Of a stretch of DNA of 64,000 nucleotides, positions 1 to 64,000 are shown piece after piece (positions within the stretch are counted from its first letter, which is position 1; each line of letters opens with the position of its first letter). The position numbers and the translations under genes were made by a program. Source of the DNA: Achromobacter seleniivolatilans (GTDB lineage: Bacteria; Pseudomonadota; Gammaproteobacteria; Burkholderiales; Burkholderiaceae_B); contig NZ_CP132976.1 of NCBI RefSeq assembly GCF_030864005.1, forward strand, positions 6,510,001-6,574,000, in the 5' to 3' direction. The notes below the pieces were generated by a model. It searched no databases and was not told where the DNA came from. It saw only the letters and a list, made by a program, of their open reading frames with translations.

Positions 1-892
1 GGGCCGAGCTCGCCGGATGAGCGACGCGCAGGGCCGCTATATTGAATTCTGCAAGAGCACGTTCCCCAACGATCTGGACCTGAACGGCATGTCGATTGTG
101 GTGGATGCCGCGCACGGCGCGGCCTACAACATCGCGCCGCACGTGTTCCGCGAGTTGGGCGCCGAAGTCCACGCCATCGGCGTGCACCCGGATGGATTCA
201 ATATCAACAAGGGCGTGGGCGCCTTGCATCCCGAGTTGCTGGCCAAGGAAGTAAAGGCCCGCGGCGCCCAGATCGGTATTGCGCTGGATGGCGACGCTGA
301 TCGCTTGCAGATGGTGGACGACGAAGGCCGCATCTATAACGGCGACGAACTCATGTATGCCATCGTCCGCGAGCGCATGCAGCGCGGCAAGGTGGACGGC
401 GTGGTCGGCACGTTGATGACCAACTTTGGCTTTGAGCGTGAAATGCAGCGCTTGGGCGTGGGTTTCGAACGCGCCAACGTCGGCGACCGGTATGTGCTTG
501 AGCAGATGCAGGCGCGGGGCTGGCTGTATGGTGGCGAAAGCTCAGGCCACTTGCTGTGCCTGGATTGCCATTCGACCGGTGACGGCATCGTGGCTGCCTT
601 GCAAGTCCTGACGGCGCTGCGCCGCAATTCGGTATCGCTGGCGGATTGGGTGAGCGATCTGCGGATGTATCCGCAGAAGATGATCAACGTGCCGCTGACG
701 CCTGGCCAAGATTGGAAAACCCATCCGGGCCTGACCGCGGCGCGCAAAGCCGTAGAGGCCGAGTTGGACGGACGCGGGCGTATTTTGATCCGTGCGTCGG
801 GAACCGAACCAAAGCTGCGGCTGATGGTCGAAGCGGAAGATGAAACCCTTGCCGTGTCCTGCGCCGAGAAGCTTGCCGCCAGTTTGGCGTAA
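1..892 (+). CDS. glmM: Phosphoglucosamine mutase GlmM, 3' part
   Basis: GlmM converts glucosamine-6-phosphate to glucosamine-1-phosphate in the cytoplasm, on the way to UDP-GlcNAc for peptidoglycan and LPS. The frame is already open at the window edge: codons before the first ATG at 17 read GRARR, continuing into DAQGRYIEF, as in the middle of GlmM. About 297 of roughly 450 residues are present. The sugar/metal-binding loop DGDADR is at 287-304 and the phosphate-binding motif [10 protein letters not shown] at 791-820. The catalytic serine loop lies upstream of the window. The ATG at 17 is an internal methionine, not the true start. A strong hairpin terminator follows the TAA at 890-892. Confidence 0.95.
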
Positions 893-915
893 ATTGCCGG
901 TCGCGCATTCTATTG

Positions 916-950
916 AAAGCCACTCACCGCCCTGCGGTGCGTGGCTTTTG
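916..950 (+). terminator. Rho-independent terminator after glmM
   Basis: Arms AAAGCCAC (916-923) and GTGGCTTT (941-948) enclose an inner CACCGC/GCGGTG stem and are followed by a short T run. The hairpin lies 24 bases after the glmM stop codon. Confidence 0.85.
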
Positions 951-1107
951 TACGTAAATGGGCCGTATTCATTTGTAAAGTTTTGTCCATATTTGCGCAA
1001 AATGGGGTATCTGCGCCGATCTAAACTTCATAGTCACGTAACATATTGGTCAAGTCTTTGACATACAGGGCGTCCACACTGGCTGGACTCTCTAGGAGCT
1101 TCGCGCA

Positions 1108-1914
1108 ATGCTGGAACTAGCACGCATTAATCCAAGCCGTAATCCCACAGAACCCTGGACGGGTGCTGCGCCCAAGGTGCTGGCGGTCGGCCTGGCGCGC
1201 ACAGGTGAAGAAATCGAGCAGATTCAGCGTCTGCGCTACGACGTCTTCACGGAAGATATGGGCGCGGTGTTTCCCGACGCCCAGGACGGTATTGAACAAG
1301 ACCGCTTCGATCCATTCTGTGAGCACCTTATGGTCCGTGAGATCGATACCGGCCGTGTGGTCGGCACGTATCGGATACTGACGCCGGAAAAGGCGCGGGA
1401 GGCGGGCGGATACTACTCACAGTCCGAATTTGATCTATCAGGCCTGGGTTCGATCCGCGATAACCTGGTCGAAGTCGGGCGCTCATGCACCCACACCGAT
1501 TACCGCAACGGCGCTGTCATTATGTTGCTGTGGTCCGGGCTGGCCGAATACCTGCGCCGAGGCGGCTACGACTATGTGCTGGGCTGCGCTAGCGTCAGCT
1601 TGCGCGACGACGGGGTCACCGCCGCCGAAGTGTGGCGCACGATTTCCAAGCAGTTGCCGCAGGATGGTCAGCCGCATGTCACGCCGCTGCATCGCTACCC
1701 GGTGGAAAAGCTTGCCAGCACCTTGCCGGCGCGGGTGCCGCCGCTGATCAAGGGTTATCTGAAGCTGGGCGCCACGGTCTGTGGTGAACCGGCTTGGGAC
1801 CCCGACTTCAATGCGGCGGACTTTCCTGTGTTGCTAAGGATGGACCACATGGACGAGCGCTATCGCCGTCACTTCGGTCTGGATCAACCTGCGGCCGTAA
1901 ACGGCCAGCGCTGA
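1108..1914 (+). CDS. olsB: OlsB-like ornithine-acyl[ACP] N-acyltransferase
   Basis: The 268-residue protein has the GNAT-like Acetyltransf_5 fold of OlsB. OlsB acylates the alpha-amino group of ornithine with a 3-hydroxyacyl-ACP to make lyso-ornithine lipid. Recognisable segments are QRLRYDVFTEDM near residues 41-52, VGTYRILTPEKA near 85-96, and EVGRSCTHTDYRNG, the family's core motif, near 122-135. TAGGAG at 1093-1098 precedes the ATG at a good distance. No olsA partner is visible; it may lie elsewhere, or a bifunctional enzyme may be used. Ornithine lipids are often made under phosphate limitation, so the position next to ppx, ppk and pst is suggestive, although I see no convincing PHO box in front of it. 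A generic hemolysin-like acyltransferase label is the main alternative. Confidence 0.82.
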   Translation: MLELARINPSRNPTEPWTGAAPKVLAVGLARTGEEIEQIQRLRYDVFTEDMGAVFPDAQDGIEQDRFDPFCEHLMVREIDTGRVVGTYRILTPEKAREAGGYYSQSEFDLSGLGSIRDNLVEVGRSCTHTDYRNGAVIMLLWSGLAEYLRRGGYDYVLGCASVSLRDDGVTAAEVWRTISKQLPQDGQPHVTPLHRYPVEKLASTLPARVPPLIKGYLKLGATVCGEPAWDPDFNAADFPVLLRMDHMDERYRRHFGLDQPAAVNGQR

Positions 1915-1919
1915 TCATC

Positions 1920-2030
1920 ATGCGCCGCTTGTTCCGCCGTATGAAGATCAGAATGATACGGCGGGCCACCAGGCCCTTGCGCATGGAGCTCAAGCGGCTT
2001 CATCGCGAGACGGATCTGTCGCCGTTTTGA
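1920..2030 (+). CDS. Possible small basic peptide downstream of olsB
   Basis: A 36-codon frame begins five bases after the olsB stop and ends just before the terminator. The product is very basic (MRRLFRRMKIRMIRRATR at the start). There is no good Shine-Dalgarno sequence, so it would depend on coupling to olsB. Placement between stop and terminator is the only support. It may be chance. Confidence 0.25.
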   Translation: MRRLFRRMKIRMIRRATRPLRMELKRLHRETDLSPF

Positions 2031-2048
2031 ACTTTCTGCCGGATTGAA

Positions 2049-2084
2049 AACGGGCGATAGCGTTGCCGCTATCGCCCGTTTTTT
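2049..2084. terminator. Bidirectional terminator between olsB and ppx
   Basis: Perfect arms AACGGGCGATAGCG (2049-2062) and CGCTATCGCCCGTT (2067-2080) are flanked by A and T runs, so the hairpin can end both olsB (plus strand) and ppx (minus strand), which converge here. Confidence 0.9.
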
Positions 2085-2098
2085 CGTCAGAACGTTCG

Positions 2099-3586
2099 TT
2101 AGAACTCGAGCAGCTCGAACGAAAACCCGACCTTGTTCCATTCGGCTTCTTCCGCGCGCAGCGTGAAGTCGCTCAAGGGGTGCTGGGCCAGCCATTCGCG
2201 ATTGACGCGCACCACAATGGAGTTGTCGCGCACCGACGCCGTCAGCGGCAGCGGTTCGATTTCGCCGCGTCGGCGGAACAGCAGCACGGCCAGCCGCAGG
2301 CTGAGAATTGCCTTCCATTGCGGGCGGGTGCGGATCAGCGGTTCCAGTTTGGTCAGTTTGCCCTGATGCCCCAGCGCCAGCAGCGCGAGCAGTTGCTGGT
2401 CTGCGCGTGAAAAGCCGGGCATGTCCGCGTTTTCCAGCACATAGGCCGTGTGCTTGTGATACGCGTTATGCGCTATCGACAGGCCCACCTCGTGCAGATC
2501 AGCCGCCCAGCCCAGCGCGGGACGAAGTTCGGCGCGTTCCGGGCCTTCGGGGAACATGGCGTCGAACAGGGTCAAGGCTGCGTGGTGTACGCGGCGCGCC
2601 TGATTGGGGTCCACGTGGTAGCGCTTCATGAACTGGCGCACCGATTCATCGCGCTTGTCGTGTTCGTCGTCGCGGCCAAGCAGGTCATAGAGCACGCCCA
2701 GGCGCAACGCGCCGTCGCCGGTGTGCATGACGTCGATGCCGAGTTCGTCGAATAGCGCACTCATGATGGCCAGGCCGCCGGGGAGCACATCTGAGCGCTC
2801 GACCTTGATACCGGGCAATTCAGACGGAATGACCCGGCCGGAACGCACGATGCGGTCTTTCAGTTTGGCCAGACCGGCGCGGGTGATGCCGCGGTCAGAA
2901 AACCGGCATTCGGTCAGGATGGCGAACAGCGCCTTGGCGGTGCCGGATGAGCCGTAGACTTCTTTCCAGCCCGTCTTGCGGTACTGCTTGGCGATCACTT
3001 CAATTTCGCGGCGCGCGGCCAGTTCGGCCTGCTTCATCTGGTGCGCGTCGACCACGCCATCCGAGAAGAACTGGCGGCTGTAACTGACGCAGCCCATGTA
3101 CAGCGACGACATCAGACCGGGTTCGTGGCCTTTGCCGATGATGACTTCGGTGGACCCGCCGCCGATGTCGATCACCAACCGCTTGTTGGGCGACGGAGGC
3201 AGGGTATGGACCACTCCGGAGAAGATCAGGCGGGCCTCTTCGCGGCCGGCAATCACTTCGATGGGAAAGCCCAAAGCGGCTTCGGCCCGGGGCAGAAAGT
3301 CCCGGGTATTGCGTGCGACCCGGAACGTATTGGTGGCAACCGCGCGGACGCGGTTGGGGTGAAAGCTGCGCAGACGGTCGCCAAAACGTTCCAAAACGGC
3401 GATAGCGCGTTCGATGGCATCGTCGCCAAGCCGTTTCTCGGCATCCAGACCGGCGGCTAGCCGGACGGTTTCCTTGAGGCGGTCGATCTGATAGATCTGG
3501 GGCGTACCGTCCTGTTGAACGATGCGTCCGATGGAGAGGCGGAAGCTGTTGGACCCGAGGTCCACCGCGGCCAGAAGTTGATCCAT
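2099..3586 (-). CDS. ppx: Exopolyphosphatase Ppx (Ppx/GppA family)
   Basis: This cytosolic enzyme releases phosphate from the ends of polyphosphate chains. The 495 residues match the long Ppx form. The N-terminal ASKHA-fold motif DLGSNS is at residues 9-14, AGREEARLIF near 113-122, and the second phosphate loop VIDIGGGSTEV near 138-148. A C-terminal HD-like Ppx/GppA extension follows. GppA, a pppGpp phosphohydrolase, belongs to the same family, but pairing with ppk points to Ppx. It diverges from ppk across a 207-bp intergenic region, a common arrangement in Bordetella and relatives. A TATAAT box on the minus strand at 3624-3619, with CTGTCAC upstream, could be its promoter. Confidence 0.93.
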   Translation of the reverse strand: MDQLLAAVDLGSNSFRLSIGRIVQQDGTPQIYQIDRLKETVRLAAGLDAEKRLGDDAIERAIAVLERFGDRLRSFHPNRVRAVATNTFRVARNTRDFLPRAEAALGFPIEVIAGREEARLIFSGVVHTLPPSPNKRLVIDIGGGSTEVIIGKGHEPGLMSSLYMGCVSYSRQFFSDGVVDAHQMKQAELAARREIEVIAKQYRKTGWKEVYGSSGTAKALFAILTECRFSDRGITRAGLAKLKDRIVRSGRVIPSELPGIKVERSDVLPGGLAIMSALFDELGIDVMHTGDGALRLGVLYDLLGRDDEHDKRDESVRQFMKRYHVDPNQARRVHHAALTLFDAMFPEGPERAELRPALGWAADLHEVGLSIAHNAYHKHTAYVLENADMPGFSRADQQLLALLALGHQGKLTKLEPLIRTRPQWKAILSLRLAVLLFRRRGEIEPLPLTASVRDNSIVVRVNREWLAQHPLSDFTLRAEEAEWNKVGFSFELLEF

Positions 3587-3618
3587 GCGGCTCGTAATAT
3601 TGGCTGAAAGGTGGCCTG

Positions 3619-3652
3619 ATTATAGAGACCCCATGTGACAGCGCTCTTTGCT
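3619..3652 (-). promoter_or_regulatory. Candidate ppx promoter with half PHO box
   Basis: Read on the minus strand, a perfect TATAAT occupies 3624-3619, about 33 bp upstream of the ppx ATG. A CTGTCAC half-site lies roughly 10 bp further upstream. Only one PHO half-site is good; the second half is poor. The -10 call is reasonable and PhoB control is speculative. Confidence 0.4.
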
Positions 3653-3741
3653 AGGGGTTTTCGCTTACGAAACAGTGGCTTGCAGGGATATATGACCAAC
3701 GCTATACGTCCCGATTTTGGCGTACGCTATGGTTTTAGGCC

Positions 3742-3759
3742 GTGTCATAGAACCGTCAC
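3742..3759 (+). promoter_or_regulatory. PHO box upstream of ppk
   Basis: GTGTCATAGAACCGTCAC fits two CTGTCAY half-sites separated by four A/T-leaning bases, with one mismatch in each half. It lies 34 bp before the ppk start. This is the expected operator for PhoB activation of polyphosphate kinase under phosphate limitation. Confidence 0.7.
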
Positions 3760-3793
3760 CTTTTTGCAGTAAAACTCCACGCTCCCCTTACGT

Positions 3794-5881
3794 ATGGAAT
3801 TCGGTATGCCCACACGCCCGCCAGGCGAGCCCTTGCTCATGAATCGCGAGTTGTCGCTGCTCAAATTCAACGAACGTGTGTTGGCAATGGCGGAGAATCC
3901 CCAGACACCGTTGCTGGAACGGCTGCGCTACGTGTGTATCGTCAGTTCGAATCTGGACGAGTTTTTTGAAATTCGGATCTCCAGCCTGAAAGAGCAGCAG
4001 TTGCAATCGCCCAATCTGGTTGGCCCTGATGGCATGACGCCGGACCAGGCGTTTGAAAACGTCCAGCAGGCCGTTCACGCCCTGGTGGCGCGGCAATACA
4101 ACCTGCTGAACGACGACATCCTGCCGGCCATGCACGCCGAAGGCATCACCCTGCATCACGCGTCCGAGTGGAACGCCGAGCAGCAAGAGTGGGCGCGGGA
4201 TGTCTTCAACCGCGATGTCATGCCGCTCCTGACCCCCATTGGGCTGGACCCCGCGCACCCGTTTCCCCGTGTCTACAACAAGAGCCTGAATTTCATTGTG
4301 TCGCTATCGGGCGCCGACGCCTTTGGGCGCCAGGCCTCGATTGCGGTGGTGCAGGCGCCTCGCGCCTTGCCGCGCCTGATCAAAATGCCGCCGGAACTCT
4401 CTGGGCATCCGGAAGGTTTTATTCTGCTGACCTCGTTATTGCGCGCCTTTGTGGGCGAGCTGTTCCCGGGGCTGGAGATGCTGGGCTGCTATCAGTGGCG
4501 TGTCACGCGCAACAGCGATCTGTTCGTGGACGAGGAAGAAGTCACCAATCTGCGCCATGCGCTGCAAGGTGAGTTGTCGCAGCGCAACTTCGGCGCTGCC
4601 GTGCGGCTGGAAATCGACAAGCTGACGCCGGTAGTGCTGGAGAACTTCTTGCAGCGTGAATTTTCGCTGAAAGCCGAAGACACCTACCGCGTCCCCGGGC
4701 CGGTAAACCTGTCGCGCCTGATGCAGCTGTGTAATTCGGATTTGCGGCCGGACCTGTTGTTTCCCGACTACCGCGCGCCGCTACCGGCTCCGTTCGACCG
4801 CGTGGCCGCCAAGCCGTCCGAATTGTTCGAGGCCGTGGCCGAGCAGGACCGCCTGCTGCACCATCCCTACCAGTCATTCCAGCCTGTCATCGACTTTTTG
4901 ACGGCTGCTGCGCTCGATCCCGACGTGATGGCCATCAAACAGACGATCTATCGCACCGGCGAAGACTCTGAACTGATGAAAATCTTGCTGGCGGCAGCGC
5001 GCGCCGGCAAAGAAGTGACGGTCGTCGTGGAGCTGATGGCGCGCTTTGACGAGCAGACCAATATCAATTGGGCGTCCAAGCTCGAAGAGGTGGGCGCGCA
5101 TGTGGTGTATGGGGTCGTGGGGCATAAGACGCACGCCAAGATGGCGGTCGTGTTGCGCCGTGAAAAAGGCCGGCTGCGCCGCTACGCCCACTTGGGCACC
5201 GGCAACTACCACCCCCGTACTGCCCGCCTGTATACCGACTTTGGCCTGCTGACAGCAGACCCGAAGCTGTGCGAGGACATGGACAAGGTGTTTGCACAGC
5301 TAACCGGCTTGGGCGCGCGCCGATCGCTCAAGGCGCTGATGCAGTCGCCATTCACTATGCACGACGGGATGGTGGCGCTGATCCGCGCTGAGGCCCGCGC
5401 GGCCAAGGCCGGCCAGCGTTCACGCATCATGGCCAAGATGAATTCGCTATTGGAAGAGCAGATTATCGAAGAGCTCTACAAGGCCAGCCAGGCAGGGGTC
5501 AAGATTGATCTGATCGTGCGCGGAGTCTGCGCGTTGCGAGCGGGCGTGCCGGGTTTGTCCGAGAACATCCGGGTGCGGTCTATCGTCGGACGCTTCCTGG
5601 AGCATTCACGGGTCTTTTACTTCTACGCGGAAGGGCAGGAGACCGTATACCTGTCTTCGGCCGACTGGATGGACCGCAATTTCTTCCGCCGTGTTGAAAT
5701 CGCCTTCCCCATCTACGACAAAACGCTGAAAAAGCGCGTCATTGATGAAGCGTTTACTTACGCGCTTCGAGATAACCAATTGGCATGGCAACAGCAGGCC
5801 GATGGAGATTACGCTCGGGTGAAAAGCCGCCGGGAGCCGTTCAACGTGCATCAGTATTTGATGCAAAAGTTGGGGGTTTAA
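3794..5881 (+). CDS. ppk: Polyphosphate kinase 1
   Basis: Ppk1 makes long-chain polyphosphate from ATP and can run in reverse. The 695 residues match the family length. The N-terminal domain begins RELSLLKFNERVL, and the two C-terminal PLD-like domains carry the active site. The autophosphorylated histidine is expected in VGHKTHAKM (His447 by this start), followed by the conserved HLGTGNYH segment. The ATG at 3794 is used because it lies right after the PHO box region; ATG 3806 or 3839 are alternatives, since no strong Shine-Dalgarno sequence is visible. It diverges from ppx and lies upstream of pstS, giving a phosphate-storage and uptake block. Confidence 0.95.
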   Translation: MEFGMPTRPPGEPLLMNRELSLLKFNERVLAMAENPQTPLLERLRYVCIVSSNLDEFFEIRISSLKEQQLQSPNLVGPDGMTPDQAFENVQQAVHALVARQYNLLNDDILPAMHAEGITLHHASEWNAEQQEWARDVFNRDVMPLLTPIGLDPAHPFPRVYNKSLNFIVSLSGADAFGRQASIAVVQAPRALPRLIKMPPELSGHPEGFILLTSLLRAFVGELFPGLEMLGCYQWRVTRNSDLFVDEEEVTNLRHALQGELSQRNFGAAVRLEIDKLTPVVLENFLQREFSLKAEDTYRVPGPVNLSRLMQLCNSDLRPDLLFPDYRAPLPAPFDRVAAKPSELFEAVAEQDRLLHHPYQSFQPVIDFLTAAALDPDVMAIKQTIYRTGEDSELMKILLAAARAGKEVTVVVELMARFDEQTNINWASKLEEVGAHVVYGVVGHKTHAKMAVVLRREKGRLRRYAHLGTGNYHPRTARLYTDFGLLTADPKLCEDMDKVFAQLTGLGARRSLKALMQSPFTMHDGMVALIRAEARAAKAGQRSRIMAKMNSLLEEQIIEELYKASQAGVKIDLIVRGVCALRAGVPGLSENIRVRSIVGRFLEHSRVFYFYAEGQETVYLSSADWMDRNFFRRVEIAFPIYDKTLKKRVIDEAFTYALRDNQLAWQQQADGDYARVKSRREPFNVHQYLMQKLGV

Positions 5882-5920
5882 CGGGCCGGTTTGTCACATA
5901 GCGATTCGTCCCCAAAATAT

Positions 5921-5960
5921 TGCGGCCACCCAGGAAACCCAGGGTGGCCGCAGTGTTTTC
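5921..5960 (+). terminator. Terminator after ppk
   Basis: Arms TGCGGCCACCC (5921-5931) and GGGTGGCCGCA (5942-5952) are followed by GTGTTTTC. The hairpin separates ppk from the pst promoter. Confidence 0.8.
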
Positions 5961-5995
5961 AGCGGGGCGCGGGGTGTCGCATGAAGCGTATGTGA

Positions 5996-6029
5996 CTGTC
6001 ACTATCTTGTCACGTTGGCCTTCTAAGAT
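5996..6029 (+). promoter_or_regulatory. PHO box and -10 element of pstS
   Basis: CTGTCACTATCTTGTCAC at 5996-6013 is two nearly perfect PHO half-sites with a 4-bp spacer. TAAGAT at 6024-6029 starts 11 bp after the box ends, the spacing expected when PhoB replaces a -35 element. The pstS ATG follows 73 bp later. Confidence 0.85.
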
Positions 6030-6102
6030 GCGAGGGTCGCTGAAAGACAGGCACAAGAAAAAGCCTGACTAGACTCCTTTAACGAGCACAGAAGGAACCC
6101 TG

Positions 6103-7143
6103 ATGTTCAAACGTGTCTTCAAACAAGTTTCCCTGGGCGTCGCGCTGAGCGCCGCCGTGTTTGCCGTCCAGGCCGCCGATGTGACCGGCGCCGGCGCATC
6201 GTTCCCGTACCCCATCTACGCCAAGTGGGCGTCCGACTACAAGGCTGCCACCAACACCGCGGTCAACTACCAGTCGATCGGTTCGGGCGGCGGCCAGCAG
6301 CAAATCATCGCGAAGACCGTCGATTTCGGCGCTTCGGATGATCCGATGAAGGCAGCCGATCTGGAAAAGAACGGCCTGCTGCAATTCCCGGCTGTGATCG
6401 GCGGCACGGTTGCCGTGGTCAACGTCGACGGTATCGCTCCGGGCAAGCTGAAGCTGTCGGGCAAGGTTCTGGCCGACATTTTCCTGGGCACGATCAAGAA
6501 GTGGGACGACAACGCCATCAAGGCGCTGAACCCCGATCTGAAGCTGCCCTCGGCCGACATCATCGTCGTGCACCGTTCGGACGGCTCGGGCACCACCTTC
6601 GGCTGGACGAACTACCTGTCCAAGGTGTCGCCGGAGTGGAAGTCGCAAGTCGGTGAAGGCAAGGCCGTCAAGTGGCCCACCGGCCAAGGCGGCAAGGGCA
6701 ACGAAGGCGTCGCCGCCTACGTTGGCCAGCTGAAGAACTCGATCGGTTACGTCGAATACGCCTACGCCAAGCAGAACAAGCTGGCCTGGACGCAGTTGCA
6801 GAACAAGGAAGGCAAGTTCGTTCAGCCCGACCAGAAGGCATTTGCTGCTGCTGCTGCCAACGCCGACTGGAAGAGCGCGCCGGGCATGGGCGTGGTCCTG
6901 ACCGACGAGCCGGGCGCCGATTCGTGGCCCGTCACCGCCGCCACCTTCATCCTGATCCACAAGTCGCAAGACAAGCCGGCTCAGGGCAAGGCTGTGTTGG
7001 AATTCTTTGACTGGGCGTTCAAGAACGGCGCCAAGTCGGCTGAAGGCATGGACTACGTTCCGCTGCCGGATGCTGTCACCAAAGAAATTCGCGCTGCTTG
7101 GGGCGAAGTCAAGGCCGCCGACGGCAAAGCCGTCTGGAAGTAA
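6103..7143 (+). CDS. pstS: Phosphate ABC transporter periplasmic binding protein PstS
   Basis: PstS captures inorganic phosphate in the periplasm and delivers it to PstCA. The 346-residue product has a Sec signal peptide (basic MFKRVFK, hydrophobic core, cleavage expected after AVQA at residue 24). The mature start GAGASFPYPIYAKW is typical of PstS. The phosphate-contact segments GSGGGQQQ, DFGASD and HRSDGSGTTFGWTNYL are all present. AAGGAA precedes the ATG. It is the first gene of pstSCAB and is preceded by a strong PHO box. A large hairpin lies between it and pstC, which would favour excess PstS over the membrane components. Confidence 0.97.
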   Translation: MFKRVFKQVSLGVALSAAVFAVQAADVTGAGASFPYPIYAKWASDYKAATNTAVNYQSIGSGGGQQQIIAKTVDFGASDDPMKAADLEKNGLLQFPAVIGGTVAVVNVDGIAPGKLKLSGKVLADIFLGTIKKWDDNAIKALNPDLKLPSADIIVVHRSDGSGTTFGWTNYLSKVSPEWKSQVGEGKAVKWPTGQGGKGNEGVAAYVGQLKNSIGYVEYAYAKQNKLAWTQLQNKEGKFVQPDQKAFAAAAANADWKSAPGMGVVLTDEPGADSWPVTAATFILIHKSQDKPAQGKAVLEFFDWAFKNGAKSAEGMDYVPLPDAVTKEIRAAWGEVKAADGKAVWK

Positions 7144-7206
7144 GAAGGGGATAGCGCGAGGGAGACTCAGCAAGAACGCTGACTCCCACAGCGCCTGACC
7201 CAGCTA

Positions 7207-7252
7207 GCGGCCGCCCCAGATCTTCTGTCCGCAGAAAAAAGGGGCGGTCCGC
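7207..7252 (+). promoter_or_regulatory. Hairpin between pstS and pstC
   Basis: CCGCCCC (7211-7217) pairs with GGGGCGG (7241-7247) and the outer bases extend to 7207 and 7252 with one bulge. An inner TTCTG/CAGAA stem continues it. There is no T run, so partial termination or mRNA stabilisation of pstS is the likely role. Confidence 0.5.
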
Positions 7253-7301
7253 CGCAAGACCCTAGATGTTTCCCCCCAGGTTTCCTAAGGAAAGTCCATC
7301 C

Positions 7302-8318
7302 ATGAGCGCGGTAATGGATAATAGTGTGCCGCTTTCGCCCAGCGTGGCGGACTCCGTGACTACCGGCACGCCTTCGCCTATGAAGCAAAATAAAAACGCG
7401 CTGATGGATGCGCTGTTCAAGAATCTGACCCGCCTGTTCGCCTTCCTGGTGTTCATTCTGCTGGCGGCGATTCTGGTATCCCTGATCTACGGCAGCCGCG
7501 AATCGCTGGCCAAGTATGGTCTGTCGTTCCTGTGGCTGAACGATTGGGACCCCGTCAATCAAAACTACGGCGCTGTGGTGCCGATCATCGGGACACTGCT
7601 GACCTCGGCCATTGCGCTGATCATCGCTGTGCCGGTGTCGTTCGGTATTGCCATCTTCCTGACCGAGTTGTCCCCGACCTGGCTGCGCCGTCCTCTGGGC
7701 ACTGCGGTCGAGATGCTGGCCGCCATCCCGTCGATCATTTACGGCATGTGGGGCTTGTTCGTCTTCGTGCCAGTGTTTCAGCAGTACGTGCAGCCCTTCC
7801 TGATCGCCACTCTAGGAAGCGTGCCTGTCATTGGCGGCATTTTTGCGGGGCCGCCGTTCGGTATCGGCATTTTCACGGCCGGCCTGATCCTGTCCATCAT
7901 GATCATTCCGTTCATCGCAGCCGTGATGCGCGACGTGTTCGAGCTGGTGCCGGCCATGCTGAAGGAATCGGCATACGGGCTGGGCAGCACGACCTGGGAA
8001 GTGATGTGGCGCGTGGTGCTGCCCTTCACCAAATCGGGCGTCATCGGCGGCATCATGCTGGGCCTGGGACGCGCCTTGGGCGAAACCATGGCCGTGACCT
8101 TCGTGATCGGCAACGCCTTCAAGTGGTCGGGCTCGCTGTTCTCGCCGGGCAACTCGATCGCCTCGGCGCTGGCCAACGAATTCAATGAAGCGGGCGGCAT
8201 TCAGAAATCGGCGTTGCTGGAACTGGGCCTGATCCTGTTCCTGATCACCACGATTGTGCTGGCCCTGGCCAAGATGCTGTTGGTTCGCCTGTCCGCCGGC
8301 GAAGGCAAGAAAACCTGA
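7302..8318 (+). CDS. pstC: Phosphate ABC transporter permease PstC
   Basis: PstC is one half of the inner-membrane phosphate channel. I chose the ATG at 7302 (338 residues) because AAGGAAAG lies just upstream; the frame is open to an ATG at 7266, but that start has no such signal. A cytoplasmic N-terminus of about 40 residues is followed by six predicted membrane segments, the first being [20 protein letters not shown]. The EAA-type cytoplasmic loop ([20 protein letters not shown]) contacts PstB. It is co-transcribed with pstS and lies 26 bp before pstA. Confidence 0.95.
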
Positions 8319-8344
8319 CGCGCCGCGAGACCAAGGAAAAGATC

Positions 8345-9199
8345 ATGGCTGTTTCCGTACTCAATATGCAGAATGGCGTTTACCGCCGGCGCCGCGTGAT
8401 CAACAGCATCATGTTGACCGTGTCGCTGGGAACGCTGGTGTTCGGTTTGTTCTGGTTGTTCTGGATCATTCTGACGCTGCTGACCAAGGGCGCCCCCGCG
8501 CTGTCCTACACGCTGTTTACCGAGATCACGCCGCCTCCGGGTCAAACCGGCGGCTTGATCAACGCGATCTTCGGTAGCGTCATGATGGCCGGTATCGGCA
8601 CGCTGATTGGCACGCCGGTGGGCATTTTGGCCGGTACCTACCTGGCTGAATATGGCCAGCGCGGTTGGCTGGCGCCTGCCACGCGGTTTCTGAATGACGT
8701 GCTGCTGTCCGCGCCGTCCATCATCATCGGCTTGTTCATCTATGCCGTGTACGTGGCGCAAGTTGGCCATTACTCGGGTTGGGCCGGCGCGCTTGCACTG
8801 TCCATCCTGGTGATCCCGGTGGTGGTGCGCACCACGGACAACATGTTGCTGCTGGTGCCCAATAGTCTGCGCGAAGCCGCGGCCGCATTGGGTTGCCCCA
8901 AGTGGCGCATGATCACCCTGGTGTGCTATCGCGCTGCCAAGACCGGCATCATTACCGGCGTCCTGTTGGCCATTGCCCGGATTTCGGGTGAGACCGCGCC
9001 GTTGCTGTTTACCGCGCTGTCCAACCAATTCATGTCGATGAACATGAATGCGCCGATGGCCAACTTGCCGGTGGTTATTTACCAATACGCCGCCAGCCCC
9101 TTCAAGGACTGGAACGACCTGGCCTGGGCCGGGGCTACGCTGATTACGCTGCTGGTGCTGGGCATCAATATCATTGCCCGCAACATGTTCCGCAAATAA
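8345..9199 (+). CDS. pstA: Phosphate ABC transporter permease PstA
   Basis: PstA is the second channel subunit, 284 residues long. AAGGAAAAG sits just before the ATG. Six hydrophobic segments are visible, the first around residues 23-46. The ABC-contact loop REAAAALGCPKWRMITLVCYRAA matches the EAA motif of the family. It lies between pstC and pstB in one operon. A perfect 9-bp-arm hairpin separates it from pstB. Confidence 0.95.
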   Translation: MAVSVLNMQNGVYRRRRVINSIMLTVSLGTLVFGLFWLFWIILTLLTKGAPALSYTLFTEITPPPGQTGGLINAIFGSVMMAGIGTLIGTPVGILAGTYLAEYGQRGWLAPATRFLNDVLLSAPSIIIGLFIYAVYVAQVGHYSGWAGALALSILVIPVVVRTTDNMLLLVPNSLREAAAALGCPKWRMITLVCYRAAKTGIITGVLLAIARISGETAPLLFTALSNQFMSMNMNAPMANLPVVIYQYAASPFKDWNDLAWAGATLITLLVLGINIIARNMFRK

Positions 9200-9210
9200 A
9201 GATCGCTTTG

Positions 9211-9231
9211 CCGGCGCGCTGGGCGCGCCGG
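9211..9231 (+). promoter_or_regulatory. Hairpin between pstA and pstB
   Basis: CCGGCGCGC (9211-9219), TGG and GCGCGCCGG (9223-9231) form a perfect stem 17 bp before the pstB ATG. It has no T tail, so it is more likely an mRNA processing or stability element than a terminator. Confidence 0.45.
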
Positions 9232-9247
9232 AGCCAAGGGAAACGAA

Positions 9248-10024
9248 ATGGAAAATACCGCTACCGCCGTCAAGAACAAGATCGAGGTCAAGAACCTGAA
9301 CTTCTACTACGGCAAGTTCCATGCGATCCGCAATGTGAACATGTCGATCCAGGAGAAGAAGGTGACTGCCTTCATCGGCCCGTCGGGCTGCGGCAAGTCG
9401 ACGCTCTTGCGCACGTTCAATCGTATGTTTGAGCTATATCCGGGCCAGCGCGCCGAAGGCGAAATCATTCTGGACGGCGAGAACCTGCTGACGGCGAAGA
9501 CGGATATTTCGCTGATCCGCGCCAAGGTCGGCATGGTGTTCCAGAAGCCGACGCCGTTCCCCATGAGCATCTACGACAACATCGCTTTCGGCGTGCGTCT
9601 GTTTGAACGCCTGTCCAAGGGCGAGATGGATGAGCGCGTGGAGTGGGCGTTGAGCAAGGCCGCGCTGTGGAACGAAGTGAAGGACAAGCTGCATCAAAGC
9701 GGCAACAGCCTGTCGGGTGGTCAGCAACAACGTCTGTGCATCGCACGCGGCGTGGCCATCAAACCGGAAGTGCTGCTGCTGGACGAGCCTTGCTCGGCGC
9801 TGGACCCGATTTCCACTGCCAAGATTGAAGAGCTGATCGCGGAACTGAAGAACGACTACACCGTCGTGATCGTGACGCACAATATGCAGCAAGCGGCGCG
9901 CTGCTCGGACTACACGGCCTATATGTACTTGGGCGAACTGATGGAGTTCGGTCAGACCGATCAGATCTTCGTGAAACCGTCGCGCAAGGAAACGGAAGAC
10001 TACATCACGGGCCGCTTCGGCTGA
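9248..10024 (+). CDS. pstB: Phosphate ABC transporter ATPase PstB
   Basis: PstB powers phosphate import and helps signal phosphate status to PhoR. The 258 residues include Walker [10 protein letters not shown] (44-52), the signature [14 protein letters not shown], Walker B VLLLDEP followed by CSALDP, and the switch histidine in [20 protein letters not shown] precedes the ATG. It is the last gene of the operon and is followed directly by a terminator. phoU and phoBR, often next to pstB, are not in this window. Confidence 0.97.
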
Positions 10025-10050
10025 TTGCGTTCCGGATCGTCGGCTTCAAG

Positions 10051-10083
10051 AAAACGGCGCGCCATTTAAGGCGCGCCGTTTTT
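10051..10083 (+). terminator. Terminator of the pst operon
   Basis: Arms AAAACGGCGCGCC (10051-10063) and GGCGCGCCGTTTT (10070-10082) enclose an ATTTAA loop and run into further T residues. It may also serve the minus-strand MFS remnant. Confidence 0.9.
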
Positions 10084-10086
10084 CTT

Positions 10087-10476
10087 TCAGGTTCGTTGCA
10101 AGCTTGGCGTTGCGTCAGGCTCGGCATTCGTTTTCGGGGGACCGGCGTAACGGCCGGGAATCAGAATGACGAACACCGCCGCCAGCACCGCTGCTACAGG
10201 GATCACGCCGCCCAATCCCAATCCGCCAATAAAGCGAAACACGGCAAACCAGGTGGGCGTGGGCGCCCAGGCCACGCCGATCATCGTGAGCGAGAACAAC
10301 GTGACGCAGGCCAGCGTCATGCGCCGGCGGCCAAGCAGGTCGCTTAACGTGCCTACGGCGAACGAACCGACGAACATGCCTGCCAGCGCGTAGCTGCCCA
10401 ATACGCCGAGCTCTATGGAGGATAGATTCCAGCTCTTGTCTTCGGCCAGCGCCGCAAGCACGGCGCCCAAAATGCC
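10087..10476 (-). pseudogene. MFS transporter remnant, truncated and internally deleted
   Basis: The translation shows an MFS N-terminal region: GILGAVLAAL, then a second membrane segment, the loop motif GTLSDLLGRRR, and FRFIGGLGLGGVIPVA from helix 4. This joins directly to a C-terminal end (AAVLAAVFVILIPGRYAG), so most of the roughly 400-residue transporter is missing. The extreme N-terminus is also gone; upstream codons run antisense through tRNA-Pro and are not protein. The loop resembles the aromatic-acid/H+ symporter group. The remnant cannot transport anything. Confidence 0.75.
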
Positions 10477-10551
10477 GGAAGAGGGTGGGCAGGGGGCGGG
10501 TTCAGCAGGGGCAAGCCGGTTTCGCCAGATTCTGGTATAGTCTGCACCCTT

Positions 10552-10628
10552 CGGGGCGTAGCGCAGCCTGGTAGCGCATCTGCTTTGGGAGCAGAGGGTC
10601 GTGAGTTCGAATCCCACCGCCCCGACCA
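10552..10628 (+). tRNA. tRNA-Pro (anticodon TGG)
   Basis: A 77-nt cloverleaf has a perfect acceptor stem CGGGGCG/CGCCCCG, loop TTTGGGA carrying anticodon TGG at 10586-10588, T-loop TTCGAAT and an encoded CCA. TATAGT at 10536-10541 is a fitting -10 element. The sequence closely resembles proteobacterial proM-type genes. It sits between an MFS remnant and an IS remnant, the setting of a tRNA integration hotspot. Confidence 0.96.
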
Positions 10629-10712
10629 ATATCCATGCGGGTCTTCTCCGGATCTCCGCATAGCACAGAAAACCAGTTAGTGGACTAGCTGGTGGACGTG
10701 AGCCCTCCTAAC

Positions 10713-11276
10713 GTAGGTTGATACCTACGGACTAAACACCCGATGAACTTCATCGGGTGTTTTGCATTGTAGGGACAGGTGCGGGCGCTCCGTGTTGTAT
10801 ATCTCGACAGACTGCCTGACCATCAGCCTGGCTTGTGTCAGGTCAGCGGGTCTGCTGAGTAACAACTCTCCCTTAAGGATGCCGTTTACCCGCTCGGCCA
10901 AGATGCGTTGATAGCAGTCGTACCCATCCGTCATCGAGCAACGGATGCCATGGCGGGCATGCAGGCGGCTGCGGCCCATGTAGCGGCAAGCCCTTGCCAC
11001 GTTCAGCCCTTGCCTTGACGGCCCATGTCCACTCCTCTGACCGTCGGCAGGCTCCACCCGCTCCAGCCCGGGCAGCCATGCTTGCGCAACCACACCAGTA
11101 CTGTCGAACGACCTTGGATAGCATAGCGGCGCTGCGCCTCTTTGTAGCTCAGTTCGCCTTTTCCTACCTGCTCGACCACCGACAGTTTAAAAGCCCGACT
11201 GTAGTCGGGCTGCGTGCGCTTGATCCTTGATTCCAGTTGGCTCTCCTTTTTTCTCTCAAAAAGGTGTCTACCAAAC
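10713..11276 (-). mobile_element. Decayed IS3-family insertion sequence
   Basis: Reading leftward, an OrfA helix-turn-helix segment (about 11245-11085, RAFKLSVVEQVGKGELSYKEAQ onward) is joined after unrelated codons to an OrfB tail (about 10950-10735) with ILAERVNGILKGELL and EIYNTERPHLSL, the end of the IS3-family DDE transposase. The catalytic Asp residues and most of OrfB are missing, so it is inactive. Possible terminal repeats are GTAGGTTGATACCT at 10713-10726 and, inverted, GTTTGGTAGACACCT at 11276-11262, which match imperfectly. These end coordinates are an estimate. Confidence 0.7.
10734..10763. terminator. Terminator downstream of tRNA-Pro, at the IS edge
   Basis: AAACACCCGATGAA (10734-10747), one C and TTCATCGGGTGTTT (10749-10762) form a perfect hairpin with a T tail. 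It could end tRNA-Pro transcription and also covers the end of the decayed transposase frame on the other strand. Confidence 0.7.
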
Positions 11277-11660
11277 GACAGCCGTCCCGAAATCGCCGGC
11301 CGGTGTGCAAATAATCGGGCAGCCGGAACTGGCGTGGCTTTGTCGGCGGTGACAGGCGTGGTGGGGCAACGTGCAATCACGGTCGCCAAAATACGATGAA
11401 AGCTGCTTTCCTCATTTCCATTTCGTGTCTTATGTTGGTATTGGCACGGCTAATAACAAGCGCGGGCTTGGCCGAGTGGTCAGGCTGCGGGCTTCCAAGC
11501 CGACCATGGGGATTCGCTCCCCGCAATTTGCTCCACTGCTTCGAAAATATTATGAGTCGAGGCGTTTTCGTTTATTTGCTTGATATAGGACAGCGCCTAT
11601 CTTCCAACCGAGCGTTGATTGGCATTCTGTCCCCAAGAAACGTTCTTTGGGGAGCTACGA
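11277..11660. other. Gap before the effector gene
   Basis: No convincing protein gene is seen in these 384 bases. Short plus-strand frames here pass through the tRNA-like sequence at 11462-11535 and look like chance. The right part should contain the promoter and leader of the effector gene, but no clear -35/-10 pair stands out. Confidence 0.5.
11462..11535 (+). tRNA. Atypical tRNA-Gly-like sequence (anticodon TCC), possibly degenerate
   Basis: The 74-nt segment starts GCGGGCT, has a D-arm-like GCCGAGTGGTCAGGC, a canonical anticodon loop CTTCCAA (Gly, TCC), a T-arm-like GGGGATTCGCTCCCC and ends TTTGCTCCA. The acceptor ends pair poorly (GCGGGCT against AATTTGC) and the anticodon stem has mismatches, so it may be inactive or a recombined junction. 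A second tRNA-Gly-like 3' half at 13640-13684 ends AGCCCGC-TCCA, which pairs perfectly with this 5' acceptor. Charging and expression are doubtful. Confidence 0.45.
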
Positions 11661-12134
11661 ATGGTGGAGTGGGAATTTGTGCTGAACAACCAGCCTATGA
11701 GCAAGATAAAAGGGCGGGGTCTTTCCTTGGATGCGTTTTCGGGAAGAGAGGGGCACTTCAATAAGTGTGAGTCGGCGTGCCTTCGCAACGTAGGGCCAAT
11801 CCCCGTCGGCAAGTACTACATTGTTGACAGGCCTACTGGCGGCGTCAGGGGTACGATCAACACCTGGGCATTAGGGCGTTGGGATTGGTTCGGTCTCTTT
11901 GCGATTGACAGTAACGTCGATGACTGGGTTTTCTGCAACGATGTCGAACGTGGGAATTTTCGCCTACATCCGAAAGGCCCTCGGGGTATAAGCGAGGGTT
12001 GCATTACGCTTGAGCGCGCCTCTGACTTTGCCGCGCTTCGCAAACTTATCCTTGAAGGCGGTAGCTCTGCAATTTCCGGTTCCACATTGCAGGCCTATGG
12101 CATTGTGAATGTGCGGTGTGGCGGGGGAGGGTGA
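11661..12134 (+). CDS. Tlde1-like (DUF2778) predicted L,D-transpeptidase-fold effector
   Basis: The 157-residue protein matches DUF2778, whose studied member is the Salmonella type VI effector Tlde1, which acts on peptidoglycan tetrapeptides in the target periplasm. The key motif HPKGPRGISEGCI supplies His103 and Cys114, as in the L,D-transpeptidase HxxG...SxGC active site. The ATG at 11661 is chosen because GGGGAG lies 6 bases upstream; the frame is open to 11619. There is no signal peptide, as expected for a cargo exported by another machine. The stop overlaps the next start (TGATG), the coupling typical of effector and immunity pairs. No T6SS structural gene is in the window, so delivery is inferred from the family. 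Confidence 0.78.
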   Translation: MVEWEFVLNNQPMSKIKGRGLSLDAFSGREGHFNKCESACLRNVGPIPVGKYYIVDRPTGGVRGTINTWALGRWDWFGLFAIDSNVDDWVFCNDVERGNFRLHPKGPRGISEGCITLERASDFAALRKLILEGGSSAISGSTLQAYGIVNVRCGGGG

Positions 12135-12400
12135 TGGGCAGATTGCTGCGACTTTTCGTGCTGGTTCTTTGGCTGGTAGCTTCAAGCATGGCGTTGGCAC
12201 TCTTTTGGGTACGTAATGCCGATGCCTGGAATCCGATCCCGCATTGGGTTTGGGACCAAGTAGAAAAGCGTGTAAATATTGGATGTTGCGAGCAAGCGGC
12301 TGACGTGGAATACCTCGTTGTCCTTGGTGCATCCATATTGACGATGCTAGTCGTGACCGCAGTCATCTGGTTGCTGCGCAAATGGGTTCGCCGTGGCTAA
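12134..12400 (+). CDS. Two-TM predicted immunity protein for the Tlde1-like effector
   Basis: The 88-residue protein overlaps the effector stop codon (TGATG), so translation is coupled. Membrane segments are expected near residues 7-24 and 59-81, with a loop of about 34 residues (FWVRNADAWNPIP ... VNIGCCE) facing the periplasm by the positive-inside rule, since both ends are Arg/Lys-rich. A periplasmic loop suits protection from a cell-wall-acting toxin. The loop pattern WNP-P-W-W, then GCCE, then AAD recurs in the N-terminal half of the protein at 12714, so the two are paralogues. I assign immunity from position and topology, not from a known family. Confidence 0.65.
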   Translation: MGRLLRLFVLVLWLVASSMALALFWVRNADAWNPIPHWVWDQVEKRVNIGCCEQAADVEYLVVLGASILTMLVVTAVIWLLRKWVRRG

Positions 12401-12403
12401 TAG

Positions 12404-12520
12404 ATAGGTGGGGATTGGAGCTACGACAAGGCGTTCAGATTCAAGCGCGTCTCGTGTAGCAAGGGCGATGGCTGGGTGATGACCGATTCAGAGTTCAGAG
12501 AGATCTCTGATGCCCACTGA
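12404..12520 (+). pseudogene. Orphan C-terminal fragment of unknown protein
   Basis: The frame reads GDWSYDKAFRFKRVSCSK, then GDGWVMTDSEF and a TGA at 12518-12520. The composition looks like real protein, but no start codon with a ribosome site precedes it and an in-frame stop lies at 12401. It may be the tail of a lost cargo or immunity gene between the two pairs. I do not recognise the family. Confidence 0.25.
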
Positions 12521-12569
12521 GGACATGCAGGCCGGAACCCGCCGGCCAAAGCAGTAGCGGATTATTCAT

Positions 12570-12714
12570 TCAGTGGGATGAACGCTGGCAGAGCGAAAAC
12601 AACTTCCTTACATTGAGCAGATTGCTTCTCAAACAAGAGCCGTATCAAATCCCGGGAACCACGCTATCCGCGTATGGAAAGGTGAACGTGCGTTGTGGAA
12701 ATTCGGGGGCGTAA
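12570..12714 (+). pseudogene. 3' remnant of a second Tlde1-like effector gene
   Basis: In the frame ending TAA at 12712-12714 the codons read LTLSRLLLKQ, then GTTLSAYGKVNVRCGNSGA. This parallels the C-terminus of the intact effector (LRKLILEGG, then STLQAYGIVNVRCGGGG). The part with the catalytic His and Cys is gone. Its stop overlaps the ATG of the following immunity-like gene (TAATG), just as in the intact pair. So this was once a full effector/immunity pair that lost its toxin. Confidence 0.65.
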
Positions 12715-13367
12715 TGCGTCGATTTCGGTACGTTTTTCTCGCTGTTTGGCTAATTTTCGGGAGCCTTTTCCTCTGCCGGTATTGGGTAGGTAACGCAACG
12801 GTGTGGAATCCCGTGCCGACATGGCTCTGGAAATGGCTTGCCACGCATGTCGAGGTCGGGTGTTGCGAAAGTGCGGCGGACCTAGAGTTTTATGTCCTAT
12901 GGGGCGCCGCCCTCGCTCTTCTTGCCGTGTTGACGGCACTGGTATGGGCCCTAACGCGACTTCTCCGCAAGTTGTTTCGCAAAACCGACGCTGAGCAAGG
13001 TATAAGCTTTGTGCTTACGCCGGAGCAGTTGGCGGCTGTCCTTAAGGGTGGGTCGATAGCCGATCATTCGACCTTAGTCGTTATGCCCGGGCAGTATCCT
13101 GAACTCGAGCAATTCATCGGTGAGTGGTTCCACGAAGATTGGGACGAAGAGGGGAAATCGATCGAAGGTGTGGCTCGAGAATACAAGCGCGTTACAGACC
13201 CGCTCCAAGTGAGTCAGGCATGCCTGGAAATGGATGCCTTCGTAAAAAAATACGGCCCAGCTTCGGATATCGCATTTGCGCAGCTATGGCAATCGTTCGA
13301 TCTGGCGGGCTTGGGCTACACCATTCCTGCTTTCTTCGAAGAGTTGAAGCGGATTCTGAACAGCTAG
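12714..13367 (+). CDS. Chimeric immunity protein: two-TM module plus CdiI-like domain
   Basis: The 217-residue protein starts at the ATG overlapping the effector-remnant stop (TAATG); the in-frame ATG at 12693 is less likely. Residues 1-88 repeat the immunity layout: a membrane segment near 7-23, periplasmic loop WNPVPTWLW and GCCESAAD, and a second membrane segment near 60-82 followed by basic RLLRKLFRK. Residues about 89-124 form a linker (VLTPEQLAAVL). Residues about 125-217 (YPELEQFIGEWFHEDWDEEG onward) resemble CdiI_2-type immunity proteins of contact-dependent inhibition systems. A membrane-anchored cytoplasmic immunity domain is the simplest reading. The C-terminal family call is from memory of motifs and is less certain than the paralogy of the N-terminal half. 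Confidence 0.6.
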   Translation: MRRFRYVFLAVWLIFGSLFLCRYWVGNATVWNPVPTWLWKWLATHVEVGCCESAADLEFYVLWGAALALLAVLTALVWALTRLLRKLFRKTDAEQGISFVLTPEQLAAVLKGGSIADHSTLVVMPGQYPELEQFIGEWFHEDWDEEGKSIEGVAREYKRVTDPLQVSQACLEMDAFVKKYGPASDIAFAQLWQSFDLAGLGYTIPAFFEELKRILNS

Positions 13368-13385
13368 CTGATCAAGCGGAAAAAC

Positions 13386-13420
13386 AAAGCCCCGATTCGG
13401 ATATCCGGTCGGGGCTTTTG
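13386..13420 (+). terminator. Terminator after the chimeric immunity gene
   Basis: AAAGCCCCGA (13386-13395) pairs with TCGGGGCTTT (13409-13418), with an inner CGGATATCCG palindrome and a T tail. It lies 18 bp after the stop codon. Confidence 0.85.
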
Positions 13421-13639
13421 CATTGCAGGTCTAAGGCCTGTGGCCGTACCTCATCGGGGGCGTGGCTAGCAGAACTCGCTGTACTCCTATGTCGGCATTT
13501 GTTCATGCTCCAGTCGCGAAGATTATTGCAATGAAATTCAGACATGGCTGAGTTCTGATTCGCCCAAGGCGCGATGTCCGGTGGCGGTTGAATGAACTGC
13601 TTATCTTGCTGTTCGGGCATGGTCATGATGAGCCACCCG

Positions 13640-13684
13640 CCCTCCAAACCGTGCAGCGAGGGTCCGATTCCCTCAGCCCGCTCC
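13640..13684 (+). other. tRNA-Gly-like 3' half (possible att remnant)
   Basis: From an anticodon-loop-like CTCCAA the sequence reads into a perfect T-arm (GAGGG, loop TCCGATT, CCCTC), acceptor strand AGCCCGC, T and CCA. The upstream bases contain CGGGC, which could pair with part of the acceptor, but no sound D-arm or anticodon stem is visible, so this is not a full tRNA. Its acceptor strand is the exact complement of GCGGGCT at 11462-11468. The receiver gene's stop codon follows immediately. Confidence 0.5.
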
Positions 13685-13686
13685 AT

Positions 13687-14052
13687 TTACGCCTGCAAGC
13701 GGCCTATGCCGGCGGCGAAGACGTGGTGATGCAGCACGTCAAAGTCCACGGGCTTGATCAGTCGAACGAACTCTGGGGGTGGCCTGTCGCCGTCCCGGCC
13801 TGGGTCGTAGCCGCTGAGGATGATGATTCGAGCGGTTGGGCAAAACGTCATCAGCTGAGCCGTAATCTTCGACCCAGACACATCCGGCAGGCCTAGATCA
13901 AGCAGGATGACATCTGGCCGAAATTCCGGGCAAGCGTTGAGTGCGGCGGCAGCGTCTCCGACAATTCGAACAGCCACATCAGCTTCGATTTGAAGGCATT
14001 CTGAAATCATCTCGGCCACGTCAAGATCGTCTTCGACTATCAATATACGCAT
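13687..14052 (-). CDS. Stand-alone response-regulator receiver protein
   Basis: The 121 residues form one REC domain with no output domain. The acidic pair is E7-D8-D9, the phospho-acceptor D52 lies in LLDLGLPD, the switch Ser is S80 and the conserved Lys K100 lies in the KP motif. All are in place, so it should be phosphorylatable. No histidine kinase is adjacent. CheY-like adaptor or phospho-relay roles are possible. Its stop abuts the tRNA-Gly-like remnant, so it sits at the border of the plastic region. Confidence 0.85.
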   Translation of the reverse strand: MRILIVEDDLDVAEMISECLQIEADVAVRIVGDAAAALNACPEFRPDVILLDLGLPDVSGSKITAQLMTFCPTARIIILSGYDPGRDGDRPPPEFVRLIKPVDFDVLHHHVFAAGIGRLQA

Positions 14053-14180
14053 GCTGACTACCTTGCACGATTTGCGTTCCGGGGCTGTGGCAATAAATAG
14101 CGCAGGAAGTAGCGTACTAAAGACTTCGAAGCTTTCGTATCGGTGGATGTACGGAGTACGTCCGCCCTGACCAATAAAAT

Positions 14181-14224
14181 CAAAGGCCGTCAGTGATAGT
14201 GCTCACTGACGGCCTTTGGCTTTT
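14181..14224. terminator. Terminator at the end of the adhesin export operon
   Basis: CAAAGGCCGTCAGTGA (14181-14196) and TCACTGACGGCCTTTG (14203-14218) are perfect 16-bp arms. On the minus strand it lies just past the SapC-family stop, so it probably ends that operon. A T run is also present on the plus strand. Confidence 0.85.
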
Positions 14225-14251
14225 CTAGGCTGTTGCTTGCATAGGCCCTTA

Positions 14252-15058
14252 TCAGGCGTTTTGCGCTTGTGCGCGCAGTGCGTTCAAGTCCAGCAGCGTC
14301 TGCCAGTTCTGGCGCGAGGCAAAGTGCAAGATGACAAAATCGAGCCAGCCCTTTTTGTTCCACTCGCTTAGCGTGTCAGCGGGCAATTCGCGGAATATTT
14401 TTTCATCAATAACGCGAAAACCATTCAACGTGTAGCGCGTTCCGTCCGGGAGCTGCATATCGGCATGGTTGGCGACTAGCAGCTTGGCATCCTTGAGGGC
14501 TTGGCAGAACTCTATGGTGCGCAGGTGCTCTTGATGAAAGGCATTGCAGAAGTTGATGGCGGCCTGCGCCAACTCGGTAGGGGCTGAGTCATCATTGAAC
14601 AAACGTCGCGACATTTGCTCGTCGCTGACGCTGGGAATAAAACGTTCCGAGGCGGTATCGATGGCCAGTAATTGCCGGTTTTCTGCCGAAATTTCTGTGA
14701 CGATGAACGGGTAGCGCCGCACATAGGCAGGTATATAACGATCAGCGCGCCAGGTGTCGTCTTCTTCCAGAAACAGGTTCTGGTTCTGTTTGAAACCCAA
14801 CACGGCTAACGGCGTTGGCTGCTCGGCATCAGAGAACACAATTGGGTAATCACGCACCACCGGCACAAACTCACTCATGTCGAGGGGTACAGCGATGGCT
14901 TCGCGGGCAAAGGCAAAGCTATTGCTGTCGGCCAGTCCGCAATTGCCGTGCTGCTCTACGTTCAACACCACCGGCGCTTTATAGAACAACGGCAATGAGT
15001 TGATTGCGGGATCTACGGTAGCGGCGCTTGCCGCGCTGGGTTCGTCATTTTTAATCAT
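14252..15058 (-). CDS. SapC-family protein
   Basis: The 268-residue protein matches the SapC family (PF07277). It is recognised by the segment FYKAPVVLNVEQHGNCGL near the N-terminus, a mid-protein RRYPFIV with nearby acidic residues, and the TLNGFRVIDEKIFRELP tail motif. There is no signal peptide or membrane segment. The biochemical role is unknown; the name comes from surface-layer loci. It is the last gene of the type I secretion operon, 67 bp after the adaptor gene, which suggests a role in adhesin export or surface assembly. Confidence 0.75.
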   Translation of the reverse strand: MIKNDEPSAASAATVDPAINSLPLFYKAPVVLNVEQHGNCGLADSNSFAFAREAIAVPLDMSEFVPVVRDYPIVFSDAEQPTPLAVLGFKQNQNLFLEEDDTWRADRYIPAYVRRYPFIVTEISAENRQLLAIDTASERFIPSVSDEQMSRRLFNDDSAPTELAQAAINFCNAFHQEHLRTIEFCQALKDAKLLVANHADMQLPDGTRYTLNGFRVIDEKIFRELPADTLSEWNKKGWLDFVILHFASRQNWQTLLDLNALRAQAQNA

Positions 15059-15125
15059 GTGTCATCTCAATGGTCAATGATCCAAACAGATCCGATGCGT
15101 GCGGCGTCAGCGTTCGCCAAGAACG

Positions 15126-16331
15126 CTAACGCTCACGCAATGCTTCACGTGCCTTGTTGAACGGTTTGAGCAGGTAATCCAGTACTGTTTTCTCTCCCGT
15201 ATGGATATCGACGGTAGCGATCATGCCCGGCGAAATAGGGAAGTCCTTGCCAGCCTTGTTTTTCAGACGGTCGCTATCAGTGCGGATGTAGACGCGATAG
15301 TAATAAACGTCGTGCCGGACTTCATCCTGGATGGTATTGGGGGAGATAAGCGTTACCTTGCCTGGCAGGCCGCCATAAATGGCGTAGTCGTAAGCGGTGA
15401 TCTTAACCATGGCGTCCTGCCCTGGATGAATGAAGGCGATGTCGCGGGGCGACAGACGCGCCTCGATGAGCAGTTGCTCATCAAGCGGCACGATTGCCAT
15501 CAGCTTGCCATCCGGCGGAAGGATGCCGCCCACGGTGGTCACTGAAATATCGTTCACCACGCCACGCACCGGCGACACAATGGTCAGGCGTGTCAGCGCG
15601 TCGGTTCGGCCACGTGTGACCGAGCGCTGTGCCTCGATTTCGGCGTTGGCGCGGGCCAGATCTTCGCCCGCTTTGACCAGGTATTGGGTGCGTGTATCGG
15701 CGGCCTTGGTCTGTAGTTCAGCTATCTGGCGCTTCAGCCTTAGCACCTCGACATTGCTGGCCGCGCCGCGCACTACCAGCGGTTCCGTCAAGGCCAGCTC
15801 ACGGCTCACCAGGGCCTGGCTTCGCGCGATGCCTTCCAGACTGCTTTTCAGGCTATCTAAACGCGAATAGTAGAGCGCTGTCTCGCTACGTACCAGACCG
15901 GGTTCAGCCAGTACCTCGGTCGGGAACGTCAGTGGAGTACCGTTGACTTCAGCGGATAGTCTTACGGCGGTTGCCTGCGCGGCGCGCATGCGCGAGGCAC
16001 TTTCTTGGACCATGGCCTCGGTACGGGTCGGGTCCAATTCCGCCAACACCTGTCCGGCGTTGATGATGTCCCCTTCCTTGACCAGTAAGTGCGCCAGAAT
16101 CCCGCCTTCGAGCGACTGGATGATCTGCTCTTTGGAAGAGGGCACCACCTTGCCCGTACCGGTGGAGACTTCGACCAGTTTGAAATACCAGGCCCAGATC
16201 AGCAAGCTAAGTAGCAGCGCCGCAATCAGCCAGATCACAAGCGCCGCTTTAGGCAACGGCGTATCGCCCGGAGAGCCGCTATAGAACCGCATATCCAGTC
16301 TGCCTGACGAGGGTTGGCCCACATCACTCAT
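15126..16331 (-). CDS. HlyD/LapC-type periplasmic adaptor of type I secretion
   Basis: The 401-residue membrane-fusion protein links the inner-membrane ABC exporter to the outer-membrane TolC-type channel. A single anchor segment (ALVIWLIAALLLSLLIWAWYF) lies near residues 30-50. Then come a lipoyl-like half (GKVVPSSKEQIIQSLEGGIL), a coiled-coil region near 130-240 and the beta-barrel end (SPVRGVVNDISVTTVGGIL). The start overlaps the exporter stop by 4 bp. LapC of the LapA/LapF adhesin system is the closest functional model. Confidence 0.93.
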   Translation of the reverse strand: MSDVGQPSSGRLDMRFYSGSPGDTPLPKAALVIWLIAALLLSLLIWAWYFKLVEVSTGTGKVVPSSKEQIIQSLEGGILAHLLVKEGDIINAGQVLAELDPTRTEAMVQESASRMRAAQATAVRLSAEVNGTPLTFPTEVLAEPGLVRSETALYYSRLDSLKSSLEGIARSQALVSRELALTEPLVVRGAASNVEVLRLKRQIAELQTKAADTRTQYLVKAGEDLARANAEIEAQRSVTRGRTDALTRLTIVSPVRGVVNDISVTTVGGILPPDGKLMAIVPLDEQLLIEARLSPRDIAFIHPGQDAMVKITAYDYAIYGGLPGKVTLISPNTIQDEVRHDVYYYRVYIRTDSDRLKNKAGKDFPISPGMIATVDIHTGEKTVLDYLLKPFNKAREALRER

Positions 16332-18436
16332 TTGGATAACTCCTTGAGCACTTGCGCCTTGGGCCCGTCGACTACTAAACGTCCTTCGTTCAACACCAGA
16401 ATTCTATCGACCCAGTTCAGCACCGGTGTGCGGTGCGTGGCGACCACCACTGTGCGCGGCGCCAGCCAGGCGCTGAGGTTCGTGATCACCTGCCGCTCCG
16501 TCATTTCATCCAGACTGGAAGTGGGTTCATCCAGCAAGACCACAGCCGGTTCGCGTATCAGCGTACGCGCCAATAACAAGGCCTGACGCTGACCGCCAGA
16601 CAGACTCTGACCGCCCTCAGGGATCAGTTCATCCAGCCCGTGCGTGCAAGTCTGGACGAAGCCCAGCGCACCCACCATGTCCAGCACTTTGAATATTTCG
16701 TCATCGCTGGCCAAAGGCATGCCCAAGGTGACGTTGTCGCGGATGGAACCATGGAACAAACGAGCGTTCTGGGTCAGCAGGCCGACATCACGGCGTACAT
16801 CGGCGGGGTCGATGAGCCCCAGTTCTATGCCATCCAGCTTGATGGTTCCCTGTTGCGGCACTTGCAAGCCTGCCAGCAGCTGCAACAACGTGGATTTGCC
16901 CGCTCCCATGCGCCCCAACACCGCGATTTTTTCACCCGCGCGGATTTGCAAGGCGCCTATCGCGAGCGCCGGATGACGATCTTCGCGGCCATATTGAAAT
17001 AGCGCGCCTTCAAGAGCGTAATCGCCATGCACGACCGGTCGGTGTATCAGACGAGTGTTCTCGGGCTGATCGACCGGGCGCTGCATCAGGTCATCCAATC
17101 CCTTGCGCGCTACCTTGGCTTGCTGCCAGCGCGCAAATACACCCGATAACTGAGCCAGCGGCGCAATCATGCGCGAGGCGAGAATCGAGCTGCCCACCAG
17201 CGCACCGGTCGTCATCTCGCCTTGTATTACCAGATAGCTGCCTGCCAGCAGGACCAGGGCATAGACGATGCTTTGCACTTCTTGCGTCCAGGTCATGAGC
17301 AAGCCCACCAGATAGCGCTGCCGCATGCCTATGCCGGCGGAGACTTCATTGACATGGTTCCATTGATTTTGAAAACGCGATTCGGCGCGCATCAGTTTGA
17401 TGTCTTCGATGCCTTGTACGGCCTCAACCAGCATGGCGCTGCGCAACGCCGATTCACGCATGCCTTCGGTAGAAAGTTTTGCCAATGGACGCTGGATCAA
17501 CAGGCCGGGGATCACCAACAGCGGCACAGCGGCTACCGCCACGAGTACCAGCGGGCCGCCCACCAGCCACAGCACCAGCGTGAACAGCAGAAAGAATGGC
17601 AGATCGGCCACCACACTCATGGTGCTGGAGGTGAGCAGGTCACGCACCTGATCCAGCTCGCGTATCTGAGCAATGAAGCTGCCTGTGGATTTGGAGCGCG
17701 CATCGTTACGCAGGCGCAACGCATGGCCAAACACCACATCTGAAATCTTGAGATCGGCGCGCTTGCCGAGCAGGTCGGAAATATACGTGCGCGCCATACG
17801 CAAGGCGAATTCAAATCCGATTGCCAGCATCACGCCGCCAAACAGCACCCACAAGGTGGATTCGGACTGGGCGGGGATGACGCGATCATAGATCTGCATG
17901 GAAAACATCATCGTTGCCAAAGCCAGCACGTTGGCGAACAACGACGCCGTGATCACATCCCCATAACGCGGCCAGTCACGCAAGGCGATCAGCCAGAACC
18001 AACTGGGGCGATACGGCTTGATATAGTCGTCTACCCGGGAATCTGGCATGGAGAGGCGCGGGCGCAGCAGTAGCACCCGCTTGATGCGGGCTTGCAAGTC
18101 ATCTGCGGTGACGGTGGTTTCCAGGCCCTGATCTTCACCAAACAGCAAACTCAATTGACCATTGCCGTCAGCTGTTTTTACGACCGCTACCTGGCCATCA
18201 TTCATTTCAACCACCAGCGGCAGACGCCAAGGGTCCAGCAGATCTTTGCTGTAGTCGCCCAGGCGCAAGGTCAGCCCCGACTGGCGCGCCATGTTTTCGA
18301 GCAAGCTGTCTGTTGCCGCAGCTCGTTGCCACGACAGGTTTACACGCACGCTTTCTTCTGAAACGCTGATGCCGTAATGGCGTGCTACGACGAGCATTGC
18401 GTTCAGCCACTTTGTGTATTCCGCAGGCAAGTTCAT
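16328..18436 (-). CDS. LapB-like type I secretion ABC permease/ATPase
   Basis: The 702-residue exporter has an N-terminal C39-peptidase-like domain (about 1-130) that lacks the catalytic Cys, as in LapB and HlyB. An ABC exporter membrane domain (about 155-440) and an ATPase domain follow. Walker A GRMGAGKST is near residues 506-514, the signature LSGGQRQALLLAR near 610, and Walker B VVLLDEPTSSLDE near 630. Starts and stops overlap by 4 bp on both sides (TolC gene and adaptor), so it is a tight operon. The substrate is almost certainly the giant adhesin upstream. Confidence 0.94.
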   Translation of the reverse strand: MNLPAEYTKWLNAMLVVARHYGISVSEESVRVNLSWQRAAATDSLLENMARQSGLTLRLGDYSKDLLDPWRLPLVVEMNDGQVAVVKTADGNGQLSLLFGEDQGLETTVTADDLQARIKRVLLLRPRLSMPDSRVDDYIKPYRPSWFWLIALRDWPRYGDVITASLFANVLALATMMFSMQIYDRVIPAQSESTLWVLFGGVMLAIGFEFALRMARTYISDLLGKRADLKISDVVFGHALRLRNDARSKSTGSFIAQIRELDQVRDLLTSSTMSVVADLPFFLLFTLVLWLVGGPLVLVAVAAVPLLVIPGLLIQRPLAKLSTEGMRESALRSAMLVEAVQGIEDIKLMRAESRFQNQWNHVNEVSAGIGMRQRYLVGLLMTWTQEVQSIVYALVLLAGSYLVIQGEMTTGALVGSSILASRMIAPLAQLSGVFARWQQAKVARKGLDDLMQRPVDQPENTRLIHRPVVHGDYALEGALFQYGREDRHPALAIGALQIRAGEKIAVLGRMGAGKSTLLQLLAGLQVPQQGTIKLDGIELGLIDPADVRRDVGLLTQNARLFHGSIRDNVTLGMPLASDDEIFKVLDMVGALGFVQTCTHGLDELIPEGGQSLSGGQRQALLLARTLIREPAVVLLDEPTSSLDEMTERQVITNLSAWLAPRTVVVATHRTPVLNWVDRILVLNEGRLVVDGPKAQVLKELSK

Positions 18437-19863
18437 GGGCGCAGCTCCATCCCTTGAACGACTTCATTATTCAGATGATAGAAATCGCGGTTCATGCCCG
18501 TCGCTCCGATGTACCCCACAAGACTGGCCCACATATCATGGCGAACCGCTTCTTGATCGGCAGCGGCCTGATAGAACTCTTGCTCTGCATTGAGCAAATC
18601 CAGAATTGAGCGTGTGCCCAGCATGTACTGTTCGCGAAATAGATCGCGCACCTCGGTGATGCTGCGCTTGCGCTCATCCAATACGGACAGGCGCTGACGC
18701 GCCCCCTCCATCTGTTGCATCAGGAGGCGCGCCTGATCGCCGGCGTTAAGCCTGGCGGTATCGACACGCTGGCGCGCCGCTTCCAAGGCATTGACGGCCG
18801 CACTCACTTGCGCACTCAATGCGCCACCTTGATAAATAGGCGCGGAAAAATTCAGCATAATGGTGCGATTTGAACCACGCTGGTTCAAGGTGGCCGGGTT
18901 GTTGCCGGTTATGGCGCGGTCTACAGAACCATCCAGAGAGATGGTGGGGTAGCGCTGCGCCTGCGCAACGCTCAACTGCGCTACCGCCACTTGCCGGTCA
19001 GCTTCTGCGGCCAGCACGTCTGGCACCAGACGCAGGTCGGCGGGCTGATCCCGTTGCACGGCCGCGACTTCCTGGTCCAGATCATCCAACGGCCCAGCAC
19101 TATCGCCTATTGGCGCGCCCAGCAAGGTACGCAGCCGCTCACGCGCCTGCTCATGCAAGGACGTGACCTGCAATAGATTGGATTTGGCGTCGTCCAGGCG
19201 CGACGTCGCCTGGATTGGATCGGAGCGTGAACTGAGGCCGGCGTCGCTGCGCAGCACAGTTAGTTCCTGCACCTTTGCGATGGCTTGAACCTGCGTCTTG
19301 GCGATAGCCTGCAAGCTCTGATAGCGATGCAATGCCACCACCGCTTCGGCAGTTTGCTGGGCGACCACATCGATTTGTTTGAGTACTAGCGCTTGCTGCT
19401 TGCGTAGCTGTGCCTGAGCCTGATTGACCGATCCTGAAGTCTTGCCAAAGTCGTAAAGCATTTGCGACACCGAGGCTGATGCCAGCGTGTACCGCCCGCC
19501 CTGTGTGTTGTCCCCGCTGCCGAGTCCACCCTTGACCTGGGGGTAGTAGCGGGCGCGAGCTACATCTACACCACCGACCTGCTGCGCGAGCGTAGCGATA
19601 CTGTCGGAAATGCTTGGATGCCAGTTCACCGCGCGCCGCACGGCGGGTAAAAGTTGCACGACGCTGTTATCGATTTCTCTTGGGGGCACGCTGCGTCCGC
19701 TGGCGCCGGCACCTAGTTGATTGGCCAGATCCTGGGGAGCGAGAAATCGGGGGATGTCGCCATTGATACGCGGCGTGTAGGCGGCATTGCTTGTTTGTGC
19801 CGCAACGGGGGAATGCAGCAGTGCTAAACCGCAGCAAAGCAACATCTTGGTGTGCCGGTTCAA
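18433..19863 (-). CDS. TolC-family outer-membrane channel of the adhesin exporter
   Basis: The 476-residue protein has a signal peptide (MNRHTKMLLCCGLALLHSPVAAQ), then the two internally repeated coiled-coil/beta segments of TolC. These are seen as the paired VVQLLPAVRRAVNWHPSI... and DVLAAEADRQVAVAQLSVAQAQRYPTISL segments, with a C-terminal RSILDLLNAEQEFYQA motif typical of type I secretion partners. It is the first gene of the export operon, 312 bp after the adhesin stop. LapE/AggA is the functional model. Confidence 0.92.
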   Translation of the reverse strand: MNRHTKMLLCCGLALLHSPVAAQTSNAAYTPRINGDIPRFLAPQDLANQLGAGASGRSVPPREIDNSVVQLLPAVRRAVNWHPSISDSIATLAQQVGGVDVARARYYPQVKGGLGSGDNTQGGRYTLASASVSQMLYDFGKTSGSVNQAQAQLRKQQALVLKQIDVVAQQTAEAVVALHRYQSLQAIAKTQVQAIAKVQELTVLRSDAGLSSRSDPIQATSRLDDAKSNLLQVTSLHEQARERLRTLLGAPIGDSAGPLDDLDQEVAAVQRDQPADLRLVPDVLAAEADRQVAVAQLSVAQAQRYPTISLDGSVDRAITGNNPATLNQRGSNRTIMLNFSAPIYQGGALSAQVSAAVNALEAARQRVDTARLNAGDQARLLMQQMEGARQRLSVLDERKRSITEVRDLFREQYMLGTRSILDLLNAEQEFYQAAADQEAVRHDMWASLVGYIGATGMNRDFYHLNNEVVQGMELRP

Positions 19864-20175
19864 ACAGTTTCCCCTCTACAGGCTCTGCCGATTTTCCATA
19901 GCGGGCAGGAAATTTATGGCGCAGCAACGGCATTCAAAGTCGCTAAGAATGTGGCGCGGCCTTTCTATCTGCTAAACGTTGGTTTCGGCCATCAGAAATT
20001 CGCGTGACACTAGCATGCTCTGCAGGCCATTTTTAACGGCCTCATACTAAAGTCGGGCAACCAACCTGTATTTCGTACTGCTTGTTCTTGGCGTGTTGCA
20101 TTTGTTTATATTTTTTAGAGTCCCAGCGTTAAGCCAAGAAACCAGCGCAAAACATAGTCCGATTGCCCGAGTGAT
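19864..20175. other. Gap between the adhesin and its export operon
   Basis: These 312 bases separate the adhesin stop from the TolC-like gene start, both on the minus strand. I see no gene, no convincing hairpin terminator and no clear -35/-10 pair. The region is AT-richer than its neighbours. Read-through from the adhesin and a local promoter are both possible. Confidence 0.5.
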
Positions 20176-22580
20176 CTAGTGGAGCACCAACTGGTGATTC
20201 GCCAGCAATGTCGCCAGATCAGTGTGTACGTTATTCAGTGTCAACAGCGCCGTAGGCGTGTAGGTGCTGCCAGTCCCGTCCCTGTCGATACTTATCACCG
20301 TATTGTTTCCCGAAGTCGAGGCCGATAGATAATTAGCGACGGTATCGCCGGAGTTGATAGTAGCCACGCCGTTGATGAGTTTGGCTTCGCCGCTGGCGTT
20401 AGGGGTAAAGCCCATCAGCAACCCGTTCAAGTTGATTTGATCAGCACCCGTAGTGGAGGCAAAGGCGCCCACTTTGAAGCCGTTGACCACATCCGCGCCC
20501 GTGCCATTGCCTCCCGTCGCACTGCTCGCGTTCAGCAGGTTATAAACCAGCGTGTCATGGCCCCCATTGATCAGATTGAAGGTATTGGTGCCGCCTCCGC
20601 TCTGGAACAGGTTGCTGCCTGCATTGCTATCCGTAAATGTGTTGATACCGGCGTCGCCAATAACCCCCTGAATATTATGGAAGGTGGCGGTGTTGTAGCC
20701 GGTGTTTTGCGCCGCGCTGTTGTTCAGGTTGATGTTCAGCGTGGTAGTCCCGGCGGCGCTGTAGTCGACGATGTTCAGTCCGCCGCTGCTGCTCCAGACC
20801 GCTGCGCCGCTGCTATCGGTGCCGGTGCCGCCCGCACCCTCATACACACTGGTGCCCGTCTGCGCCATGAAGGTGTCGTTGTATCCCGTACCGAGTAGGC
20901 TGCTGCCGCCGCCAGCGGCTCCGATATAGGCGTTGACATCGCTGGCACCGCTGGTGCCGGTAGCGGCGGTCAGTACATAGGCATGATCTGCGGCGCCGGG
21001 GGTCAGGTGCGACCAGGTGCTGTTCAGGTTGATGCTGTTGGTGGCGCCCACACCGTTCTCTCCTGCGGTGGCGCTGCTGACGCCGCCCACATTCTGGGAG
21101 ACGCCATTGACGTTGTTCAGCAGCACGGCACTGTAGGTATGAGTGGCATTCAAACCGTAGAAATCTACGATACCGGTGCTGTTGTTGGTGCCTGTACCTG
21201 ACTGCGGGTTGATGATGTCTGCAGCTACCACCAGGCCCGTCGTGTTATCCACCAGTTGGACCGTATTGCCGAAGTAAACGTTGATGCCGTTGGAATCCAA
21301 GATCCGCAGATGCAAACTGGTACCCGCCGCCACAGTGTTGGGGTTGACCACGGTGGCGGTGGCGCCGTTGGCGTAGAAGTACACCAAGTCCTGTGCCCCG
21401 TTCCAATTCAGGTCGGCGGTGACCGCGCCAGTGACGCCGGCCGTGCTGACGGTTGCCAGGGCGCTGGTGCTGAACAGGCCTCCGCCATTGTTGGTGTACA
21501 ACTCGATCGGGCCGGTGCTGGTGCTGGCAGGCAGCTGGATGATGTCCAGCTTGCCGTCGGCGTTCCAGTCCACCGCCAAGCTACTGCCGCTGTTCTCGCT
21601 CAGGGTGGAAACCAGGTAGGTGGTCGCGTAGGCGCCGGTCGTGGCGCTGACCAGAGTGCCGCCGTTGTTGTACAGAATCCGCGGGATGGTGGACGCCGTC
21701 ACCGTACCCGTGGCGTTGGTCTGACCGGCAGGCAGGAACAGGCTCATGTAGCCATTGCCACCGAAGTTGCCCCAGGTCATGGCACTGGCCGGTTGCTGGG
21801 TTTGGCCGGCGGCGCCGCCGTTTTCGTAGAACACGTTGTCCAGCACCTGGGTGCTGTTGAGCACGTTGTTGCCGTTGTTGCTGACGATCACCAAGCGGTA
21901 AGCGTTGCTGTCGGTGGCGGTCTTGGCGGCGCTGGTGTAGTTGCTGCCGTTGGTGCCGTGGTAGGCCAGGTCCACCGTGCCGTTGTTGCTGATGTCCACC
22001 GCCGACACTTCCTCATAGGCCGTGGCGTTGTTGATGTTGGTGGGTACGGGAGAACCTGTGTTGGTGTAGACGTAGTTGACGTCTTTGATCATGCCGGCCA
22101 GGCTGCCGTTGGTATTGACTACCAGCTGCGTGTTGTAGCCGCCCCCGCTGCTGTTGGCCGCGTTCGGAAAGGTGGAACCGTAGCTGATGCCGACGTAGCC
22201 GTTGCCTGTGTTGCTAAAGGCCGCCACACCGCTGTTGGACGCCGACACGTTGGCGCTGGTATTGCCTGTGCCACCGAGGTAGGTGCTGGTGTAGGCGGCG
22301 CCGTTGAAGGTCCAGGTGATCTGGCCGGCGGCATAGTTCTGGTTTTCGCCGAAGAGGCTCATATAACCGCTGCGGTTGTAGTCGATGAACGTAGCGGCAG
22401 TGGTGGATTGGCCAGACACGGCGATCAGACTGGTGGAGTAGTTGCCCAACGTGGCGCTGTTGCTGCCGGTGCTGTTGAATATGGTGTCATTCGACAGGAA
22501 CTGCCAGCTGCCGTTGGTCCCCAAGGTAATGGCGGTGCCGGTGGCGCTGCCGCTGGTGCCGCTGGCATTGAAGGTGACGA
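20176..22580 (-). repeat. Adhesin module 6: FG-GAP plus terminal secretion-target domain
   Basis: The module begins TFNASGTSGSATG and holds the FG-GAP motifs DYNRSGYMSLFGEN, DISNNGTVDLAYHG and DWNADGKLDIIQLP. The closing domain is the real C-terminal type I target. At about 2.4 kb it is shorter than the others because the trailing Ig-like domain is absent. Confidence 0.85.
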
Positions 22581-25500
22581 CTGGCGCGGCAGTGATAGTC
22601 AGTTGATTGCTGGTTTGGTTTTGCATCAGCACCGCGCCACTGCTGCTCAGTACTTGAGCCACCACGTTGTACGTGCCGGCAGCGAGGGTGCCCGCTTGCA
22701 CCGACCAAGTATTGTTCAGCGCATCCACCTCTACGGCGCCGGTGCTGGAGCTGTAGGTGACCCCATTGATGATTACCCGCAGAGTCTCGCCCGATACCAG
22801 ACCATCCACCAAGGTACCTGTGACCGTCGGCGTGGTATCCGTGGTGGAGACCGCATTCACATAGATCGCCGGGGTGCCGTTGATCACGATCTGCCCGTTG
22901 GCTAGCAGGGTAGAGAGGTTGGTTTGTACTCCGTTGAGGGTGGCCAGCACCGTGGAACTGTAGGCGCTGCCGGTGCCATCGCGGTCGATGCTTAGTACCG
23001 TGTTGCCGCCGGCGATGCTGGTGGACAGATAGTTACCGATGGTGTTGCCGCTGTTGATGGTGGCCACGCCATTGATGTACAACGCCTCGCCCGCTGCGTT
23101 CGGAGTGAAGCCCAGCAGCAGGTTGTTCAGGCTGATCACATCGGCACTGGCGTTGCTGTTGACCGAACCCACCGAGAAGCTATTGATGACATCGGCGGAG
23201 CCGTTGCCACCCGTGGCGTTGCTGGCGTTTTGCAGGGCGAAGACCACCGTATCGCCGCCATGGTTCAGGTTGAAGGTGTCCGCTCCGCCGCGTCCCATAA
23301 ACAGGTTGCCGCCGGCGCTGCTGTCGGTGAAGACGTTGTTGCCGCTGCTGCCGTAAATGCCTTGGATATTTTGGAAGGTAGCCGTGTTGTAGCCGGTGTT
23401 CTGCGCCGCAATCAGGCTCAGGTTAACCGTCAGTGCGGTATTTCCCGCGGCGGAGTAATCGACGATGTTCATGCCACCGGTACTGCTCCACACCGATGCG
23501 CCGCTGCTGTCGATACTGGTGCCGCCCGCGCCGTTGTAAACGCTGGTGCCGCTCTGGGCATAGAAGGTGTCGTTATAGCCGGTGCCCACCAGCGGCCCGC
23601 CGCCACCGGCGGCGCCGGTGTAAGCATTGACCGGGGTTGCGCCGCTCGTGCCCAGCGCCGCGGTCAGCACATAGGCGTGGTTGGCCGCCCCCGGCGCCAG
23701 GTTGCTCCAGGCGCTGTTGAAGTTCACCGCTTGCACCGCACCGAGTCCGCCGGCCCCGGCGGTGGTGCTGGTGACCCCGCCGACGTTGGACAGCACGCCA
23801 TTGATGGTGTTGAGCAGCACGGCGCTATAGGTGTGGTTGGGGTCCAGACCGTAGAAGTCCACGATGCCGGTGCTGTTGTTGGTGCCCAGGCCGTTCTGCG
23901 GGTTGATGATGTCCGCCGCCACCACCAGGCCGGTGGTGTTGTCGATCAATTGCACCGTGTTGCCGAAGTAGCTGTTGATGCCGCCCGGATCAAGGATGCG
24001 CAGATGCAGGCTGGTCCCCGGCGCGACCGCATTGGGGTTCGCGATGGTGTTGGCGCTGCCGTTGGCGTTGAAGTAGATCAGATCCTGCGCCCCGTTCCAA
24101 TTCAGGTCGGCAAGCACCGCACCGGTTACCCCTGCGGTGCTGATGGTCGTCAGAGCGCTGGTGCTGAAGTTGCCGCCGCCCTGGTTGGTGTACAGCTGGA
24201 TCGGACCGGTGCTGGTGCTGTTGGGCAACTGGATGATGTCCAGCTTGCCATCGGCATTCCAATCCACCGCCAGCGCCGAGCCACCGGCGCCATTGAGGCT
24301 GGTGGTGAGGTAGGTGGTGGCGTAGGCGCCGATGGTTGAGTTCACCAGCGTGCCGCCGTTGTTGTAGAGGATCTGCGGTGTGGTGCTGGCTGCCACCGTG
24401 CCGTTGGATGCGGTCTGCCCGGCGGTCAGGAACAGGCTCATGTAGCCGTTGCCGCCGAAGTTGCCCCAGGCCATGCCGGTATCCGCTTGCTGGGTCTGGC
24501 CGGTGGCGCCGCCGTTTTCGTAGAACACGTTGTCCAGCACCTGGGTGCTGTTGAGCACGTTGTTGCCGTTGTTGCTGACGATCACCAGACGGTAGGCGTT
24601 GCTGTCGGTGGCGGTCTTGGCGGCGCTGGTGTAGTTGCTGCCGTTGGTGCCGTGGTAGGCCAGGTCCACCGTGCCGTTGTTGCTGATGTCCACCACCGAC
24701 ACTTCTTCATAGGGTTGGGCGTTATTGACATTGGTCGGGATGGGCGAGCCGGCGTTGGTATAAACGTAGTTCACGTTCTTGATCATGCCGGCCAGGCTGC
24801 CGTTGGTATTGACCACCAACTGCGAGTTGTAGCCGCCACCGTTTTGAGCGTCATTCGGCCCGGTATCGCCGTAGATAATCCCGACATAGCCGTTGCCGGT
24901 ATTTCCAAAAGCCGCCACGCCAGAGTTACCCACCTGGGTATTGGCACTGGTATTGCCGCTGCCATTGACGTAGGTGCTGGTGTAGGCGCTGCCGTTGAAG
25001 GTCCAGGCTACCTGGCCAGGGGTGGAGGTGCCGTTCTCGCCGAAGATGCTCATATAACCGCTGCGATTGAAGTCGATAAACGTAGCGCTGGCCGTGGACT
25101 GGCCCGAGACATAAAGCGGGGTGACAGAGAACGAACCCTGAGTGGCGTCGCTGTTGGCGGTGCTGTTGAAAAGCGCGTCATTGGCCAAAAACTGCCAGTC
25201 ACCGTTGGCTCCCAGGGTAATCGCGGTGTCGGTGGCGGTGGAGGGCGTAACGACGTTGATACTGATACTGGCGGGAATGACCGGCACAGCGTTGATGGTC
25301 AACTCGTTGCTGCTCTGATCACGAACCAGCACGGTGCCGCTGCTGCTCAGTACTTGCGCCACCACACTGTAAGTACCGGCGCCCAGTGCGTTGGCGATCG
25401 GCACTTGCAATGACCAGGTGTTGTTCAGCGGGTCTACCGCTACCGCGCCGGTGCTGGAGCTGTAGGTCACGCCGTTGATGATCACCTGCATGGTTTCACC

Positions 25501-28500
25501 GCCCACCAGACCCAGCGCGAGGCTGCCGCTGACAATCGGTGTGGTGTTGGTGGTGGTCGCGGCGTTTACATACACCGCAGGCGCCGCGTTGATGACGATC
25601 TGCCCGTTGGCCAGCAGGGTCGCCAGGTTGGTCTGCACGCCGTTCAGGGTGAGCAGCGCGGTTGAGCCATAGGCGCTGCCTGCGCCATCGCGGTCGATGC
25701 TGATCACGGTGTTGCCACCGGTGATGCTGGTGGACAGGTAGTTGCCGATGGTGTCGCCACTGTTGATGGTGGCGACACCATTGATGTATAACGCCTCGCC
25801 CGCTGCGTTCGGGGTGAAGCCCAGCAACAGGTTGCGCAGGACGATCTGGTCGGCGTTCGCATTGCTGTTGTAGGAGCCCGCGACGAAGCCGTTGATCACA
25901 TCGCTGGAACCATTGCCGCCGGTGGCGTTGCTGGCGTTTTGCAGGGCGTAGATCACCGAGTCGTGACCGCCATGGGTCAGGTTGAAGGTGTCTGCGCCGC
26001 CGCGTCCCATGAACTGGTCATCGCCGGTACCGTCGGTGAGCACGTTGGCGCCGTTGCTGCCGTAGATGCCCTGAATATTCTGGAAGGTGGCCGTGTTGTA
26101 GCCGGTGTTCTGGGCAGTACTCAGGCTCAGGTTGATGGTCAGCGCCGTGCTGCCCGCCGCGCTGTAGTCAACGATGTTCATGCCACCGGTACTGCTCCAC
26201 ACCGAGGCTCCTGTGTTGTCGATACTGGCGCCGCCCGCGCCGTAGTAGACGCTGGTGCCGGTCTCGGCATAGAAGGTGTCGTTGTAGCCCGTGCCCACCA
26301 GCGGTCCGCCACCGCCGGCCGCCCCGCTGTAAGCGTTGACTGCACTGGCGCTCGCCGTGCCCAGGGTCGCGGTCAGTACATAGGCATGGTTGGCCGCCCC
26401 TGGCGCCAGGTTGCTCCAGGTGCTGTTGAAGTTGACCGCTTGCACCGCGCCAAGTCCGCCGACCCCGGCGGTGGTGCTGGTGACCCCGCCGACGTTGGAC
26501 AGCACGCCATTGATGGTGTTGAGCAGGACCGCGCTGTAGGTGTGGTTGGGGTTCAGGCCGTAGAAGTCGACAATGCCGGTGCTGTTGTTGACGCCAATTC
26601 CCGATTGCGGATTGATGATGTCGGCAGCGACCACCAGACCGGTGCTGTTGTCGATCAACTGCACGGTGTTGCCGAAGTAGATGTTGATGCCGCCCGGATC
26701 GACAATCCGCAGGTGCAGACTGGTGCCATAGGCCACCGGGTTGGCGTTGATCACCGTGTTGACGCCGCCATTGTTGTTGAAATACACCAGGTCCTGTGCG
26801 CCGCTCCAGTTCAGATCGGCGGTCACCAAGCCGCTGACGCCAAGGGCAGCGGTGCCCAGGGAACTGGTGGTGAAGTGACCTCCCCCCAGGTTGGTGTACA
26901 GCTGGATAGGGCCCGAGATACTGCCGTTGGGCATCTGGATGATGTCGAGCTTGCCGTCTGCATTCCAGTCCACTGCCACACTGCTGCCGTAGCTCTCGTT
27001 CAGCGATGAGCTCAGGAAGGTGCTGGCGTAAGCGCCGAAAGTGGAGCTCACTATGGTGCCGCCATTGTTGTACAGAATCCGTGGACTGGTGGACGCCGTC
27101 ACCGCCCCCGAGGCATCGGTTTGACCGGCGATGAGGAACAGGCTCATGTAGCCGGTGCCACCGAAGTCGCCCCAGACCATCGCGCTGCCTGGTTGCTGGG
27201 TTTGGCCGGTGGCGCCGCCGTTTTCGTAGAACACGTTGTCCAGCACCTGGGTGCTATTGAGCACGTTGTTGGCGTTGTTGCTGACGATCACCAGGCGATA
27301 GGCGTTGCTGTCCGTGGCGGTCTTGGCGGCGCTGGTGTAGTTGCTGCCGTTGGTGCCGTGGTAGGCCAGATCCACCGTGCCGTTGTTGCTGATGTCCACC
27401 ACCGACACTTCCTCGTAGGCCGTGGCGTTGTTGATGTTGGTGGGTACGGGAGAACCTGTGTTGGTGTAGACGTAGTTGATGTCCTTGATCATGCCGGCAA
27501 TGGTGCCGTTGGTATTGACCACCAGCTGCGTGTTGTATCCCCCGTAGTTGCTGGCATTGTTCGGGAAGGATGAGCCGTAACTGATGCCCACATATCCATT
27601 GCCGGTGTTTTCAAACGCCGCCACACCGCCGTTGACCGCCGATACGTTGGCGCTGGTATTGCCGCTGCCATTGACCACGGTGGTGGTGTAGGCGCTGCCG
27701 TTGAAGGTCCAGGTCACTTGCCCGGGAGCGGCGTTGCCGTTCTCCCCGAAGATGCTCATGTACCCGCTGCGGTCGAAGTCGATGAAGGTGGCGCTGCTGG
27801 TGGTTTGGCCGTTGCCGATCGCAGTGGTGGAAAAGTTGCCAAGCGTGGCGCTGCTGCTGGCGTTACTGCTGAACACGGTGTCATTGGCCAGAATTTGCCA
27901 ACCGCCGGTAGTACTCAGGGTGATAGCGACGTCGTAGGAGGTATTGCTGGCGCCGACGGCGTTGAAGTTGGTGACCGGCAGGGCGTTCACCACCAGCTCG
28001 CCGCTGGTCTGATCCTGCACCAGCACCGTGCCCGCAGTATTTACAACCTGCGCGGTCACGCTGTAGGTTCCGGTGGCGAGTGTGTCGGCAATCGGCAAGT
28101 GCACCGACCACGTGCTGTTTTGCAGGTCTACTGCTACCGCCCCGGTGCTGGAACTATAGGTCACGCCATTGACAATCACTTGCAGCGTCGTGCCTGTGCC
28201 CAGGCCCCCCACCAGAGTGCCGCTGATGATAGGCGTGTTGTCGGTGGTGCTCTCGGCGTTGACGGAGACCGAGGGCGCCGGATTGAGCAGGATCTGGCCG
28301 TTGGCCAGCAAGGTCGTCAGGTTGGTTTGAACGCTGTTCAGGGTCACCAGCGTGGTTGAGCTGTAGACGCTGCCACTGCCGTCTCGATCGATACTGAGCA
28401 CCGTGTTGCCGCCGGTGATGCTGGTGGACAGGAAGCTGCCAATAGTGTTGCCGCTATTGATGGTGGCAACACCATTGATGTAGAGCGCTTCGCCCGCTGC

Positions 28501-31500
28501 GTTCGGGGTGAAGCCCAGCAGCAGGTTGCTCAGGACGATCTGGTCGGCGTTCGCATTGCTGTTGACCGAACCCAGCGTAAAGCCGTTGATCACATCGCTG
28601 GAACCATTGCCGCCGGTGGCATTGCTGGCGTTCTGCAGCGCGTAGATCACCGAGTCATGACCGCCATGGGTCAGATTGAAGGTGTCTGCGCCGCCGCGTC
28701 CCATGAACTGGTCGCCGCCACTGCCGTCGGTGAGCACGTTGGCGCCGCTGCTGCCGTAGATGCCCTGGATATTCTGGAAGGTGGCCGTGTTGTAGCCGGT
28801 ATTCTGGGCGGTACTCAGGCTCAGGTTGATGGTCAGTGCTGTGCTGCCCGCCGCGCTGTAGTCGACGATGTTCATGCCGCTGGTGCTGGTCCACACGGAT
28901 GCGCCGCTGCTGTCGGTCACCGTGCCCCCGGCGCCGTTGTAGACGCTGGTGCCAGTTTGAGCATAGAAGGTGTCGTTGTAGCCGGTGCCCACCAGCGGCC
29001 CGCCGCCACCGGCGGCGCCGGTGTAGGCATTGACTGGCGTTGCGCCGCTCGTGCCCAGCGCAGCGGTCAGCACATAGGCGTGGTTGGCTGCCCCCGGAGT
29101 CAGGTTGGCCCAGGTGCTGTTGAAATTGACCTGTTGTACGTCGCCGACGCCGCCGGCGCCTGTCGTAGTCGCTGTGACGCCGCCGACGTTGGCCGAGCCT
29201 CCTCCGATGCTGTTGAGCAGCACGGCGCTGTAGGTGTGGTTGGGATTCAGGCCGTAGAAATCAACAATACCGGTGCTGTTGTTGGTGCCCAGTCCGTTTT
29301 GCGGATTGATGATGTCTGCCGCCACCACCAGGCCGGTGCTGTTGTCGATCAGCTGGACGGTGTTGCCGAAGTAGCTGTTGATGCCGCCCGGATCAAGGAT
29401 GCGCAGGTGCAGGCTGGTGCCCGCCGCCACGGTGTTGGGGTTCATCACGGTGGCGGTGGAGCCATTGGCGTTGAAGTACACCAGGTCCTGGGTACCATTC
29501 CAATTCAGGTCGGCGACGACCGCGCCTGTAACTCCGGCGGTGCTGATCGTGGCCAAGGCGCTGGTGTTGAAGTTACCGCCGCCCAGGTTGGTGTACAGCT
29601 GGACCGGGCCGGTGCTCGTGCTGTTTGGCAACTGGATGATGTCCAGCTTGCCATCGGCGTCCCAGTCCACCGCCAGCGCCGAGCCGCCGACGCTATTGAG
29701 CGTGGTGGTGAGGTAGGTGGTGGCGTAGGCCCCAAGTGTCGATTGCACCAGGGTGCCGCCATTGTTGTAGAGAATTCTTGGAGTGCTGGTGGCGATGACT
29801 GCGCCGTAGGCCGAGGTCTGTCCGGCTGTCAGGAACAGACTCATGTAGCCGTTGCCGCTGAAGTCGCCCCAGGCCATGCCGGTGGCCGGCTGTTGCGTCA
29901 GGCCACTGGCGCCGCCGTTTTCGTAGAACACGTTGTCCAGCACCTGGGTGCTGTTGAACGTGCCAGCACCGCTGTTGCTGACCAGTACCAAGCGGTAGGC
30001 GTTGCTGTCGGTAGCAGTCTTGGCGGCGCTGGTGTAGTTGCTGCCGTTGGTGCCGTGGTAGGCAAGCCCCACCGTGCCACTGTTGGTGAAGTCGACGGCT
30101 GAAACCTCTTCGTAGGGCTGGGCGTTGTTGGTGTTGGTCGGCGCCGGTGAACCCACATTGCTGCTGACGTAGTTCGCGCTCTTGATCATGCCGGCAATGG
30201 TGCCGTTGGTATTGACCACAAGCTGCGTGTTGTAGCCGCCACCGTTTTGCGAGTCGTTGGGGCCGGTATCGCCGTAGACAATGCCGACATAGCCGTTGCC
30301 GGTGTTTTCAAAGGCGACCACGCCCCCACTGGCCGCCGATACGTTGGCGCTGGTATTGCCACTGCCGCCGACGTAGGTGGTGGTATAGGCACTGCCGTTG
30401 AAGGTCCACGTTACCTGGCCCGGGCTGGCGTTGCCGTTCTGCCCGAAGAGGCTCATGTACCCGCTGCGGTTGAAGTCGATAAAAGTGGCACTGGCGCTGG
30501 ACTGGCCGGACACGGCGATCGAGGTGGTGGAGAACGCCCCCTGTGTGCGGCTGCTGTTGGCGGTACTGGTAAACACGGTGTCATTGGCCAGGATCTGCCA
30601 GTCGCCATTGGCTCCCAGGGTAATGGCGGTATCCGTGGCACTGTTGCTGGAGCCAGTGGCGGCAAAACTGCCGCTGGGAGGCGCGGTGACGCTCAACTGG
30701 TTGTTGCTCTGGTCCTGCACCAGCACCGCGCCGCTGCTGCTCAGTACTTGCGCCACCACGTTATAGGTGCCGACCGCCAACGGGCTGCCGGCAGCCACCT
30801 GGACCGACCAGGTGTTGTTCAGCGGGTCTACCGATACCGCGCCGGTGCTGGAGCTGTAGGTCACGCCGTTGATGATTACCTGCATGGTTTCACCGCCCAC
30901 CAGACCCAGCGCGAGGCTGCCGCTGACAATCGGTGTGGTGTTGGTGGTGCTCTCGGCGTTCACATACACCGCTGGCGCCGCGTTGATGACGATCTGCCCG
31001 TTGGCCAGCAGGGTCGCCAGATTGGTCTGCACGCCGTTCAGGGTGAGCAGCGCGGTTGAGCCATAGGCGCTGCCTGCGCCATCGCGGTCAATGCTGATCA
31101 CGGTGTTGCCGCCGGTGATGCTGGTGGACAGGAAGCTGCCGATGGCGGTGCCGCTATTGATGGTGGCCACGCCATTGATGTACAGCGCCTCGCCCGCTGC
31201 GTTCGGGGTGAAGCCCAGCAACAGGTTGCGCAGGACGATCTGGTCGGCGTTCGCATTGCTGTTGTAGGAGCCCGCGACGAAGCCGTTGATCACATCGCTG
31301 GAACCATTGCCGCCGGTGGCGTTGCTGGCGTTTTGCAGGGCGTAGATCACCGAGTCGTGACCGCCATGGGTCAGGTTGAAGGTGTCTGCGCCGCCGCGTC
31401 CCATGAACTGGTCATCGCCGGTACCGTCGGTGAGCACGTTGGCGCCGTTGCTGCCGTAGATGCCCTGAATATTCTGGAAGGTGGCCGTGTTGTAGCCGGT

Positions 31501-34500
31501 GTTCTGGGCGGTACTCAGGCTCAGGTTGATGGTCAGCGCCGTGCTGCCCGCCGCGCTGTAGTCAACGATGTTCATGCCACCGTTAGGGCTCCAGACCGAG
31601 GCTCCTGTGTTGTCGATACTGGCGCCGCCCGCGCCGTTGTAGACGCTGGTGCCGGTCTCGGCATAGAAGGTGTCGTTGTAGCCCGTGCCGGTCAGCGGCG
31701 AACCGCCACCCGCTGCGCCGGTGTAGGCATTGACAAGGTTGCTGCCACTTGTGCCCAGCGTCGCCGTGAGCACATAGGCATGGTCGGCTGCCCCTGGCGC
31801 CAGGTTGCTCCAGGTGCTGTTGAAGTTGACCGCTTGTACCGCACCGACTCCGCCGGCCCCGGCGGTGGTGCTGGTGACCCCGCCGACGTTGGACAGCACG
31901 CCGTTAATGGTGTTGAGCAGCACGGCGCTGTAGGTGTGGTTGGGGTCCAGACCGTAGAAGTCGACGATGCCGGTGCTGTTGTTGGTGCCCAGGCCGCTCT
32001 GCGGGTTGATGATATCTGCCGCCACCACCAGGCCGGTGCTGTTGTCGATCAGCTGGACCGTGTTGCCGAAGTAGATGTTGATGCCGCCCGGATCGACGAT
32101 CCGCAGGTGCAGACTGGTGCCATAGGCCACCGCGTTGGGGTTCATCACGGTGGCGTTGGTGCCGTTGGCGTAGAAGTACACCAGGTCCTGGGCGCCATTC
32201 CAATTCAGGTCGGCGGCGACTGCGCCGGTGACCCCTGTGGTGCTGATAGTGGCCAGGGTGCCGGTACTGAAGTTGCCGCCGCCCAGGTTGGTGTACAGCT
32301 GGATTGGGCCGGTGCTGGTGCTGTTTGGCAACTGGATGACGTCCAGCTTGCCATCGGCGTCCCAATCTACCGCCAATGCCGAGCTGCCGGCGCCATTAAG
32401 GGTGGTGCTCAGGTAAGTGGTGCTGTAGGGGCCGACGGTGGAGCTGACCAGGGTGCCACCGTTGTTGTAGATGATCTGCGGCGTGGTGGTCGCCGCCACG
32501 GTGCCGTTGGACGAGATCTGCCCAGCGGTCAGGAACAGGCTCATGTAGCCATTGCCACCGAAGTTGCCCCAGGCAAGGCCAGTGGCCGGTTGCTGAGCCT
32601 GGCCGGTGGCGCCGCCGTTTTCGTAGAACACGTTGTCCAGCACCTGGGTGCTGTTGAGCACGTTATTGCCGTTGTTGCTGACGATCACCAGCCGGTAAGC
32701 GTTGCTGTCGGTAGCAGTCTTGGCGGCGCTGGTGTAGTTGCTGCCGTTGGTGCCGTGGTAGGCCAGGTCCACCGTGCCGTTGTTGCTGATGTCCACCACC
32801 GACACTTCCTCGTAGGCCGTGGCGTTGTTGATGTTGGTCGGTGCGGGAGAACCTGTGTTGGTGGAGACGTAGTTGACGTCTTTGATCATGCCGGCAATGG
32901 TGCCGTTGGTATTGACCACCAGCTGCGTGTTGTAGCCGCCCCCGCTGCTGTTGGCCGCGTTCGGAAACGTGGAACCGTAGCTCAGGCCGACATAGCCGTT
33001 GCCGGTATTTTCAAAGGCCGTCACGCCGCTGTTGGACGCCGACACGTTGGAACTGGTGTTGCCGCTGCCAGTGACGTAGGTGTTGGCGTAGGCGCTGCCG
33101 TTGTAGGTCCAGGCTACTTGCCCCGCAGCGTAATTCTGGTTCTCGCCGAAGAGGCTCATATAGCCGCTGCGGTTGTAGTCGATGAACGTGGCGCTGGTGG
33201 TGCTCTGGGACGCTACCGCGATTGAGGTGCTGGTGAAGTTGCCCAGGGTGGCGTTGCTGACGCCGTTACTGGCGTAGACGGTGTCGTTGGCAACAATCAC
33301 CCAGGCGCCGTTTTGCAGGGTAATGGCGGTATCCGTCGCACTGTTGCTGATGCCACTGGCCCGGAAGCTGGTGGACGGCACGGCGCTCACGATCAGCTGG
33401 CCGCTGCTGTGCGAATCCGCCATCAGTGTGCCGCTGCTGGTGAAGACGCCGGCGCCCACGGTATAGGTGGCGGCGGCCAGCGCATTGACGATGGGCACCT
33501 GTAGCGACCAGGTATGGTTTAACGGATCGACCACCACGGCCCCATTGGCGGAACTGTAGGTAACGCCATTCAGCACCACGAGCATGTACTCGCCGTTGGC
33601 CAGGGCAAAAGGCACGGTGCCGCTGATGACCGGCAGGGTGTTGACGGTGGTTACGCTGGTTACCGTGATCACTCCCTGGGTGTTGGAGGACGACAGCAGC
33701 AACTGGTTATTCAGCAGCAGGGTCGGCAGGTCGGTGGCCACGCCATTCAAGGTTGCCAGGGTGTGGAAGTTGCCGGAACCGGTGAGGTCAACGCTGACCG
33801 TGGTGTTGGCGCCGTTATTGCTTACCTGCAAGTAGTTGTTCAGGCTCTGGGAGGCGACATCCAGCTGGTACTTGGCGCTGGTTTGATCGTAGTAGAGGTA
33901 GGCCGTGCCGTTGTAGCCGGACAGCAGTCCGCTCAGGTCCAGGACATCGGCATTTGCAGTGCTGCTGACATTGCCCAGCACAAATCCGTTGACCGTATTG
34001 GTGCCATTGCCGCCGGTGGCATCGGCGCTGTTGAGCAGCGGGAACAGCAGGGTCGTATGCCCGCCGCCGCCGGTCAGGTTGAAGACGTTGTTGCCGCCAC
34101 CGCCCTGAAACTGGTTGTTGACGTTGGCGGTAGTGCTGGAGGTAAAGGTGTCATTGCCGGCGTTGCCGATGATGCCCTGGATATTGTTCAGGGTGACCGT
34201 GTTGTAGCCGGTGTTCTGGGCGGTAGTCGTGTTGAGGTTGATGTTCAGCGCGGTGCTGCCGGCCAGGGCAAAGCTGAGGACGTTCATGCCGCCTGAAGCG
34301 ATCCAGGCCGGGGTGCCATAACTGGCGCCGCTCAAGCCTCCGGAACCGTTGTAGGTATTGGTGCCGAGGGTAGCGAAGAAGGTGTCGTTGTAGCCGGTGC
34401 CGGTAAAGCTGCCGGTGGCAGTGGCGGTTCCCGCCTCCGCCGCCAGCACATAGGCATTGGTGGCAGCGCCCGGGGTCAGGCCGGTCCAGGTGCTATTGAC

Positions 34501-37500
34501 GTTCTGCACCGTGAGGCTGCCCACGGCCGGCAGGCCGCCCACATTGGAGGCGATCCCGCCGATGCTGCGCAGCAGGACCGCAGTGTAGGTGCTGGTGGGA
34601 TTGAGCCCGTAGAAATCGACGATGCCGGTACCGTTGTTGGTGAACAGCCCGGACTGCGGATTGAGGATCTGGGATTGCACCAGTTTGCCGGTTTGGTCGA
34701 ACAGCTGGACGATATTGCCGTAGTAGTCGTTGATGCCGTTGGGGTCCAGGATGCGCAGGTGCAGGCTGGTGCCATAGGCCGTCGGATTGGCGTTGCTGAT
34801 GACCACGCTGGCCGCTGCCGACTGGTGCATGACGATGTCCATCGCGCCATCCCAGTTGTAGTCCACCGCCATCGCGCCCGTCACGCCGTTGTAGGTGCTG
34901 CTGCCGGTCAGCGCGACGCCGGTGGCGAAGTAGCCATTTCCCTGGTTCATATACAAGGTCGGCGAGCCGGTCACACCAAAGGCCGGGAACTCGATGGCGT
35001 CCATCTGGCCATCATGGTTCCAGTCGATGGCGAGCGATGCTCCGCCCTGCATGCTGTTGGCAAAGTAGGTGGCGGTGCCGCCGGTGGTGGTGCCCGTGGC
35101 CGCTGAGGTGGTGCCAAAGGCTCCGGCGCCGTTGTTCCAGTAGATGCGCCCGCTATTGGAGTCGGCGGTATTGGCGGCGTTGCGCCCGTTGTTCAGGTAC
35201 AGGTCCACGTAGCCGTCATTGTTGAAGTCGGCCCAGGTCATGGAGATCGGCGTGGTCGAGTTGCCAGCCACGGGAGTATTGAATACCCCGGCAATGCTGT
35301 TGACGCTGCTGAAGGTGTTGGTGGTGGCCTGATTGTTCATCAGGGTGGTCAGGGCAAAGTTGCCGCTGCCGTTGGTGTGTTCGATCACATCCACCACACC
35401 GGTGTTGTTGAGGTCTACCGCCGATACTTCCGCGTAGCTGTTGATGGTGGCGATCGCCCCCGTGCCGCTGGGCCTTCCCGTGCCCGCGGTCGCGGTGCCA
35501 TTCATCCAGGTCAGGGTGCCCGTGGTGTTGGTGACAAAGGCCAGCGTGTTGTTGTTGCTGTTGCCGAACGCAAAGCCCAGGTACCCGCCGCCGGTCTTAT
35601 CGAACGCTGCCACGCCGCCGTAGGCCAGCGAGTTGCCGGTGAGTGTGCCCTGGGTGTAGCTTACGCCGTTGGTGGTAGTCCAGTAGCTCTGCTGCGCGAT
35701 GTTGTTGCCCTCGGAGACCAGCGCCGCGAAGCCGCTGCGCTTGATATCGGCGAAGCTCGCGCCTGTGGATTGCTGGCCGCTGTTGGCCAGGTTGATGGCG
35801 TTGTAGCTGGTCAGGCCGGTGCTGGTGTAGATCGCTTCATTGGTGCCGCCGCTGACGTCCTGAGAGAAGGTCCACAGGCCGTTGTTGCCCAGCGTCAGGC
35901 TGGCGCCGGAGGTCAGGTTGCCGGCGAAACCGTTGCCCCAGGTGGCGGCGGCCGTGATGGAATTGTTGGCGGCCACCACGCTGATCTGGGTCACGCCACT
36001 GAGCAGGCTGCGGTTGCCGGCGGGGTCGAGTTGCAGGAAGGCAAGGTTGTAGTTGCCCAGCGATAGCCCGGCCACGCTGATCGACCAGGAACCATCCGCC
36101 GCCACCGTGGTGCTGGCCAGTACCGGATCGATGCCCTGGGCGTAAATGCCGTTGTTGTTGACGTCGTTGATCAGGGCGATCGTGTTGCCGGGAGTTCCTG
36201 GCAGCGAGTTGATGCTATTAAAGGTCAAGCTGGTGGCGGTGGTGATTTCGTCGCCCACGACCCCGGTGTCATTGGCTGTGAGCAGGGTTGGCGCCAGCAA
36301 GCTTTGCAAGGGCGCGACCGTCTGCACCGTCAAGAGTTGTGAGGTCACGCCCGCCGCCACGTTGCCGGCCACATCCACCGCCCGCAATTGATACGTGACG
36401 TTGCTGGTGCGTGTAGTCGGGTCGATGTAGATCCAGGTGTGGGTGCTGGTATTGACCGTGGTGTTGGCCCAGGTGATGCCGCCGTCACTGCTGATTTGCA
36501 GAAACTGGCTGGCGAGCAGGGTGCCGGTGTAGTTGCCGTTGATAATCACCGACGGATCACGGGTGACAAAATCGTTGTTGCTGGCGTTGTTGGTAGTGCT
36601 GCCAGTACCGGTCAGCAGGCCCTGCGCGGTGTCGGTGACCTCGGTCTGCACGCTGATCGCGGTGACGGCTGGTGGTGTGGTGGCGATGACCACGGTTTGG
36701 GTGCCGGCGGTGCTGAAGCTGCCTTGCAGATTGATTACCCGCGCCTCGAAGGTGTAGCTGCCCTGAGCCAGAGTGCTGGCGGTGTTGTCCAGGGCATAAA
36801 GGTTGCCGCTGGTTTGCGTCGCAGTGCGCCAGGTGTTGCCGCCGTCCAGGCTGATCTGCACGTAATCATTGACCCCCAGGGTGCCGGTCACCGTGGCAGT
36901 GATGGTCAGTTGAGCCGCGCCGGTGATGAAGTCGGTACCGCTGTTGCCGGTGTCTGGGCTGATGGAACTGATGGCTGCCGTGGCGGTGGGCAGCCCGTTG
37001 TAGATCACCACCATCTGGCTGACGTTGGAGCCGATATTGCCCGCCACGTCCACCACCCGCGCTTGCACGGTGTAGGTGCCGTTGGCCAGGGTGTTGGCGC
37101 TGTTGTTGAAGGTCCATGCGGTGCCCGTGGTGGCGGCTGTCTGCCAGGTGCTGCCGCCATCGAGGCTGATCTGTACCGATTGCTGGCTGTTCAGCGTGCT
37201 GCTTAACGTGCCGTTGAACACGAGGTTGTTGCTGGCGGTAATGAAATCGCTGGCGCTGCTGCCGGTGTCCGGGGTGATCGAGGTGATGGCGATACTTTCA
37301 TTGGGTATCGCCGTGTTGACGATCAGCACCTGGTTGGCGGTATGGCCGATATTGCCCGCCTGGTCGATCACTTCCACTTTAAGGTTGTAGCTGCCGTCGG
37401 CCAGCACCGAAGCGCTGTTGTTGTAGCTCCAGGTGGTGCCGCTGACGGTGGCGATGCTCCAGCTCACGCCCCCGTTGAGGCTGAACTGGACAGACTCGCC

Positions 37501-40500
37501 GCTGCCCAAAGGAGCACTCAGTGCGCCCTGGAACTGCAAGGTGTTGACGTTGGTGATGAAGTCGCTGCTGCTCACGCCCGAATCCGGGGTGACCAAGGCG
37601 ATGGTGATGATTTGGCTCGGCGCAGTGCTGTCTACCACCACGGTCTGGCTGGTACTCAGGCCGATGTTGCCGGCGGTGTCGATGACGCGCGCCTGGACAG
37701 CGTAGCTGCCGTCGCTCATCACATTGGCGGTGTTGTTGTAGTTCCAGGTGCTGCCGGTGGCGCTCGCGTTGCGCCAGGTGAGCCCGCCATCCAGGCTGAT
37801 CTGTACATACTGATTGCTGGCCAGCGCACTACCCAGATTGCCGTTAAAGATTAGTGTGTTGCTGGTGGTCAGGTAGTCGCTGTTGCTGACGCCCGTATCC
37901 GGTGTGACGGAAGCGATGGTGATGCTTTGCGTTGGCGCGGTGGTGTTGACCACCAGGGCTTGATTGCCGGTATTGCCCTGGTTGCCCGCCGCGTCCACCA
38001 CCCGTGCCTTGATGTTGTACACGCCGTCGGCCAGGGTGTTGGCCGAGTTGTCATAGCTCCAGGCGGTGCCGCTGACGACACTATTGAGCCAGGTGTTGCC
38101 GCCGTCCAGGCTGATCTGGGCGATATCGCCCGCGGCCAGGGCAGTTCCCAGCACTCCGGTGAACACCAGGTGGCTGGAACCGGTGATGAAGTCGGTACCG
38201 CTGACACCGGTATCCGGGCTGATGGCGGCGATGCTGATGGTTTCGCTGACACTGGGCGGCGAGGTCTTGACGGTCAGGCTGAAGTTGCTCGAGGCGGTGC
38301 CTTGCAGGCCGGCCACATCGGTGATCACCGCATCGAAGGTGTAGTCGCCCTGAGCCAGGGTGCCTAGCTGGTAAGTCCAGGTACTTCCGCTGACCGCAGC
38401 ATTGCCCAGCAAAGTGGCGCCTTGAAAGATCTGCACGATGTCACCGGGTTTGAGCCCGGTGACGGTGCCGTTGAGTAACGGCGCGCTGTCGTTGGTGCTG
38501 GTGCCGCTGGTGAATATGCCGCTCTGCGGGAAGATGTCATCGGTATAGCTGGTGATCGCCACGCTGTTGCCGGTGGTGGGCGCCGTGGTGATGACCTGCA
38601 CAGCCTGGCTGGTGGCGCTGCTGGCGTTTCCGGCGCTGTCGGCCACCCGGGCTTCAAAGGTGTAGGTGCCTGCGGCTACGGCATTGGCGCTGTTGTCGTA
38701 GGCGTAGGTATTGCCGCTGACCAGGGCTGCGGCGTGCCAGGTACTGCCGCCGTCCAGACTGATCTGGACGAATTGGTTGCTGGCCACGGAGCCAGTCACG
38801 GTGGCGCTGATCACCAGGCTCTGGTCGCTGGTGATGAAGTCGCTGCCGCTGGTGCCGGTGTCCTGGGAAATGCCACTGATGGCGGCGGTGGCGCTGGGGA
38901 TCTGGGTATTGATCCCCACTGCCTGGCTGACCTCGGTCGTGGTATTGCCCGCCAGGTCAATCAATCGCGCTTGGACGGTGTAGGTGCCGTCTGCCAGCAC
39001 ATTGGCGGTGTTGTTGTAGCTCCACGTGACGCCGCTGACATTGGCCGCATGCCAGGTGGCGCCGGCGTCCAGACTGATCTGCACGCCGGCCCCGGCCGGT
39101 AGCGCAGTGGCCAGGGTGCCGCTGAAAATCAGTTGATTCGCATTGGTGATGAAATCACTGGCGCTAACCCCGGTATCAGGACTGATTGCGGTAATCGCCA
39201 CAGTATTGGCCGGCGCACTGGTGGCAATCACCACTGCCTGGGTCCCGGCGGCGCTGGCATTGCCGGCCGCGTCCACCACGCGCGCTTCAAAGGAGTAGTT
39301 GCCCGCAGCCAAGGCGCTGGCGCTATTGTCATAGGCGTAGGTATTGCCGCTGACCAGGGTTGCGGCATGCCAGGTCGTGCCGCCGTCCACGCTGATCTGC
39401 ACACTATTGCCGCTGGCCAGCGTGCCGTTTACCGTGGCGTAGACCTGCAAGGTCTGGTCGTTGGTCACGAAGTCGCTGGCGCTGCTGCCGCTGTCCACAC
39501 TGATCGAGGCGACGCTCGCGGTGGCGCTGGGGGCCGCCGTGGCAATCTGCACCACTTGGGTTGCGAGCTGGCCAGTATTGCCGGCCGTATCGATGACCCG
39601 CGCTGCGACGTTGTAGTTGCCCGCAAGCAAGGTATTGGCGCTGTTGTCGTAGGCCCAGCTGTTGCCGCTGACACTGGCGCTCTGCCACGTGTTGCCGCCA
39701 TCCAGGCTGATCTGTACGGACTGATTCGCGGCCAGGGCGCTGCCCAGGCTGCCGTGAAGTACCAGGTTTTGCCCGCTGGTGATGAAGTCGCTGCTGCTGG
39801 ACCCGGTATCCGGGGTGATCGAGGTGATGGCGATGCTTTCCGTTGGCGCCTGGGTATTGATCACGACGGTCTGGACGGCGCTCTGGCCAATATTGCCAGC
39901 AACATCCGTCACCCGCGCCTGTACGCTGTAGCTGCCATTGGCCAGCACATTCGCGCTGTTGTCGTAGGTCCAGGCCGTGCCGCTGACACTGGCGGTTTGC
40001 CAGGTGCTGCCGCCGTCCAGACTGACCTGCACCGATTGGCTGGCGCCCAGGGCGCCGCTCAGGTTGCCACGGAACACCAGGGTGTTGTCGTTGGTGATGT
40101 AGTCGGTGGCGCTGCTGCCTGTGTCCTGGCTGATCGAGCTGATGCTGATACTTGCAGTCGGTGCGACGGTTGCAATCACGATGGCGTGGCTCGTGCCGTT
40201 GCCGATATTGCCGGCACCGTCGATGATGCGCGCCTGCACGCTGTAGCTGCCATCGGCCATGACATTGGCGGTGTTGTTGTAGCTCCAGGTCGTGCCGCTG
40301 ACCGTGGCGTTGAGCCAGGTGGCGCCGCCATCCAGGCTGATCTGCACGGATTCATTGGCGGCCAGGGGACTGGTCAAGGCGCCGTTGAACACCAGGGTAT
40401 TGCTGCCGGTGATGAAATCGCTGGCGCTGGCCCCGGTATCCGGGGTGATCGAGGTGAGGGTGATCGGGTTGCCCGCGGGGGTGGCGGTGTCGATCACCAC

Positions 40501-43500
40501 CAACTGGCTGGCGACAGTTCCGCTGTCTCCGGCCACGTTGATCACTCGGGCTTGCACGGTGTAGTTGCCCGAGGCCAGGGTGTTGGCGCTGTTGTCGTAG
40601 GTCCAGCTGCTGCCGCTGACCGTGGCGTTCCGCCAGGTCGCTCCGCCGTCCAGGCTGAACTGCACGCTTTCGCCCGCGCCCAGCGCGGTGCTCAGGCTGC
40701 CATGAAAGACCAGGTTTTGCGCGCTGGTGACGTAGTCGCTGCTGCTGATGCCGGTATCGGGTGTCATCGACACAATGGCAATACTTTCCACCGGTGCAAC
40801 CGTGTTGATCACCACCAGTTGGCTGGCGCTTGTGCCTGGGTTGCCTGCGGCGTCCACCACCCGCGCCAGGACTTCATAGCTGCCATCGGCCATGGTGGCG
40901 GCGCTGTTGTCGTAGCTCCAGGTGTTGCCGCTCACGCTGGCGGTCTGCCAGGTGCCGCCGTTGTCCAGGCTGACCTGCACATATTCGCCTATGGCCAGCG
41001 TAGAGCCCAGCGTGCCGCTGAACAGCAGGTGGTTGCCGTTGGTGATGAAATCGCTGGCGCTGCTGCCTGTGTCGGGACTGATGGCGGTGATGGAGATGCT
41101 CTCGGTTGGCGCGCTGGTGTCCACCGTCAGGGTAAACAAACTGGACGTGGTGCCTTGGATGCCGGCCACATTGGTGATGACCGCGTCAAAGCTGTAGCTG
41201 CCTTCGGCCAGGGCGCCGAGCTGATAGGTCCAGGTATTGCCACTGACCGTGGCATTTCCCAGCAAGGTGGAACCCTGGAAGACCTGCACGATGTCGCCGG
41301 CAATCAGGCCGGTAACGCTGCCGTTTAGCAGCGCAGTCGTGTCGTTGGTACTGGTGCCGCTGGCGAAGTTGCCCACTTGCGCAGCGATGTTGTCAGCGTA
41401 GTTGCTGATCGCCACGCTGTTGCCCGTGGTGGGGGCGGTGGTGTTGATGATCAGCGTCTGGCTAGCCAGGTTACCGATATTGCCCGCGGTGTCCACCACC
41501 CGCGCTTCGACGTTATAGCTGCCAGCCGCTAGCGCGCTGGCACTGTTGTCATAGCTCCAGCTGGTACCGCTGACCGAAGCCGCGTGCCAGGTGCTTCCAC
41601 CGTCCAGGCTGATCTGCACCGAGCCGTTGGCCGCCAGCGCCGCGCCCAGGCTGCCGTGGAAGACCAGAGTCTGATCGCTGGTGATGAAGTCGTTGCTGCT
41701 GGTGCCAGTGTCTTGCGTGATGGAAGTGATCGCCACGCTCTGGGTCGGGGCAACGCTGTTGATGATGAAGGTCTGGCTGCTGATCGGGCTCTGGTTGCCC
41801 GCCCCATCCTGGACCCAGACCTGTGCCGGGTAGCTGCCGTCAGCCAAAGTGGCGCCGCTCAGGTCCAGGGTCCAGGTGGTGCCGCTGACAGTGGCCGCCA
41901 TCAGGGTTGCCCCGCCGTTGAGGCTGACTTGCACGCTGTCACCCGCAGGCAACGCGGCGCTGAGGGTGCCGCTCAGGATCAGATGATTGGTGTCCGTAAG
42001 GAAGTCACTGCTGCTGACGCCGGTATCCGGGCTGATCGCCGTCAGTGCGGCAGTCACCACCGGCGCCACGGTTTGGATGGTAAAGCCGAAGTCGCTCGAC
42101 ACGGTGCCCGGGTTGCCGGCGATGTCGGTAATCAGCGCGCGATAGGTGTAGGCGCCGTCGGGGTTGCTGCTCAGTTGATAGGTCCAGCTGCCGCCACTGA
42201 CGTTGGCATTGCCCAGCAAGGTGCTGCCTTGATAGACCTGCACCAGGTCGCCGCTGTTCAGCCCGCTGACCGTGCCATTGAGCAAGGGTGCACTGGCATT
42301 GGTGCTGCTGCCATTGCCGAAGTTGCCCACTAGCGGGCCGACCGTATCGGTGTAGCTGGTGATCGCCACGCTGTTGCCGGCGGCCGGCGGTGCGGTATCG
42401 ATCACCACGGTCTGGCTGGATACTGCGCTGGTATTGCCCGCCACATCGGTGACGCGGGTGGCGAAGGTGTAGGTGCCGGCGGCGAGCGTGTTGGCGCTGT
42501 TGTCGAGCTGGTAAAGGTTGCCGCTGACCAGCGTGGCGGTTTGCCAGGTATTGCTGCCGTCCAGAGAGATCTGCACCGTATCGTTGGCCGCCAGGGTGCC
42601 GGAGAGTGTCGCGCTGACCACCAGGTGTTGAGCGCTGGTGATGAAGTCGCCAGCGCTGCTGCCGGTGTCTGCGCTGATGGCACTGATGGTTGGGGCCGCA
42701 CTGGGCGCCACGCTGTCGATCACCACGGTTTGCGCTGTGGTGGCGCCCACGTCGCCAGCCACGTTGATCACCCGCACCTGCACGTCATAGCTGCCATCGG
42801 GCAGGGAGTTTGCGGTATTGTCGAGCGTCCACGCAGTACCGCTGACGCTCGCTGTTTGCCAGGTGCTGCCGCCATCGGTGCTCAGTTGAACCGCTTCGCC
42901 GCCAATCAGCGGCGCCCCCAGGGTGCCGTTGAACAGCAGGCTGTGGTCGTTGGTGATGAAGTCCGTGCCGATCAGGCCGCTGTCGCGGGTGATCGAAACC
43001 AGACTAACTGTTTCGCTGGATGACGGCGGCGTGGTACTGACCACCACCACTTGGCTGGCACTGCTGCCCACGTTGCCAGCGGCGTCGATCACCTGCGCCA
43101 GCACGTTGTAGCTGCCATCCGCTAGCGTGTTGGCGCTGTTGTCATAAGTCCAGTTGGCGCCGCTGACAGCGGCGTTGTGCCAGGTGCTGCCGCCATCCAG
43201 ACTGATCTGCACGCCGTCACCGCTGGCCAGCGCAGCGCCGACCGTGCCCTGGAACACCAGGTGGGTGGCACTGGTAATGAAGTCGCTGTTGCTCAGACCG
43301 GTATCGGGAGTGATCGAGATGACGGTCACCGTTACGCTGGCGCTTGGCGGCGTGCTGTCGATCACCACCACTTGGCTGGTGCTCTGGCCGATATTGCCTG
43401 CCAGGTCAGCGACGCGTGCCTGCACGGTATAGCTGCCATCGGGCAACGAGGCGCCGGTGCCGTCATAGCTCCAGCTGGTGCCGGTGACATTGGCGGTCTG

Positions 43501-46500
43501 CCAAGTGGTGCCGCCGTCCGCGCTGATCTGCACGATCTGCTGGTTCAACAACGGCGCGCTCAGGGTGCCCTGGTACAGCAGCGTATGGTCACTGGTAATG
43601 AAATCACTGGCGCTGGCGCCGGTATCGCGGGTGATGGACGAGATCACAATGCTTTCATTGGCGGCCGGTGTGGTGGTATCGATCACCACGCTCTGGCTGG
43701 CGGTCTGGCCCACACTCCCCGCGACGTTGACCACCCGTGCGACGACGGTATAGGTGCCGTCGGCCAGTACATTGGCCGTATTGTCGTAACTCCAGGTGGT
43801 GCCGCTGACCGTGGTGTTCTGCCAGGTGCTGCCACCGTCCAGGCTGATCTGCACGCTATCGCCAGCGGCCAGAGCGGTACCAACGGTGCCTTGAAATATC
43901 AGGCTGGGGGCGTTGGTGATGAAATCCGCAGCGCTGATCCCAGTGTCTGGACTGATAGAACTGATGGTCACGGTTTCACTGGCGCTTGGCGGCACGGTGT
44001 TGATCAGCAGGGTTTGGCTGGCGGTCTGCCCCACATCCCCCGCGACGTTGATCACCCGCGCGGCAACGCTATAGGTGCCATCGGGCAAGGCATGGGCGCT
44101 GTTGTCATAGCTCCAGGTGGTGCCGCTGACCGTGGCGCTCTGCCAGGTGCTGCCGCCGTCCAGGCTGATCTGCACGCTGTCGCCATTGGCCAGTGCCGTG
44201 CCCACGGCGCCGTGGAACACCAGGTTGGAAGCGCTGGTGATGAAGTCGCTGCTGCTGATGCCGGTGTCGGGCGTGATGCCGCTGATGGTTACGGTTTCGC
44301 TGGCGCTTGGCGCCACCGTGTTGATCACCACAGTCTGGCTGGCGCTCTGGCCGACATCGCCAGCCAGGTTGATCACCCGCGCCGCAACACTATAGGTGCC
44401 ATCGGCCAGGGCGTTGGCGCTGTTGTCGTAGCTCCAGCTGGTGCCGCTGACCGTGGTGTTCAGCCAGGTGCTGCCACCGTCTAGACTTATCTGCACACTG
44501 TCGCCGGCAGCCAACAAGGTTCCGACGGTGCCATGGAATACCAAATTAGGCGCATTGGTAATGAAGTCGGTGCTGCTGATCCCGCTGTCCAGGGTGATGG
44601 CGGTAATGGCCACGGTTTCGCTGGCGCTTGGCGCCTGCGTGTTGATCACCACCGTTTGATTCGCGATTTGGCCCACATTCCCGGCAACATTGACCACGCG
44701 CGCTGCGACGCTATAGGTGCCATTGGCCAAGGTGTTGGCAGTGTTGTCGTAGCTCCAGGTGGCGCCGCTGACCGTGGTGTTTTGCCAGGTGCTGCCGCCG
44801 TCCAGGCTGATCTGCACACTGTCGCCCGAGGCCAGGGCGGTGCCCATCGTGCCGTGGAACACCAGATGCTGCGCATTGGTGATGAAATCGCTGCTGCTGG
44901 CGCCACTGTCCGGGGTGATCGCCGTAATGGCCACGGTCTCGCTGGCACTCGGCGCCTGGGTATTGATCGCGACCGTCTGGCTGGCGCTTTGTCCTACATT
45001 CCCGGCGATATCGATCACCCGCGCAGCCACGTTATAGGTGCCATCGCTCAGAGGGGTGCCGCTGTTGTCATAGCTCCAGGCGGTGCCGCTGACCGTCGCG
45101 GTCCTCCAGGTGCTGCCGCCATCAAGGCTGACCTGCACACTGTTGCCAGCGGCCAAGGCGGTGCTCAGCGTGCCATGGAACACCAGGCTGGGATCGTTGG
45201 TGACAAAGTCGCTGCTGCTGGCGCCGCTGTCCTGCGTGATGAAGGTAATGGCAATGGTTTCGCTGGCGTTGGGAGCGGTGGTGTCGATCACCAAAGTCCG
45301 GCTGGCAATCTGGCCAATATTGCCTGCCAGGTTGATCACCCGCGCCTCAACGCTATAGGTGCCATTGGCCAGGGGGTTGGCGCTGTTGTCGTAGCTCCAG
45401 CTGGTGCCGCTGGCCGTGGCGTTGAGCCAGGTGCTGCCACCGTCTAGACTTATCTGTACGCTGTCACCAGCGGCCAGGGCGGTGCCCAGGGTGCCCTGGA
45501 ATACCAGGTTGGCATCGTTGGTGATGAAGTCGCTGCTGCTGGCGCCGGTGTCCTGGGTGATGGACGTAATGGCAATGGTTTCGCTGGCGCTCGGCGCCGC
45601 GGTGTTGATCACCACGGTCTGGCTGGCACTCTGACCGATACCGCCTGCCAGGTTGATCACCCTGGCTTGAACGGAGTAGCTGCCGTCGGCGAGCGCATTG
45701 GCGCTGTTGTCATAACTCCAGCTGGTGCCGCTGACGGTGGTGTTGAGCCAGCTCGTGCCGCCGTCCAGGCTGATTTGCACGGTTTCGCCACTGGCCAGTG
45801 CGCTGCCCAGGGCGCCGTGGAACACCAGGCTTGAATCGTTGGTGACAAAGTCGCTGCTGCTGATGCCGCCGTCCTGCGTGATGGACGTAATGGCGATGGT
45901 TTCGCTGGCGCTGGGGGGCACGGTGTTGATCACCAGCGCCTGGCTGGCGGTCTGGCCCACATTGCCCGCTATGTTCACCACGCGAGCCTGCACGGTGTAA
46001 CTGCCATCGGTCAAGGTGCTGACGCTGTTGTCGTAGCTCCAGCTGGTGCCGCTGACCGTGGCGTTGAGCCAGGTCATGCCGCCGTCTATGCTGATCTGCA
46101 CGCCATCGCCAGCGCCCAAGGTGCTGCCCAGCGTGCCGTGGAACACCAGGTTGGCATCGTTGGTGATGAAATCGCTGCTGCTGGCGCCACTGTCCTGTGT
46201 GATGGATGTAATGGCAATGGTTTCACTGGCGCTGGGCGCCTGGATGTTGATCGTCACGGATTGGCTGGCGCTCTGGCCGGCAACCCCTGCCAGGTTGATC
46301 ACCCTGGCTTGAACGATGTGGCTGCCGTTGCTCAGTGCATTGGCGCTATTGTCATAACTCCAGTCCGTGCCGCTGACCGTGGCATTGAGCCAGGTGCTGC
46401 CGCCATTTACGCTGATTTGTACGCTATCCCCTGGTGCCAGCGGTATGCCTAGCGTGCCGTGGAACACTAGGTTCGGATCGCTGGTGATGAAGTCGTTGCC

Positions 46501-49500
46501 GCTGACCCCGGTATCCAGGTTGATGGCGGTAATGGCAATGGTTTCAGTGGCGCTGGGCGCAAGAGTATTGACCACCATGGGCTGGCTGGCGGTCTGGCCG
46601 ATATTGCCAGCCACGTTGATCACCCGGGCGTTGATGGTGTAGTTGCCATCGGCGAGCGCGCTGGCGCTGTTGTCATAGCTCCATGTGCTGCCGCTGACGG
46701 CAGCGTTCAGCCAGGTGGCGCCGCCATCGAGACTGATTTGCACGGTCTCTCCACTGGCCAGTGCGCTGCCTAAGGTGCCGTGGAACACCAAGCTTGAATC
46801 GTTGGTGACAAAGTCGCTGCTGCTGGCGCCCGTGTCCTGGGTGATGGACGTAATGGCAATGGTTTCAGTGGCGCTGGGCGCCACGGTGTTCACCACGACG
46901 AGCTGGCTGGCGCCAAGCCCCACATTGCCGGCGGTGTCGACCACCCGTGCCTCGACGTTATAGCTGCCGCTGGCCAGAGTATTGGCCGAATTGTCATAAC
47001 TCCAGGTGAGGCCGCTTACAGAGGCATTGAGCCAGGTGCTGCCGCCGTCCAGGCTGATCTGCACCCTGTCGCCGCTGGCCAGCGTGGCGCCCAGGGTGCC
47101 GTGCAGCACCAGATTCGGATCGTTGGTAATGAAGTCGCTGCCGCTCGCGCCGTTGTCGTGGGTGATGGACGAAATGGCAACGGTTTCAGTGGCGCTAGGC
47201 GCCACGGTGTTGACCACGACGAGCCGGCTGGCGGTCTCGCCGATTGCGCCGGCCTCGGAGATGATCCGTGCCTGAACGGCATAGCTGCCGCTGGCCAATG
47301 GGCCGGCGCTGTTGTCATAGCTCCAGCTTGTGCCGCTGACGCTGGCATTGAGCCAGGTCGTGCCGCCGTCCAGGCTGATCTGCACGCTCTCGCCGCTGCC
47401 CAGTGCACTGCCTAAAGTGCCGTGGAACACCAGGCTAGGATCGTTGGTGACAAAGTCGCTGCTGCTGACGCCGGTGTCCTGGGTAATGGACGTAATGGCA
47501 ATGGTTTCACTGGCGCTGGGCACAGTGGTGTTGATCACCACCAATTGGCTGCTTGCAGCACTGGCATTGCCCGCCGCGTTCACCACCCGCGCCTCAAAGC
47601 TGTAGCTGCCTGCGGCCAGGGTGTTGGCGCTGTTGTCGTACTGATAGGTCGAGCCGCTGACCAGGGCCGCATTGTGCCAACTGCTGCCGCCATCCACGGA
47701 GATCTGCACCGTGTCGCCCAGGTTGATGTTCAAGGTGCCGGTCAGGGTTGCCGTCACCAGCAGATGCTGATCGCTGGTAATGAAGTCGCTGCTGTTGACC
47801 CCCATATCCTGGGTGATCGCACTGACGGCCGCGGTGGCGGCTGGCACCAGGGTGTTGGTATAGGGGTGGGAGGTCGCGGTACTGGTGTAGCCTTCTGGCG
47901 TCGTCGCCGTGGCCACGATGCTGCCGCTGAGCTGCGCTGCGGCGGAGCTGGTGCTGTAGCCGCCATTGGCATTGGCCACGGTAGAGCTGGTGCTGCCATC
48001 GGGATAGGTGATGAGCACGGTGCTGCCCGGCTGCGCGGTGCCACTGACGGTCAACGTGCCGTTGCTGTTGGCGACCACGGTCTCCGTGGGCGCCAGTGGT
48101 GGTGTGGTGTTGTGGTAACTGCTGGTGGCCGCTGGGCTGCTATAGCCTTGAACTGTCGTGGCGGTCACCGACACCGAACCGTCGTATTGCACGGTCGGCG
48201 AGGTGATGCTGTAAGTGCCGTTGGCGCTGGCGACGACCGTGCCGGTGGTGCCATCGGGATAGGTCACGGCCACGGTGCTGCCAGCCTGCGCCGTACCGCT
48301 GACCGTCAGCGTGCCATCCGGGTTGGTATGCGTCGTTTCGGTCGGTGTGGCTGGTGGCGTGGTGTTGGTATAGGGCGTGCTGGCGGTGCTGCTGCTCAGG
48401 CCGCCGGCCTCGGTGGCGCTGGCGGTGACCTGCCCATTGTTCTGCGGGGTCGGCGAGGTGATGCTGTAGGTGCCGTTGGCGGCCGTCACCGCCGTGCCGG
48501 TGGTGCCATCGGGATAGGTCACGGTCACGGTGCTGCCGGGCTGCGCCGTGCCACTCACCGTAATGGTGCCGTTGGGGTTGGTGGTGAGCGTTTCGGTCGG
48601 TGCGGCGGGGGGCGTGGTGTCCGTGTACGGGGTACTCGCGGTCGTGCTGGTATAGCCTTGCGGCGTGGTCGCGGTGGCGCTTACCGGGCCGCTGCTCTGC
48701 ACGGTCGGCGACGTGACGCTGTAGGTGCCGTTGGCACCGGCAACGACACTTCCGGTGGTGCCATCGGGATAGGTGACCGTCACCGTGCTGCCGGGCCGCG
48801 CCGTGCCACTGACGGTGATTGTGCCGTTGGGGTTGGCGCTTACGGTTTCGGTGGGCGCCAGTGGCGCCGTGGTGTTGTGATACACCGTGGAGGCTGGTGT
48901 GCTGACATTGGTCGCCTCGTCGGTCGCCGTTACGGTGACCGTACCGTCATTCTGCTCCGCACTCGACGTCGTGCTGTAGGCGCCGCTGGCACTAGCCACC
49001 GTCGTACTAGTCGAGCCATCAGGATAGGTAACCTTTATGGTGCTGCCCGGTTGAGCCGTCCCCGCTACCGTCACGGTGCCATTCGGGTTGGTGCTGATTG
49101 ATTCAGTGGGCGATGCGGGGGGCGTTGTATCAACCAATACGGTCTGTGTAGCGCTGGGGCCGGCATTACCTGCGGCGTCTACCACGCGTACGACCACCTG
49201 GTAGGTACCGTCCAGTAAGGGGTCGAAGCTCCAGTTGGTGCCGGTGACCGTTGCTGTATTCCAGGAAACGCCGCCATCCAGGCTGATCTGCACCGTATCA
49301 CCTGCCGACAATGGCGCCGTTAACGTGCCGAAGAATGTCGGATTATTGTTATTGGTGATTAGCTCGGTGCTGTTCGCGCCTGTTTGGTGGGTAATGGAGA
49401 TACTGGCGACCACGACAGTCGGCGCGGTGGTGTCAATGGTGACGGCCTGTGTGCCCGCAGCATTGGCCACACCGGCTGAATTGATCACGCGGGTGGCAAA

Positions 49501-50262
49501 GTTATAGTGGCCCTCCGCAAGCGCGTCGGCGCTGTTGTCGAACGCATAGGTATTGCCGCTTACCAGCGCTGCGTTATGCCAGGTTGCGCCGCCATCTACG
49601 GAGATCTGAACGGTCTCACCCGGTTCCAGCAACCCGGTCAAGGTGGCACTGACGACTTGGTGTTGCACATTGGAGATAAAGCCGTTGCCGCTAGCCAATG
49701 CCCCTTTGGATATGGCGCTGATGACGGCAATCGCGGTGGGTCCAGCCGGCGCGGCGGGTGATATGGAACCACCCGAGCTTTCACTGCCGCTGCTACTGCC
49801 ACCACCACCACCGCCGCTGCTGCTTGCGGCAATGCCCGCCAGTCCCAACCCCAATGCGCCGAGAACCCAGGGCAAAGCGCCGCCCATGCCGCCGCCTTCG
49901 GCCAGTAGCGGATCAATCGCATCGATACTGTCGTAGGTGGGCACCGATGCGGCGGCGTCGGTCGCGCTTGCCTCTGCCGCATCCGGCGGCTGTAGCAACC
50001 ACAGCGACTCATCCGGGTCCTGCAAGACCAGGCTGTTCTTCTGGCCTTGGTGGTGCAGGTAATACCCATGCACCCGCACGACTTCGCCGGATACGGTCGT
50101 GATAACGAGCGTATCTCCGTCGCGAGTCATGGACTTGATTTGGGCTTTGGGTATGGGGACCTGTACGACCGATGGCGATGACAAGGTCAGGTCAGGTTGA
50201 GATGTACTGGACTGAGAATGTGTTTTCTTGTCCACGATACTGATAGAAATAGGGTTGCCCAT
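20176..50262 (-). CDS. Giant Bap/LapF-like type I-secreted repeat adhesin (10,028 aa)
   Basis: One uninterrupted frame encodes a surface or biofilm adhesin of roughly 1 MDa. The ATG at 50262 is preceded by GAGG about 8 bases upstream. Residues 1-110 resemble the BapA/LapF prefix domain. Residues about 125-165 are a hydrophobic segment (GALPWVLGALGLGLAGIAAS) plus a Gly/Ser run, the likely outer-membrane retention plug. About 39 Ig-like repeats (pattern ITxDTGxSSSDFIT ... VQISLDGGxTW ... ARVxDxAGNxG) follow, interrupted near the N-terminus by five short repeats. Then come six FG-GAP-rich modules, each with a secretion-target-like domain. The last ends the protein (NTFNLINGGHDTLVYNLLNA; IDRDGTGS; LLANHQLVLH). 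No TAAG-type LapG cleavage site stands out and lapD/lapG are not in the window. The export genes lie directly downstream. Confidence 0.95.
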   Translation of the reverse strand: MGNPISISIVDKKTHSQSSTSQPDLTLSSPSVVQVPIPKAQIKSMTRDGDTLVITTVSGEVVRVHGYYLHHQGQKNSLVLQDPDESLWLLQPPDAAEASATDAAASVPTYDSIDAIDPLLAEGGGMGGALPWVLGALGLGLAGIAASSSGGGGGGSSSGSESSGGSISPAAPAGPTAIAVISAISKGALASGNGFISNVQHQVVSATLTGLLEPGETVQISVDGGATWHNAALVSGNTYAFDNSADALAEGHYNFATRVINSAGVANAAGTQAVTIDTTAPTVVVASISITHQTGANSTELITNNNNPTFFGTLTAPLSAGDTVQISLDGGVSWNTATVTGTNWSFDPLLDGTYQVVVRVVDAAGNAGPSATQTVLVDTTPPASPTESISTNPNGTVTVAGTAQPGSTIKVTYPDGSTSTTVASASGAYSTTSSAEQNDGTVTVTATDEATNVSTPASTVYHNTTAPLAPTETVSANPNGTITVSGTARPGSTVTVTYPDGTTGSVVAGANGTYSVTSPTVQSSGPVSATATTPQGYTSTTASTPYTDTTPPAAPTETLTTNPNGTITVSGTAQPGSTVTVTYPDGTTGTAVTAANGTYSITSPTPQNNGQVTASATEAGGLSSSTASTPYTNTTPPATPTETTHTNPDGTLTVSGTAQAGSTVAVTYPDGTTGTVVASANGTYSITSPTVQYDGSVSVTATTVQGYSSPAATSSYHNTTPPLAPTETVVANSNGTLTVSGTAQPGSTVLITYPDGSTSSTVANANGGYSTSSAAAQLSGSIVATATTPEGYTSTATSHPYTNTLVPAATAAVSAITQDMGVNSSDFITSDQHLLVTATLTGTLNINLGDTVQISVDGGSSWHNAALVSGSTYQYDNSANTLAAGSYSFEARVVNAAGNASAASSQLVVINTTVPSASETIAITSITQDTGVSSSDFVTNDPSLVFHGTLGSALGSGESVQISLDGGTTWLNASVSGTSWSYDNSAGPLASGSYAVQARIISEAGAIGETASRLVVVNTVAPSATETVAISSITHDNGASGSDFITNDPNLVLHGTLGATLASGDRVQISLDGGSTWLNASVSGLTWSYDNSANTLASGSYNVEARVVDTAGNVGLGASQLVVVNTVAPSATETIAITSITQDTGASSSDFVTNDSSLVFHGTLGSALASGETVQISLDGGATWLNAAVSGSTWSYDNSASALADGNYTINARVINVAGNIGQTASQPMVVNTLAPSATETIAITAINLDTGVSGNDFITSDPNLVFHGTLGIPLAPGDSVQISVNGGSTWLNATVSGTDWSYDNSANALSNGSHIVQARVINLAGVAGQSASQSVTINIQAPSASETIAITSITQDSGASSSDFITNDANLVFHGTLGSTLGAGDGVQISIDGGMTWLNATVSGTSWSYDNSVSTLTDGSYTVQARVVNIAGNVGQTASQALVINTVPPSASETIAITSITQDGGISSSDFVTNDSSLVFHGALGSALASGETVQISLDGGTSWLNTTVSGTSWSYDNSANALADGSYSVQARVINLAGGIGQSASQTVVINTAAPSASETIAITSITQDTGASSSDFITNDANLVFQGTLGTALAAGDSVQISLDGGSTWLNATASGTSWSYDNSANPLANGTYSVEARVINLAGNIGQIASRTLVIDTTAPNASETIAITFITQDSGASSSDFVTNDPSLVFHGTLSTALAAGNSVQVSLDGGSTWRTATVSGTAWSYDNSGTPLSDGTYNVAARVIDIAGNVGQSASQTVAINTQAPSASETVAITAITPDSGASSSDFITNAQHLVFHGTMGTALASGDSVQISLDGGSTWQNTTVSGATWSYDNTANTLANGTYSVAARVVNVAGNVGQIANQTVVINTQAPSASETVAITAITLDSGISSTDFITNAPNLVFHGTVGTLLAAGDSVQISLDGGSTWLNTTVSGTSWSYDNSANALADGTYSVAARVINLAGDVGQSASQTVVINTVAPSASETVTISGITPDTGISSSDFITSASNLVFHGAVGTALANGDSVQISLDGGSTWQSATVSGTTWSYDNSAHALPDGTYSVAARVINVAGDVGQTASQTLLINTVPPSASETVTISSISPDTGISAADFITNAPSLIFQGTVGTALAAGDSVQISLDGGSTWQNTTVSGTTWSYDNTANVLADGTYTVVARVVNVAGSVGQTASQSVVIDTTTPAANESIVISSITRDTGASASDFITSDHTLLYQGTLSAPLLNQQIVQISADGGTTWQTANVTGTSWSYDGTGASLPDGSYTVQARVADLAGNIGQSTSQVVVIDSTPPSASVTVTVISITPDTGLSNSDFITSATHLVFQGTVGAALASGDGVQISLDGGSTWHNAAVSGANWTYDNSANTLADGSYNVLAQVIDAAGNVGSSASQVVVVSTTPPSSSETVSLVSITRDSGLIGTDFITNDHSLLFNGTLGAPLIGGEAVQLSTDGGSTWQTASVSGTAWTLDNTANSLPDGSYDVQVRVINVAGDVGATTAQTVVIDSVAPSAAPTISAISADTGSSAGDFITSAQHLVVSATLSGTLAANDTVQISLDGSNTWQTATLVSGNLYQLDNSANTLAAGTYTFATRVTDVAGNTSAVSSQTVVIDTAPPAAGNSVAITSYTDTVGPLVGNFGNGSSTNASAPLLNGTVSGLNSGDLVQVYQGSTLLGNANVSGGSWTYQLSSNPDGAYTYRALITDIAGNPGTVSSDFGFTIQTVAPVVTAALTAISPDTGVSSSDFLTDTNHLILSGTLSAALPAGDSVQVSLNGGATLMAATVSGTTWTLDLSGATLADGSYPAQVWVQDGAGNQSPISSQTFIINSVAPTQSVAITSITQDTGTSSNDFITSDQTLVFHGSLGAALAANGSVQISLDGGSTWHAASVSGTSWSYDNSASALAAGSYNVEARVVDTAGNIGNLASQTLIINTTAPTTGNSVAISNYADNIAAQVGNFASGTSTNDTTALLNGSVTGLIAGDIVQVFQGSTLLGNATVSGNTWTYQLGALAEGSYSFDAVITNVAGIQGTTSSLFTLTVDTSAPTESISITAISPDTGSSASDFITNGNHLLFSGTLGSTLAIGEYVQVSLDNGGTWQTASVSGNTWSYDNSAATMADGSYEVLARVVDAAGNPGTSASQLVVINTVAPVESIAIVSMTPDTGISSSDYVTSAQNLVFHGSLSTALGAGESVQFSLDGGATWRNATVSGSSWTYDNSANTLASGNYTVQARVINVAGDSGTVASQLVVIDTATPAGNPITLTSITPDTGASASDFITGSNTLVFNGALTSPLAANESVQISLDGGATWLNATVSGTTWSYNNTANVMADGSYSVQARIIDGAGNIGNGTSHAIVIATVAPTASISISSISQDTGSSATDYITNDNTLVFRGNLSGALGASQSVQVSLDGGSTWQTASVSGTAWTYDNSANVLANGSYSVQARVTDVAGNIGQSAVQTVVINTQAPTESIAITSITPDTGSSSSDFITSGQNLVLHGSLGSALAANQSVQISLDGGNTWQSASVSGNSWAYDNSANTLLAGNYNVAARVIDTAGNTGQLATQVVQIATAAPSATASVASISVDSGSSASDFVTNDQTLQVYATVNGTLASGNSVQISVDGGTTWHAATLVSGNTYAYDNSASALAAGNYSFEARVVDAAGNASAAGTQAVVIATSAPANTVAITAISPDTGVSASDFITNANQLIFSGTLATALPAGAGVQISLDAGATWHAANVSGVTWSYNNTANVLADGTYTVQARLIDLAGNTTTEVSQAVGINTQIPSATAAISGISQDTGTSGSDFITSDQSLVISATVTGSVASNQFVQISLDGGSTWHAAALVSGNTYAYDNSANAVAAGTYTFEARVADSAGNASSATSQAVQVITTAPTTGNSVAITSYTDDIFPQSGIFTSGTSTNDSAPLLNGTVTGLKPGDIVQIFQGATLLGNAAVSGSTWTYQLGTLAQGDYTFDAVITDVAGLQGTASSNFSLTVKTSPPSVSETISIAAISPDTGVSGTDFITGSSHLVFTGVLGTALAAGDIAQISLDGGNTWLNSVVSGTAWSYDNSANTLADGVYNIKARVVDAAGNQGNTGNQALVVNTTAPTQSITIASVTPDTGVSNSDYLTTSNTLIFNGNLGSALASNQYVQISLDGGLTWRNASATGSTWNYNNTANVMSDGSYAVQARVIDTAGNIGLSTSQTVVVDSTAPSQIITIALVTPDSGVSSSDFITNVNTLQFQGALSAPLGSGESVQFSLNGGVSWSIATVSGTTWSYNNSASVLADGSYNLKVEVIDQAGNIGHTANQVLIVNTAIPNESIAITSITPDTGSSASDFITASNNLVFNGTLSSTLNSQQSVQISLDGGSTWQTAATTGTAWTFNNSANTLANGTYTVQARVVDVAGNIGSNVSQMVVIYNGLPTATAAISSISPDTGNSGTDFITGAAQLTITATVTGTLGVNDYVQISLDGGNTWRTATQTSGNLYALDNTASTLAQGSYTFEARVINLQGSFSTAGTQTVVIATTPPAVTAISVQTEVTDTAQGLLTGTGSTTNNASNNDFVTRDPSVIINGNYTGTLLASQFLQISSDGGITWANTTVNTSTHTWIYIDPTTRTSNVTYQLRAVDVAGNVAAGVTSQLLTVQTVAPLQSLLAPTLLTANDTGVVGDEITTATSLTFNSINSLPGTPGNTIALINDVNNNGIYAQGIDPVLASTTVAADGSWSISVAGLSLGNYNLAFLQLDPAGNRSLLSGVTQISVVAANNSITAAATWGNGFAGNLTSGASLTLGNNGLWTFSQDVSGGTNEAIYTSTGLTSYNAINLANSGQQSTGASFADIKRSGFAALVSEGNNIAQQSYWTTTNGVSYTQGTLTGNSLAYGGVAAFDKTGGGYLGFAFGNSNNNTLAFVTNTTGTLTWMNGTATAGTGRPSGTGAIATINSYAEVSAVDLNNTGVVDVIEHTNGSGNFALTTLMNNQATTNTFSSVNSIAGVFNTPVAGNSTTPISMTWADFNNDGYVDLYLNNGRNAANTADSNSGRIYWNNGAGAFGTTSAATGTTTGGTATYFANSMQGGASLAIDWNHDGQMDAIEFPAFGVTGSPTLYMNQGNGYFATGVALTGSSTYNGVTGAMAVDYNWDGAMDIVMHQSAAASVVISNANPTAYGTSLHLRILDPNGINDYYGNIVQLFDQTGKLVQSQILNPQSGLFTNNGTGIVDFYGLNPTSTYTAVLLRSIGGIASNVGGLPAVGSLTVQNVNSTWTGLTPGAATNAYVLAAEAGTATATGSFTGTGYNDTFFATLGTNTYNGSGGLSGASYGTPAWIASGGMNVLSFALAGSTALNINLNTTTAQNTGYNTVTLNNIQGIIGNAGNDTFTSSTTANVNNQFQGGGGNNVFNLTGGGGHTTLLFPLLNSADATGGNGTNTVNGFVLGNVSSTANADVLDLSGLLSGYNGTAYLYYDQTSAKYQLDVASQSLNNYLQVSNNGANTTVSVDLTGSGNFHTLATLNGVATDLPTLLLNNQLLLSSSNTQGVITVTSVTTVNTLPVISGTVPFALANGEYMLVVLNGVTYSSANGAVVVDPLNHTWSLQVPIVNALAAATYTVGAGVFTSSGTLMADSHSSGQLIVSAVPSTSFRASGISNSATDTAITLQNGAWVIVANDTVYASNGVSNATLGNFTSTSIAVASQSTTSATFIDYNRSGYMSLFGENQNYAAGQVAWTYNGSAYANTYVTGSGNTSSNVSASNSGVTAFENTGNGYVGLSYGSTFPNAANSSGGGYNTQLVVNTNGTIAGMIKDVNYVSTNTGSPAPTNINNATAYEEVSVVDISNNGTVDLAYHGTNGSNYTSAAKTATDSNAYRLVIVSNNGNNVLNSTQVLDNVFYENGGATGQAQQPATGLAWGNFGGNGYMSLFLTAGQISSNGTVAATTTPQIIYNNGGTLVSSTVGPYSTTYLSTTLNGAGSSALAVDWDADGKLDVIQLPNSTSTGPIQLYTNLGGGNFSTGTLATISTTGVTGAVAADLNWNGAQDLVYFYANGTNATVMNPNAVAYGTSLHLRIVDPGGINIYFGNTVQLIDNSTGLVVAADIINPQSGLGTNNSTGIVDFYGLDPNHTYSAVLLNTINGVLSNVGGVTSTTAGAGGVGAVQAVNFNSTWSNLAPGAADHAYVLTATLGTSGSNLVNAYTGAAGGGSPLTGTGYNDTFYAETGTSVYNGAGGASIDNTGASVWSPNGGMNIVDYSAAGSTALTINLSLSTAQNTGYNTATFQNIQGIYGSNGANVLTDGTGDDQFMGRGGADTFNLTHGGHDSVIYALQNASNATGGNGSSDVINGFVAGSYNSNANADQIVLRNLLLGFTPNAAGEALYINGVATINSGTAIGSFLSTSITGGNTVISIDRDGAGSAYGSTALLTLNGVQTNLATLLANGQIVINAAPAVYVNAESTTNTTPIVSGSLALGLVGGETMQVIINGVTYSSSTGAVSVDPLNNTWSVQVAAGSPLAVGTYNVVAQVLSSSGAVLVQDQSNNQLSVTAPPSGSFAATGSSNSATDTAITLGANGDWQILANDTVFTSTANSSRTQGAFSTTSIAVSGQSSASATFIDFNRSGYMSLFGQNGNASPGQVTWTFNGSAYTTTYVGGSGNTSANVSAASGGVVAFENTGNGYVGIVYGDTGPNDSQNGGGYNTQLVVNTNGTIAGMIKSANYVSSNVGSPAPTNTNNAQPYEEVSAVDFTNSGTVGLAYHGTNGSNYTSAAKTATDSNAYRLVLVSNSGAGTFNSTQVLDNVFYENGGASGLTQQPATGMAWGDFSGNGYMSLFLTAGQTSAYGAVIATSTPRILYNNGGTLVQSTLGAYATTYLTTTLNSVGGSALAVDWDADGKLDIIQLPNSTSTGPVQLYTNLGGGNFNTSALATISTAGVTGAVVADLNWNGTQDLVYFNANGSTATVMNPNTVAAGTSLHLRILDPGGINSYFGNTVQLIDNSTGLVVAADIINPQNGLGTNNSTGIVDFYGLNPNHTYSAVLLNSIGGGSANVGGVTATTTGAGGVGDVQQVNFNSTWANLTPGAANHAYVLTAALGTSGATPVNAYTGAAGGGGPLVGTGYNDTFYAQTGTSVYNGAGGTVTDSSGASVWTSTSGMNIVDYSAAGSTALTINLSLSTAQNTGYNTATFQNIQGIYGSSGANVLTDGSGGDQFMGRGGADTFNLTHGGHDSVIYALQNASNATGGNGSSDVINGFTLGSVNSNANADQIVLSNLLLGFTPNAAGEALYINGVATINSGNTIGSFLSTSITGGNTVLSIDRDGSGSVYSSTTLVTLNSVQTNLTTLLANGQILLNPAPSVSVNAESTTDNTPIISGTLVGGLGTGTTLQVIVNGVTYSSSTGAVAVDLQNSTWSVHLPIADTLATGTYSVTAQVVNTAGTVLVQDQTSGELVVNALPVTNFNAVGASNTSYDVAITLSTTGGWQILANDTVFSSNASSSATLGNFSTTAIGNGQTTSSATFIDFDRSGYMSIFGENGNAAPGQVTWTFNGSAYTTTVVNGSGNTSANVSAVNGGVAAFENTGNGYVGISYGSSFPNNASNYGGYNTQLVVNTNGTIAGMIKDINYVYTNTGSPVPTNINNATAYEEVSVVDISNNGTVDLAYHGTNGSNYTSAAKTATDSNAYRLVIVSNNANNVLNSTQVLDNVFYENGGATGQTQQPGSAMVWGDFGGTGYMSLFLIAGQTDASGAVTASTSPRILYNNGGTIVSSTFGAYASTFLSSSLNESYGSSVAVDWNADGKLDIIQMPNGSISGPIQLYTNLGGGHFTTSSLGTAALGVSGLVTADLNWSGAQDLVYFNNNGGVNTVINANPVAYGTSLHLRIVDPGGINIYFGNTVQLIDNSTGLVVAADIINPQSGIGVNNSTGIVDFYGLNPNHTYSAVLLNTINGVLSNVGGVTSTTAGVGGLGAVQAVNFNSTWSNLAPGAANHAYVLTATLGTASASAVNAYSGAAGGGGPLVGTGYNDTFYAETGTSVYYGAGGASIDNTGASVWSSTGGMNIVDYSAAGSTALTINLSLSTAQNTGYNTATFQNIQGIYGSNGANVLTDGTGDDQFMGRGGADTFNLTHGGHDSVIYALQNASNATGGNGSSDVINGFVAGSYNSNANADQIVLRNLLLGFTPNAAGEALYINGVATINSGDTIGNYLSTSITGGNTVISIDRDGAGSAYGSTALLTLNGVQTNLATLLANGQIVINAAPAVYVNAATTTNTTPIVSGSLALGLVGGETMQVIINGVTYSSSTGAVAVDPLNNTWSLQVPIANALGAGTYSVVAQVLSSSGTVLVRDQSSNELTINAVPVIPASISINVVTPSTATDTAITLGANGDWQFLANDALFNSTANSDATQGSFSVTPLYVSGQSTASATFIDFNRSGYMSIFGENGTSTPGQVAWTFNGSAYTSTYVNGSGNTSANTQVGNSGVAAFGNTGNGYVGIIYGDTGPNDAQNGGGYNSQLVVNTNGSLAGMIKNVNYVYTNAGSPIPTNVNNAQPYEEVSVVDISNNGTVDLAYHGTNGSNYTSAAKTATDSNAYRLVIVSNNGNNVLNSTQVLDNVFYENGGATGQTQQADTGMAWGNFGGNGYMSLFLTAGQTASNGTVAASTTPQILYNNGGTLVNSTIGAYATTYLTTSLNGAGGSALAVDWNADGKLDIIQLPNSTSTGPIQLYTNQGGGNFSTSALTTISTAGVTGAVLADLNWNGAQDLIYFNANGSANTIANPNAVAPGTSLHLRILDPGGINSYFGNTVQLIDNTTGLVVAADIINPQNGLGTNNSTGIVDFYGLDPNHTYSAVLLNTINGVLSNVGGVTSTTAGAGGLGAVQAVNFNSAWSNLAPGAANHAYVLTAALGTSGATPVNAYTGAAGGGGPLVGTGYNDTFYAQSGTSVYNGAGGTSIDSSGASVWSSTGGMNIVDYSAAGNTALTVNLSLIAAQNTGYNTATFQNIQGIYGSSGNNVFTDSSAGGNLFMGRGGADTFNLNHGGDTVVFALQNASNATGGNGSADVINSFSVGSVNSNASADVISLNNLLLGFTPNAAGEALYINGVATINSGNTIGNYLSTSIAGGNTVLSIDRDGTGSAYSSTVLATLNGVQTNLSTLLANGQIVINGTPAIYVNAVSTTDTTPTVTGTLVDGLVSGETLRVIINGVTYSSSTGAVEVDALNNTWSVQAGTLAAGTYNVVAQVLSSSGAVLMQNQTSNQLTITAAPVVTFNASGTSGSATGTAITLGTNGSWQFLSNDTIFNSTGSNSATLGNYSTSLIAVSGQSTTAATFIDYNRSGYMSLFGENQNYAAGQITWTFNGAAYTSTYLGGTGNTSANVSASNSGVAAFSNTGNGYVGISYGSTFPNAANSSGGGYNTQLVVNTNGSLAGMIKDVNYVYTNTGSPVPTNINNATAYEEVSAVDISNNGTVDLAYHGTNGSNYTSAAKTATDSNAYRLVIVSNNGNNVLNSTQVLDNVFYENGGAAGQTQQPASAMTWGNFGGNGYMSLFLPAGQTNATGTVTASTIPRILYNNGGTLVSATTGAYATTYLVSTLSENSGSSLAVDWNADGKLDIIQLPASTSTGPIELYTNNGGGLFSTSALATVSTAGVTGAVTADLNWNGAQDLVYFYANGATATVVNPNTVAAGTSLHLRILDSNGINVYFGNTVQLVDNTTGLVVAADIINPQSGTGTNNSTGIVDFYGLNATHTYSAVLLNNVNGVSQNVGGVSSATAGENGVGATNSINLNSTWSHLTPGAADHAYVLTAATGTSGASDVNAYIGAAGGGSSLLGTGYNDTFMAQTGTSVYEGAGGTGTDSSGAAVWSSSGGLNIVDYSAAGTTTLNINLNNSAAQNTGYNTATFHNIQGVIGDAGINTFTDSNAGSNLFQSGGGTNTFNLINGGHDTLVYNLLNASSATGGNGTGADVVNGFKVGAFASTTGADQINLNGLLMGFTPNASGEAKLINGVATINSGDTVANYLSASTSGNNTVISIDRDGTGSTYTPTALLTLNNVHTDLATLLANHQLVLH
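22580..25272 (-). repeat. Adhesin module 5 (about 2.69 kb)
   Basis: The start is ISINVVTPSTATDTAITL. FG-GAP segments are followed by an internal copy of the secretion-target domain (NTFNL... equivalent: DTFNLNHGGDTVVFALQNA) and a closing Ig-like unit. Long stretches of DNA are identical to modules 2-4, for example the block coding FYENGGATGQTQQ. Confidence 0.85.
25272..27972 (-). repeat. Adhesin module 4 (about 2.70 kb)
   Basis: The start is NFNAVGASNTSYDVAITL, in the same order as the other modules. The target-like domain reads DTFNLTHGGHDSVIYALQNA and ends IDRDGAGSAYGS. The closing Ig-like unit carries VNAATTTNTTPIVSG. Confidence 0.85.
27972..30675 (-). repeat. Adhesin module 3 (about 2.70 kb)
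   Basis: The start is SFAATGSSNSATDTAITL. The target-like domain DTFNLTHGGHDSVIYALQNA is identical in protein sequence to those of modules 2 and 4. The closing unit carries VNAESTTDNTPIISG. Confidence 0.85.
30675..33374 (-). repeat. Adhesin module 2 (about 2.70 kb)
   Basis: The start is SFRASGISNSATDTAITL. It has the full order of FG-GAP repeats, target-like domain and closing Ig-like unit (VNAESTTNTTPIVSG). Its last 600 bases are nearly identical to those at the end of module 4. Confidence 0.85.
33374..35975 (-). repeat. Adhesin module 1, divergent (about 2.60 kb)
   Basis: The start is SITAAATWGNGFAG. FG-GAP motifs include DFNNDGYVDLYLNNG and DWNHDGQMDAIEFP. The target-like domain is NVFNLTGGGGHTTLLFPLLN. 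It shares architecture with modules 2-6 but much less sequence, so it is the oldest or least homogenised copy. Confidence 0.8.
35975..47850 (-). repeat. Main Ig-like repeat array of the adhesin (about 37 units)
   Basis: Units of about 100-107 residues follow the pattern SETIAITSITQDTGASSSDF, then LVFHGTLGSAL, VQISLDGGSTW, WSYDNSA and a closing VINTxAPS. This resembles bacterial Ig-like repeats of Bap-type adhesins. Three units differ (beginning NSVAITSYTDTV, NSVAISNYADNI and NSVAITSYTDDI) and share GTSTNDSAPLLNG-type cores. The last unit before the modules (LLTANDTGVVGDEITT) is also divergent. Confidence 0.85.
47850..49110 (-). repeat. Five short (about 84-aa) Big_6-like repeats
   Basis: Each unit runs from ET.x.TNPNGTxTVSGTAQPGS through VTYPDGTTG and NGTYSxTSP to Y.NTTPP..PT. 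They differ in length and sequence from the roughly 100-residue repeats on either side, which marks a switch of repeat type near the N-terminus. Confidence 0.85.
49110..49740 (-). repeat. First two Ig-like units of the adhesin
   Basis: Two units of about 100 residues (TAIAVISAISKGALASGNGF and VASISITHQTGANSTELIT) link the N-terminal retention segment to the short-repeat block. They are more divergent than the main array. Confidence 0.75.
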
Positions 50263-50436
50263 TTTCTATACCTCAAGAACTTGACATCCAGGCTGGGGAT
50301 CAGGAAGGCTCAAGTTAGGAAATATGTTATGCGCAAAAAAAAGCAAATGGATTACATCAAAATAAATATTTGTTTTGGGGAACAAAAATAAAAAAATTCA
50401 ACACAGCCATTCGCTCAAACTAATGCTGCGGTATCA

Positions 50437-50478
50437 GATTCCATTTGGGAATCGAATAAAAGATTCCATTTTGGAATC
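50437..50478. promoter_or_regulatory. Two tandem 17-bp palindromic operators
   Basis: GATTCCATTTGGGAATC (50437-50453) and GATTCCATTTTGGAATC (50462-50478) each have perfect GATTCC/GGAATC arms around a 5-bp centre. Their starts are 25 bp apart, and they lie 175-216 bp before the adhesin ATG. Paired identical dyads in an adhesin promoter region suggest binding by a dimeric regulator. The regulator is unknown. Confidence 0.65.
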
Positions 50479-50954
50479 GGATAGAGGATTAATAAGTAAA
50501 CTGGCAGGGTGATAGTCATTTATCCCGTCGGCTACAGGCGGATTATTGTTTGGAGCCTATTAATTATTTTCATCGTCAGGTACTTGCTATATCTGCTTTG
50601 CCTGACAGCCCGGCGCGCAGGCAGCCTCAATCGCTGGCCGATGAGAAAACTAAAGGGCGCGGCTATTCAAACGTTGCATTTTCAAGAAGAGAAGTGCATT
50701 TAAATAAATGCGTGTCCGCGAACTCTCGCAGTCAGGGTCAATATCGCTTGCTGGTGTCGTTGCTTGGTATTAATAGCAATTTCGTATTGGACGCGGCCGC
50801 AATAACTGGGGGCAATCTTAATACCCATGTCTTCGACTAGTTGGTATGCTTCCGAAACGCAAACGAGCTGGCTGTTTAGCGTGGCTGTTTAATGCCGCGC
50901 TTTCCGGATCGTCTTGCAGATTCGCTCAAGCAAGATCGACTTTGAAAACACAGC

Positions 50955-50971
50955 AGCCGCGCATCGCGGCT
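50955..50971. promoter_or_regulatory. Hairpin in the lipoprotein gene leader
   Basis: AGCCGCG, CAT, CGCGGCT forms a perfect 7-bp stem ending 20 bp before the ATG at 50992. It has no T tail. It may affect translation or be incidental. Confidence 0.3.
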
Positions 50972-50991
50972 TACCACGATGAGGTTGTTGA

Positions 50992-51318
50992 ATGAGAATG
51001 TCGTTGCTTTTCGTGGCCGCTATCGTGACGGGTTGTGCGGCCACCAGCTCTGGAGACTTGATCAGCGAAGCGAAGATCGCGGCTATCAAGATCCATGTCA
51101 CCACCTTTGACGAAATGGCCCGTGACTTCGGGCCGCCTCGGACCCAGCACGTCAATCCGCAGGGGATACGTACTGCCACGTGGTTCTACTTCAATAACAG
51201 TGAATATGGGGCCGTGCAGGATCAGCGGACGTTGACGGTGATCTACAACCAAGACGGCACCGTCAAGGACTACATGAACGCTTCCAGCGGCCAGACAGAG
51301 AAAAAACCCGGTCGCTAA
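50992..51318 (+). CDS. Small lipoprotein, BamE/SmpA-like style
   Basis: The 108-residue protein begins MRMSLLFVAAIVTGCAATSS, with a lipobox (VTGC, Cys15), so it should be lipid-anchored. The rest (FDEMARDFGPPRTQHVNPQG, then ATWFYFNN and TLTVIYNQDGTV) has the short beta-alpha-beta style of BamE/SmpA-fold lipoproteins, but I do not identify a named family. GAGG lies upstream. Codon 1 could instead be the ATG at 50998. It diverges from the adhesin and could share its regulatory region. Confidence 0.7.
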   Translation: MRMSLLFVAAIVTGCAATSSGDLISEAKIAAIKIHVTTFDEMARDFGPPRTQHVNPQGIRTATWFYFNNSEYGAVQDQRTLTVIYNQDGTVKDYMNASSGQTEKKPGR

Positions 51319-51331
51319 TCGGCGTCACTCA

Positions 51332-51673
51332 CTATTGCGAGGCTGAAGGCTTCACTGCGTTCGCTCTGATCTGCTCGGACCGTTCGCGCTGTTCCTTGCG
51401 TATGGGGATGCAATCGACCAGCAGCACTATCTCGCTAGTGCGCAGGTCAATCACCTTTGTGGCGCGATTGAGATCGGTGCGCGGCCCCCGGTCCAGGCAG
51501 GCCCGTTTGGCGCCGGAGCTTGCCCGAAAGAGTTCCGGAACACCCTTGTATTGAGGGTTCGGCACGCTCCACTTACCCTCCATGTCCTGAGTCTGCACCA
51601 CGTACTGCGCGGACAGCGTGCCGGTATGCAGCAGGGCGGCGATTGCACATGCTGCGCCAATGGCGGTTTTCAC
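51332..51673 (-). CDS. Small secreted protein of unknown function
   Basis: From a GTG at 51673 the product has 113 residues with a signal peptide (VKTAIGAACAIAALLHTGTLSA). The mature part has two Cys residues (KRACLDRG and LLVDCIP) that may form a disulfide. The frame extends upstream to 51784 without a better start. The signal peptide favours the GTG, although no Shine-Dalgarno is obvious. No family recognised. Confidence 0.55.
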   Translation of the reverse strand: MKTAIGAACAIAALLHTGTLSAQYVVQTQDMEGKWSVPNPQYKGVPELFRASSGAKRACLDRGPRTDLNRATKVIDLRTSEIVLLVDCIPIRKEQRERSEQIRANAVKPSASQ

Positions 51674-51791
51674 GGGAGGTATCCGTTCAAGGTGGAGTTG
51701 GGGCAGCGTAGCAGTACGCAAGGGCTCTCGCCGTCCTTCAGACGGATGATCTTCAGATTTAACGCAAACGGGCGGCTGCGGCACGCTGGCG

Positions 51792-52394
51792 CTACAGCAC
51801 CAGTTTCAGGCCTATCGTAAACATCGCGATTGCCACGCAGGCGTCCAACAATCGCCATGCGCGCGGGTCCGCGAATACCGGCCGCAGCAGCCGCGCGCCA
51901 AAACCCAGCGCAAAGAAGAAAACAAAGGACGCCGACATCGCGCCCAGCGCGAATGCGGTTTTTTGTCCTTCGTATTGGCTGGAAATGGAACCCAGCAGCA
52001 CCACCGTGTCCAGATAGACGTGCGGGTTGAGCCACGTAAAGGCCAGGCAGGCAGCCAGCGTGGCGGCGCGCCCGGCTGTTTGTTTGGTGGAAGGAGTCAA
52101 GCTGCCGTGTTGCTGGCGCAGCGCCGAGGCCAGGCTGCGCGCCGCATAAGCAAACAGGAACAGCGCACCGCCATATCGCATGGCGGATTCCAGCCAAGGC
52201 AGCGCGTTGACCGCCAAGCCAAAGCCGGCCACGCCCGCCGCAATCAGGATGGCGTCGGACACGGCACAGGTCAGGCAAACGGCAAAGACATGTTCCTGGC
52301 GCAGCCCTTGCCGCAGGACGAAGGCGTTTTGAGCGCCAATGGCAAGAATGAGGCTCAGGCTGAGCAGGAAGCCGGGAATAAAAGCGGAGGACAT
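51792..52394 (-). CDS. LysE/ArgO-family amino-acid exporter
   Basis: The 200-residue inner-membrane protein has six predicted helices. The N-terminal LILAIGAQNAFVLRQGLRQEHV is diagnostic of LysE/ArgO, as is TWLNPHVYLDTVVLLG in the middle. The family exports arginine, lysine or related cationic amino acids. An LysR-type partner (argP/lysG) often sits divergently, but none is present here. An inverted repeat at 52441-52478 lies about 50 bp upstream of the ATG and is a likely regulator site. Confidence 0.9.
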   Translation of the reverse strand: MSSAFIPGFLLSLSLILAIGAQNAFVLRQGLRQEHVFAVCLTCAVSDAILIAAGVAGFGLAVNALPWLESAMRYGGALFLFAYAARSLASALRQQHGSLTPSTKQTAGRAATLAACLAFTWLNPHVYLDTVVLLGSISSQYEGQKTAFALGAMSASFVFFFALGFGARLLRPVFADPRAWRLLDACVAIAMFTIGLKLVL

Positions 52395-52440
52395 CGGAAA
52401 CCCTATACGAGGGCGATAGCCTAGCTTTTACTGCCAGCTA

Positions 52441-52478
52441 AGAAAAACTAAATATCCTAATTCGTACTTAGTTTTTCT
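52441..52478. promoter_or_regulatory. Inverted repeat upstream of the exporter gene
   Basis: AGAAAAACTAA (52441-52451) and TTAGTTTTTCT (52468-52478) are perfect 11-bp arms around 16 bp of AT-rich sequence. Position and base content fit an operator for a LysR/ArgP- or Lrp-type regulator of the adjacent ArgO-like gene. Confidence 0.5.
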
Positions 52479-52522
52479 AATTACCGCGGACCGTGGGTTT
52501 CAGGGTCCGGCAGGGCCAGGCG

Positions 52523-52753
52523 CTAAGCCTGGCTGGCGTTCGGGTCTGCCGCCCGCAACAAGCCATACAGCTTATCTTTCAGGTGCAGCTTCTCTTTCTT
52601 CAGGACCTCAATGTTGTTGCCCGAACTCGGCACGATGCCGTCTTCCATGTTCTTGATTTCCTGGTCCAGGTCGTTGTGACGCTGGAACAAGGCCGAGAAA
52701 TGCGCGTTCTCGGATTTCAGCTGGGTAATGAGGTTGCGATATTCAGGGAACAT
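52523..52753 (-). CDS. YdcH-like DUF465 protein
   Basis: The ATG at 52753 gives 76 residues and is preceded by AAGAGG. The frame is open further upstream, but without family match. The start MFPEYRNLITQLKSENAHFSALFQRHNDLDQEI is the DUF465/YdcH signature, forming a short coiled-coil hairpin like SlyX. The function is unknown. It is a single gene, not obviously linked to its neighbours. Confidence 0.88.
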   Translation of the reverse strand: MFPEYRNLITQLKSENAHFSALFQRHNDLDQEIKNMEDGIVPSSGNNIEVLKKEKLHLKDKLYGLLRAADPNASQA

Positions 52754-53000
52754 AAGGGCCTCTTTTGGAACCAATTGACGGGACCGATGACGCGCCAGGT
52801 GACACCTCATCAGCGTCAATTCCATGACACGCCAACCGCCAGTCCTTGTCAACCGCTCCGCAGGCTGCCATGTTCGTAAATTTGATGCCGCGCAACCCTG
52901 TCGCATAGGGAGCCAACCTGTTGCGTCTATATACGTTTCATTACATGGGTATTCAGCCCCGGCGATACACTCGCTACCCCGTGATAGACATTAAAGTGAA

Positions 53001-54149
53001 ATGAAACAGCGCGCGCCTATCCATCGGCAAATTTTTGAGCTCTTCAGGCAAGACGGACGCATCAATCCGGGTACAGGCATGATGAGCGGCGTGATTGCGC
53101 TGTTTCTGGCGATCCTGGCGGTACTGGGCGTACTGGCATTTCACTTCCCGGCCTATCTGACGACACCGGAACTTCGCGCGTTCTACACGGTGGAAGCGAT
53201 GCGCACGTTGTTGTTCTGCGCATTGCTGGTGTCGGGTTCGATCGCGCTGGCCAATACCGTATTGGGCCGTCAACGCTGGCTGAATATCACCGCGTTCGTG
53301 TTGGTCTGCGGCGCAGTGGCGGCGGGCGGCAGTCAGGTCGTCGTTACGACCACCAATACCGGCAATCACCCCTATTTGGGGCTGGACTGGTTCATTCTGG
53401 ACCTGCTGGCATCCAGCACGGTCTTCATCATCTTCGAAAAGCTGACGCCGCTGTATCCGGGGCAACCGGTATTTCGCGGTGAGTGGCAAGTGGACATGAA
53501 GCACTTCCTGTTCAACCACCTGTCGGTGGGGGCGGTGCTGTTGTGCATCAACTTCTTCATCCACAGGCTGTTTTCGTGGGCGGCCTACGAACCGCTGCAA
53601 GAGTTGATCCGGTCCATGCCGTATCTGCTGGAACTGTTTGTGGCGGTGCTGGTGGCAGATCTGGCGCAATACGCGGCGCATCGTATCTATCACGAGGTGC
53701 CGGTCATGTGGCGCTTCCACGCCGTGCACCACAGCACGCGCACGCTGGACTGGCTGGCAGGATCGCGTCTGCATATCGTTGAGTTGCTGATCACTCGCGT
53801 GGCTGTGCTGGGCGTGTTGTTTGTGCTTGGTTTTTCCAAGTCGGTGCTGGATGCCTACATCATCATCGTCGGTTTCCAGGCAGTGCTGATTCACTCGAAC
53901 GTCAGGCTGCCCTGGGGCTGGCTGCGCTACATCATCGTGACGCCGGATTTCCATTACTGGCACCATTCGTCGGACACCGAGGCGATCGACAAGAACTACG
54001 CGGCGCATTTCTCGTTTATCGACTACATCTTCGGCACCGCCGTGCGCGGCGTGGGCAATCGCCTGCCGGAGAAGTACGGCATCCTGGACAACGATATGCC
54101 CGGGACCTTCCTGGCCCAGCAGGCGTATCCCTTCAAGCGCAAGAAGTAA
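53001..54149 (+). CDS. Sterol desaturase / fatty-acid hydroxylase family membrane protein
   Basis: The 382-residue protein has four to six hydrophobic segments in its first 230 residues. The histidine clusters of the FA_hydroxylase di-iron family (PF04116) follow: AAHRIYHEVPVMWRFHAVHHS and, later, HSNVRLPWG and DFHYWHHSS. These ligands support an oxygen-dependent hydroxylase or desaturase acting on a membrane lipid. The substrate is unknown; bacterial members are often assigned only to the family. It is a single gene with no operon partner. Confidence 0.88.
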   Translation: MKQRAPIHRQIFELFRQDGRINPGTGMMSGVIALFLAILAVLGVLAFHFPAYLTTPELRAFYTVEAMRTLLFCALLVSGSIALANTVLGRQRWLNITAFVLVCGAVAAGGSQVVVTTTNTGNHPYLGLDWFILDLLASSTVFIIFEKLTPLYPGQPVFRGEWQVDMKHFLFNHLSVGAVLLCINFFIHRLFSWAAYEPLQELIRSMPYLLELFVAVLVADLAQYAAHRIYHEVPVMWRFHAVHHSTRTLDWLAGSRLHIVELLITRVAVLGVLFVLGFSKSVLDAYIIIVGFQAVLIHSNVRLPWGWLRYIIVTPDFHYWHHSSDTEAIDKNYAAHFSFIDYIFGTAVRGVGNRLPEKYGILDNDMPGTFLAQQAYPFKRKK

Positions 54150-54202
54150 TCGCTTCCTGGTCAGGGCCCTGGCCTTGAGCCATTGGCGCCCGGACCTTTT
54201 CG

Positions 54203-54925
54203 CTAGAGCATCTTTACCGCGCGGCCAATGAATTGAATCGGGCCGGTGGGCTTGCCGATGGGCGAGCCGGTCTTGGGTTCGAGCGTCAGCTCAAACAGCT
54301 GATTGGGTTCCAACGGCGGCAACTTGTCCAGCGGGATGCGAACGGATTCTCCTGGTTTGATCAGACCCAGTGAGACAGGTCCGGCCCAGCCGTCGGCCTT
54401 GGTCCAGAATTCCAGTGCGCGGTCCGCAGGCACTTCGGTGGCCGCCAGCGGCACCAGTTGCACGGCTGTCTGACCGGCCTGGGCCTGGACGACCCAGCCG
54501 GGCGCTTGGGATTGCGGCGCCACCAACACAACGACGTATTGCGGCGCGCCGGGTCCCGCGGGCGGACGCAGCGCTAAGGTGCTGCCTAGAATCAGGACTG
54601 CGGCCATGCCGCCTGCCGCCAGACTACGCCAGAAAAACAGACTGTCCCACATGCCGGGCGAGCGCTTGACGGCGGGCCGCTGTGCAGCGGTAGCAGAGAT
54701 GGATTGGCTGATGCGAGGCCACAGGCTTGCCGAAGGCTCAACCGGTTCGGACAGGCTGGTCAGCGGCAGCAATTGTTCTTCCCATCTCGAGACTGCTGCG
54801 CGCAAGGCCGCATCGTGAGTCAAGCGCGTCTGCACCTCGCGGCGTTGCGCGGCCGTCAACGTGCCTAAAACATATTCGCCCGCGAGCTGGTTCAGGTCGG
54901 CAGGGGATTCTTGGGGGCCGGTCAT
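54203..54925 (-). CDS. Anti-sigma factor (RskA-like)
   Basis: The ATG at 54925 overlaps the sigma-factor stop (ATGA) and has AAGGAG at good spacing. A GTG 9 bp upstream is less likely. The N-terminal ~80 residues (LNQLAGEYVLGTLTAAQRREVQ) are the anti-sigma domain. One membrane segment lies near residues 94-112 (LAAGGMAAVLILGSTLALR), and the C-terminal RskA domain (EFWTKADGWAGPVSLGLI; FELTLEPKTGSPIGKPTGPI) is periplasmic. It should hold the neighbouring ECF sigma factor at the membrane until a signal triggers release. Confidence 0.9.
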   Translation of the reverse strand: MTGPQESPADLNQLAGEYVLGTLTAAQRREVQTRLTHDAALRAAVSRWEEQLLPLTSLSEPVEPSASLWPRISQSISATAAQRPAVKRSPGMWDSLFFWRSLAAGGMAAVLILGSTLALRPPAGPGAPQYVVVLVAPQSQAPGWVVQAQAGQTAVQLVPLAATEVPADRALEFWTKADGWAGPVSLGLIKPGESVRIPLDKLPPLEPNQLFELTLEPKTGSPIGKPTGPIQFIGRAVKML

Positions 54926-55491
54926 GCCAGGCACTCCTTGAGCGCTTGCAGACTGCGCTTGATCCAGGCTTTGACCGTGCCTAGCGGCGCGCCCAGGCGT
55001 TGGGCAATTTCGCTATGCGACAAGCCTTCCACGTAGGCGTGCAATACGCAATTACGGCGCACGGGTTCCAGCTGTTCCAGGCAGGGGCCGATCTGGCCAG
55101 CGCTGGCGCGCCAATCGAAAGCGTCGCGGGTATCGTGCCACGCTTCCATGGCGTCGCGCGCGTCCAGCGCGGCGGCGGTGTCTTCATCTACGGCAGTTTC
55201 ACGCGCGGTGTCGCGCAGCGCGTTCAGCGCCAGGTTGCGCGTGATGCTGTAGACCCAGCCGCGCGCTGATCCGCGCGACGCGTCGAAACTGCCCGCCTGT
55301 TTCCAGATTTTGACGAAAGCGTCATGCACGATGTCCTCTGCCCAAGCGCGGTCGCGCAGCAGTCGCTGGGCCACGCCGAGCAGGCGCGGGCCTTCTTGCA
55401 GGTATAGGGATTCCAGTGCAGGCCGGCGGCCGGCAGCGCACTCCTTCAGAGTTGCTTCGTAATCGAAATCCGGGTTCAGGCGGTTCGGCAT
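54922..55491 (-). CDS. ECF-family RNA polymerase sigma factor
   Basis: The 189-residue protein has sigma region 2 (LGVAQRLLRDRAWAEDIVHDAFVKIWKQ and WVYSITRNLALNALRD) and region 4 (VRRNCVLHAYVEGLSHSEIAQRLGAPLGTVKAWIKRSL), with no region 3. It belongs to the SigK/RpoE-like groups that pair with RskA-type anti-sigmas. The gene is coupled to its anti-sigma. The DUF3455 gene just upstream on the same strand is a possible target, as is its own promoter. Confidence 0.93.
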   Translation of the reverse strand: MPNRLNPDFDYEATLKECAAGRRPALESLYLQEGPRLLGVAQRLLRDRAWAEDIVHDAFVKIWKQAGSFDASRGSARGWVYSITRNLALNALRDTARETAVDEDTAAALDARDAMEAWHDTRDAFDWRASAGQIGPCLEQLEPVRRNCVLHAYVEGLSHSEIAQRLGAPLGTVKAWIKRSLQALKECLA

Positions 55492-55576
55492 GCGAGCGAG
55501 GTGCAGGAGTTGGGCGGCCGCTCAATGCCCAGGGGCTGAGGCGGAATGCTCCGCCATCTTACCGGACTCCTGCAAC

Positions 55577-55618
55577 GTAGCCAGCAGCCCGCCGGTACAT
55601 TCGGCGGGCCTGCTGGTT
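55577..55618 (+). terminator. Hairpin between DUF3455 and sigma genes
   Basis: CCAGCAG/CTGCTGG and CCCGCCG/CGGCGGG arms pair around GTACATT, with a T run on the plus strand only. For the minus-strand DUF3455 gene it is a strong hairpin just after the stop but lacks a T tail in that direction. Confidence 0.5.
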
Positions 55619-56182
55619 TTAGTTTGCCTTCCAGAAAATGTAGTCAGCCTGATATTGCACTTGGCTCTTCTGGCCCAGCGTTGCCGTGGTGCAAGGGGTC
55701 TTGGGCGCTACGCCGCCTTTGAGCGCAACGCGCTGGATGTAGGTCACGCCTGTCAGCGCGCCAGCACCCACAACGGGGTTGGCCTTGACCAACTGATAGG
55801 GCAGATTCCCTTCGCCGGACGGGGCTACGGCGACTTGCGTGCCCGTCAGCTTGGAACCGTCCTTGGCTTCCCAAGTGGCCGGAGGCCCGTAATACGTGCC
55901 CACCTGCTTGCCCTGGCGGTCATTCAAGACGGCCTTGGGGCCTGCAAACACCCATTCCGTCTGGCTCTTCATGTCGGCCTTGGCGCGGCATTCGTAGGTG
56001 ATCTCGCCCACGCCCACGGTTTCCCAGGCGACCTTATTGCCGGTGGGGACCTGGACGCTGGCAGGCAGATCGTTCTGCGAATAGGCCATGGATTTGGAGC
56101 TCATCGTGCCGCAGGCGGCAAGGAGCGACACGGCGAACAGGCCGGCAACGGTGGGAATGCGATTCGAACGTTGGGTCTTCAT
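55619..56182 (-). CDS. DUF3455 lipoprotein
   Basis: The 187-residue protein has a signal sequence with a lipobox-like SLLAACGT (Cys24). The DUF3455 core follows (TGNKVAWETVGVGEITYECRAKA, then WVFAGPKAVLNDRQGKQVGTYY, then CTTATLGQKSQVQYQADYIFW). The function of DUF3455 is unknown. Position beside an ECF/anti-sigma pair suggests it belongs to the same envelope response. Confidence 0.8.
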   Translation of the reverse strand: MKTQRSNRIPTVAGLFAVSLLAACGTMSSKSMAYSQNDLPASVQVPTGNKVAWETVGVGEITYECRAKADMKSQTEWVFAGPKAVLNDRQGKQVGTYYGPPATWEAKDGSKLTGTQVAVAPSGEGNLPYQLVKANPVVGAGALTGVTYIQRVALKGGVAPKTPCTTATLGQKSQVQYQADYIFWKAN

Positions 56183-56264
56183 GGGTGGTCTCCAGCGAGG
56201 ATCTGTAGACGGCGCGCGACATGCGCGCCGGTGCAGGTACTACACGGGAGACACCGCTTTGGAT

Positions 56265-56302
56265 GCAGGCCGGATGCAAATATTTTTTCCGGCCTGCTTT
56301 TT
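56265..56302 (+). terminator. Hairpin with T run between ycaC and DUF3455
   Basis: GCAGGCCGG (56265-56273) pairs with CCGGCCTGC (56289-56297) followed by TTTTT. The T run is on the plus strand, although both adjacent genes are on the minus strand, so its role is unclear. Confidence 0.45.
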
Positions 56303-56329
56303 GGCGTTGTTGCTGGGGCGATCAGCCGA

Positions 56330-56953
56330 TTACTTGCCGGCCTTGGCCGAATACGACGCCATCAGGTTGCGGTAGTCGGGGATGTGGTTGGCAAACAGCG
56401 TGCCCAGGCCTTCCACATCGTTGCGCCAGTCGCGGTGCAGTTCGCACGCCACGCCAAACCAAGACATCAATTGCGCGCCGGCTTGCTCCATGCGGCTCCA
56501 GGCAGCGTTGCGGGTGACTTCATTGAAGGTGCCGGACGCGTCGGTCACGACAAACACGTCAAAGCCTTCTTCCAGGGCCGACAGGGCGGGGAAGGCAACG
56601 CAAACTTCGGTCACGACGCCAGCGATGATCAGTTGCTTCTTGCCGGTGGCCTTGACGACCTTCACGAAGTCTTCGTTGTCCCAGGCGTTGATGTTGCCGG
56701 GGCGGGCGATGTAGGGCGCATCGGGGAATTTGTCTTTCAGTTCTTGCACCAGCGGGCCGTTGGGGCCGTTTTCGAAGCTGGTGGTCAGGATGGTGGGCAG
56801 TTTGAAGTATTCGGCCAGATCGGCCAGGGCCAAAACGTTGTTCTTGAACTGATCGGGTTGGAAGTCACGAACCAGCGACAGCAAGCCGGCCTGGTGATCC
56901 ACCAGCAGAACGGCGGCTTCGTTTTTGTCCAGTTTCACGTAGGGTTTGGTCAT
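56330..56953 (-). CDS. ycaC: YcaC-type isochorismatase-fold hydrolase
   Basis: The 207-residue cysteine hydrolase closely follows YcaC. The catalytic aspartate Asp19 lies in LLVDHQAG and the nucleophile Cys118 in VVTEVCVAFP. Position 84 is Arg, within YIARPGNINAW. YcaC proteins form large rings, and the natural substrate is unknown. A LysR-type regulator gene lies 118 bp upstream on the same strand. Confidence 0.92.
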   Translation of the reverse strand: MTKPYVKLDKNEAAVLLVDHQAGLLSLVRDFQPDQFKNNVLALADLAEYFKLPTILTTSFENGPNGPLVQELKDKFPDAPYIARPGNINAWDNEDFVKVVKATGKKQLIIAGVVTEVCVAFPALSALEEGFDVFVVTDASGTFNEVTRNAAWSRMEQAGAQLMSWFGVACELHRDWRNDVEGLGTLFANHIPDYRNLMASYSAKAGK

Positions 56954-57071
56954 GGTTTTGCTCCGTTATGTCTTCAGGTCTGGGTGCGCGGTGTTGCGCG
57001 GTGAGTGCATGAACAGAATTCTAAATACAAGCCAATGACCCCGGTAGATGGGTAAATTGCGCCTCAGCGTT

Positions 57072-58040
57072 CTATAAATCGGACGATGGGGTGCCTTTGG
57101 GGATGGGAATGCCGTGACGCAACTGGGTGTCGTGTTCGCGCCGGGCGTTTTCACCATACTCCGCGCCCATGAAATCCAGAAGCTCGCGCACAGCAGGCAG
57201 CAAGCCGCGCCGTGTCGGGAAAACGGCATGAACGGCGCCAGGTTCGGGATACCAAGGCGCCCCCACTGGCACGAGCGTGCCGGCATCCAGTTCTTCGCGG
57301 ATCATCATCAGTGGCAGGGCCGCGACGCCCACGCCGCGCAGGGTGGCCTGCTTGAGCGCCAGCATGTCGTCGGTGACCAGACGCGGCGTGAAGGGCACGG
57401 CTTGCCGGGCGCCGTTGGGGCCATCCAGGCGCCACTGGCATTCGCGTTGTTCGGTGCCCAAGGCCAGAGTGGGCAGTTGGCTGATTTGCTGCACGTCGGC
57501 CGTCACCGGCAGAGTCGCGGCCAGCGACGGGCTGGCAACCAGGCTCTGGCAGCTCATGCCCAGATGCTTCATGACCAGATCGCTGCTTTCCATGGGGCCA
57601 AAGCGCACGCGCACGGCCAGGTCGAACCCCTCGCGCAGCACATCCACGGATCTTGAAAAGCTCTTCAAGTACACGTGGACTTTAGGGCACCTTTCCATAA
57701 AGCGCGCCACCACATCACCCAGAAAGTAATAGATCAGCGCGGGCGGGGCGCTCATGCGGATCGTGCCTTGCGGTTCGGCGTGGGTGCGGTCGATCACGTC
57801 TTGCGCGGCTTCCGCCCCGGCCAGCATCGACAGGCATTGATCGAAGTACTCCTGGCCCAGCTCCGTGACCGCGAAGGTCCGGGTGGAACGCTGGATCAGC
57901 CGCACGCCCAGGCGCTCTTCCAGCAGCGCGATGCGCCGGCTCAGCCGGGACTTGGGAATATCCAGCGTGCGTCCGGCAGGGGCAAAGCCCCCGTTTCTGA
58001 CGACCTGGACGAAGTAGTAGAGATCATTCAAGTCGTGCAT
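57072..58040 (-). CDS. LysR-family transcriptional regulator
   Basis: The 322-residue protein has the N-terminal winged helix (LNDLYYFVQVVRNGGFAPAGRTLDIPKSRLSRRIALLEERLGVRLIQRSTR, residues 4-55) and a periplasmic-binding-like effector domain. It resembles the regulators of YcaC-like and pirin genes. The C-terminus is extended (to TPSSDL) by 10-15 residues beyond the usual end. It is transcribed in the same direction as ycaC, so ycaC is a likely target. Confidence 0.9.
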   Translation of the reverse strand: MHDLNDLYYFVQVVRNGGFAPAGRTLDIPKSRLSRRIALLEERLGVRLIQRSTRTFAVTELGQEYFDQCLSMLAGAEAAQDVIDRTHAEPQGTIRMSAPPALIYYFLGDVVARFMERCPKVHVYLKSFSRSVDVLREGFDLAVRVRFGPMESSDLVMKHLGMSCQSLVASPSLAATLPVTADVQQISQLPTLALGTEQRECQWRLDGPNGARQAVPFTPRLVTDDMLALKQATLRGVGVAALPLMMIREELDAGTLVPVGAPWYPEPGAVHAVFPTRRGLLPAVRELLDFMGAEYGENARREHDTQLRHGIPIPKGTPSSDL

Positions 58041-58120
58041 GAGCTTTCCGCTATTTGAAAATTTGACGTAGCGGGGAGCATATAACGCGCCCCGCCAGCC
58101 TGGCGGAAAGTCTGCGCGTT

Positions 58121-59086
58121 TCAGGCGGGCGCGCCCGCCGATTCTTCTTTCCAGCGTTGCTTGTCGCGCAGCGGCGCCGTGCCGAACAGACGGCTGTATT
58201 CGCGGCTGAACTGGGACGAACTTTCGTAGCCCACGGCATGTGCGGCCAGCGCAACCCCGGCATCATCACTCAGCATCAGGCGGCGCGCTTCCTGCAACCG
58301 CAGGTGCTTCTGATATTGCAGCGGGCTCATGGCTGTGGCCTGCTTGAAGTGATGGTGCAAAGACGACACGCTCATGTGTACGTCACGGGCGATCTCTTCT
58401 ACGCGCAGGGGCTGGGCGTAGTTGTCCCGCAGAATGCGAATGGCCTTCGCCACACGATTGAGTTGGCTGTCTTGCAGCACGGTTTGACGCAATACGACGC
58501 CCTGGCCGTTCATCAGCAGCCGGTACACCAGCTCACGCTTGATCATCGGGGCCAGAATGGGAATGTCGCGCGGCGTGTCCAACAGCCGCAGCAAGCGCAG
58601 CACCACATCCAGCAACGAGCCGCCCAACGGGTTCACGCACAGCGCGCGCACGGTCTCGGCAGGCACCAGCGGCGGCAAATTTTCGTCGCTGATCAGTTCC
58701 GCGATTTCTTCCGGGTTCAGATCCAGCCGCAGGCCCAGATAGGGCAGGGTAGGACTGGCGACCGACACTTTGGCCACAACCGGCAGATCCACGGAAGAGA
58801 TCAGGTAATGAAAGGGGTCGTACTCAAAGGACTCGTCCCCGATCAACAGGCGTTTCGATCCCTGGGCAATGACCGCCAGCGCGGCTTTTTGCAGGCCGGG
58901 CTTGGCGCCGGTGGGCTGCGACAGACGGTGCAGGAATAGCCCTTCGATTGGGGTATCCAGCGATCCTTCCAGATGTCCTGTCATCCGGTCCAGCGTGCAA
59001 AGCAGTTCTCTGCGGGCGGGTTCGTAGGCAATATCCGCGGGCGCGGCGGCGGCGAGCTCTCCCGGTCGTACAGTAGTAATAGGCAT
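58121..59086 (-). CDS. AraC-family regulator with AraC_N domain
   Basis: The ATG at 59086 with GGAG upstream gives 321 residues; the frame is open to 59293 but the extra N-terminus has no domain character. Residues about 20-175 are the AraC_N (PF06719) sensor region (YEPARRELLCTLDRMTGHLEGS; KRLLIGDESFEYDPFHYLI; VPAETVRALCVNPLGG). The C-terminal ~100 residues hold two helix-turn-helix motifs (LRVEEIARDVHMSVSSLHHHFKQ; AAHAVGYESSSQFSREYSRLFG). It diverges from an aldo/keto reductase gene, the usual partner. Confidence 0.92.
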   Translation of the reverse strand: MPITTVRPGELAAAAPADIAYEPARRELLCTLDRMTGHLEGSLDTPIEGLFLHRLSQPTGAKPGLQKAALAVIAQGSKRLLIGDESFEYDPFHYLISSVDLPVVAKVSVASPTLPYLGLRLDLNPEEIAELISDENLPPLVPAETVRALCVNPLGGSLLDVVLRLLRLLDTPRDIPILAPMIKRELVYRLLMNGQGVVLRQTVLQDSQLNRVAKAIRILRDNYAQPLRVEEIARDVHMSVSSLHHHFKQATAMSPLQYQKHLRLQEARRLMLSDDAGVALAAHAVGYESSSQFSREYSRLFGTAPLRDKQRWKEESAGAPA

Positions 59087-59403
59087 GGAGACTCCAGGGG
59101 GTGTGCCGCCCGCGCGCGCAACGCTGAGGGGCAACAGAGGGATGGCGGACTCCAGTGTATGCCCGGCGTAGCGGACGATGCCATGGTCCTGTTCCTGGCT
59201 CGTAGAAATAGGCAAAAAGTGTGGAGGATTGAGCGCATGCCGGAAAATCAAAGGCGTTTGCCAGAGAATCAGGCAAAAAAAGGGCAGGATCAAGCAGCGT
59301 CAGCGTTAACAGTCCGACGCATACTGTTGACACCCCGGCAGCAGGAGTACCGGCGTCCCATCCCGGGACGCGCAGGCCCGCTGCGCCGCAGTAGGAGTGC
59401 ATC
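59087..59403. other. Divergent promoter region of araC-type gene and aldo/keto reductase
   Basis: The 317-bp gap should carry both promoters and the AraC-type operator. I see no clear dyad or -35/-10 pair. Confidence 0.4.
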
Positions 59404-60450
59404 ATGCGATACAAGAAATTTGGCAGCACCGGTCTGTTCGTCTCGGAACTCTGCCTGGGCACCATGACCTTCGGTGGCGAGGGCGAGCTCTGGAGCAAGA
59501 TCGGCAGCTTGCAGCAGGAAGACGCAAACCGGCTGGTGGGCCGCGCTCTGGACGCAGGCGTCAATTTCATCGATACCGCTGACGTGTATTCGGAAGGCCG
59601 GTCGGAGGTCATTACCGGTCAGGCATTGCGCGATCTGAAAGTAGCGCGTGATGACGTAGTGATTGCCACCAAGGTTTTCGGCCAGACCGGCGCCGGTGTG
59701 AACGCGCGTGGCAACTCGCGCTTTCACATCATGGACAGCGTCAAGAAAAGCCTGTCGCGTTTGCAGCTGGACCACATCGATCTCTACCAGATCCATGGGT
59801 TTGACCCCGCGACCCCCGTCGAAGAAACCGTCAGGGCGCTGGACAATCTGGTGCAGCACGGGCACGTGCGCTATGTGGGCGTGTCGAACTGGGCCGCCTG
59901 GCAGATCATGAAGGCATTGGGCATTGCCGAACGCCTGGGGCTGGCGCGCTTTGAGTCGCTGCAGGCCTACTACACGATTGCAGGCCGCGACCTGGAACGT
60001 GAATTGGTGCCCATGCTGCAAAGCGAAGGGGTGGGGCTGATGGTGTGGAGCCCGCTGGCTGGCGGCCTGCTCAGCGGCAAGTATGGCCGTGACGGCAAGG
60101 CTGAAGCCGGCAGCCGCCGCGCCGCATTCGACTTCCCGCCGGTTGATCACGACCGCGCCTACGACAGTATCGACGCCTTGAGGCAGGTTGCCGATGCGCG
60201 TGGCGTATCCGTTGCCCAGGTGGCCTTGGCCTGGTTGCTGCATCAGCAGGTTGTGACCAGCGTCATCATTGGCGCCAAGCGTGTGGATCAGCTGGACGAC
60301 AATCTGGCGGCCACCGCGATCAAGCTCACGCAGGACGAACTGGCTGCGCTGGACAAGGTCAGCGCTTTGCCGCCCGAGTATCCGGGTTGGATGCACGTGC
60401 GCCAGGGCGAGTTCCGGCGTAAGCAGCTTGCCGAGTCTGGCGCCGTGTAA
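59404..60450 (+). CDS. Aldo/keto reductase
   Basis: The 348-residue NADPH-dependent oxidoreductase has the catalytic tetrad visible: Asp57 (in FIDTAD), Tyr62 (VYSEGRSE), Lys90 (VIATKVFG) and His131 (YQIHGFD). The NADP-binding end is VIIGAKRVDQLDDNLAA. TAGGAG precedes the ATG. The substrate is unknown. It probably belongs to the YajO/YdjE-like group that acts on aldehydes and keto-compounds. Its divergent AraC_N regulator is the likely controller. Confidence 0.92.
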   Translation: MRYKKFGSTGLFVSELCLGTMTFGGEGELWSKIGSLQQEDANRLVGRALDAGVNFIDTADVYSEGRSEVITGQALRDLKVARDDVVIATKVFGQTGAGVNARGNSRFHIMDSVKKSLSRLQLDHIDLYQIHGFDPATPVEETVRALDNLVQHGHVRYVGVSNWAAWQIMKALGIAERLGLARFESLQAYYTIAGRDLERELVPMLQSEGVGLMVWSPLAGGLLSGKYGRDGKAEAGSRRAAFDFPPVDHDRAYDSIDALRQVADARGVSVAQVALAWLLHQQVVTSVIIGAKRVDQLDDNLAATAIKLTQDELAALDKVSALPPEYPGWMHVRQGEFRRKQLAESGAV

Positions 60451-60462
60451 GGACGGCCGGCG

Positions 60463-61095
60463 TCAGAGTTGGACTGGCGACCAGGCTTCGTTGAAGGTCG
60501 CCAGGTCCAGCGGGCGGTCGTGGGGACTGCCTTGCTTGAACAGGCCTGTGACGCTCAGGTCGTTCATAGCGCCGGTAAACCCGCCATACGATGCCTTACC
60601 CCATGGCCGGCGCTGGTAGACAGTCAGCGGGCTGTCCAGCTCACGGGCAATGGCGATGATGCTGGCGCGCAGATCGGCTCTTTGCTCGTCGGGCGCGTCG
60701 GCCGTAAGCGCTACCAGCAGCTTGCCTCCGAACTGCAACGCCGTGTCTTGGCGCCCAGCGTTTGGCGGCGAAACGGACACATAGCAATCGGGCGCTTCAT
60801 TGTCTTTCTCGCACTGATTCCAGGACGGCCCCCAGGCTTCTGACCCGATGAAGAACCAGGGGGCCGCGTCCGGCTCATCGTGCGTCCACTTGCGGTGCGA
60901 CTCCGCGTTCCAACCCAGCCTGCCAAACTTGGCGCTCTTGCGTGTGTTTTTGTCGATCTGCACGCAACGTACGGCGGGCTTGCCGCGCGCCGACAAGGTG
61001 TAGGCAGCAAGCGCATCTGCAATGGGCAGCCAAGCGCTGGTGGACCATGGGCAGGCCGCAGCTGCGCCGCTCAATACCAGATACACGTCATACAT
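60463..61095 (-). CDS. Protein of unknown function
   Basis: The ATG at 61095 gives 210 residues beginning MYDVYLVLSGAAAACPWSTS; a TTG further upstream is possible. It contains several Trp- and Cys-bearing segments (PWFFIGSEAWGPSWNQCEK) and a C-terminal HDRPLDLATFNEAWSP. There is no signal peptide or membrane helix. I do not recognise a family. It converges with the aldo/keto reductase gene and diverges from the SMI1/ankyrin-like gene. Confidence 0.65.
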   Translation of the reverse strand: MYDVYLVLSGAAAACPWSTSAWLPIADALAAYTLSARGKPAVRCVQIDKNTRKSAKFGRLGWNAESHRKWTHDEPDAAPWFFIGSEAWGPSWNQCEKDNEAPDCYVSVSPPNAGRQDTALQFGGKLLVALTADAPDEQRADLRASIIAIARELDSPLTVYQRRPWGKASYGGFTGAMNDLSVTGLFKQGSPHDRPLDLATFNEAWSPVQL

Positions 61096-61214
61096 TTTCG
61101 TGTGGAAAGCCAAGAGCAACCTCTGTGCAATACATGGGGACCGGTATGGTATCGCGGTGGCGCTGCGCTGGCGGCTAGTAGAATCAGGGCCGTCTCACTC
61201 CCTGAAGATTCAAT

Positions 61215-62444
61215 ATGAGCGAATTCTTTTCCTCTGGCGAATTGCTCGCCTTGCGTGAGCACGGCATTGCGTTGTTCGCGGATCGCGTGCTGATCGATGT
61301 TCAGCCGCCGCTTGCCGATGCGCGCATGGCGGAAATCGAGGCGGCCTGCGCAGGCCCTTTGCCACAGGCCTTGCGGGAACTCTGGCAACTGACTGCGGGA
61401 GGCGAGTTGGCGTATGACCTGCGCACGCAGATGGATGGCAACGAAGAGGCGTTGAGCTGGTCTGAACTCTTCTACGACGGCAGCAGCCACTATCGCGATC
61501 TGCAAGGCTGGATCGAACACGAACAGGAATGCGCCGACGAGGCCGCTACGGAGGCAGGCGAAACCTGGAACGGCAAGCTGCGTTATCTGCCTATCGGCGG
61601 CTTTGAGTACTGCGACCGCATCTATGTGGCAGTGGAACCCGGCGCCGGAGCAGGCAGCGTGGTCGCCTGGAAGCAGGGGCTGCCGGGCTGGACTCACGCG
61701 TTGCAGCAGGATGGCATCGCAACCGTAGCGGCCGATCTGCATAGCGCCTTCGCGGCGTTATGCCTGGAAACGGACCCCGAACAAGACGAAGACAGCCCAG
61801 GCATACGCTTGCTGGAATATGTGGACGAGCGCGTGTCGGATCACGGTTTGCCCCAAGGCCTGGCGGATAAATTGATTGCGTTCTACCGCCGCGCGCTGGT
61901 GGACTGGCGCAGCCTCTTGGCCGCAGGTGAGCTTGGGCAAACGCCGCATCTGGCCAAGCTGGCCTTGCAGCACGCGCTGGCGCATGACGATGCCGGACTG
62001 GTGCAGCAATTGGCGGCGCAAGGCATGCGTTTTGACCAGCCTTTGCGTGGCAGCGCGCAGCCGGTAGATGTGGCGCTGATGCAGCATGCCTGCACGGCGG
62101 CTCAAGCATTGATCGAAGCGGGCGCGTCCGTCAGCGACAAGGCCATTCACCGCTTCGACCGCGCGCCGCCGACCGAGTTGGTAGCGTTGTTGCTGGCGAG
62201 CGGCGCAGCCGCTGACGGCTTGGGCGTGGCGCGCTGCGTGGCTTGCGGTTCGCCCGATGCGGCGCGGCTGGTTGCAAAGGCAGGGGGCGAGGGGATTGCC
62301 GCGGCCTTTGCTGAGGCCCGTAATTCCATGGCCAACAGCTATCAGGAAGACCTGCGCCGCGTGCGTGCGGGCAAGCTTGGTCACTATCTGGGCGCGGATG
62401 GCTTGGCTGAACGCGTCGCCAACCTGCAGGAGTTTTCGCTATGA
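61215..62444 (+). CDS. SMI1/KNR4-like protein with ankyrin-like repeats
   Basis: The 409-residue protein begins with an SMI1/KNR4 (SUKH)-like domain, about 15-175 (VDVQPPLADARMAEIEAA style segment, LPQALRELWQLTAGGEL, YLPIGGFEYCDRIYVAVEPG). The second half has ankyrin-like repeats (LQHALAHDDAGLVQQLAAQG; ALIEAGASVSD; LLLASGAAADG). SUKH proteins are frequent immunity proteins of polymorphic toxins, but no toxin is next to it. Its last 4 bp overlap the following LprI-like gene, so the two are coupled. Confidence 0.78.
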   Translation: MSEFFSSGELLALREHGIALFADRVLIDVQPPLADARMAEIEAACAGPLPQALRELWQLTAGGELAYDLRTQMDGNEEALSWSELFYDGSSHYRDLQGWIEHEQECADEAATEAGETWNGKLRYLPIGGFEYCDRIYVAVEPGAGAGSVVAWKQGLPGWTHALQQDGIATVAADLHSAFAALCLETDPEQDEDSPGIRLLEYVDERVSDHGLPQGLADKLIAFYRRALVDWRSLLAAGELGQTPHLAKLALQHALAHDDAGLVQQLAAQGMRFDQPLRGSAQPVDVALMQHACTAAQALIEAGASVSDKAIHRFDRAPPTELVALLLASGAAADGLGVARCVACGSPDAARLVAKAGGEGIAAAFAEARNSMANSYQEDLRRVRAGKLGHYLGADGLAERVANLQEFSL

Positions 62445-63133
62445 CGTTTCAGAACCATGCCGCAGCGGCGGTCGTTGCGTTTCTGTGCATCAGCGCCCCG
62501 GCGCTGGCGGCGTCCAAGCCTTCGTTCGATTGCGGCAAAGCACGCACGGATGTCGAAAAAGCCATCTGCGCTGACCCCGCACTGGCAACGCAGGATGCGA
62601 GCATCGCGGCGCACTACGGCCAGGCCAGAAAAGCCTTTGATGAGCCGACCGCCAAGGCGCTGGCAGACGATCAGCGCTATTTCGTGCACCTGCGCAACGA
62701 TGCCTATGCAGAGCCGTTCAATCAGAACTCGCCTCGTGCTGAACTGTCCGAGCGATTGAAATATCGCGATCTATTTCTAGCCTCCATTGCCTTGACCCCA
62801 CGCGAGGGGTTTGAGGGATATTGGGGCAATCTGGCTGGCGGATTCTCGGTGAAGAAGCAGGCCGATGGCCAACTGTTCTTTGAAGGGCAGGCGGCTCACC
62901 CGCAGAACGGCCGCTGGGTATGCGACGTGAGCGGCATCGCCCGGGTCAAGGACGGCACGCTGGTAATTGATGCTACCGACAACGAAGGATGGACGTTGAC
63001 GCTCAAACGCATTGGCGCAGGCGTGGAACTGGCTGAAGCGGCTCAGGCGAAAGACCAAGCGGGATTCGGTCCGCCTTATTGCGGTTTGAACGGCCACCTG
63101 AGCGGCGTATATTTCCCGGTGCGCAAACCTTGA
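62441..63133 (+). CDS. LprI-like (DUF1311) secreted protein
   Basis: The 230-residue protein has a signal peptide (to APALAAS near residue 25) and an LprI N-terminal domain (PF07007 type) with four or so Cys (FDCGKARTDVEKAICADPALATQD). A beta-rich C-terminal half with further Cys (RWVCDVSG; PPYCGLNG) follows. LprI of Mycobacterium inhibits lysozyme; whether this one does is unproven. It overlaps the upstream SMI1/ankyrin gene by 4 bp. Confidence 0.82.
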   Translation: MTFQNHAAAAVVAFLCISAPALAASKPSFDCGKARTDVEKAICADPALATQDASIAAHYGQARKAFDEPTAKALADDQRYFVHLRNDAYAEPFNQNSPRAELSERLKYRDLFLASIALTPREGFEGYWGNLAGGFSVKKQADGQLFFEGQAAHPQNGRWVCDVSGIARVKDGTLVIDATDNEGWTLTLKRIGAGVELAEAAQAKDQAGFGPPYCGLNGHLSGVYFPVRKP

Positions 63134-63208
63134 TCACGGATCGGTCACGCCGCGACTAGAATGTCATGCACATTGCACTGAGCGCATTCTTGTTTTCAAG
63201 GGACACGC

Positions 63209-63967
63209 GTGGCCATTCCGTATCTGCGCCGGCTGACAGCCGTCAGCCGCAGTCCGCAAGCTAACCGGCACCTAGCCTATTTTCTGACGTTCACCGCCGG
63301 CGCGGTCAATGCCGGCGGTTTTCTGGCCGTTCAGCAGTACACCTCGCACATGTCGGGCATTGTCTCGATGATGGCTGACCACATGGCGCTGGGTGGCGCG
63401 GTGGTCGTCCTGCAAGGGTTGGCGGCATTGCTGTCATTCCTGGCAGGGGCGGCAAGCTCTGCCTTCTTGATCAACTTCGGACGCCGGTCAAGCCTGAGCA
63501 GTGAATATGCCTTGCCGCTTTTGTTCGAGGCCGCGCTGTTGCTGGGCTTTGGACTGCTGGGCGCCAACCTGGAGTCCATGCGCTGGTTCTATGTGCCGGG
63601 CACGGTGATGCTGCTTTGCTACATCATGGGGCTGCAAAACGCGATGATCACCAAAGTGTCGAGATCCGAAATCCGCACGACGCACGTGACGGGAATGGTC
63701 ACGGATATCGGCATTGAGCTGGGCAAGCTGTTTTACTGGAATTTCTCTAAGGGCGAAGCATTGTCCCTGGCGCCCGTGCGCGCTGATCGCGGAAAACTGA
63801 TTGTGTTGAGCCTGATGGTCACGCTGTTCTTCGCGGGTGGCGTGACGGGCGCATACTCATTTTTTAACTTTGGCTTCGGTTCGACCTGGCCGCTTGCGCT
63901 GCTGCTGACAATCTTGGCGGCGGTGCCTATTGTTGATGACATCCGCAGCTTTTTTAAGCGCGCCTAG
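63209..63967 (+). CDS. YoaK/DUF1275 family membrane protein
   Basis: The 252-residue protein starts at GTG 63209 with AAGGGA upstream. It begins (after a basic start) AYFLTFTAGAVNAGGFLAVQQYTSHMSG, the DUF1275 signature, and has six or seven hydrophobic helices. The mid segment YIMGLQNAMITKVSRSEIRTTHVTGMVTDIG is the second conserved block. A transporter-like function is assumed for the family but not shown. Confidence 0.9.
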   Translation: MAIPYLRRLTAVSRSPQANRHLAYFLTFTAGAVNAGGFLAVQQYTSHMSGIVSMMADHMALGGAVVVLQGLAALLSFLAGAASSAFLINFGRRSSLSSEYALPLLFEAALLLGFGLLGANLESMRWFYVPGTVMLLCYIMGLQNAMITKVSRSEIRTTHVTGMVTDIGIELGKLFYWNFSKGEALSLAPVRADRGKLIVLSLMVTLFFAGGVTGAYSFFNFGFGSTWPLALLLTILAAVPIVDDIRSFFKRA

Positions 63968-64000
63968 TTATTCTCAGCGCTTGGCTGCCGTGGCGCTTGA

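Follow-up and report, generated by a model that had tools for sequence, protein, structure and literature searches.

The window (the whole 64,000-nucleotide stretch of DNA that was analysed) contains one gene for a 10,028-residue protein, whose last 5,300 residues form six tandem modules (M1 to M6) of about 900 residues each, starting at residue 4719. Each module consists of a CRTAC1-like beta-propeller head and a type I secretion system (T1SS) target domain. The reading frame, the domains, the gene order of the operon, the number and phylogeny of the modules, their low dN/dS and the variability of the genomic site were established from the sequence. We consider the protein to be probably a surface-tethered T1SS adhesin of the BapA-prefix group with a multivalent distal tip, and its tail to have arisen by expansion of the terminal module. 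This kind of protein is already known. What sets the giant apart is the six-copy head tail, its relatives having mostly one or two modules; this tail is the notable part and had not been resolved in an earlier note on this DNA.

Reading frame, stalk and exporter genes

The gene, its prefix and its stalk lie at the following positions.

20176..50262, minus strand: giant adhesin gene, one open frame, 10,028 residues
49867..50247, minus strand: BapA_N prefix domain, residues 6-132 (PF22783, E 4.1e-29; NF033677)
36304..49737, minus strand: stalk, residues 176-4653 (Big_13, Big_6, NF033510 Ca_tandemer; repeat HMM, spacing)

The uninterrupted 30-kb frame of 10,028 residues described in the earlier note proved exact and lies on the minus strand, with an ATG start, a single stop, no N and 10,028 codons. 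At this base composition, chance alone would put about 269 stops into such a frame, as opposed to 0 observed (log10 P of none, -118), and a chance open frame was thus ruled out. The two other forward frames across the gene contain 342 and 160 stops, and the GC contents at codon positions 1, 2 and 3 are 0.52, 0.53 and 0.82. The encoded protein has a mass of 1,005.9 kDa (1.006 MDa), no Cys, and 567 acidic versus 120 basic residues. Its placement at the extreme upper end of bacterial protein size is fair, but a size record was rejected, since the available part of PMC4083281 gives a T1SS adhesin of 1.5 MDa (MpAFP) and a LapA of 8,682 residues.

The Bap/LapF-like prefix noticed earlier is a genuine BapA prefix, which scored 62 bits against NF033677 (cut-off 35) in addition to its PF22783 match. 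The stalk comprises, in order, two Ig repeats (residues 176-384), five 85-residue Big_6/YPDG repeats with their YPDG motifs at residues 413-753, and 36 Ig repeats (residues 808-4653) that are mostly 105-110 residues apart. The 38 Ig-like domains found up to residue 4653 with a purpose-built repeat HMM and the five YPDG repeats give about 43 stalk domains. Ca_tandemer repeats were matched in stalk pieces with NCBIfam; sulfite dehydrogenase matches from the same library fell far short of the cut-off and were discounted as cross-matches to the Ig fold. At 3.3 nm per domain, derived from the 53 domains in 175 nm of SiiE in the accessible text of PMC6272769, and an upper figure of 4.5 nm per stalk domain in that of PMC7493085, the length of the stalk would come to roughly 140-195 nm.

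The genes downstream of the giant gene are listed below.

18433..19863, minus strand: TolC-type outer-membrane channel (TIGR01844, 227.4 bits, cut-off 225.15)
16328..18436, minus strand: LssB-type (LapB-like) T1SS ABC exporter (TIGR03375, 823 bits, cut-off 693)
15126..16331, minus strand: HlyD-type periplasmic adaptor (TIGR01843, 327 bits, cut-off 208.65)
14252..15058, minus strand: SapC-family protein (PF07277, E 8.6e-64)
14181..14218, minus strand: terminator-like hairpin after SapC, 16 pairs with a T tail (consensus scan)

The exporter, adaptor, channel and SapC genes indeed follow directly on the same strand, in the order TolC, ABC, HlyD and SapC. The TolC/ABC and ABC/HlyD gene pairs overlap by 4 nt, and the 312-nt gap between the giant stop and TolC holds no minus-strand terminator-like site. 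The terminator scan of the stretch returned nine sites versus 6.5 expected, which is no excess, and five weaker minus-strand sites fell within genes; the longest stems by far were those of the hairpin after SapC and its plus-strand twin. We infer that the giant, TolC, ABC, HlyD and SapC genes form a single transcription unit. The scan upstream of the giant gene found no sigma-70-like promoter. At 50436-50490, some 175-230 bp ahead of the giant start, a 25-bp unit occurs in 2.2 tandem copies together with a hairpin and is possibly regulatory.

With the frame, the BapA-type prefix, the C-terminal target and the adjacent exporter operon all found, the earlier view of a plausible intact giant adhesin gene held. 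BapA_N, an Ig stalk, a C-terminal target and linked T1SS genes together mark the product, as judged from its sequence, as a predicted BapA-prefix T1SS adhesin. The giant might instead be released and become, for instance, part of the matrix or of an S-layer-like structure in which SapC is its surface-layer partner, and the SapC gene does lie within the same gene run and was seen in none of the 68 related loci, many of which are short stretches. However, the BapA prefix and the stalk resemble those of tethered adhesins, and no S-layer domain was found in the NCBIfam and Pfam domain scans of the giant; we regard release as quite improbable. The ABC match was absent in 32 of the 68 related loci, again many on short stretches.

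The six head-plus-target modules

The modules occupy the following positions.

33673..36108, minus strand: M1, residues 4719-5530, propeller head and T1SS-type C-terminal domain (TIGR03661, 22.8 bits)
30982..33669, minus strand: M2, residues 5532-6427, Ig domain first (27.1 bits)
28282..30978, minus strand: M3, residues 6429-7327, Ig domain first (26.4 bits)
25588..28278, minus strand: M4, residues 7329-8225, Ig domain first (29.6 bits)
22879..25584, minus strand: M5, residues 8227-9128, Ig domain first (31.8 bits)
20179..22878, minus strand: M6, residues 9129-10028, terminal, with the T1SS target at the true C-terminus (37.2 bits)

In the giant, HMMs built from the six modules gave six matches each for the propeller, the domain that follows it and the T1SS-type domain. 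Like M2 to M5, M6 also begins with an Ig domain. The identity to M6 is 71-74% for M2 to M5 and 47% for M1. Structural alignment showed that the CRTAC1-like propeller and C-terminal domain fold is present in the module. Pfam ASPIC_UnbV was not found at E 0.1 in 1,000-residue pieces of the giant, and it is the structural alignment to CRTAC1 that supports this label. Murine CRTAC1 (9etn) is a eukaryotic protein with 13% identity and, unlike the giant, has no Ig stalk or T1SS part. A limited literature search found no description of T1SS adhesins with CRTAC1-like heads.

The last 1,028 residues scored 48.6 bits against TIGR03661 (cut-off 17.6 bits), which bears out the type I secretion target that had been placed at the end of the protein. 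GGxGxD occurs once in the whole giant, and PF00353 gave an E of 0.0046, below cut-off; the profile nevertheless matches RTX beta-rolls, and the RTX repeats of the giant appear to be degenerate. A loss of the target score in the internal T1SS domains was suggested by pieces covering M2 to M4, which gave no TIGR03661 match. This reading was rejected, since all six domains exceeded the cut-off when scanned one by one, M6 being the highest; calling the internal domains silent is therefore disfavoured.

In the reading that we prefer, the giant would exit via the adjacent TolC/ABC/HlyD channel with its C-terminus leading and the M6 target first, and the BapA prefix at the N-terminus would remain behind as the retention end. 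The approximately 43 Ig-like domains would build the stalk, the six serial propeller heads would form a multivalent distal tip for a putative ligand, and the five internal target domains would most likely serve as folded caps between the heads. Secretion, tethering, ligand binding and the role of the internal domains are predictions from the domain and gene content. In T1SS substrates, SiiE among them, the signal lies at the very C-terminal end.

A doubtful alternative is that the internal T1SS-type domains are functional and act as repeated export or folding stations that thread or pull the long chain stepwise. All five internal copies exceed 17.6 bits on their own and are in frame with low dN/dS, and C-terminal RTX domains have been suggested to begin folding during secretion (PMC12077191, in the part available). 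However, the M6 target outscores the internal copies, and an NHQ motif near the C-terminus was present in 158 of 171 terminal modules (the set is redundant, and M6 is part of it) but missing in 20 of 21 internal ones, the exception being P0008. In the giant, M6 keeps NHQ, M2 to M5 have NGQ and M1 has NNQ. This contrast is suggestive; the first modules are largely one group, so that the difference amounts to only about two independent changes on the tree, and the true end of P0121 is NQQ, contrary to the pattern. If the stations were real, several target domains instead of one would draw the chain out stepwise. The five extra internal target domains, together with relatives that have one, two and four modules, would allow testing what makes a domain a signal, and the same series of module numbers would allow testing head number against adhesion and the export of a 1-MDa chain.

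P0008, a Serratia fonticola record of 6,477 residues, has one head followed by two tandem T1SS-type domains, of which the internal one keeps NHQ. Four loci from Limnobaculum and Leminorella (L052, L055, L057 and L059) have about 200 more residues after the T1SS-type domain, which is hence non-terminal.

Copy history and calcium loops

In a 45-row tree, M1 clustered with the first module of a two-module relative (P0006_m1, 98/91), and M2 to M6 formed one clade (100/100) with M6 as the earliest branch (100/99). With the root at the midpoint, this clade fell on the terminal-module side (27 rows) of a 100/100 split, both sides of which also contain single-module proteins. A 40-row tree showed the same pattern, with modules 2 to 4 of P0121 set apart as another expansion of the terminal type. 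In these trees, M2 to M6 represent an expansion of the terminal module that is specific to this lineage. On the simplest reading, the starting point would be a tail of two modules, the terminal one of which expanded on at least two occasions, independently in the giant and in P0121; in the giant, it would have gone from one to five copies. The dN/dS values among M2 to M6 (10 pairs) were 0.21-0.36, and the dS values were 0.39-0.92.

The longest exact internal repeat of the giant gene is a 324-bp tract common to M2 and M4, which share 97-100% identity around it; this is consistent with gene conversion. Such a repetitive region could also point to an assembly artefact, in which false duplication or misjoined repeats inflated the true copy number. 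However, false duplicates would be near identical, whereas 26-29% of the residues of M2 to M5 are not those of M6 and dS among M2 to M6 is as given above. Furthermore, no frameshift occurs across the 10,028 codons, the genome of 6,862,680 bases (6.86 Mb) is in two contigs, and the four modules of the metagenomic P0121 arose by independent expansion. The worry over the assembly is also eased by the longest repeat being shorter than usual long reads. We consider an artefact very unlikely indeed.

The propellers of relatives mostly have four to six strict DxDxDGxxD loops (two to six in 39 modules, some truncated, and three to six in 15 more); calcium blades are described in the available part of PMC3123361. 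As opposed to these, M1 has three canonical calcium loops (Dx[DN]xDG at the blade tips), and M2 to M6 each have one of six, the replaced Asp being mostly Asn, Ser or Gly. A loss of Asp specific to the calcium loops was rejected, since Asp was lost from 10 of 18 conserved-Asp columns in loops and from 8 of 18 elsewhere (Fisher p 0.74). The loss of Asp is general, involving 18 of 36 conserved-Asp columns compared to 32 of 191 other conserved columns (Fisher p 4e-5). Asp makes up 3.8% of the modules in the giant versus 5.8-9.2% in five relatives, and 5.4% of the stalk versus 6.4-10.3% in eight relatives. The depletion is not genome-wide, since the C-terminal 390 residues of the other adhesin in this genome contain 11.5% Asp and seven GGxGxD.

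The one-loop heads of M2 to M6 may be altered or decayed; the low dN/dS speaks against decay, and we read them as probably changed rather than dead. It is also conceivable, although unlikely, that the tail combines a multivalent tip that spares calcium with a series of export stations, the terminal head having lost five of its six calcium loops before it was multiplied together with the secretion domain. Where calcium is low, the giant would then still fold and bind, unlike its relatives. Having lost calcium ligands, the expanded heads stand in contrast to the role of calcium in extending and folding adhesins of this type, as put forward in the accessible part of PMC7493085.

Relatives, known systems and genomic site

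Modules in relatives were counted by HMMER with --max, as the default filters missed modules, and recounted at 60 bits. The protein relatives were the best 120 of 413 matches (490 candidates scored), among which rarer forms may be missed and the giant itself is absent, and a further 115 listed relatives. The first 120 included 113 proteins with one module, six with two, and P0008; the further 115 included 108 with one, six with two, and P0121 with four. One module was thus found in 221 of the 235 listed relatives, with a maximum of four among them, compared to six in the giant. Among 60 loci from named genomes, 56 had a T1SS match, 52 one module and four two modules, and many frames run off the stretch, so that upstream modules may be missed. 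These loci came from an alignment query of genome contigs; a single-module query gave no relative. Some match was obtained in 85 of 399 genomes of the order (at most two candidates scored per genome), and only the window's own frame and one of 5,973 residues (G339) were near full length among the matches listed. Six modules are the most seen; tandem expansion itself is not unique.

The single-module BapA-prefix adhesins occur in Enterobacter (about 6,001 residues), E. coli (records named SiiEA by NCBI), Variovorax and Serratia. They share with the giant an Ig stalk and a propeller/T1SS tail, most have BapA_N, and their identity to the module is 37-43%; however, the listed ones have 3,186-7,589 residues and one module, as opposed to 10,028 residues and six modules. 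In the two-module giants of Pseudomonas and Neisseriaceae bacterium TC5R-5 (P0001-P0006 and further proteins), the first module resembles M1 and the terminal one M2 to M6, but the propellers mostly have four to six calcium loops (three in P0006_m1) compared to one in M2 to M6. P0121, an ENA metagenome protein of 4,108 residues, likewise has tandem modules of an expanded terminal type. Its expansion is independent, it has four to five calcium loops, and no BapA_N is listed for it, although its start may be incomplete.

SiiE from Salmonella resembles the giant in T1SS export, C-terminal signal and Ig stalk but has 53 BIg domains, a 60-residue insertion and 595 kDa, and the part of PMC6272769 available mentions no propeller head. 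The giant was rejected as an NCBI SiiEA proper, since it scored 27 bits against the N-terminal model NF047714 (cut-off 425). According to the available parts of PMC7493085 and PMC4083281, the RTX adhesins MpAFP/MpIBP and LapA share the stalk, distal ligand-binding domains and T1SS; MpAFP is larger (1.5 MDa), and the heads of these proteins are of other kinds. A LapA-type adhesin released by LapG was rejected as well. The LapA retention module NF033682 was not found in the giant at E 1, and the genome's only Peptidase_C93 match (C1:2650004) is not linked to it but lies beside the other adhesin, which served as the positive control (127 bits). That adhesin is a 4,090-residue Big_9 protein with a LapA retention module (C1:2635501-2651725, 2.64-2.65 Mb; L125, L069); its gene is preceded by a HlyD-like gene and followed by that of a LapG-type protease.

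The adhesin cluster is an accessory insertion, and the site that contains it is variable. The following feature borders this site.

10552..10628, plus strand: tRNA-Pro (TGG), border of the variable site (synteny)

The distance from tRNA-Pro to the gene at 51792 is about 41 kb here. Seven of the 42 other genomes of the genus were compared, and in the three in which the 20-kb stretch extended as far as the opposite border, the interval measures 4.0, 10.4 and 17.6 kb and is occupied by other genes. A BapA_N match was obtained for 13 of the 268 genomes of the family (12 above cut-off) and, within the 43 genomes of the genus, two of which are less than 80% complete, only in the window's genome. The M6 module was matched in three of the 268 (at most three candidates scored per genome), of which the two besides the window's genome matched via the Ig part alone.

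Other genes were also found at the site. A protein with a Tlde1 domain (PF10908), a family which we take to be type VI effectors, and then one with a CdiI_2 immunity domain are encoded at 11619-13367 on the plus strand. Right after tRNA-Pro, two overlapping short frames on the minus strand (10725-11389), one with an rve_3 integrase core, are probably the remains of an insertion sequence.
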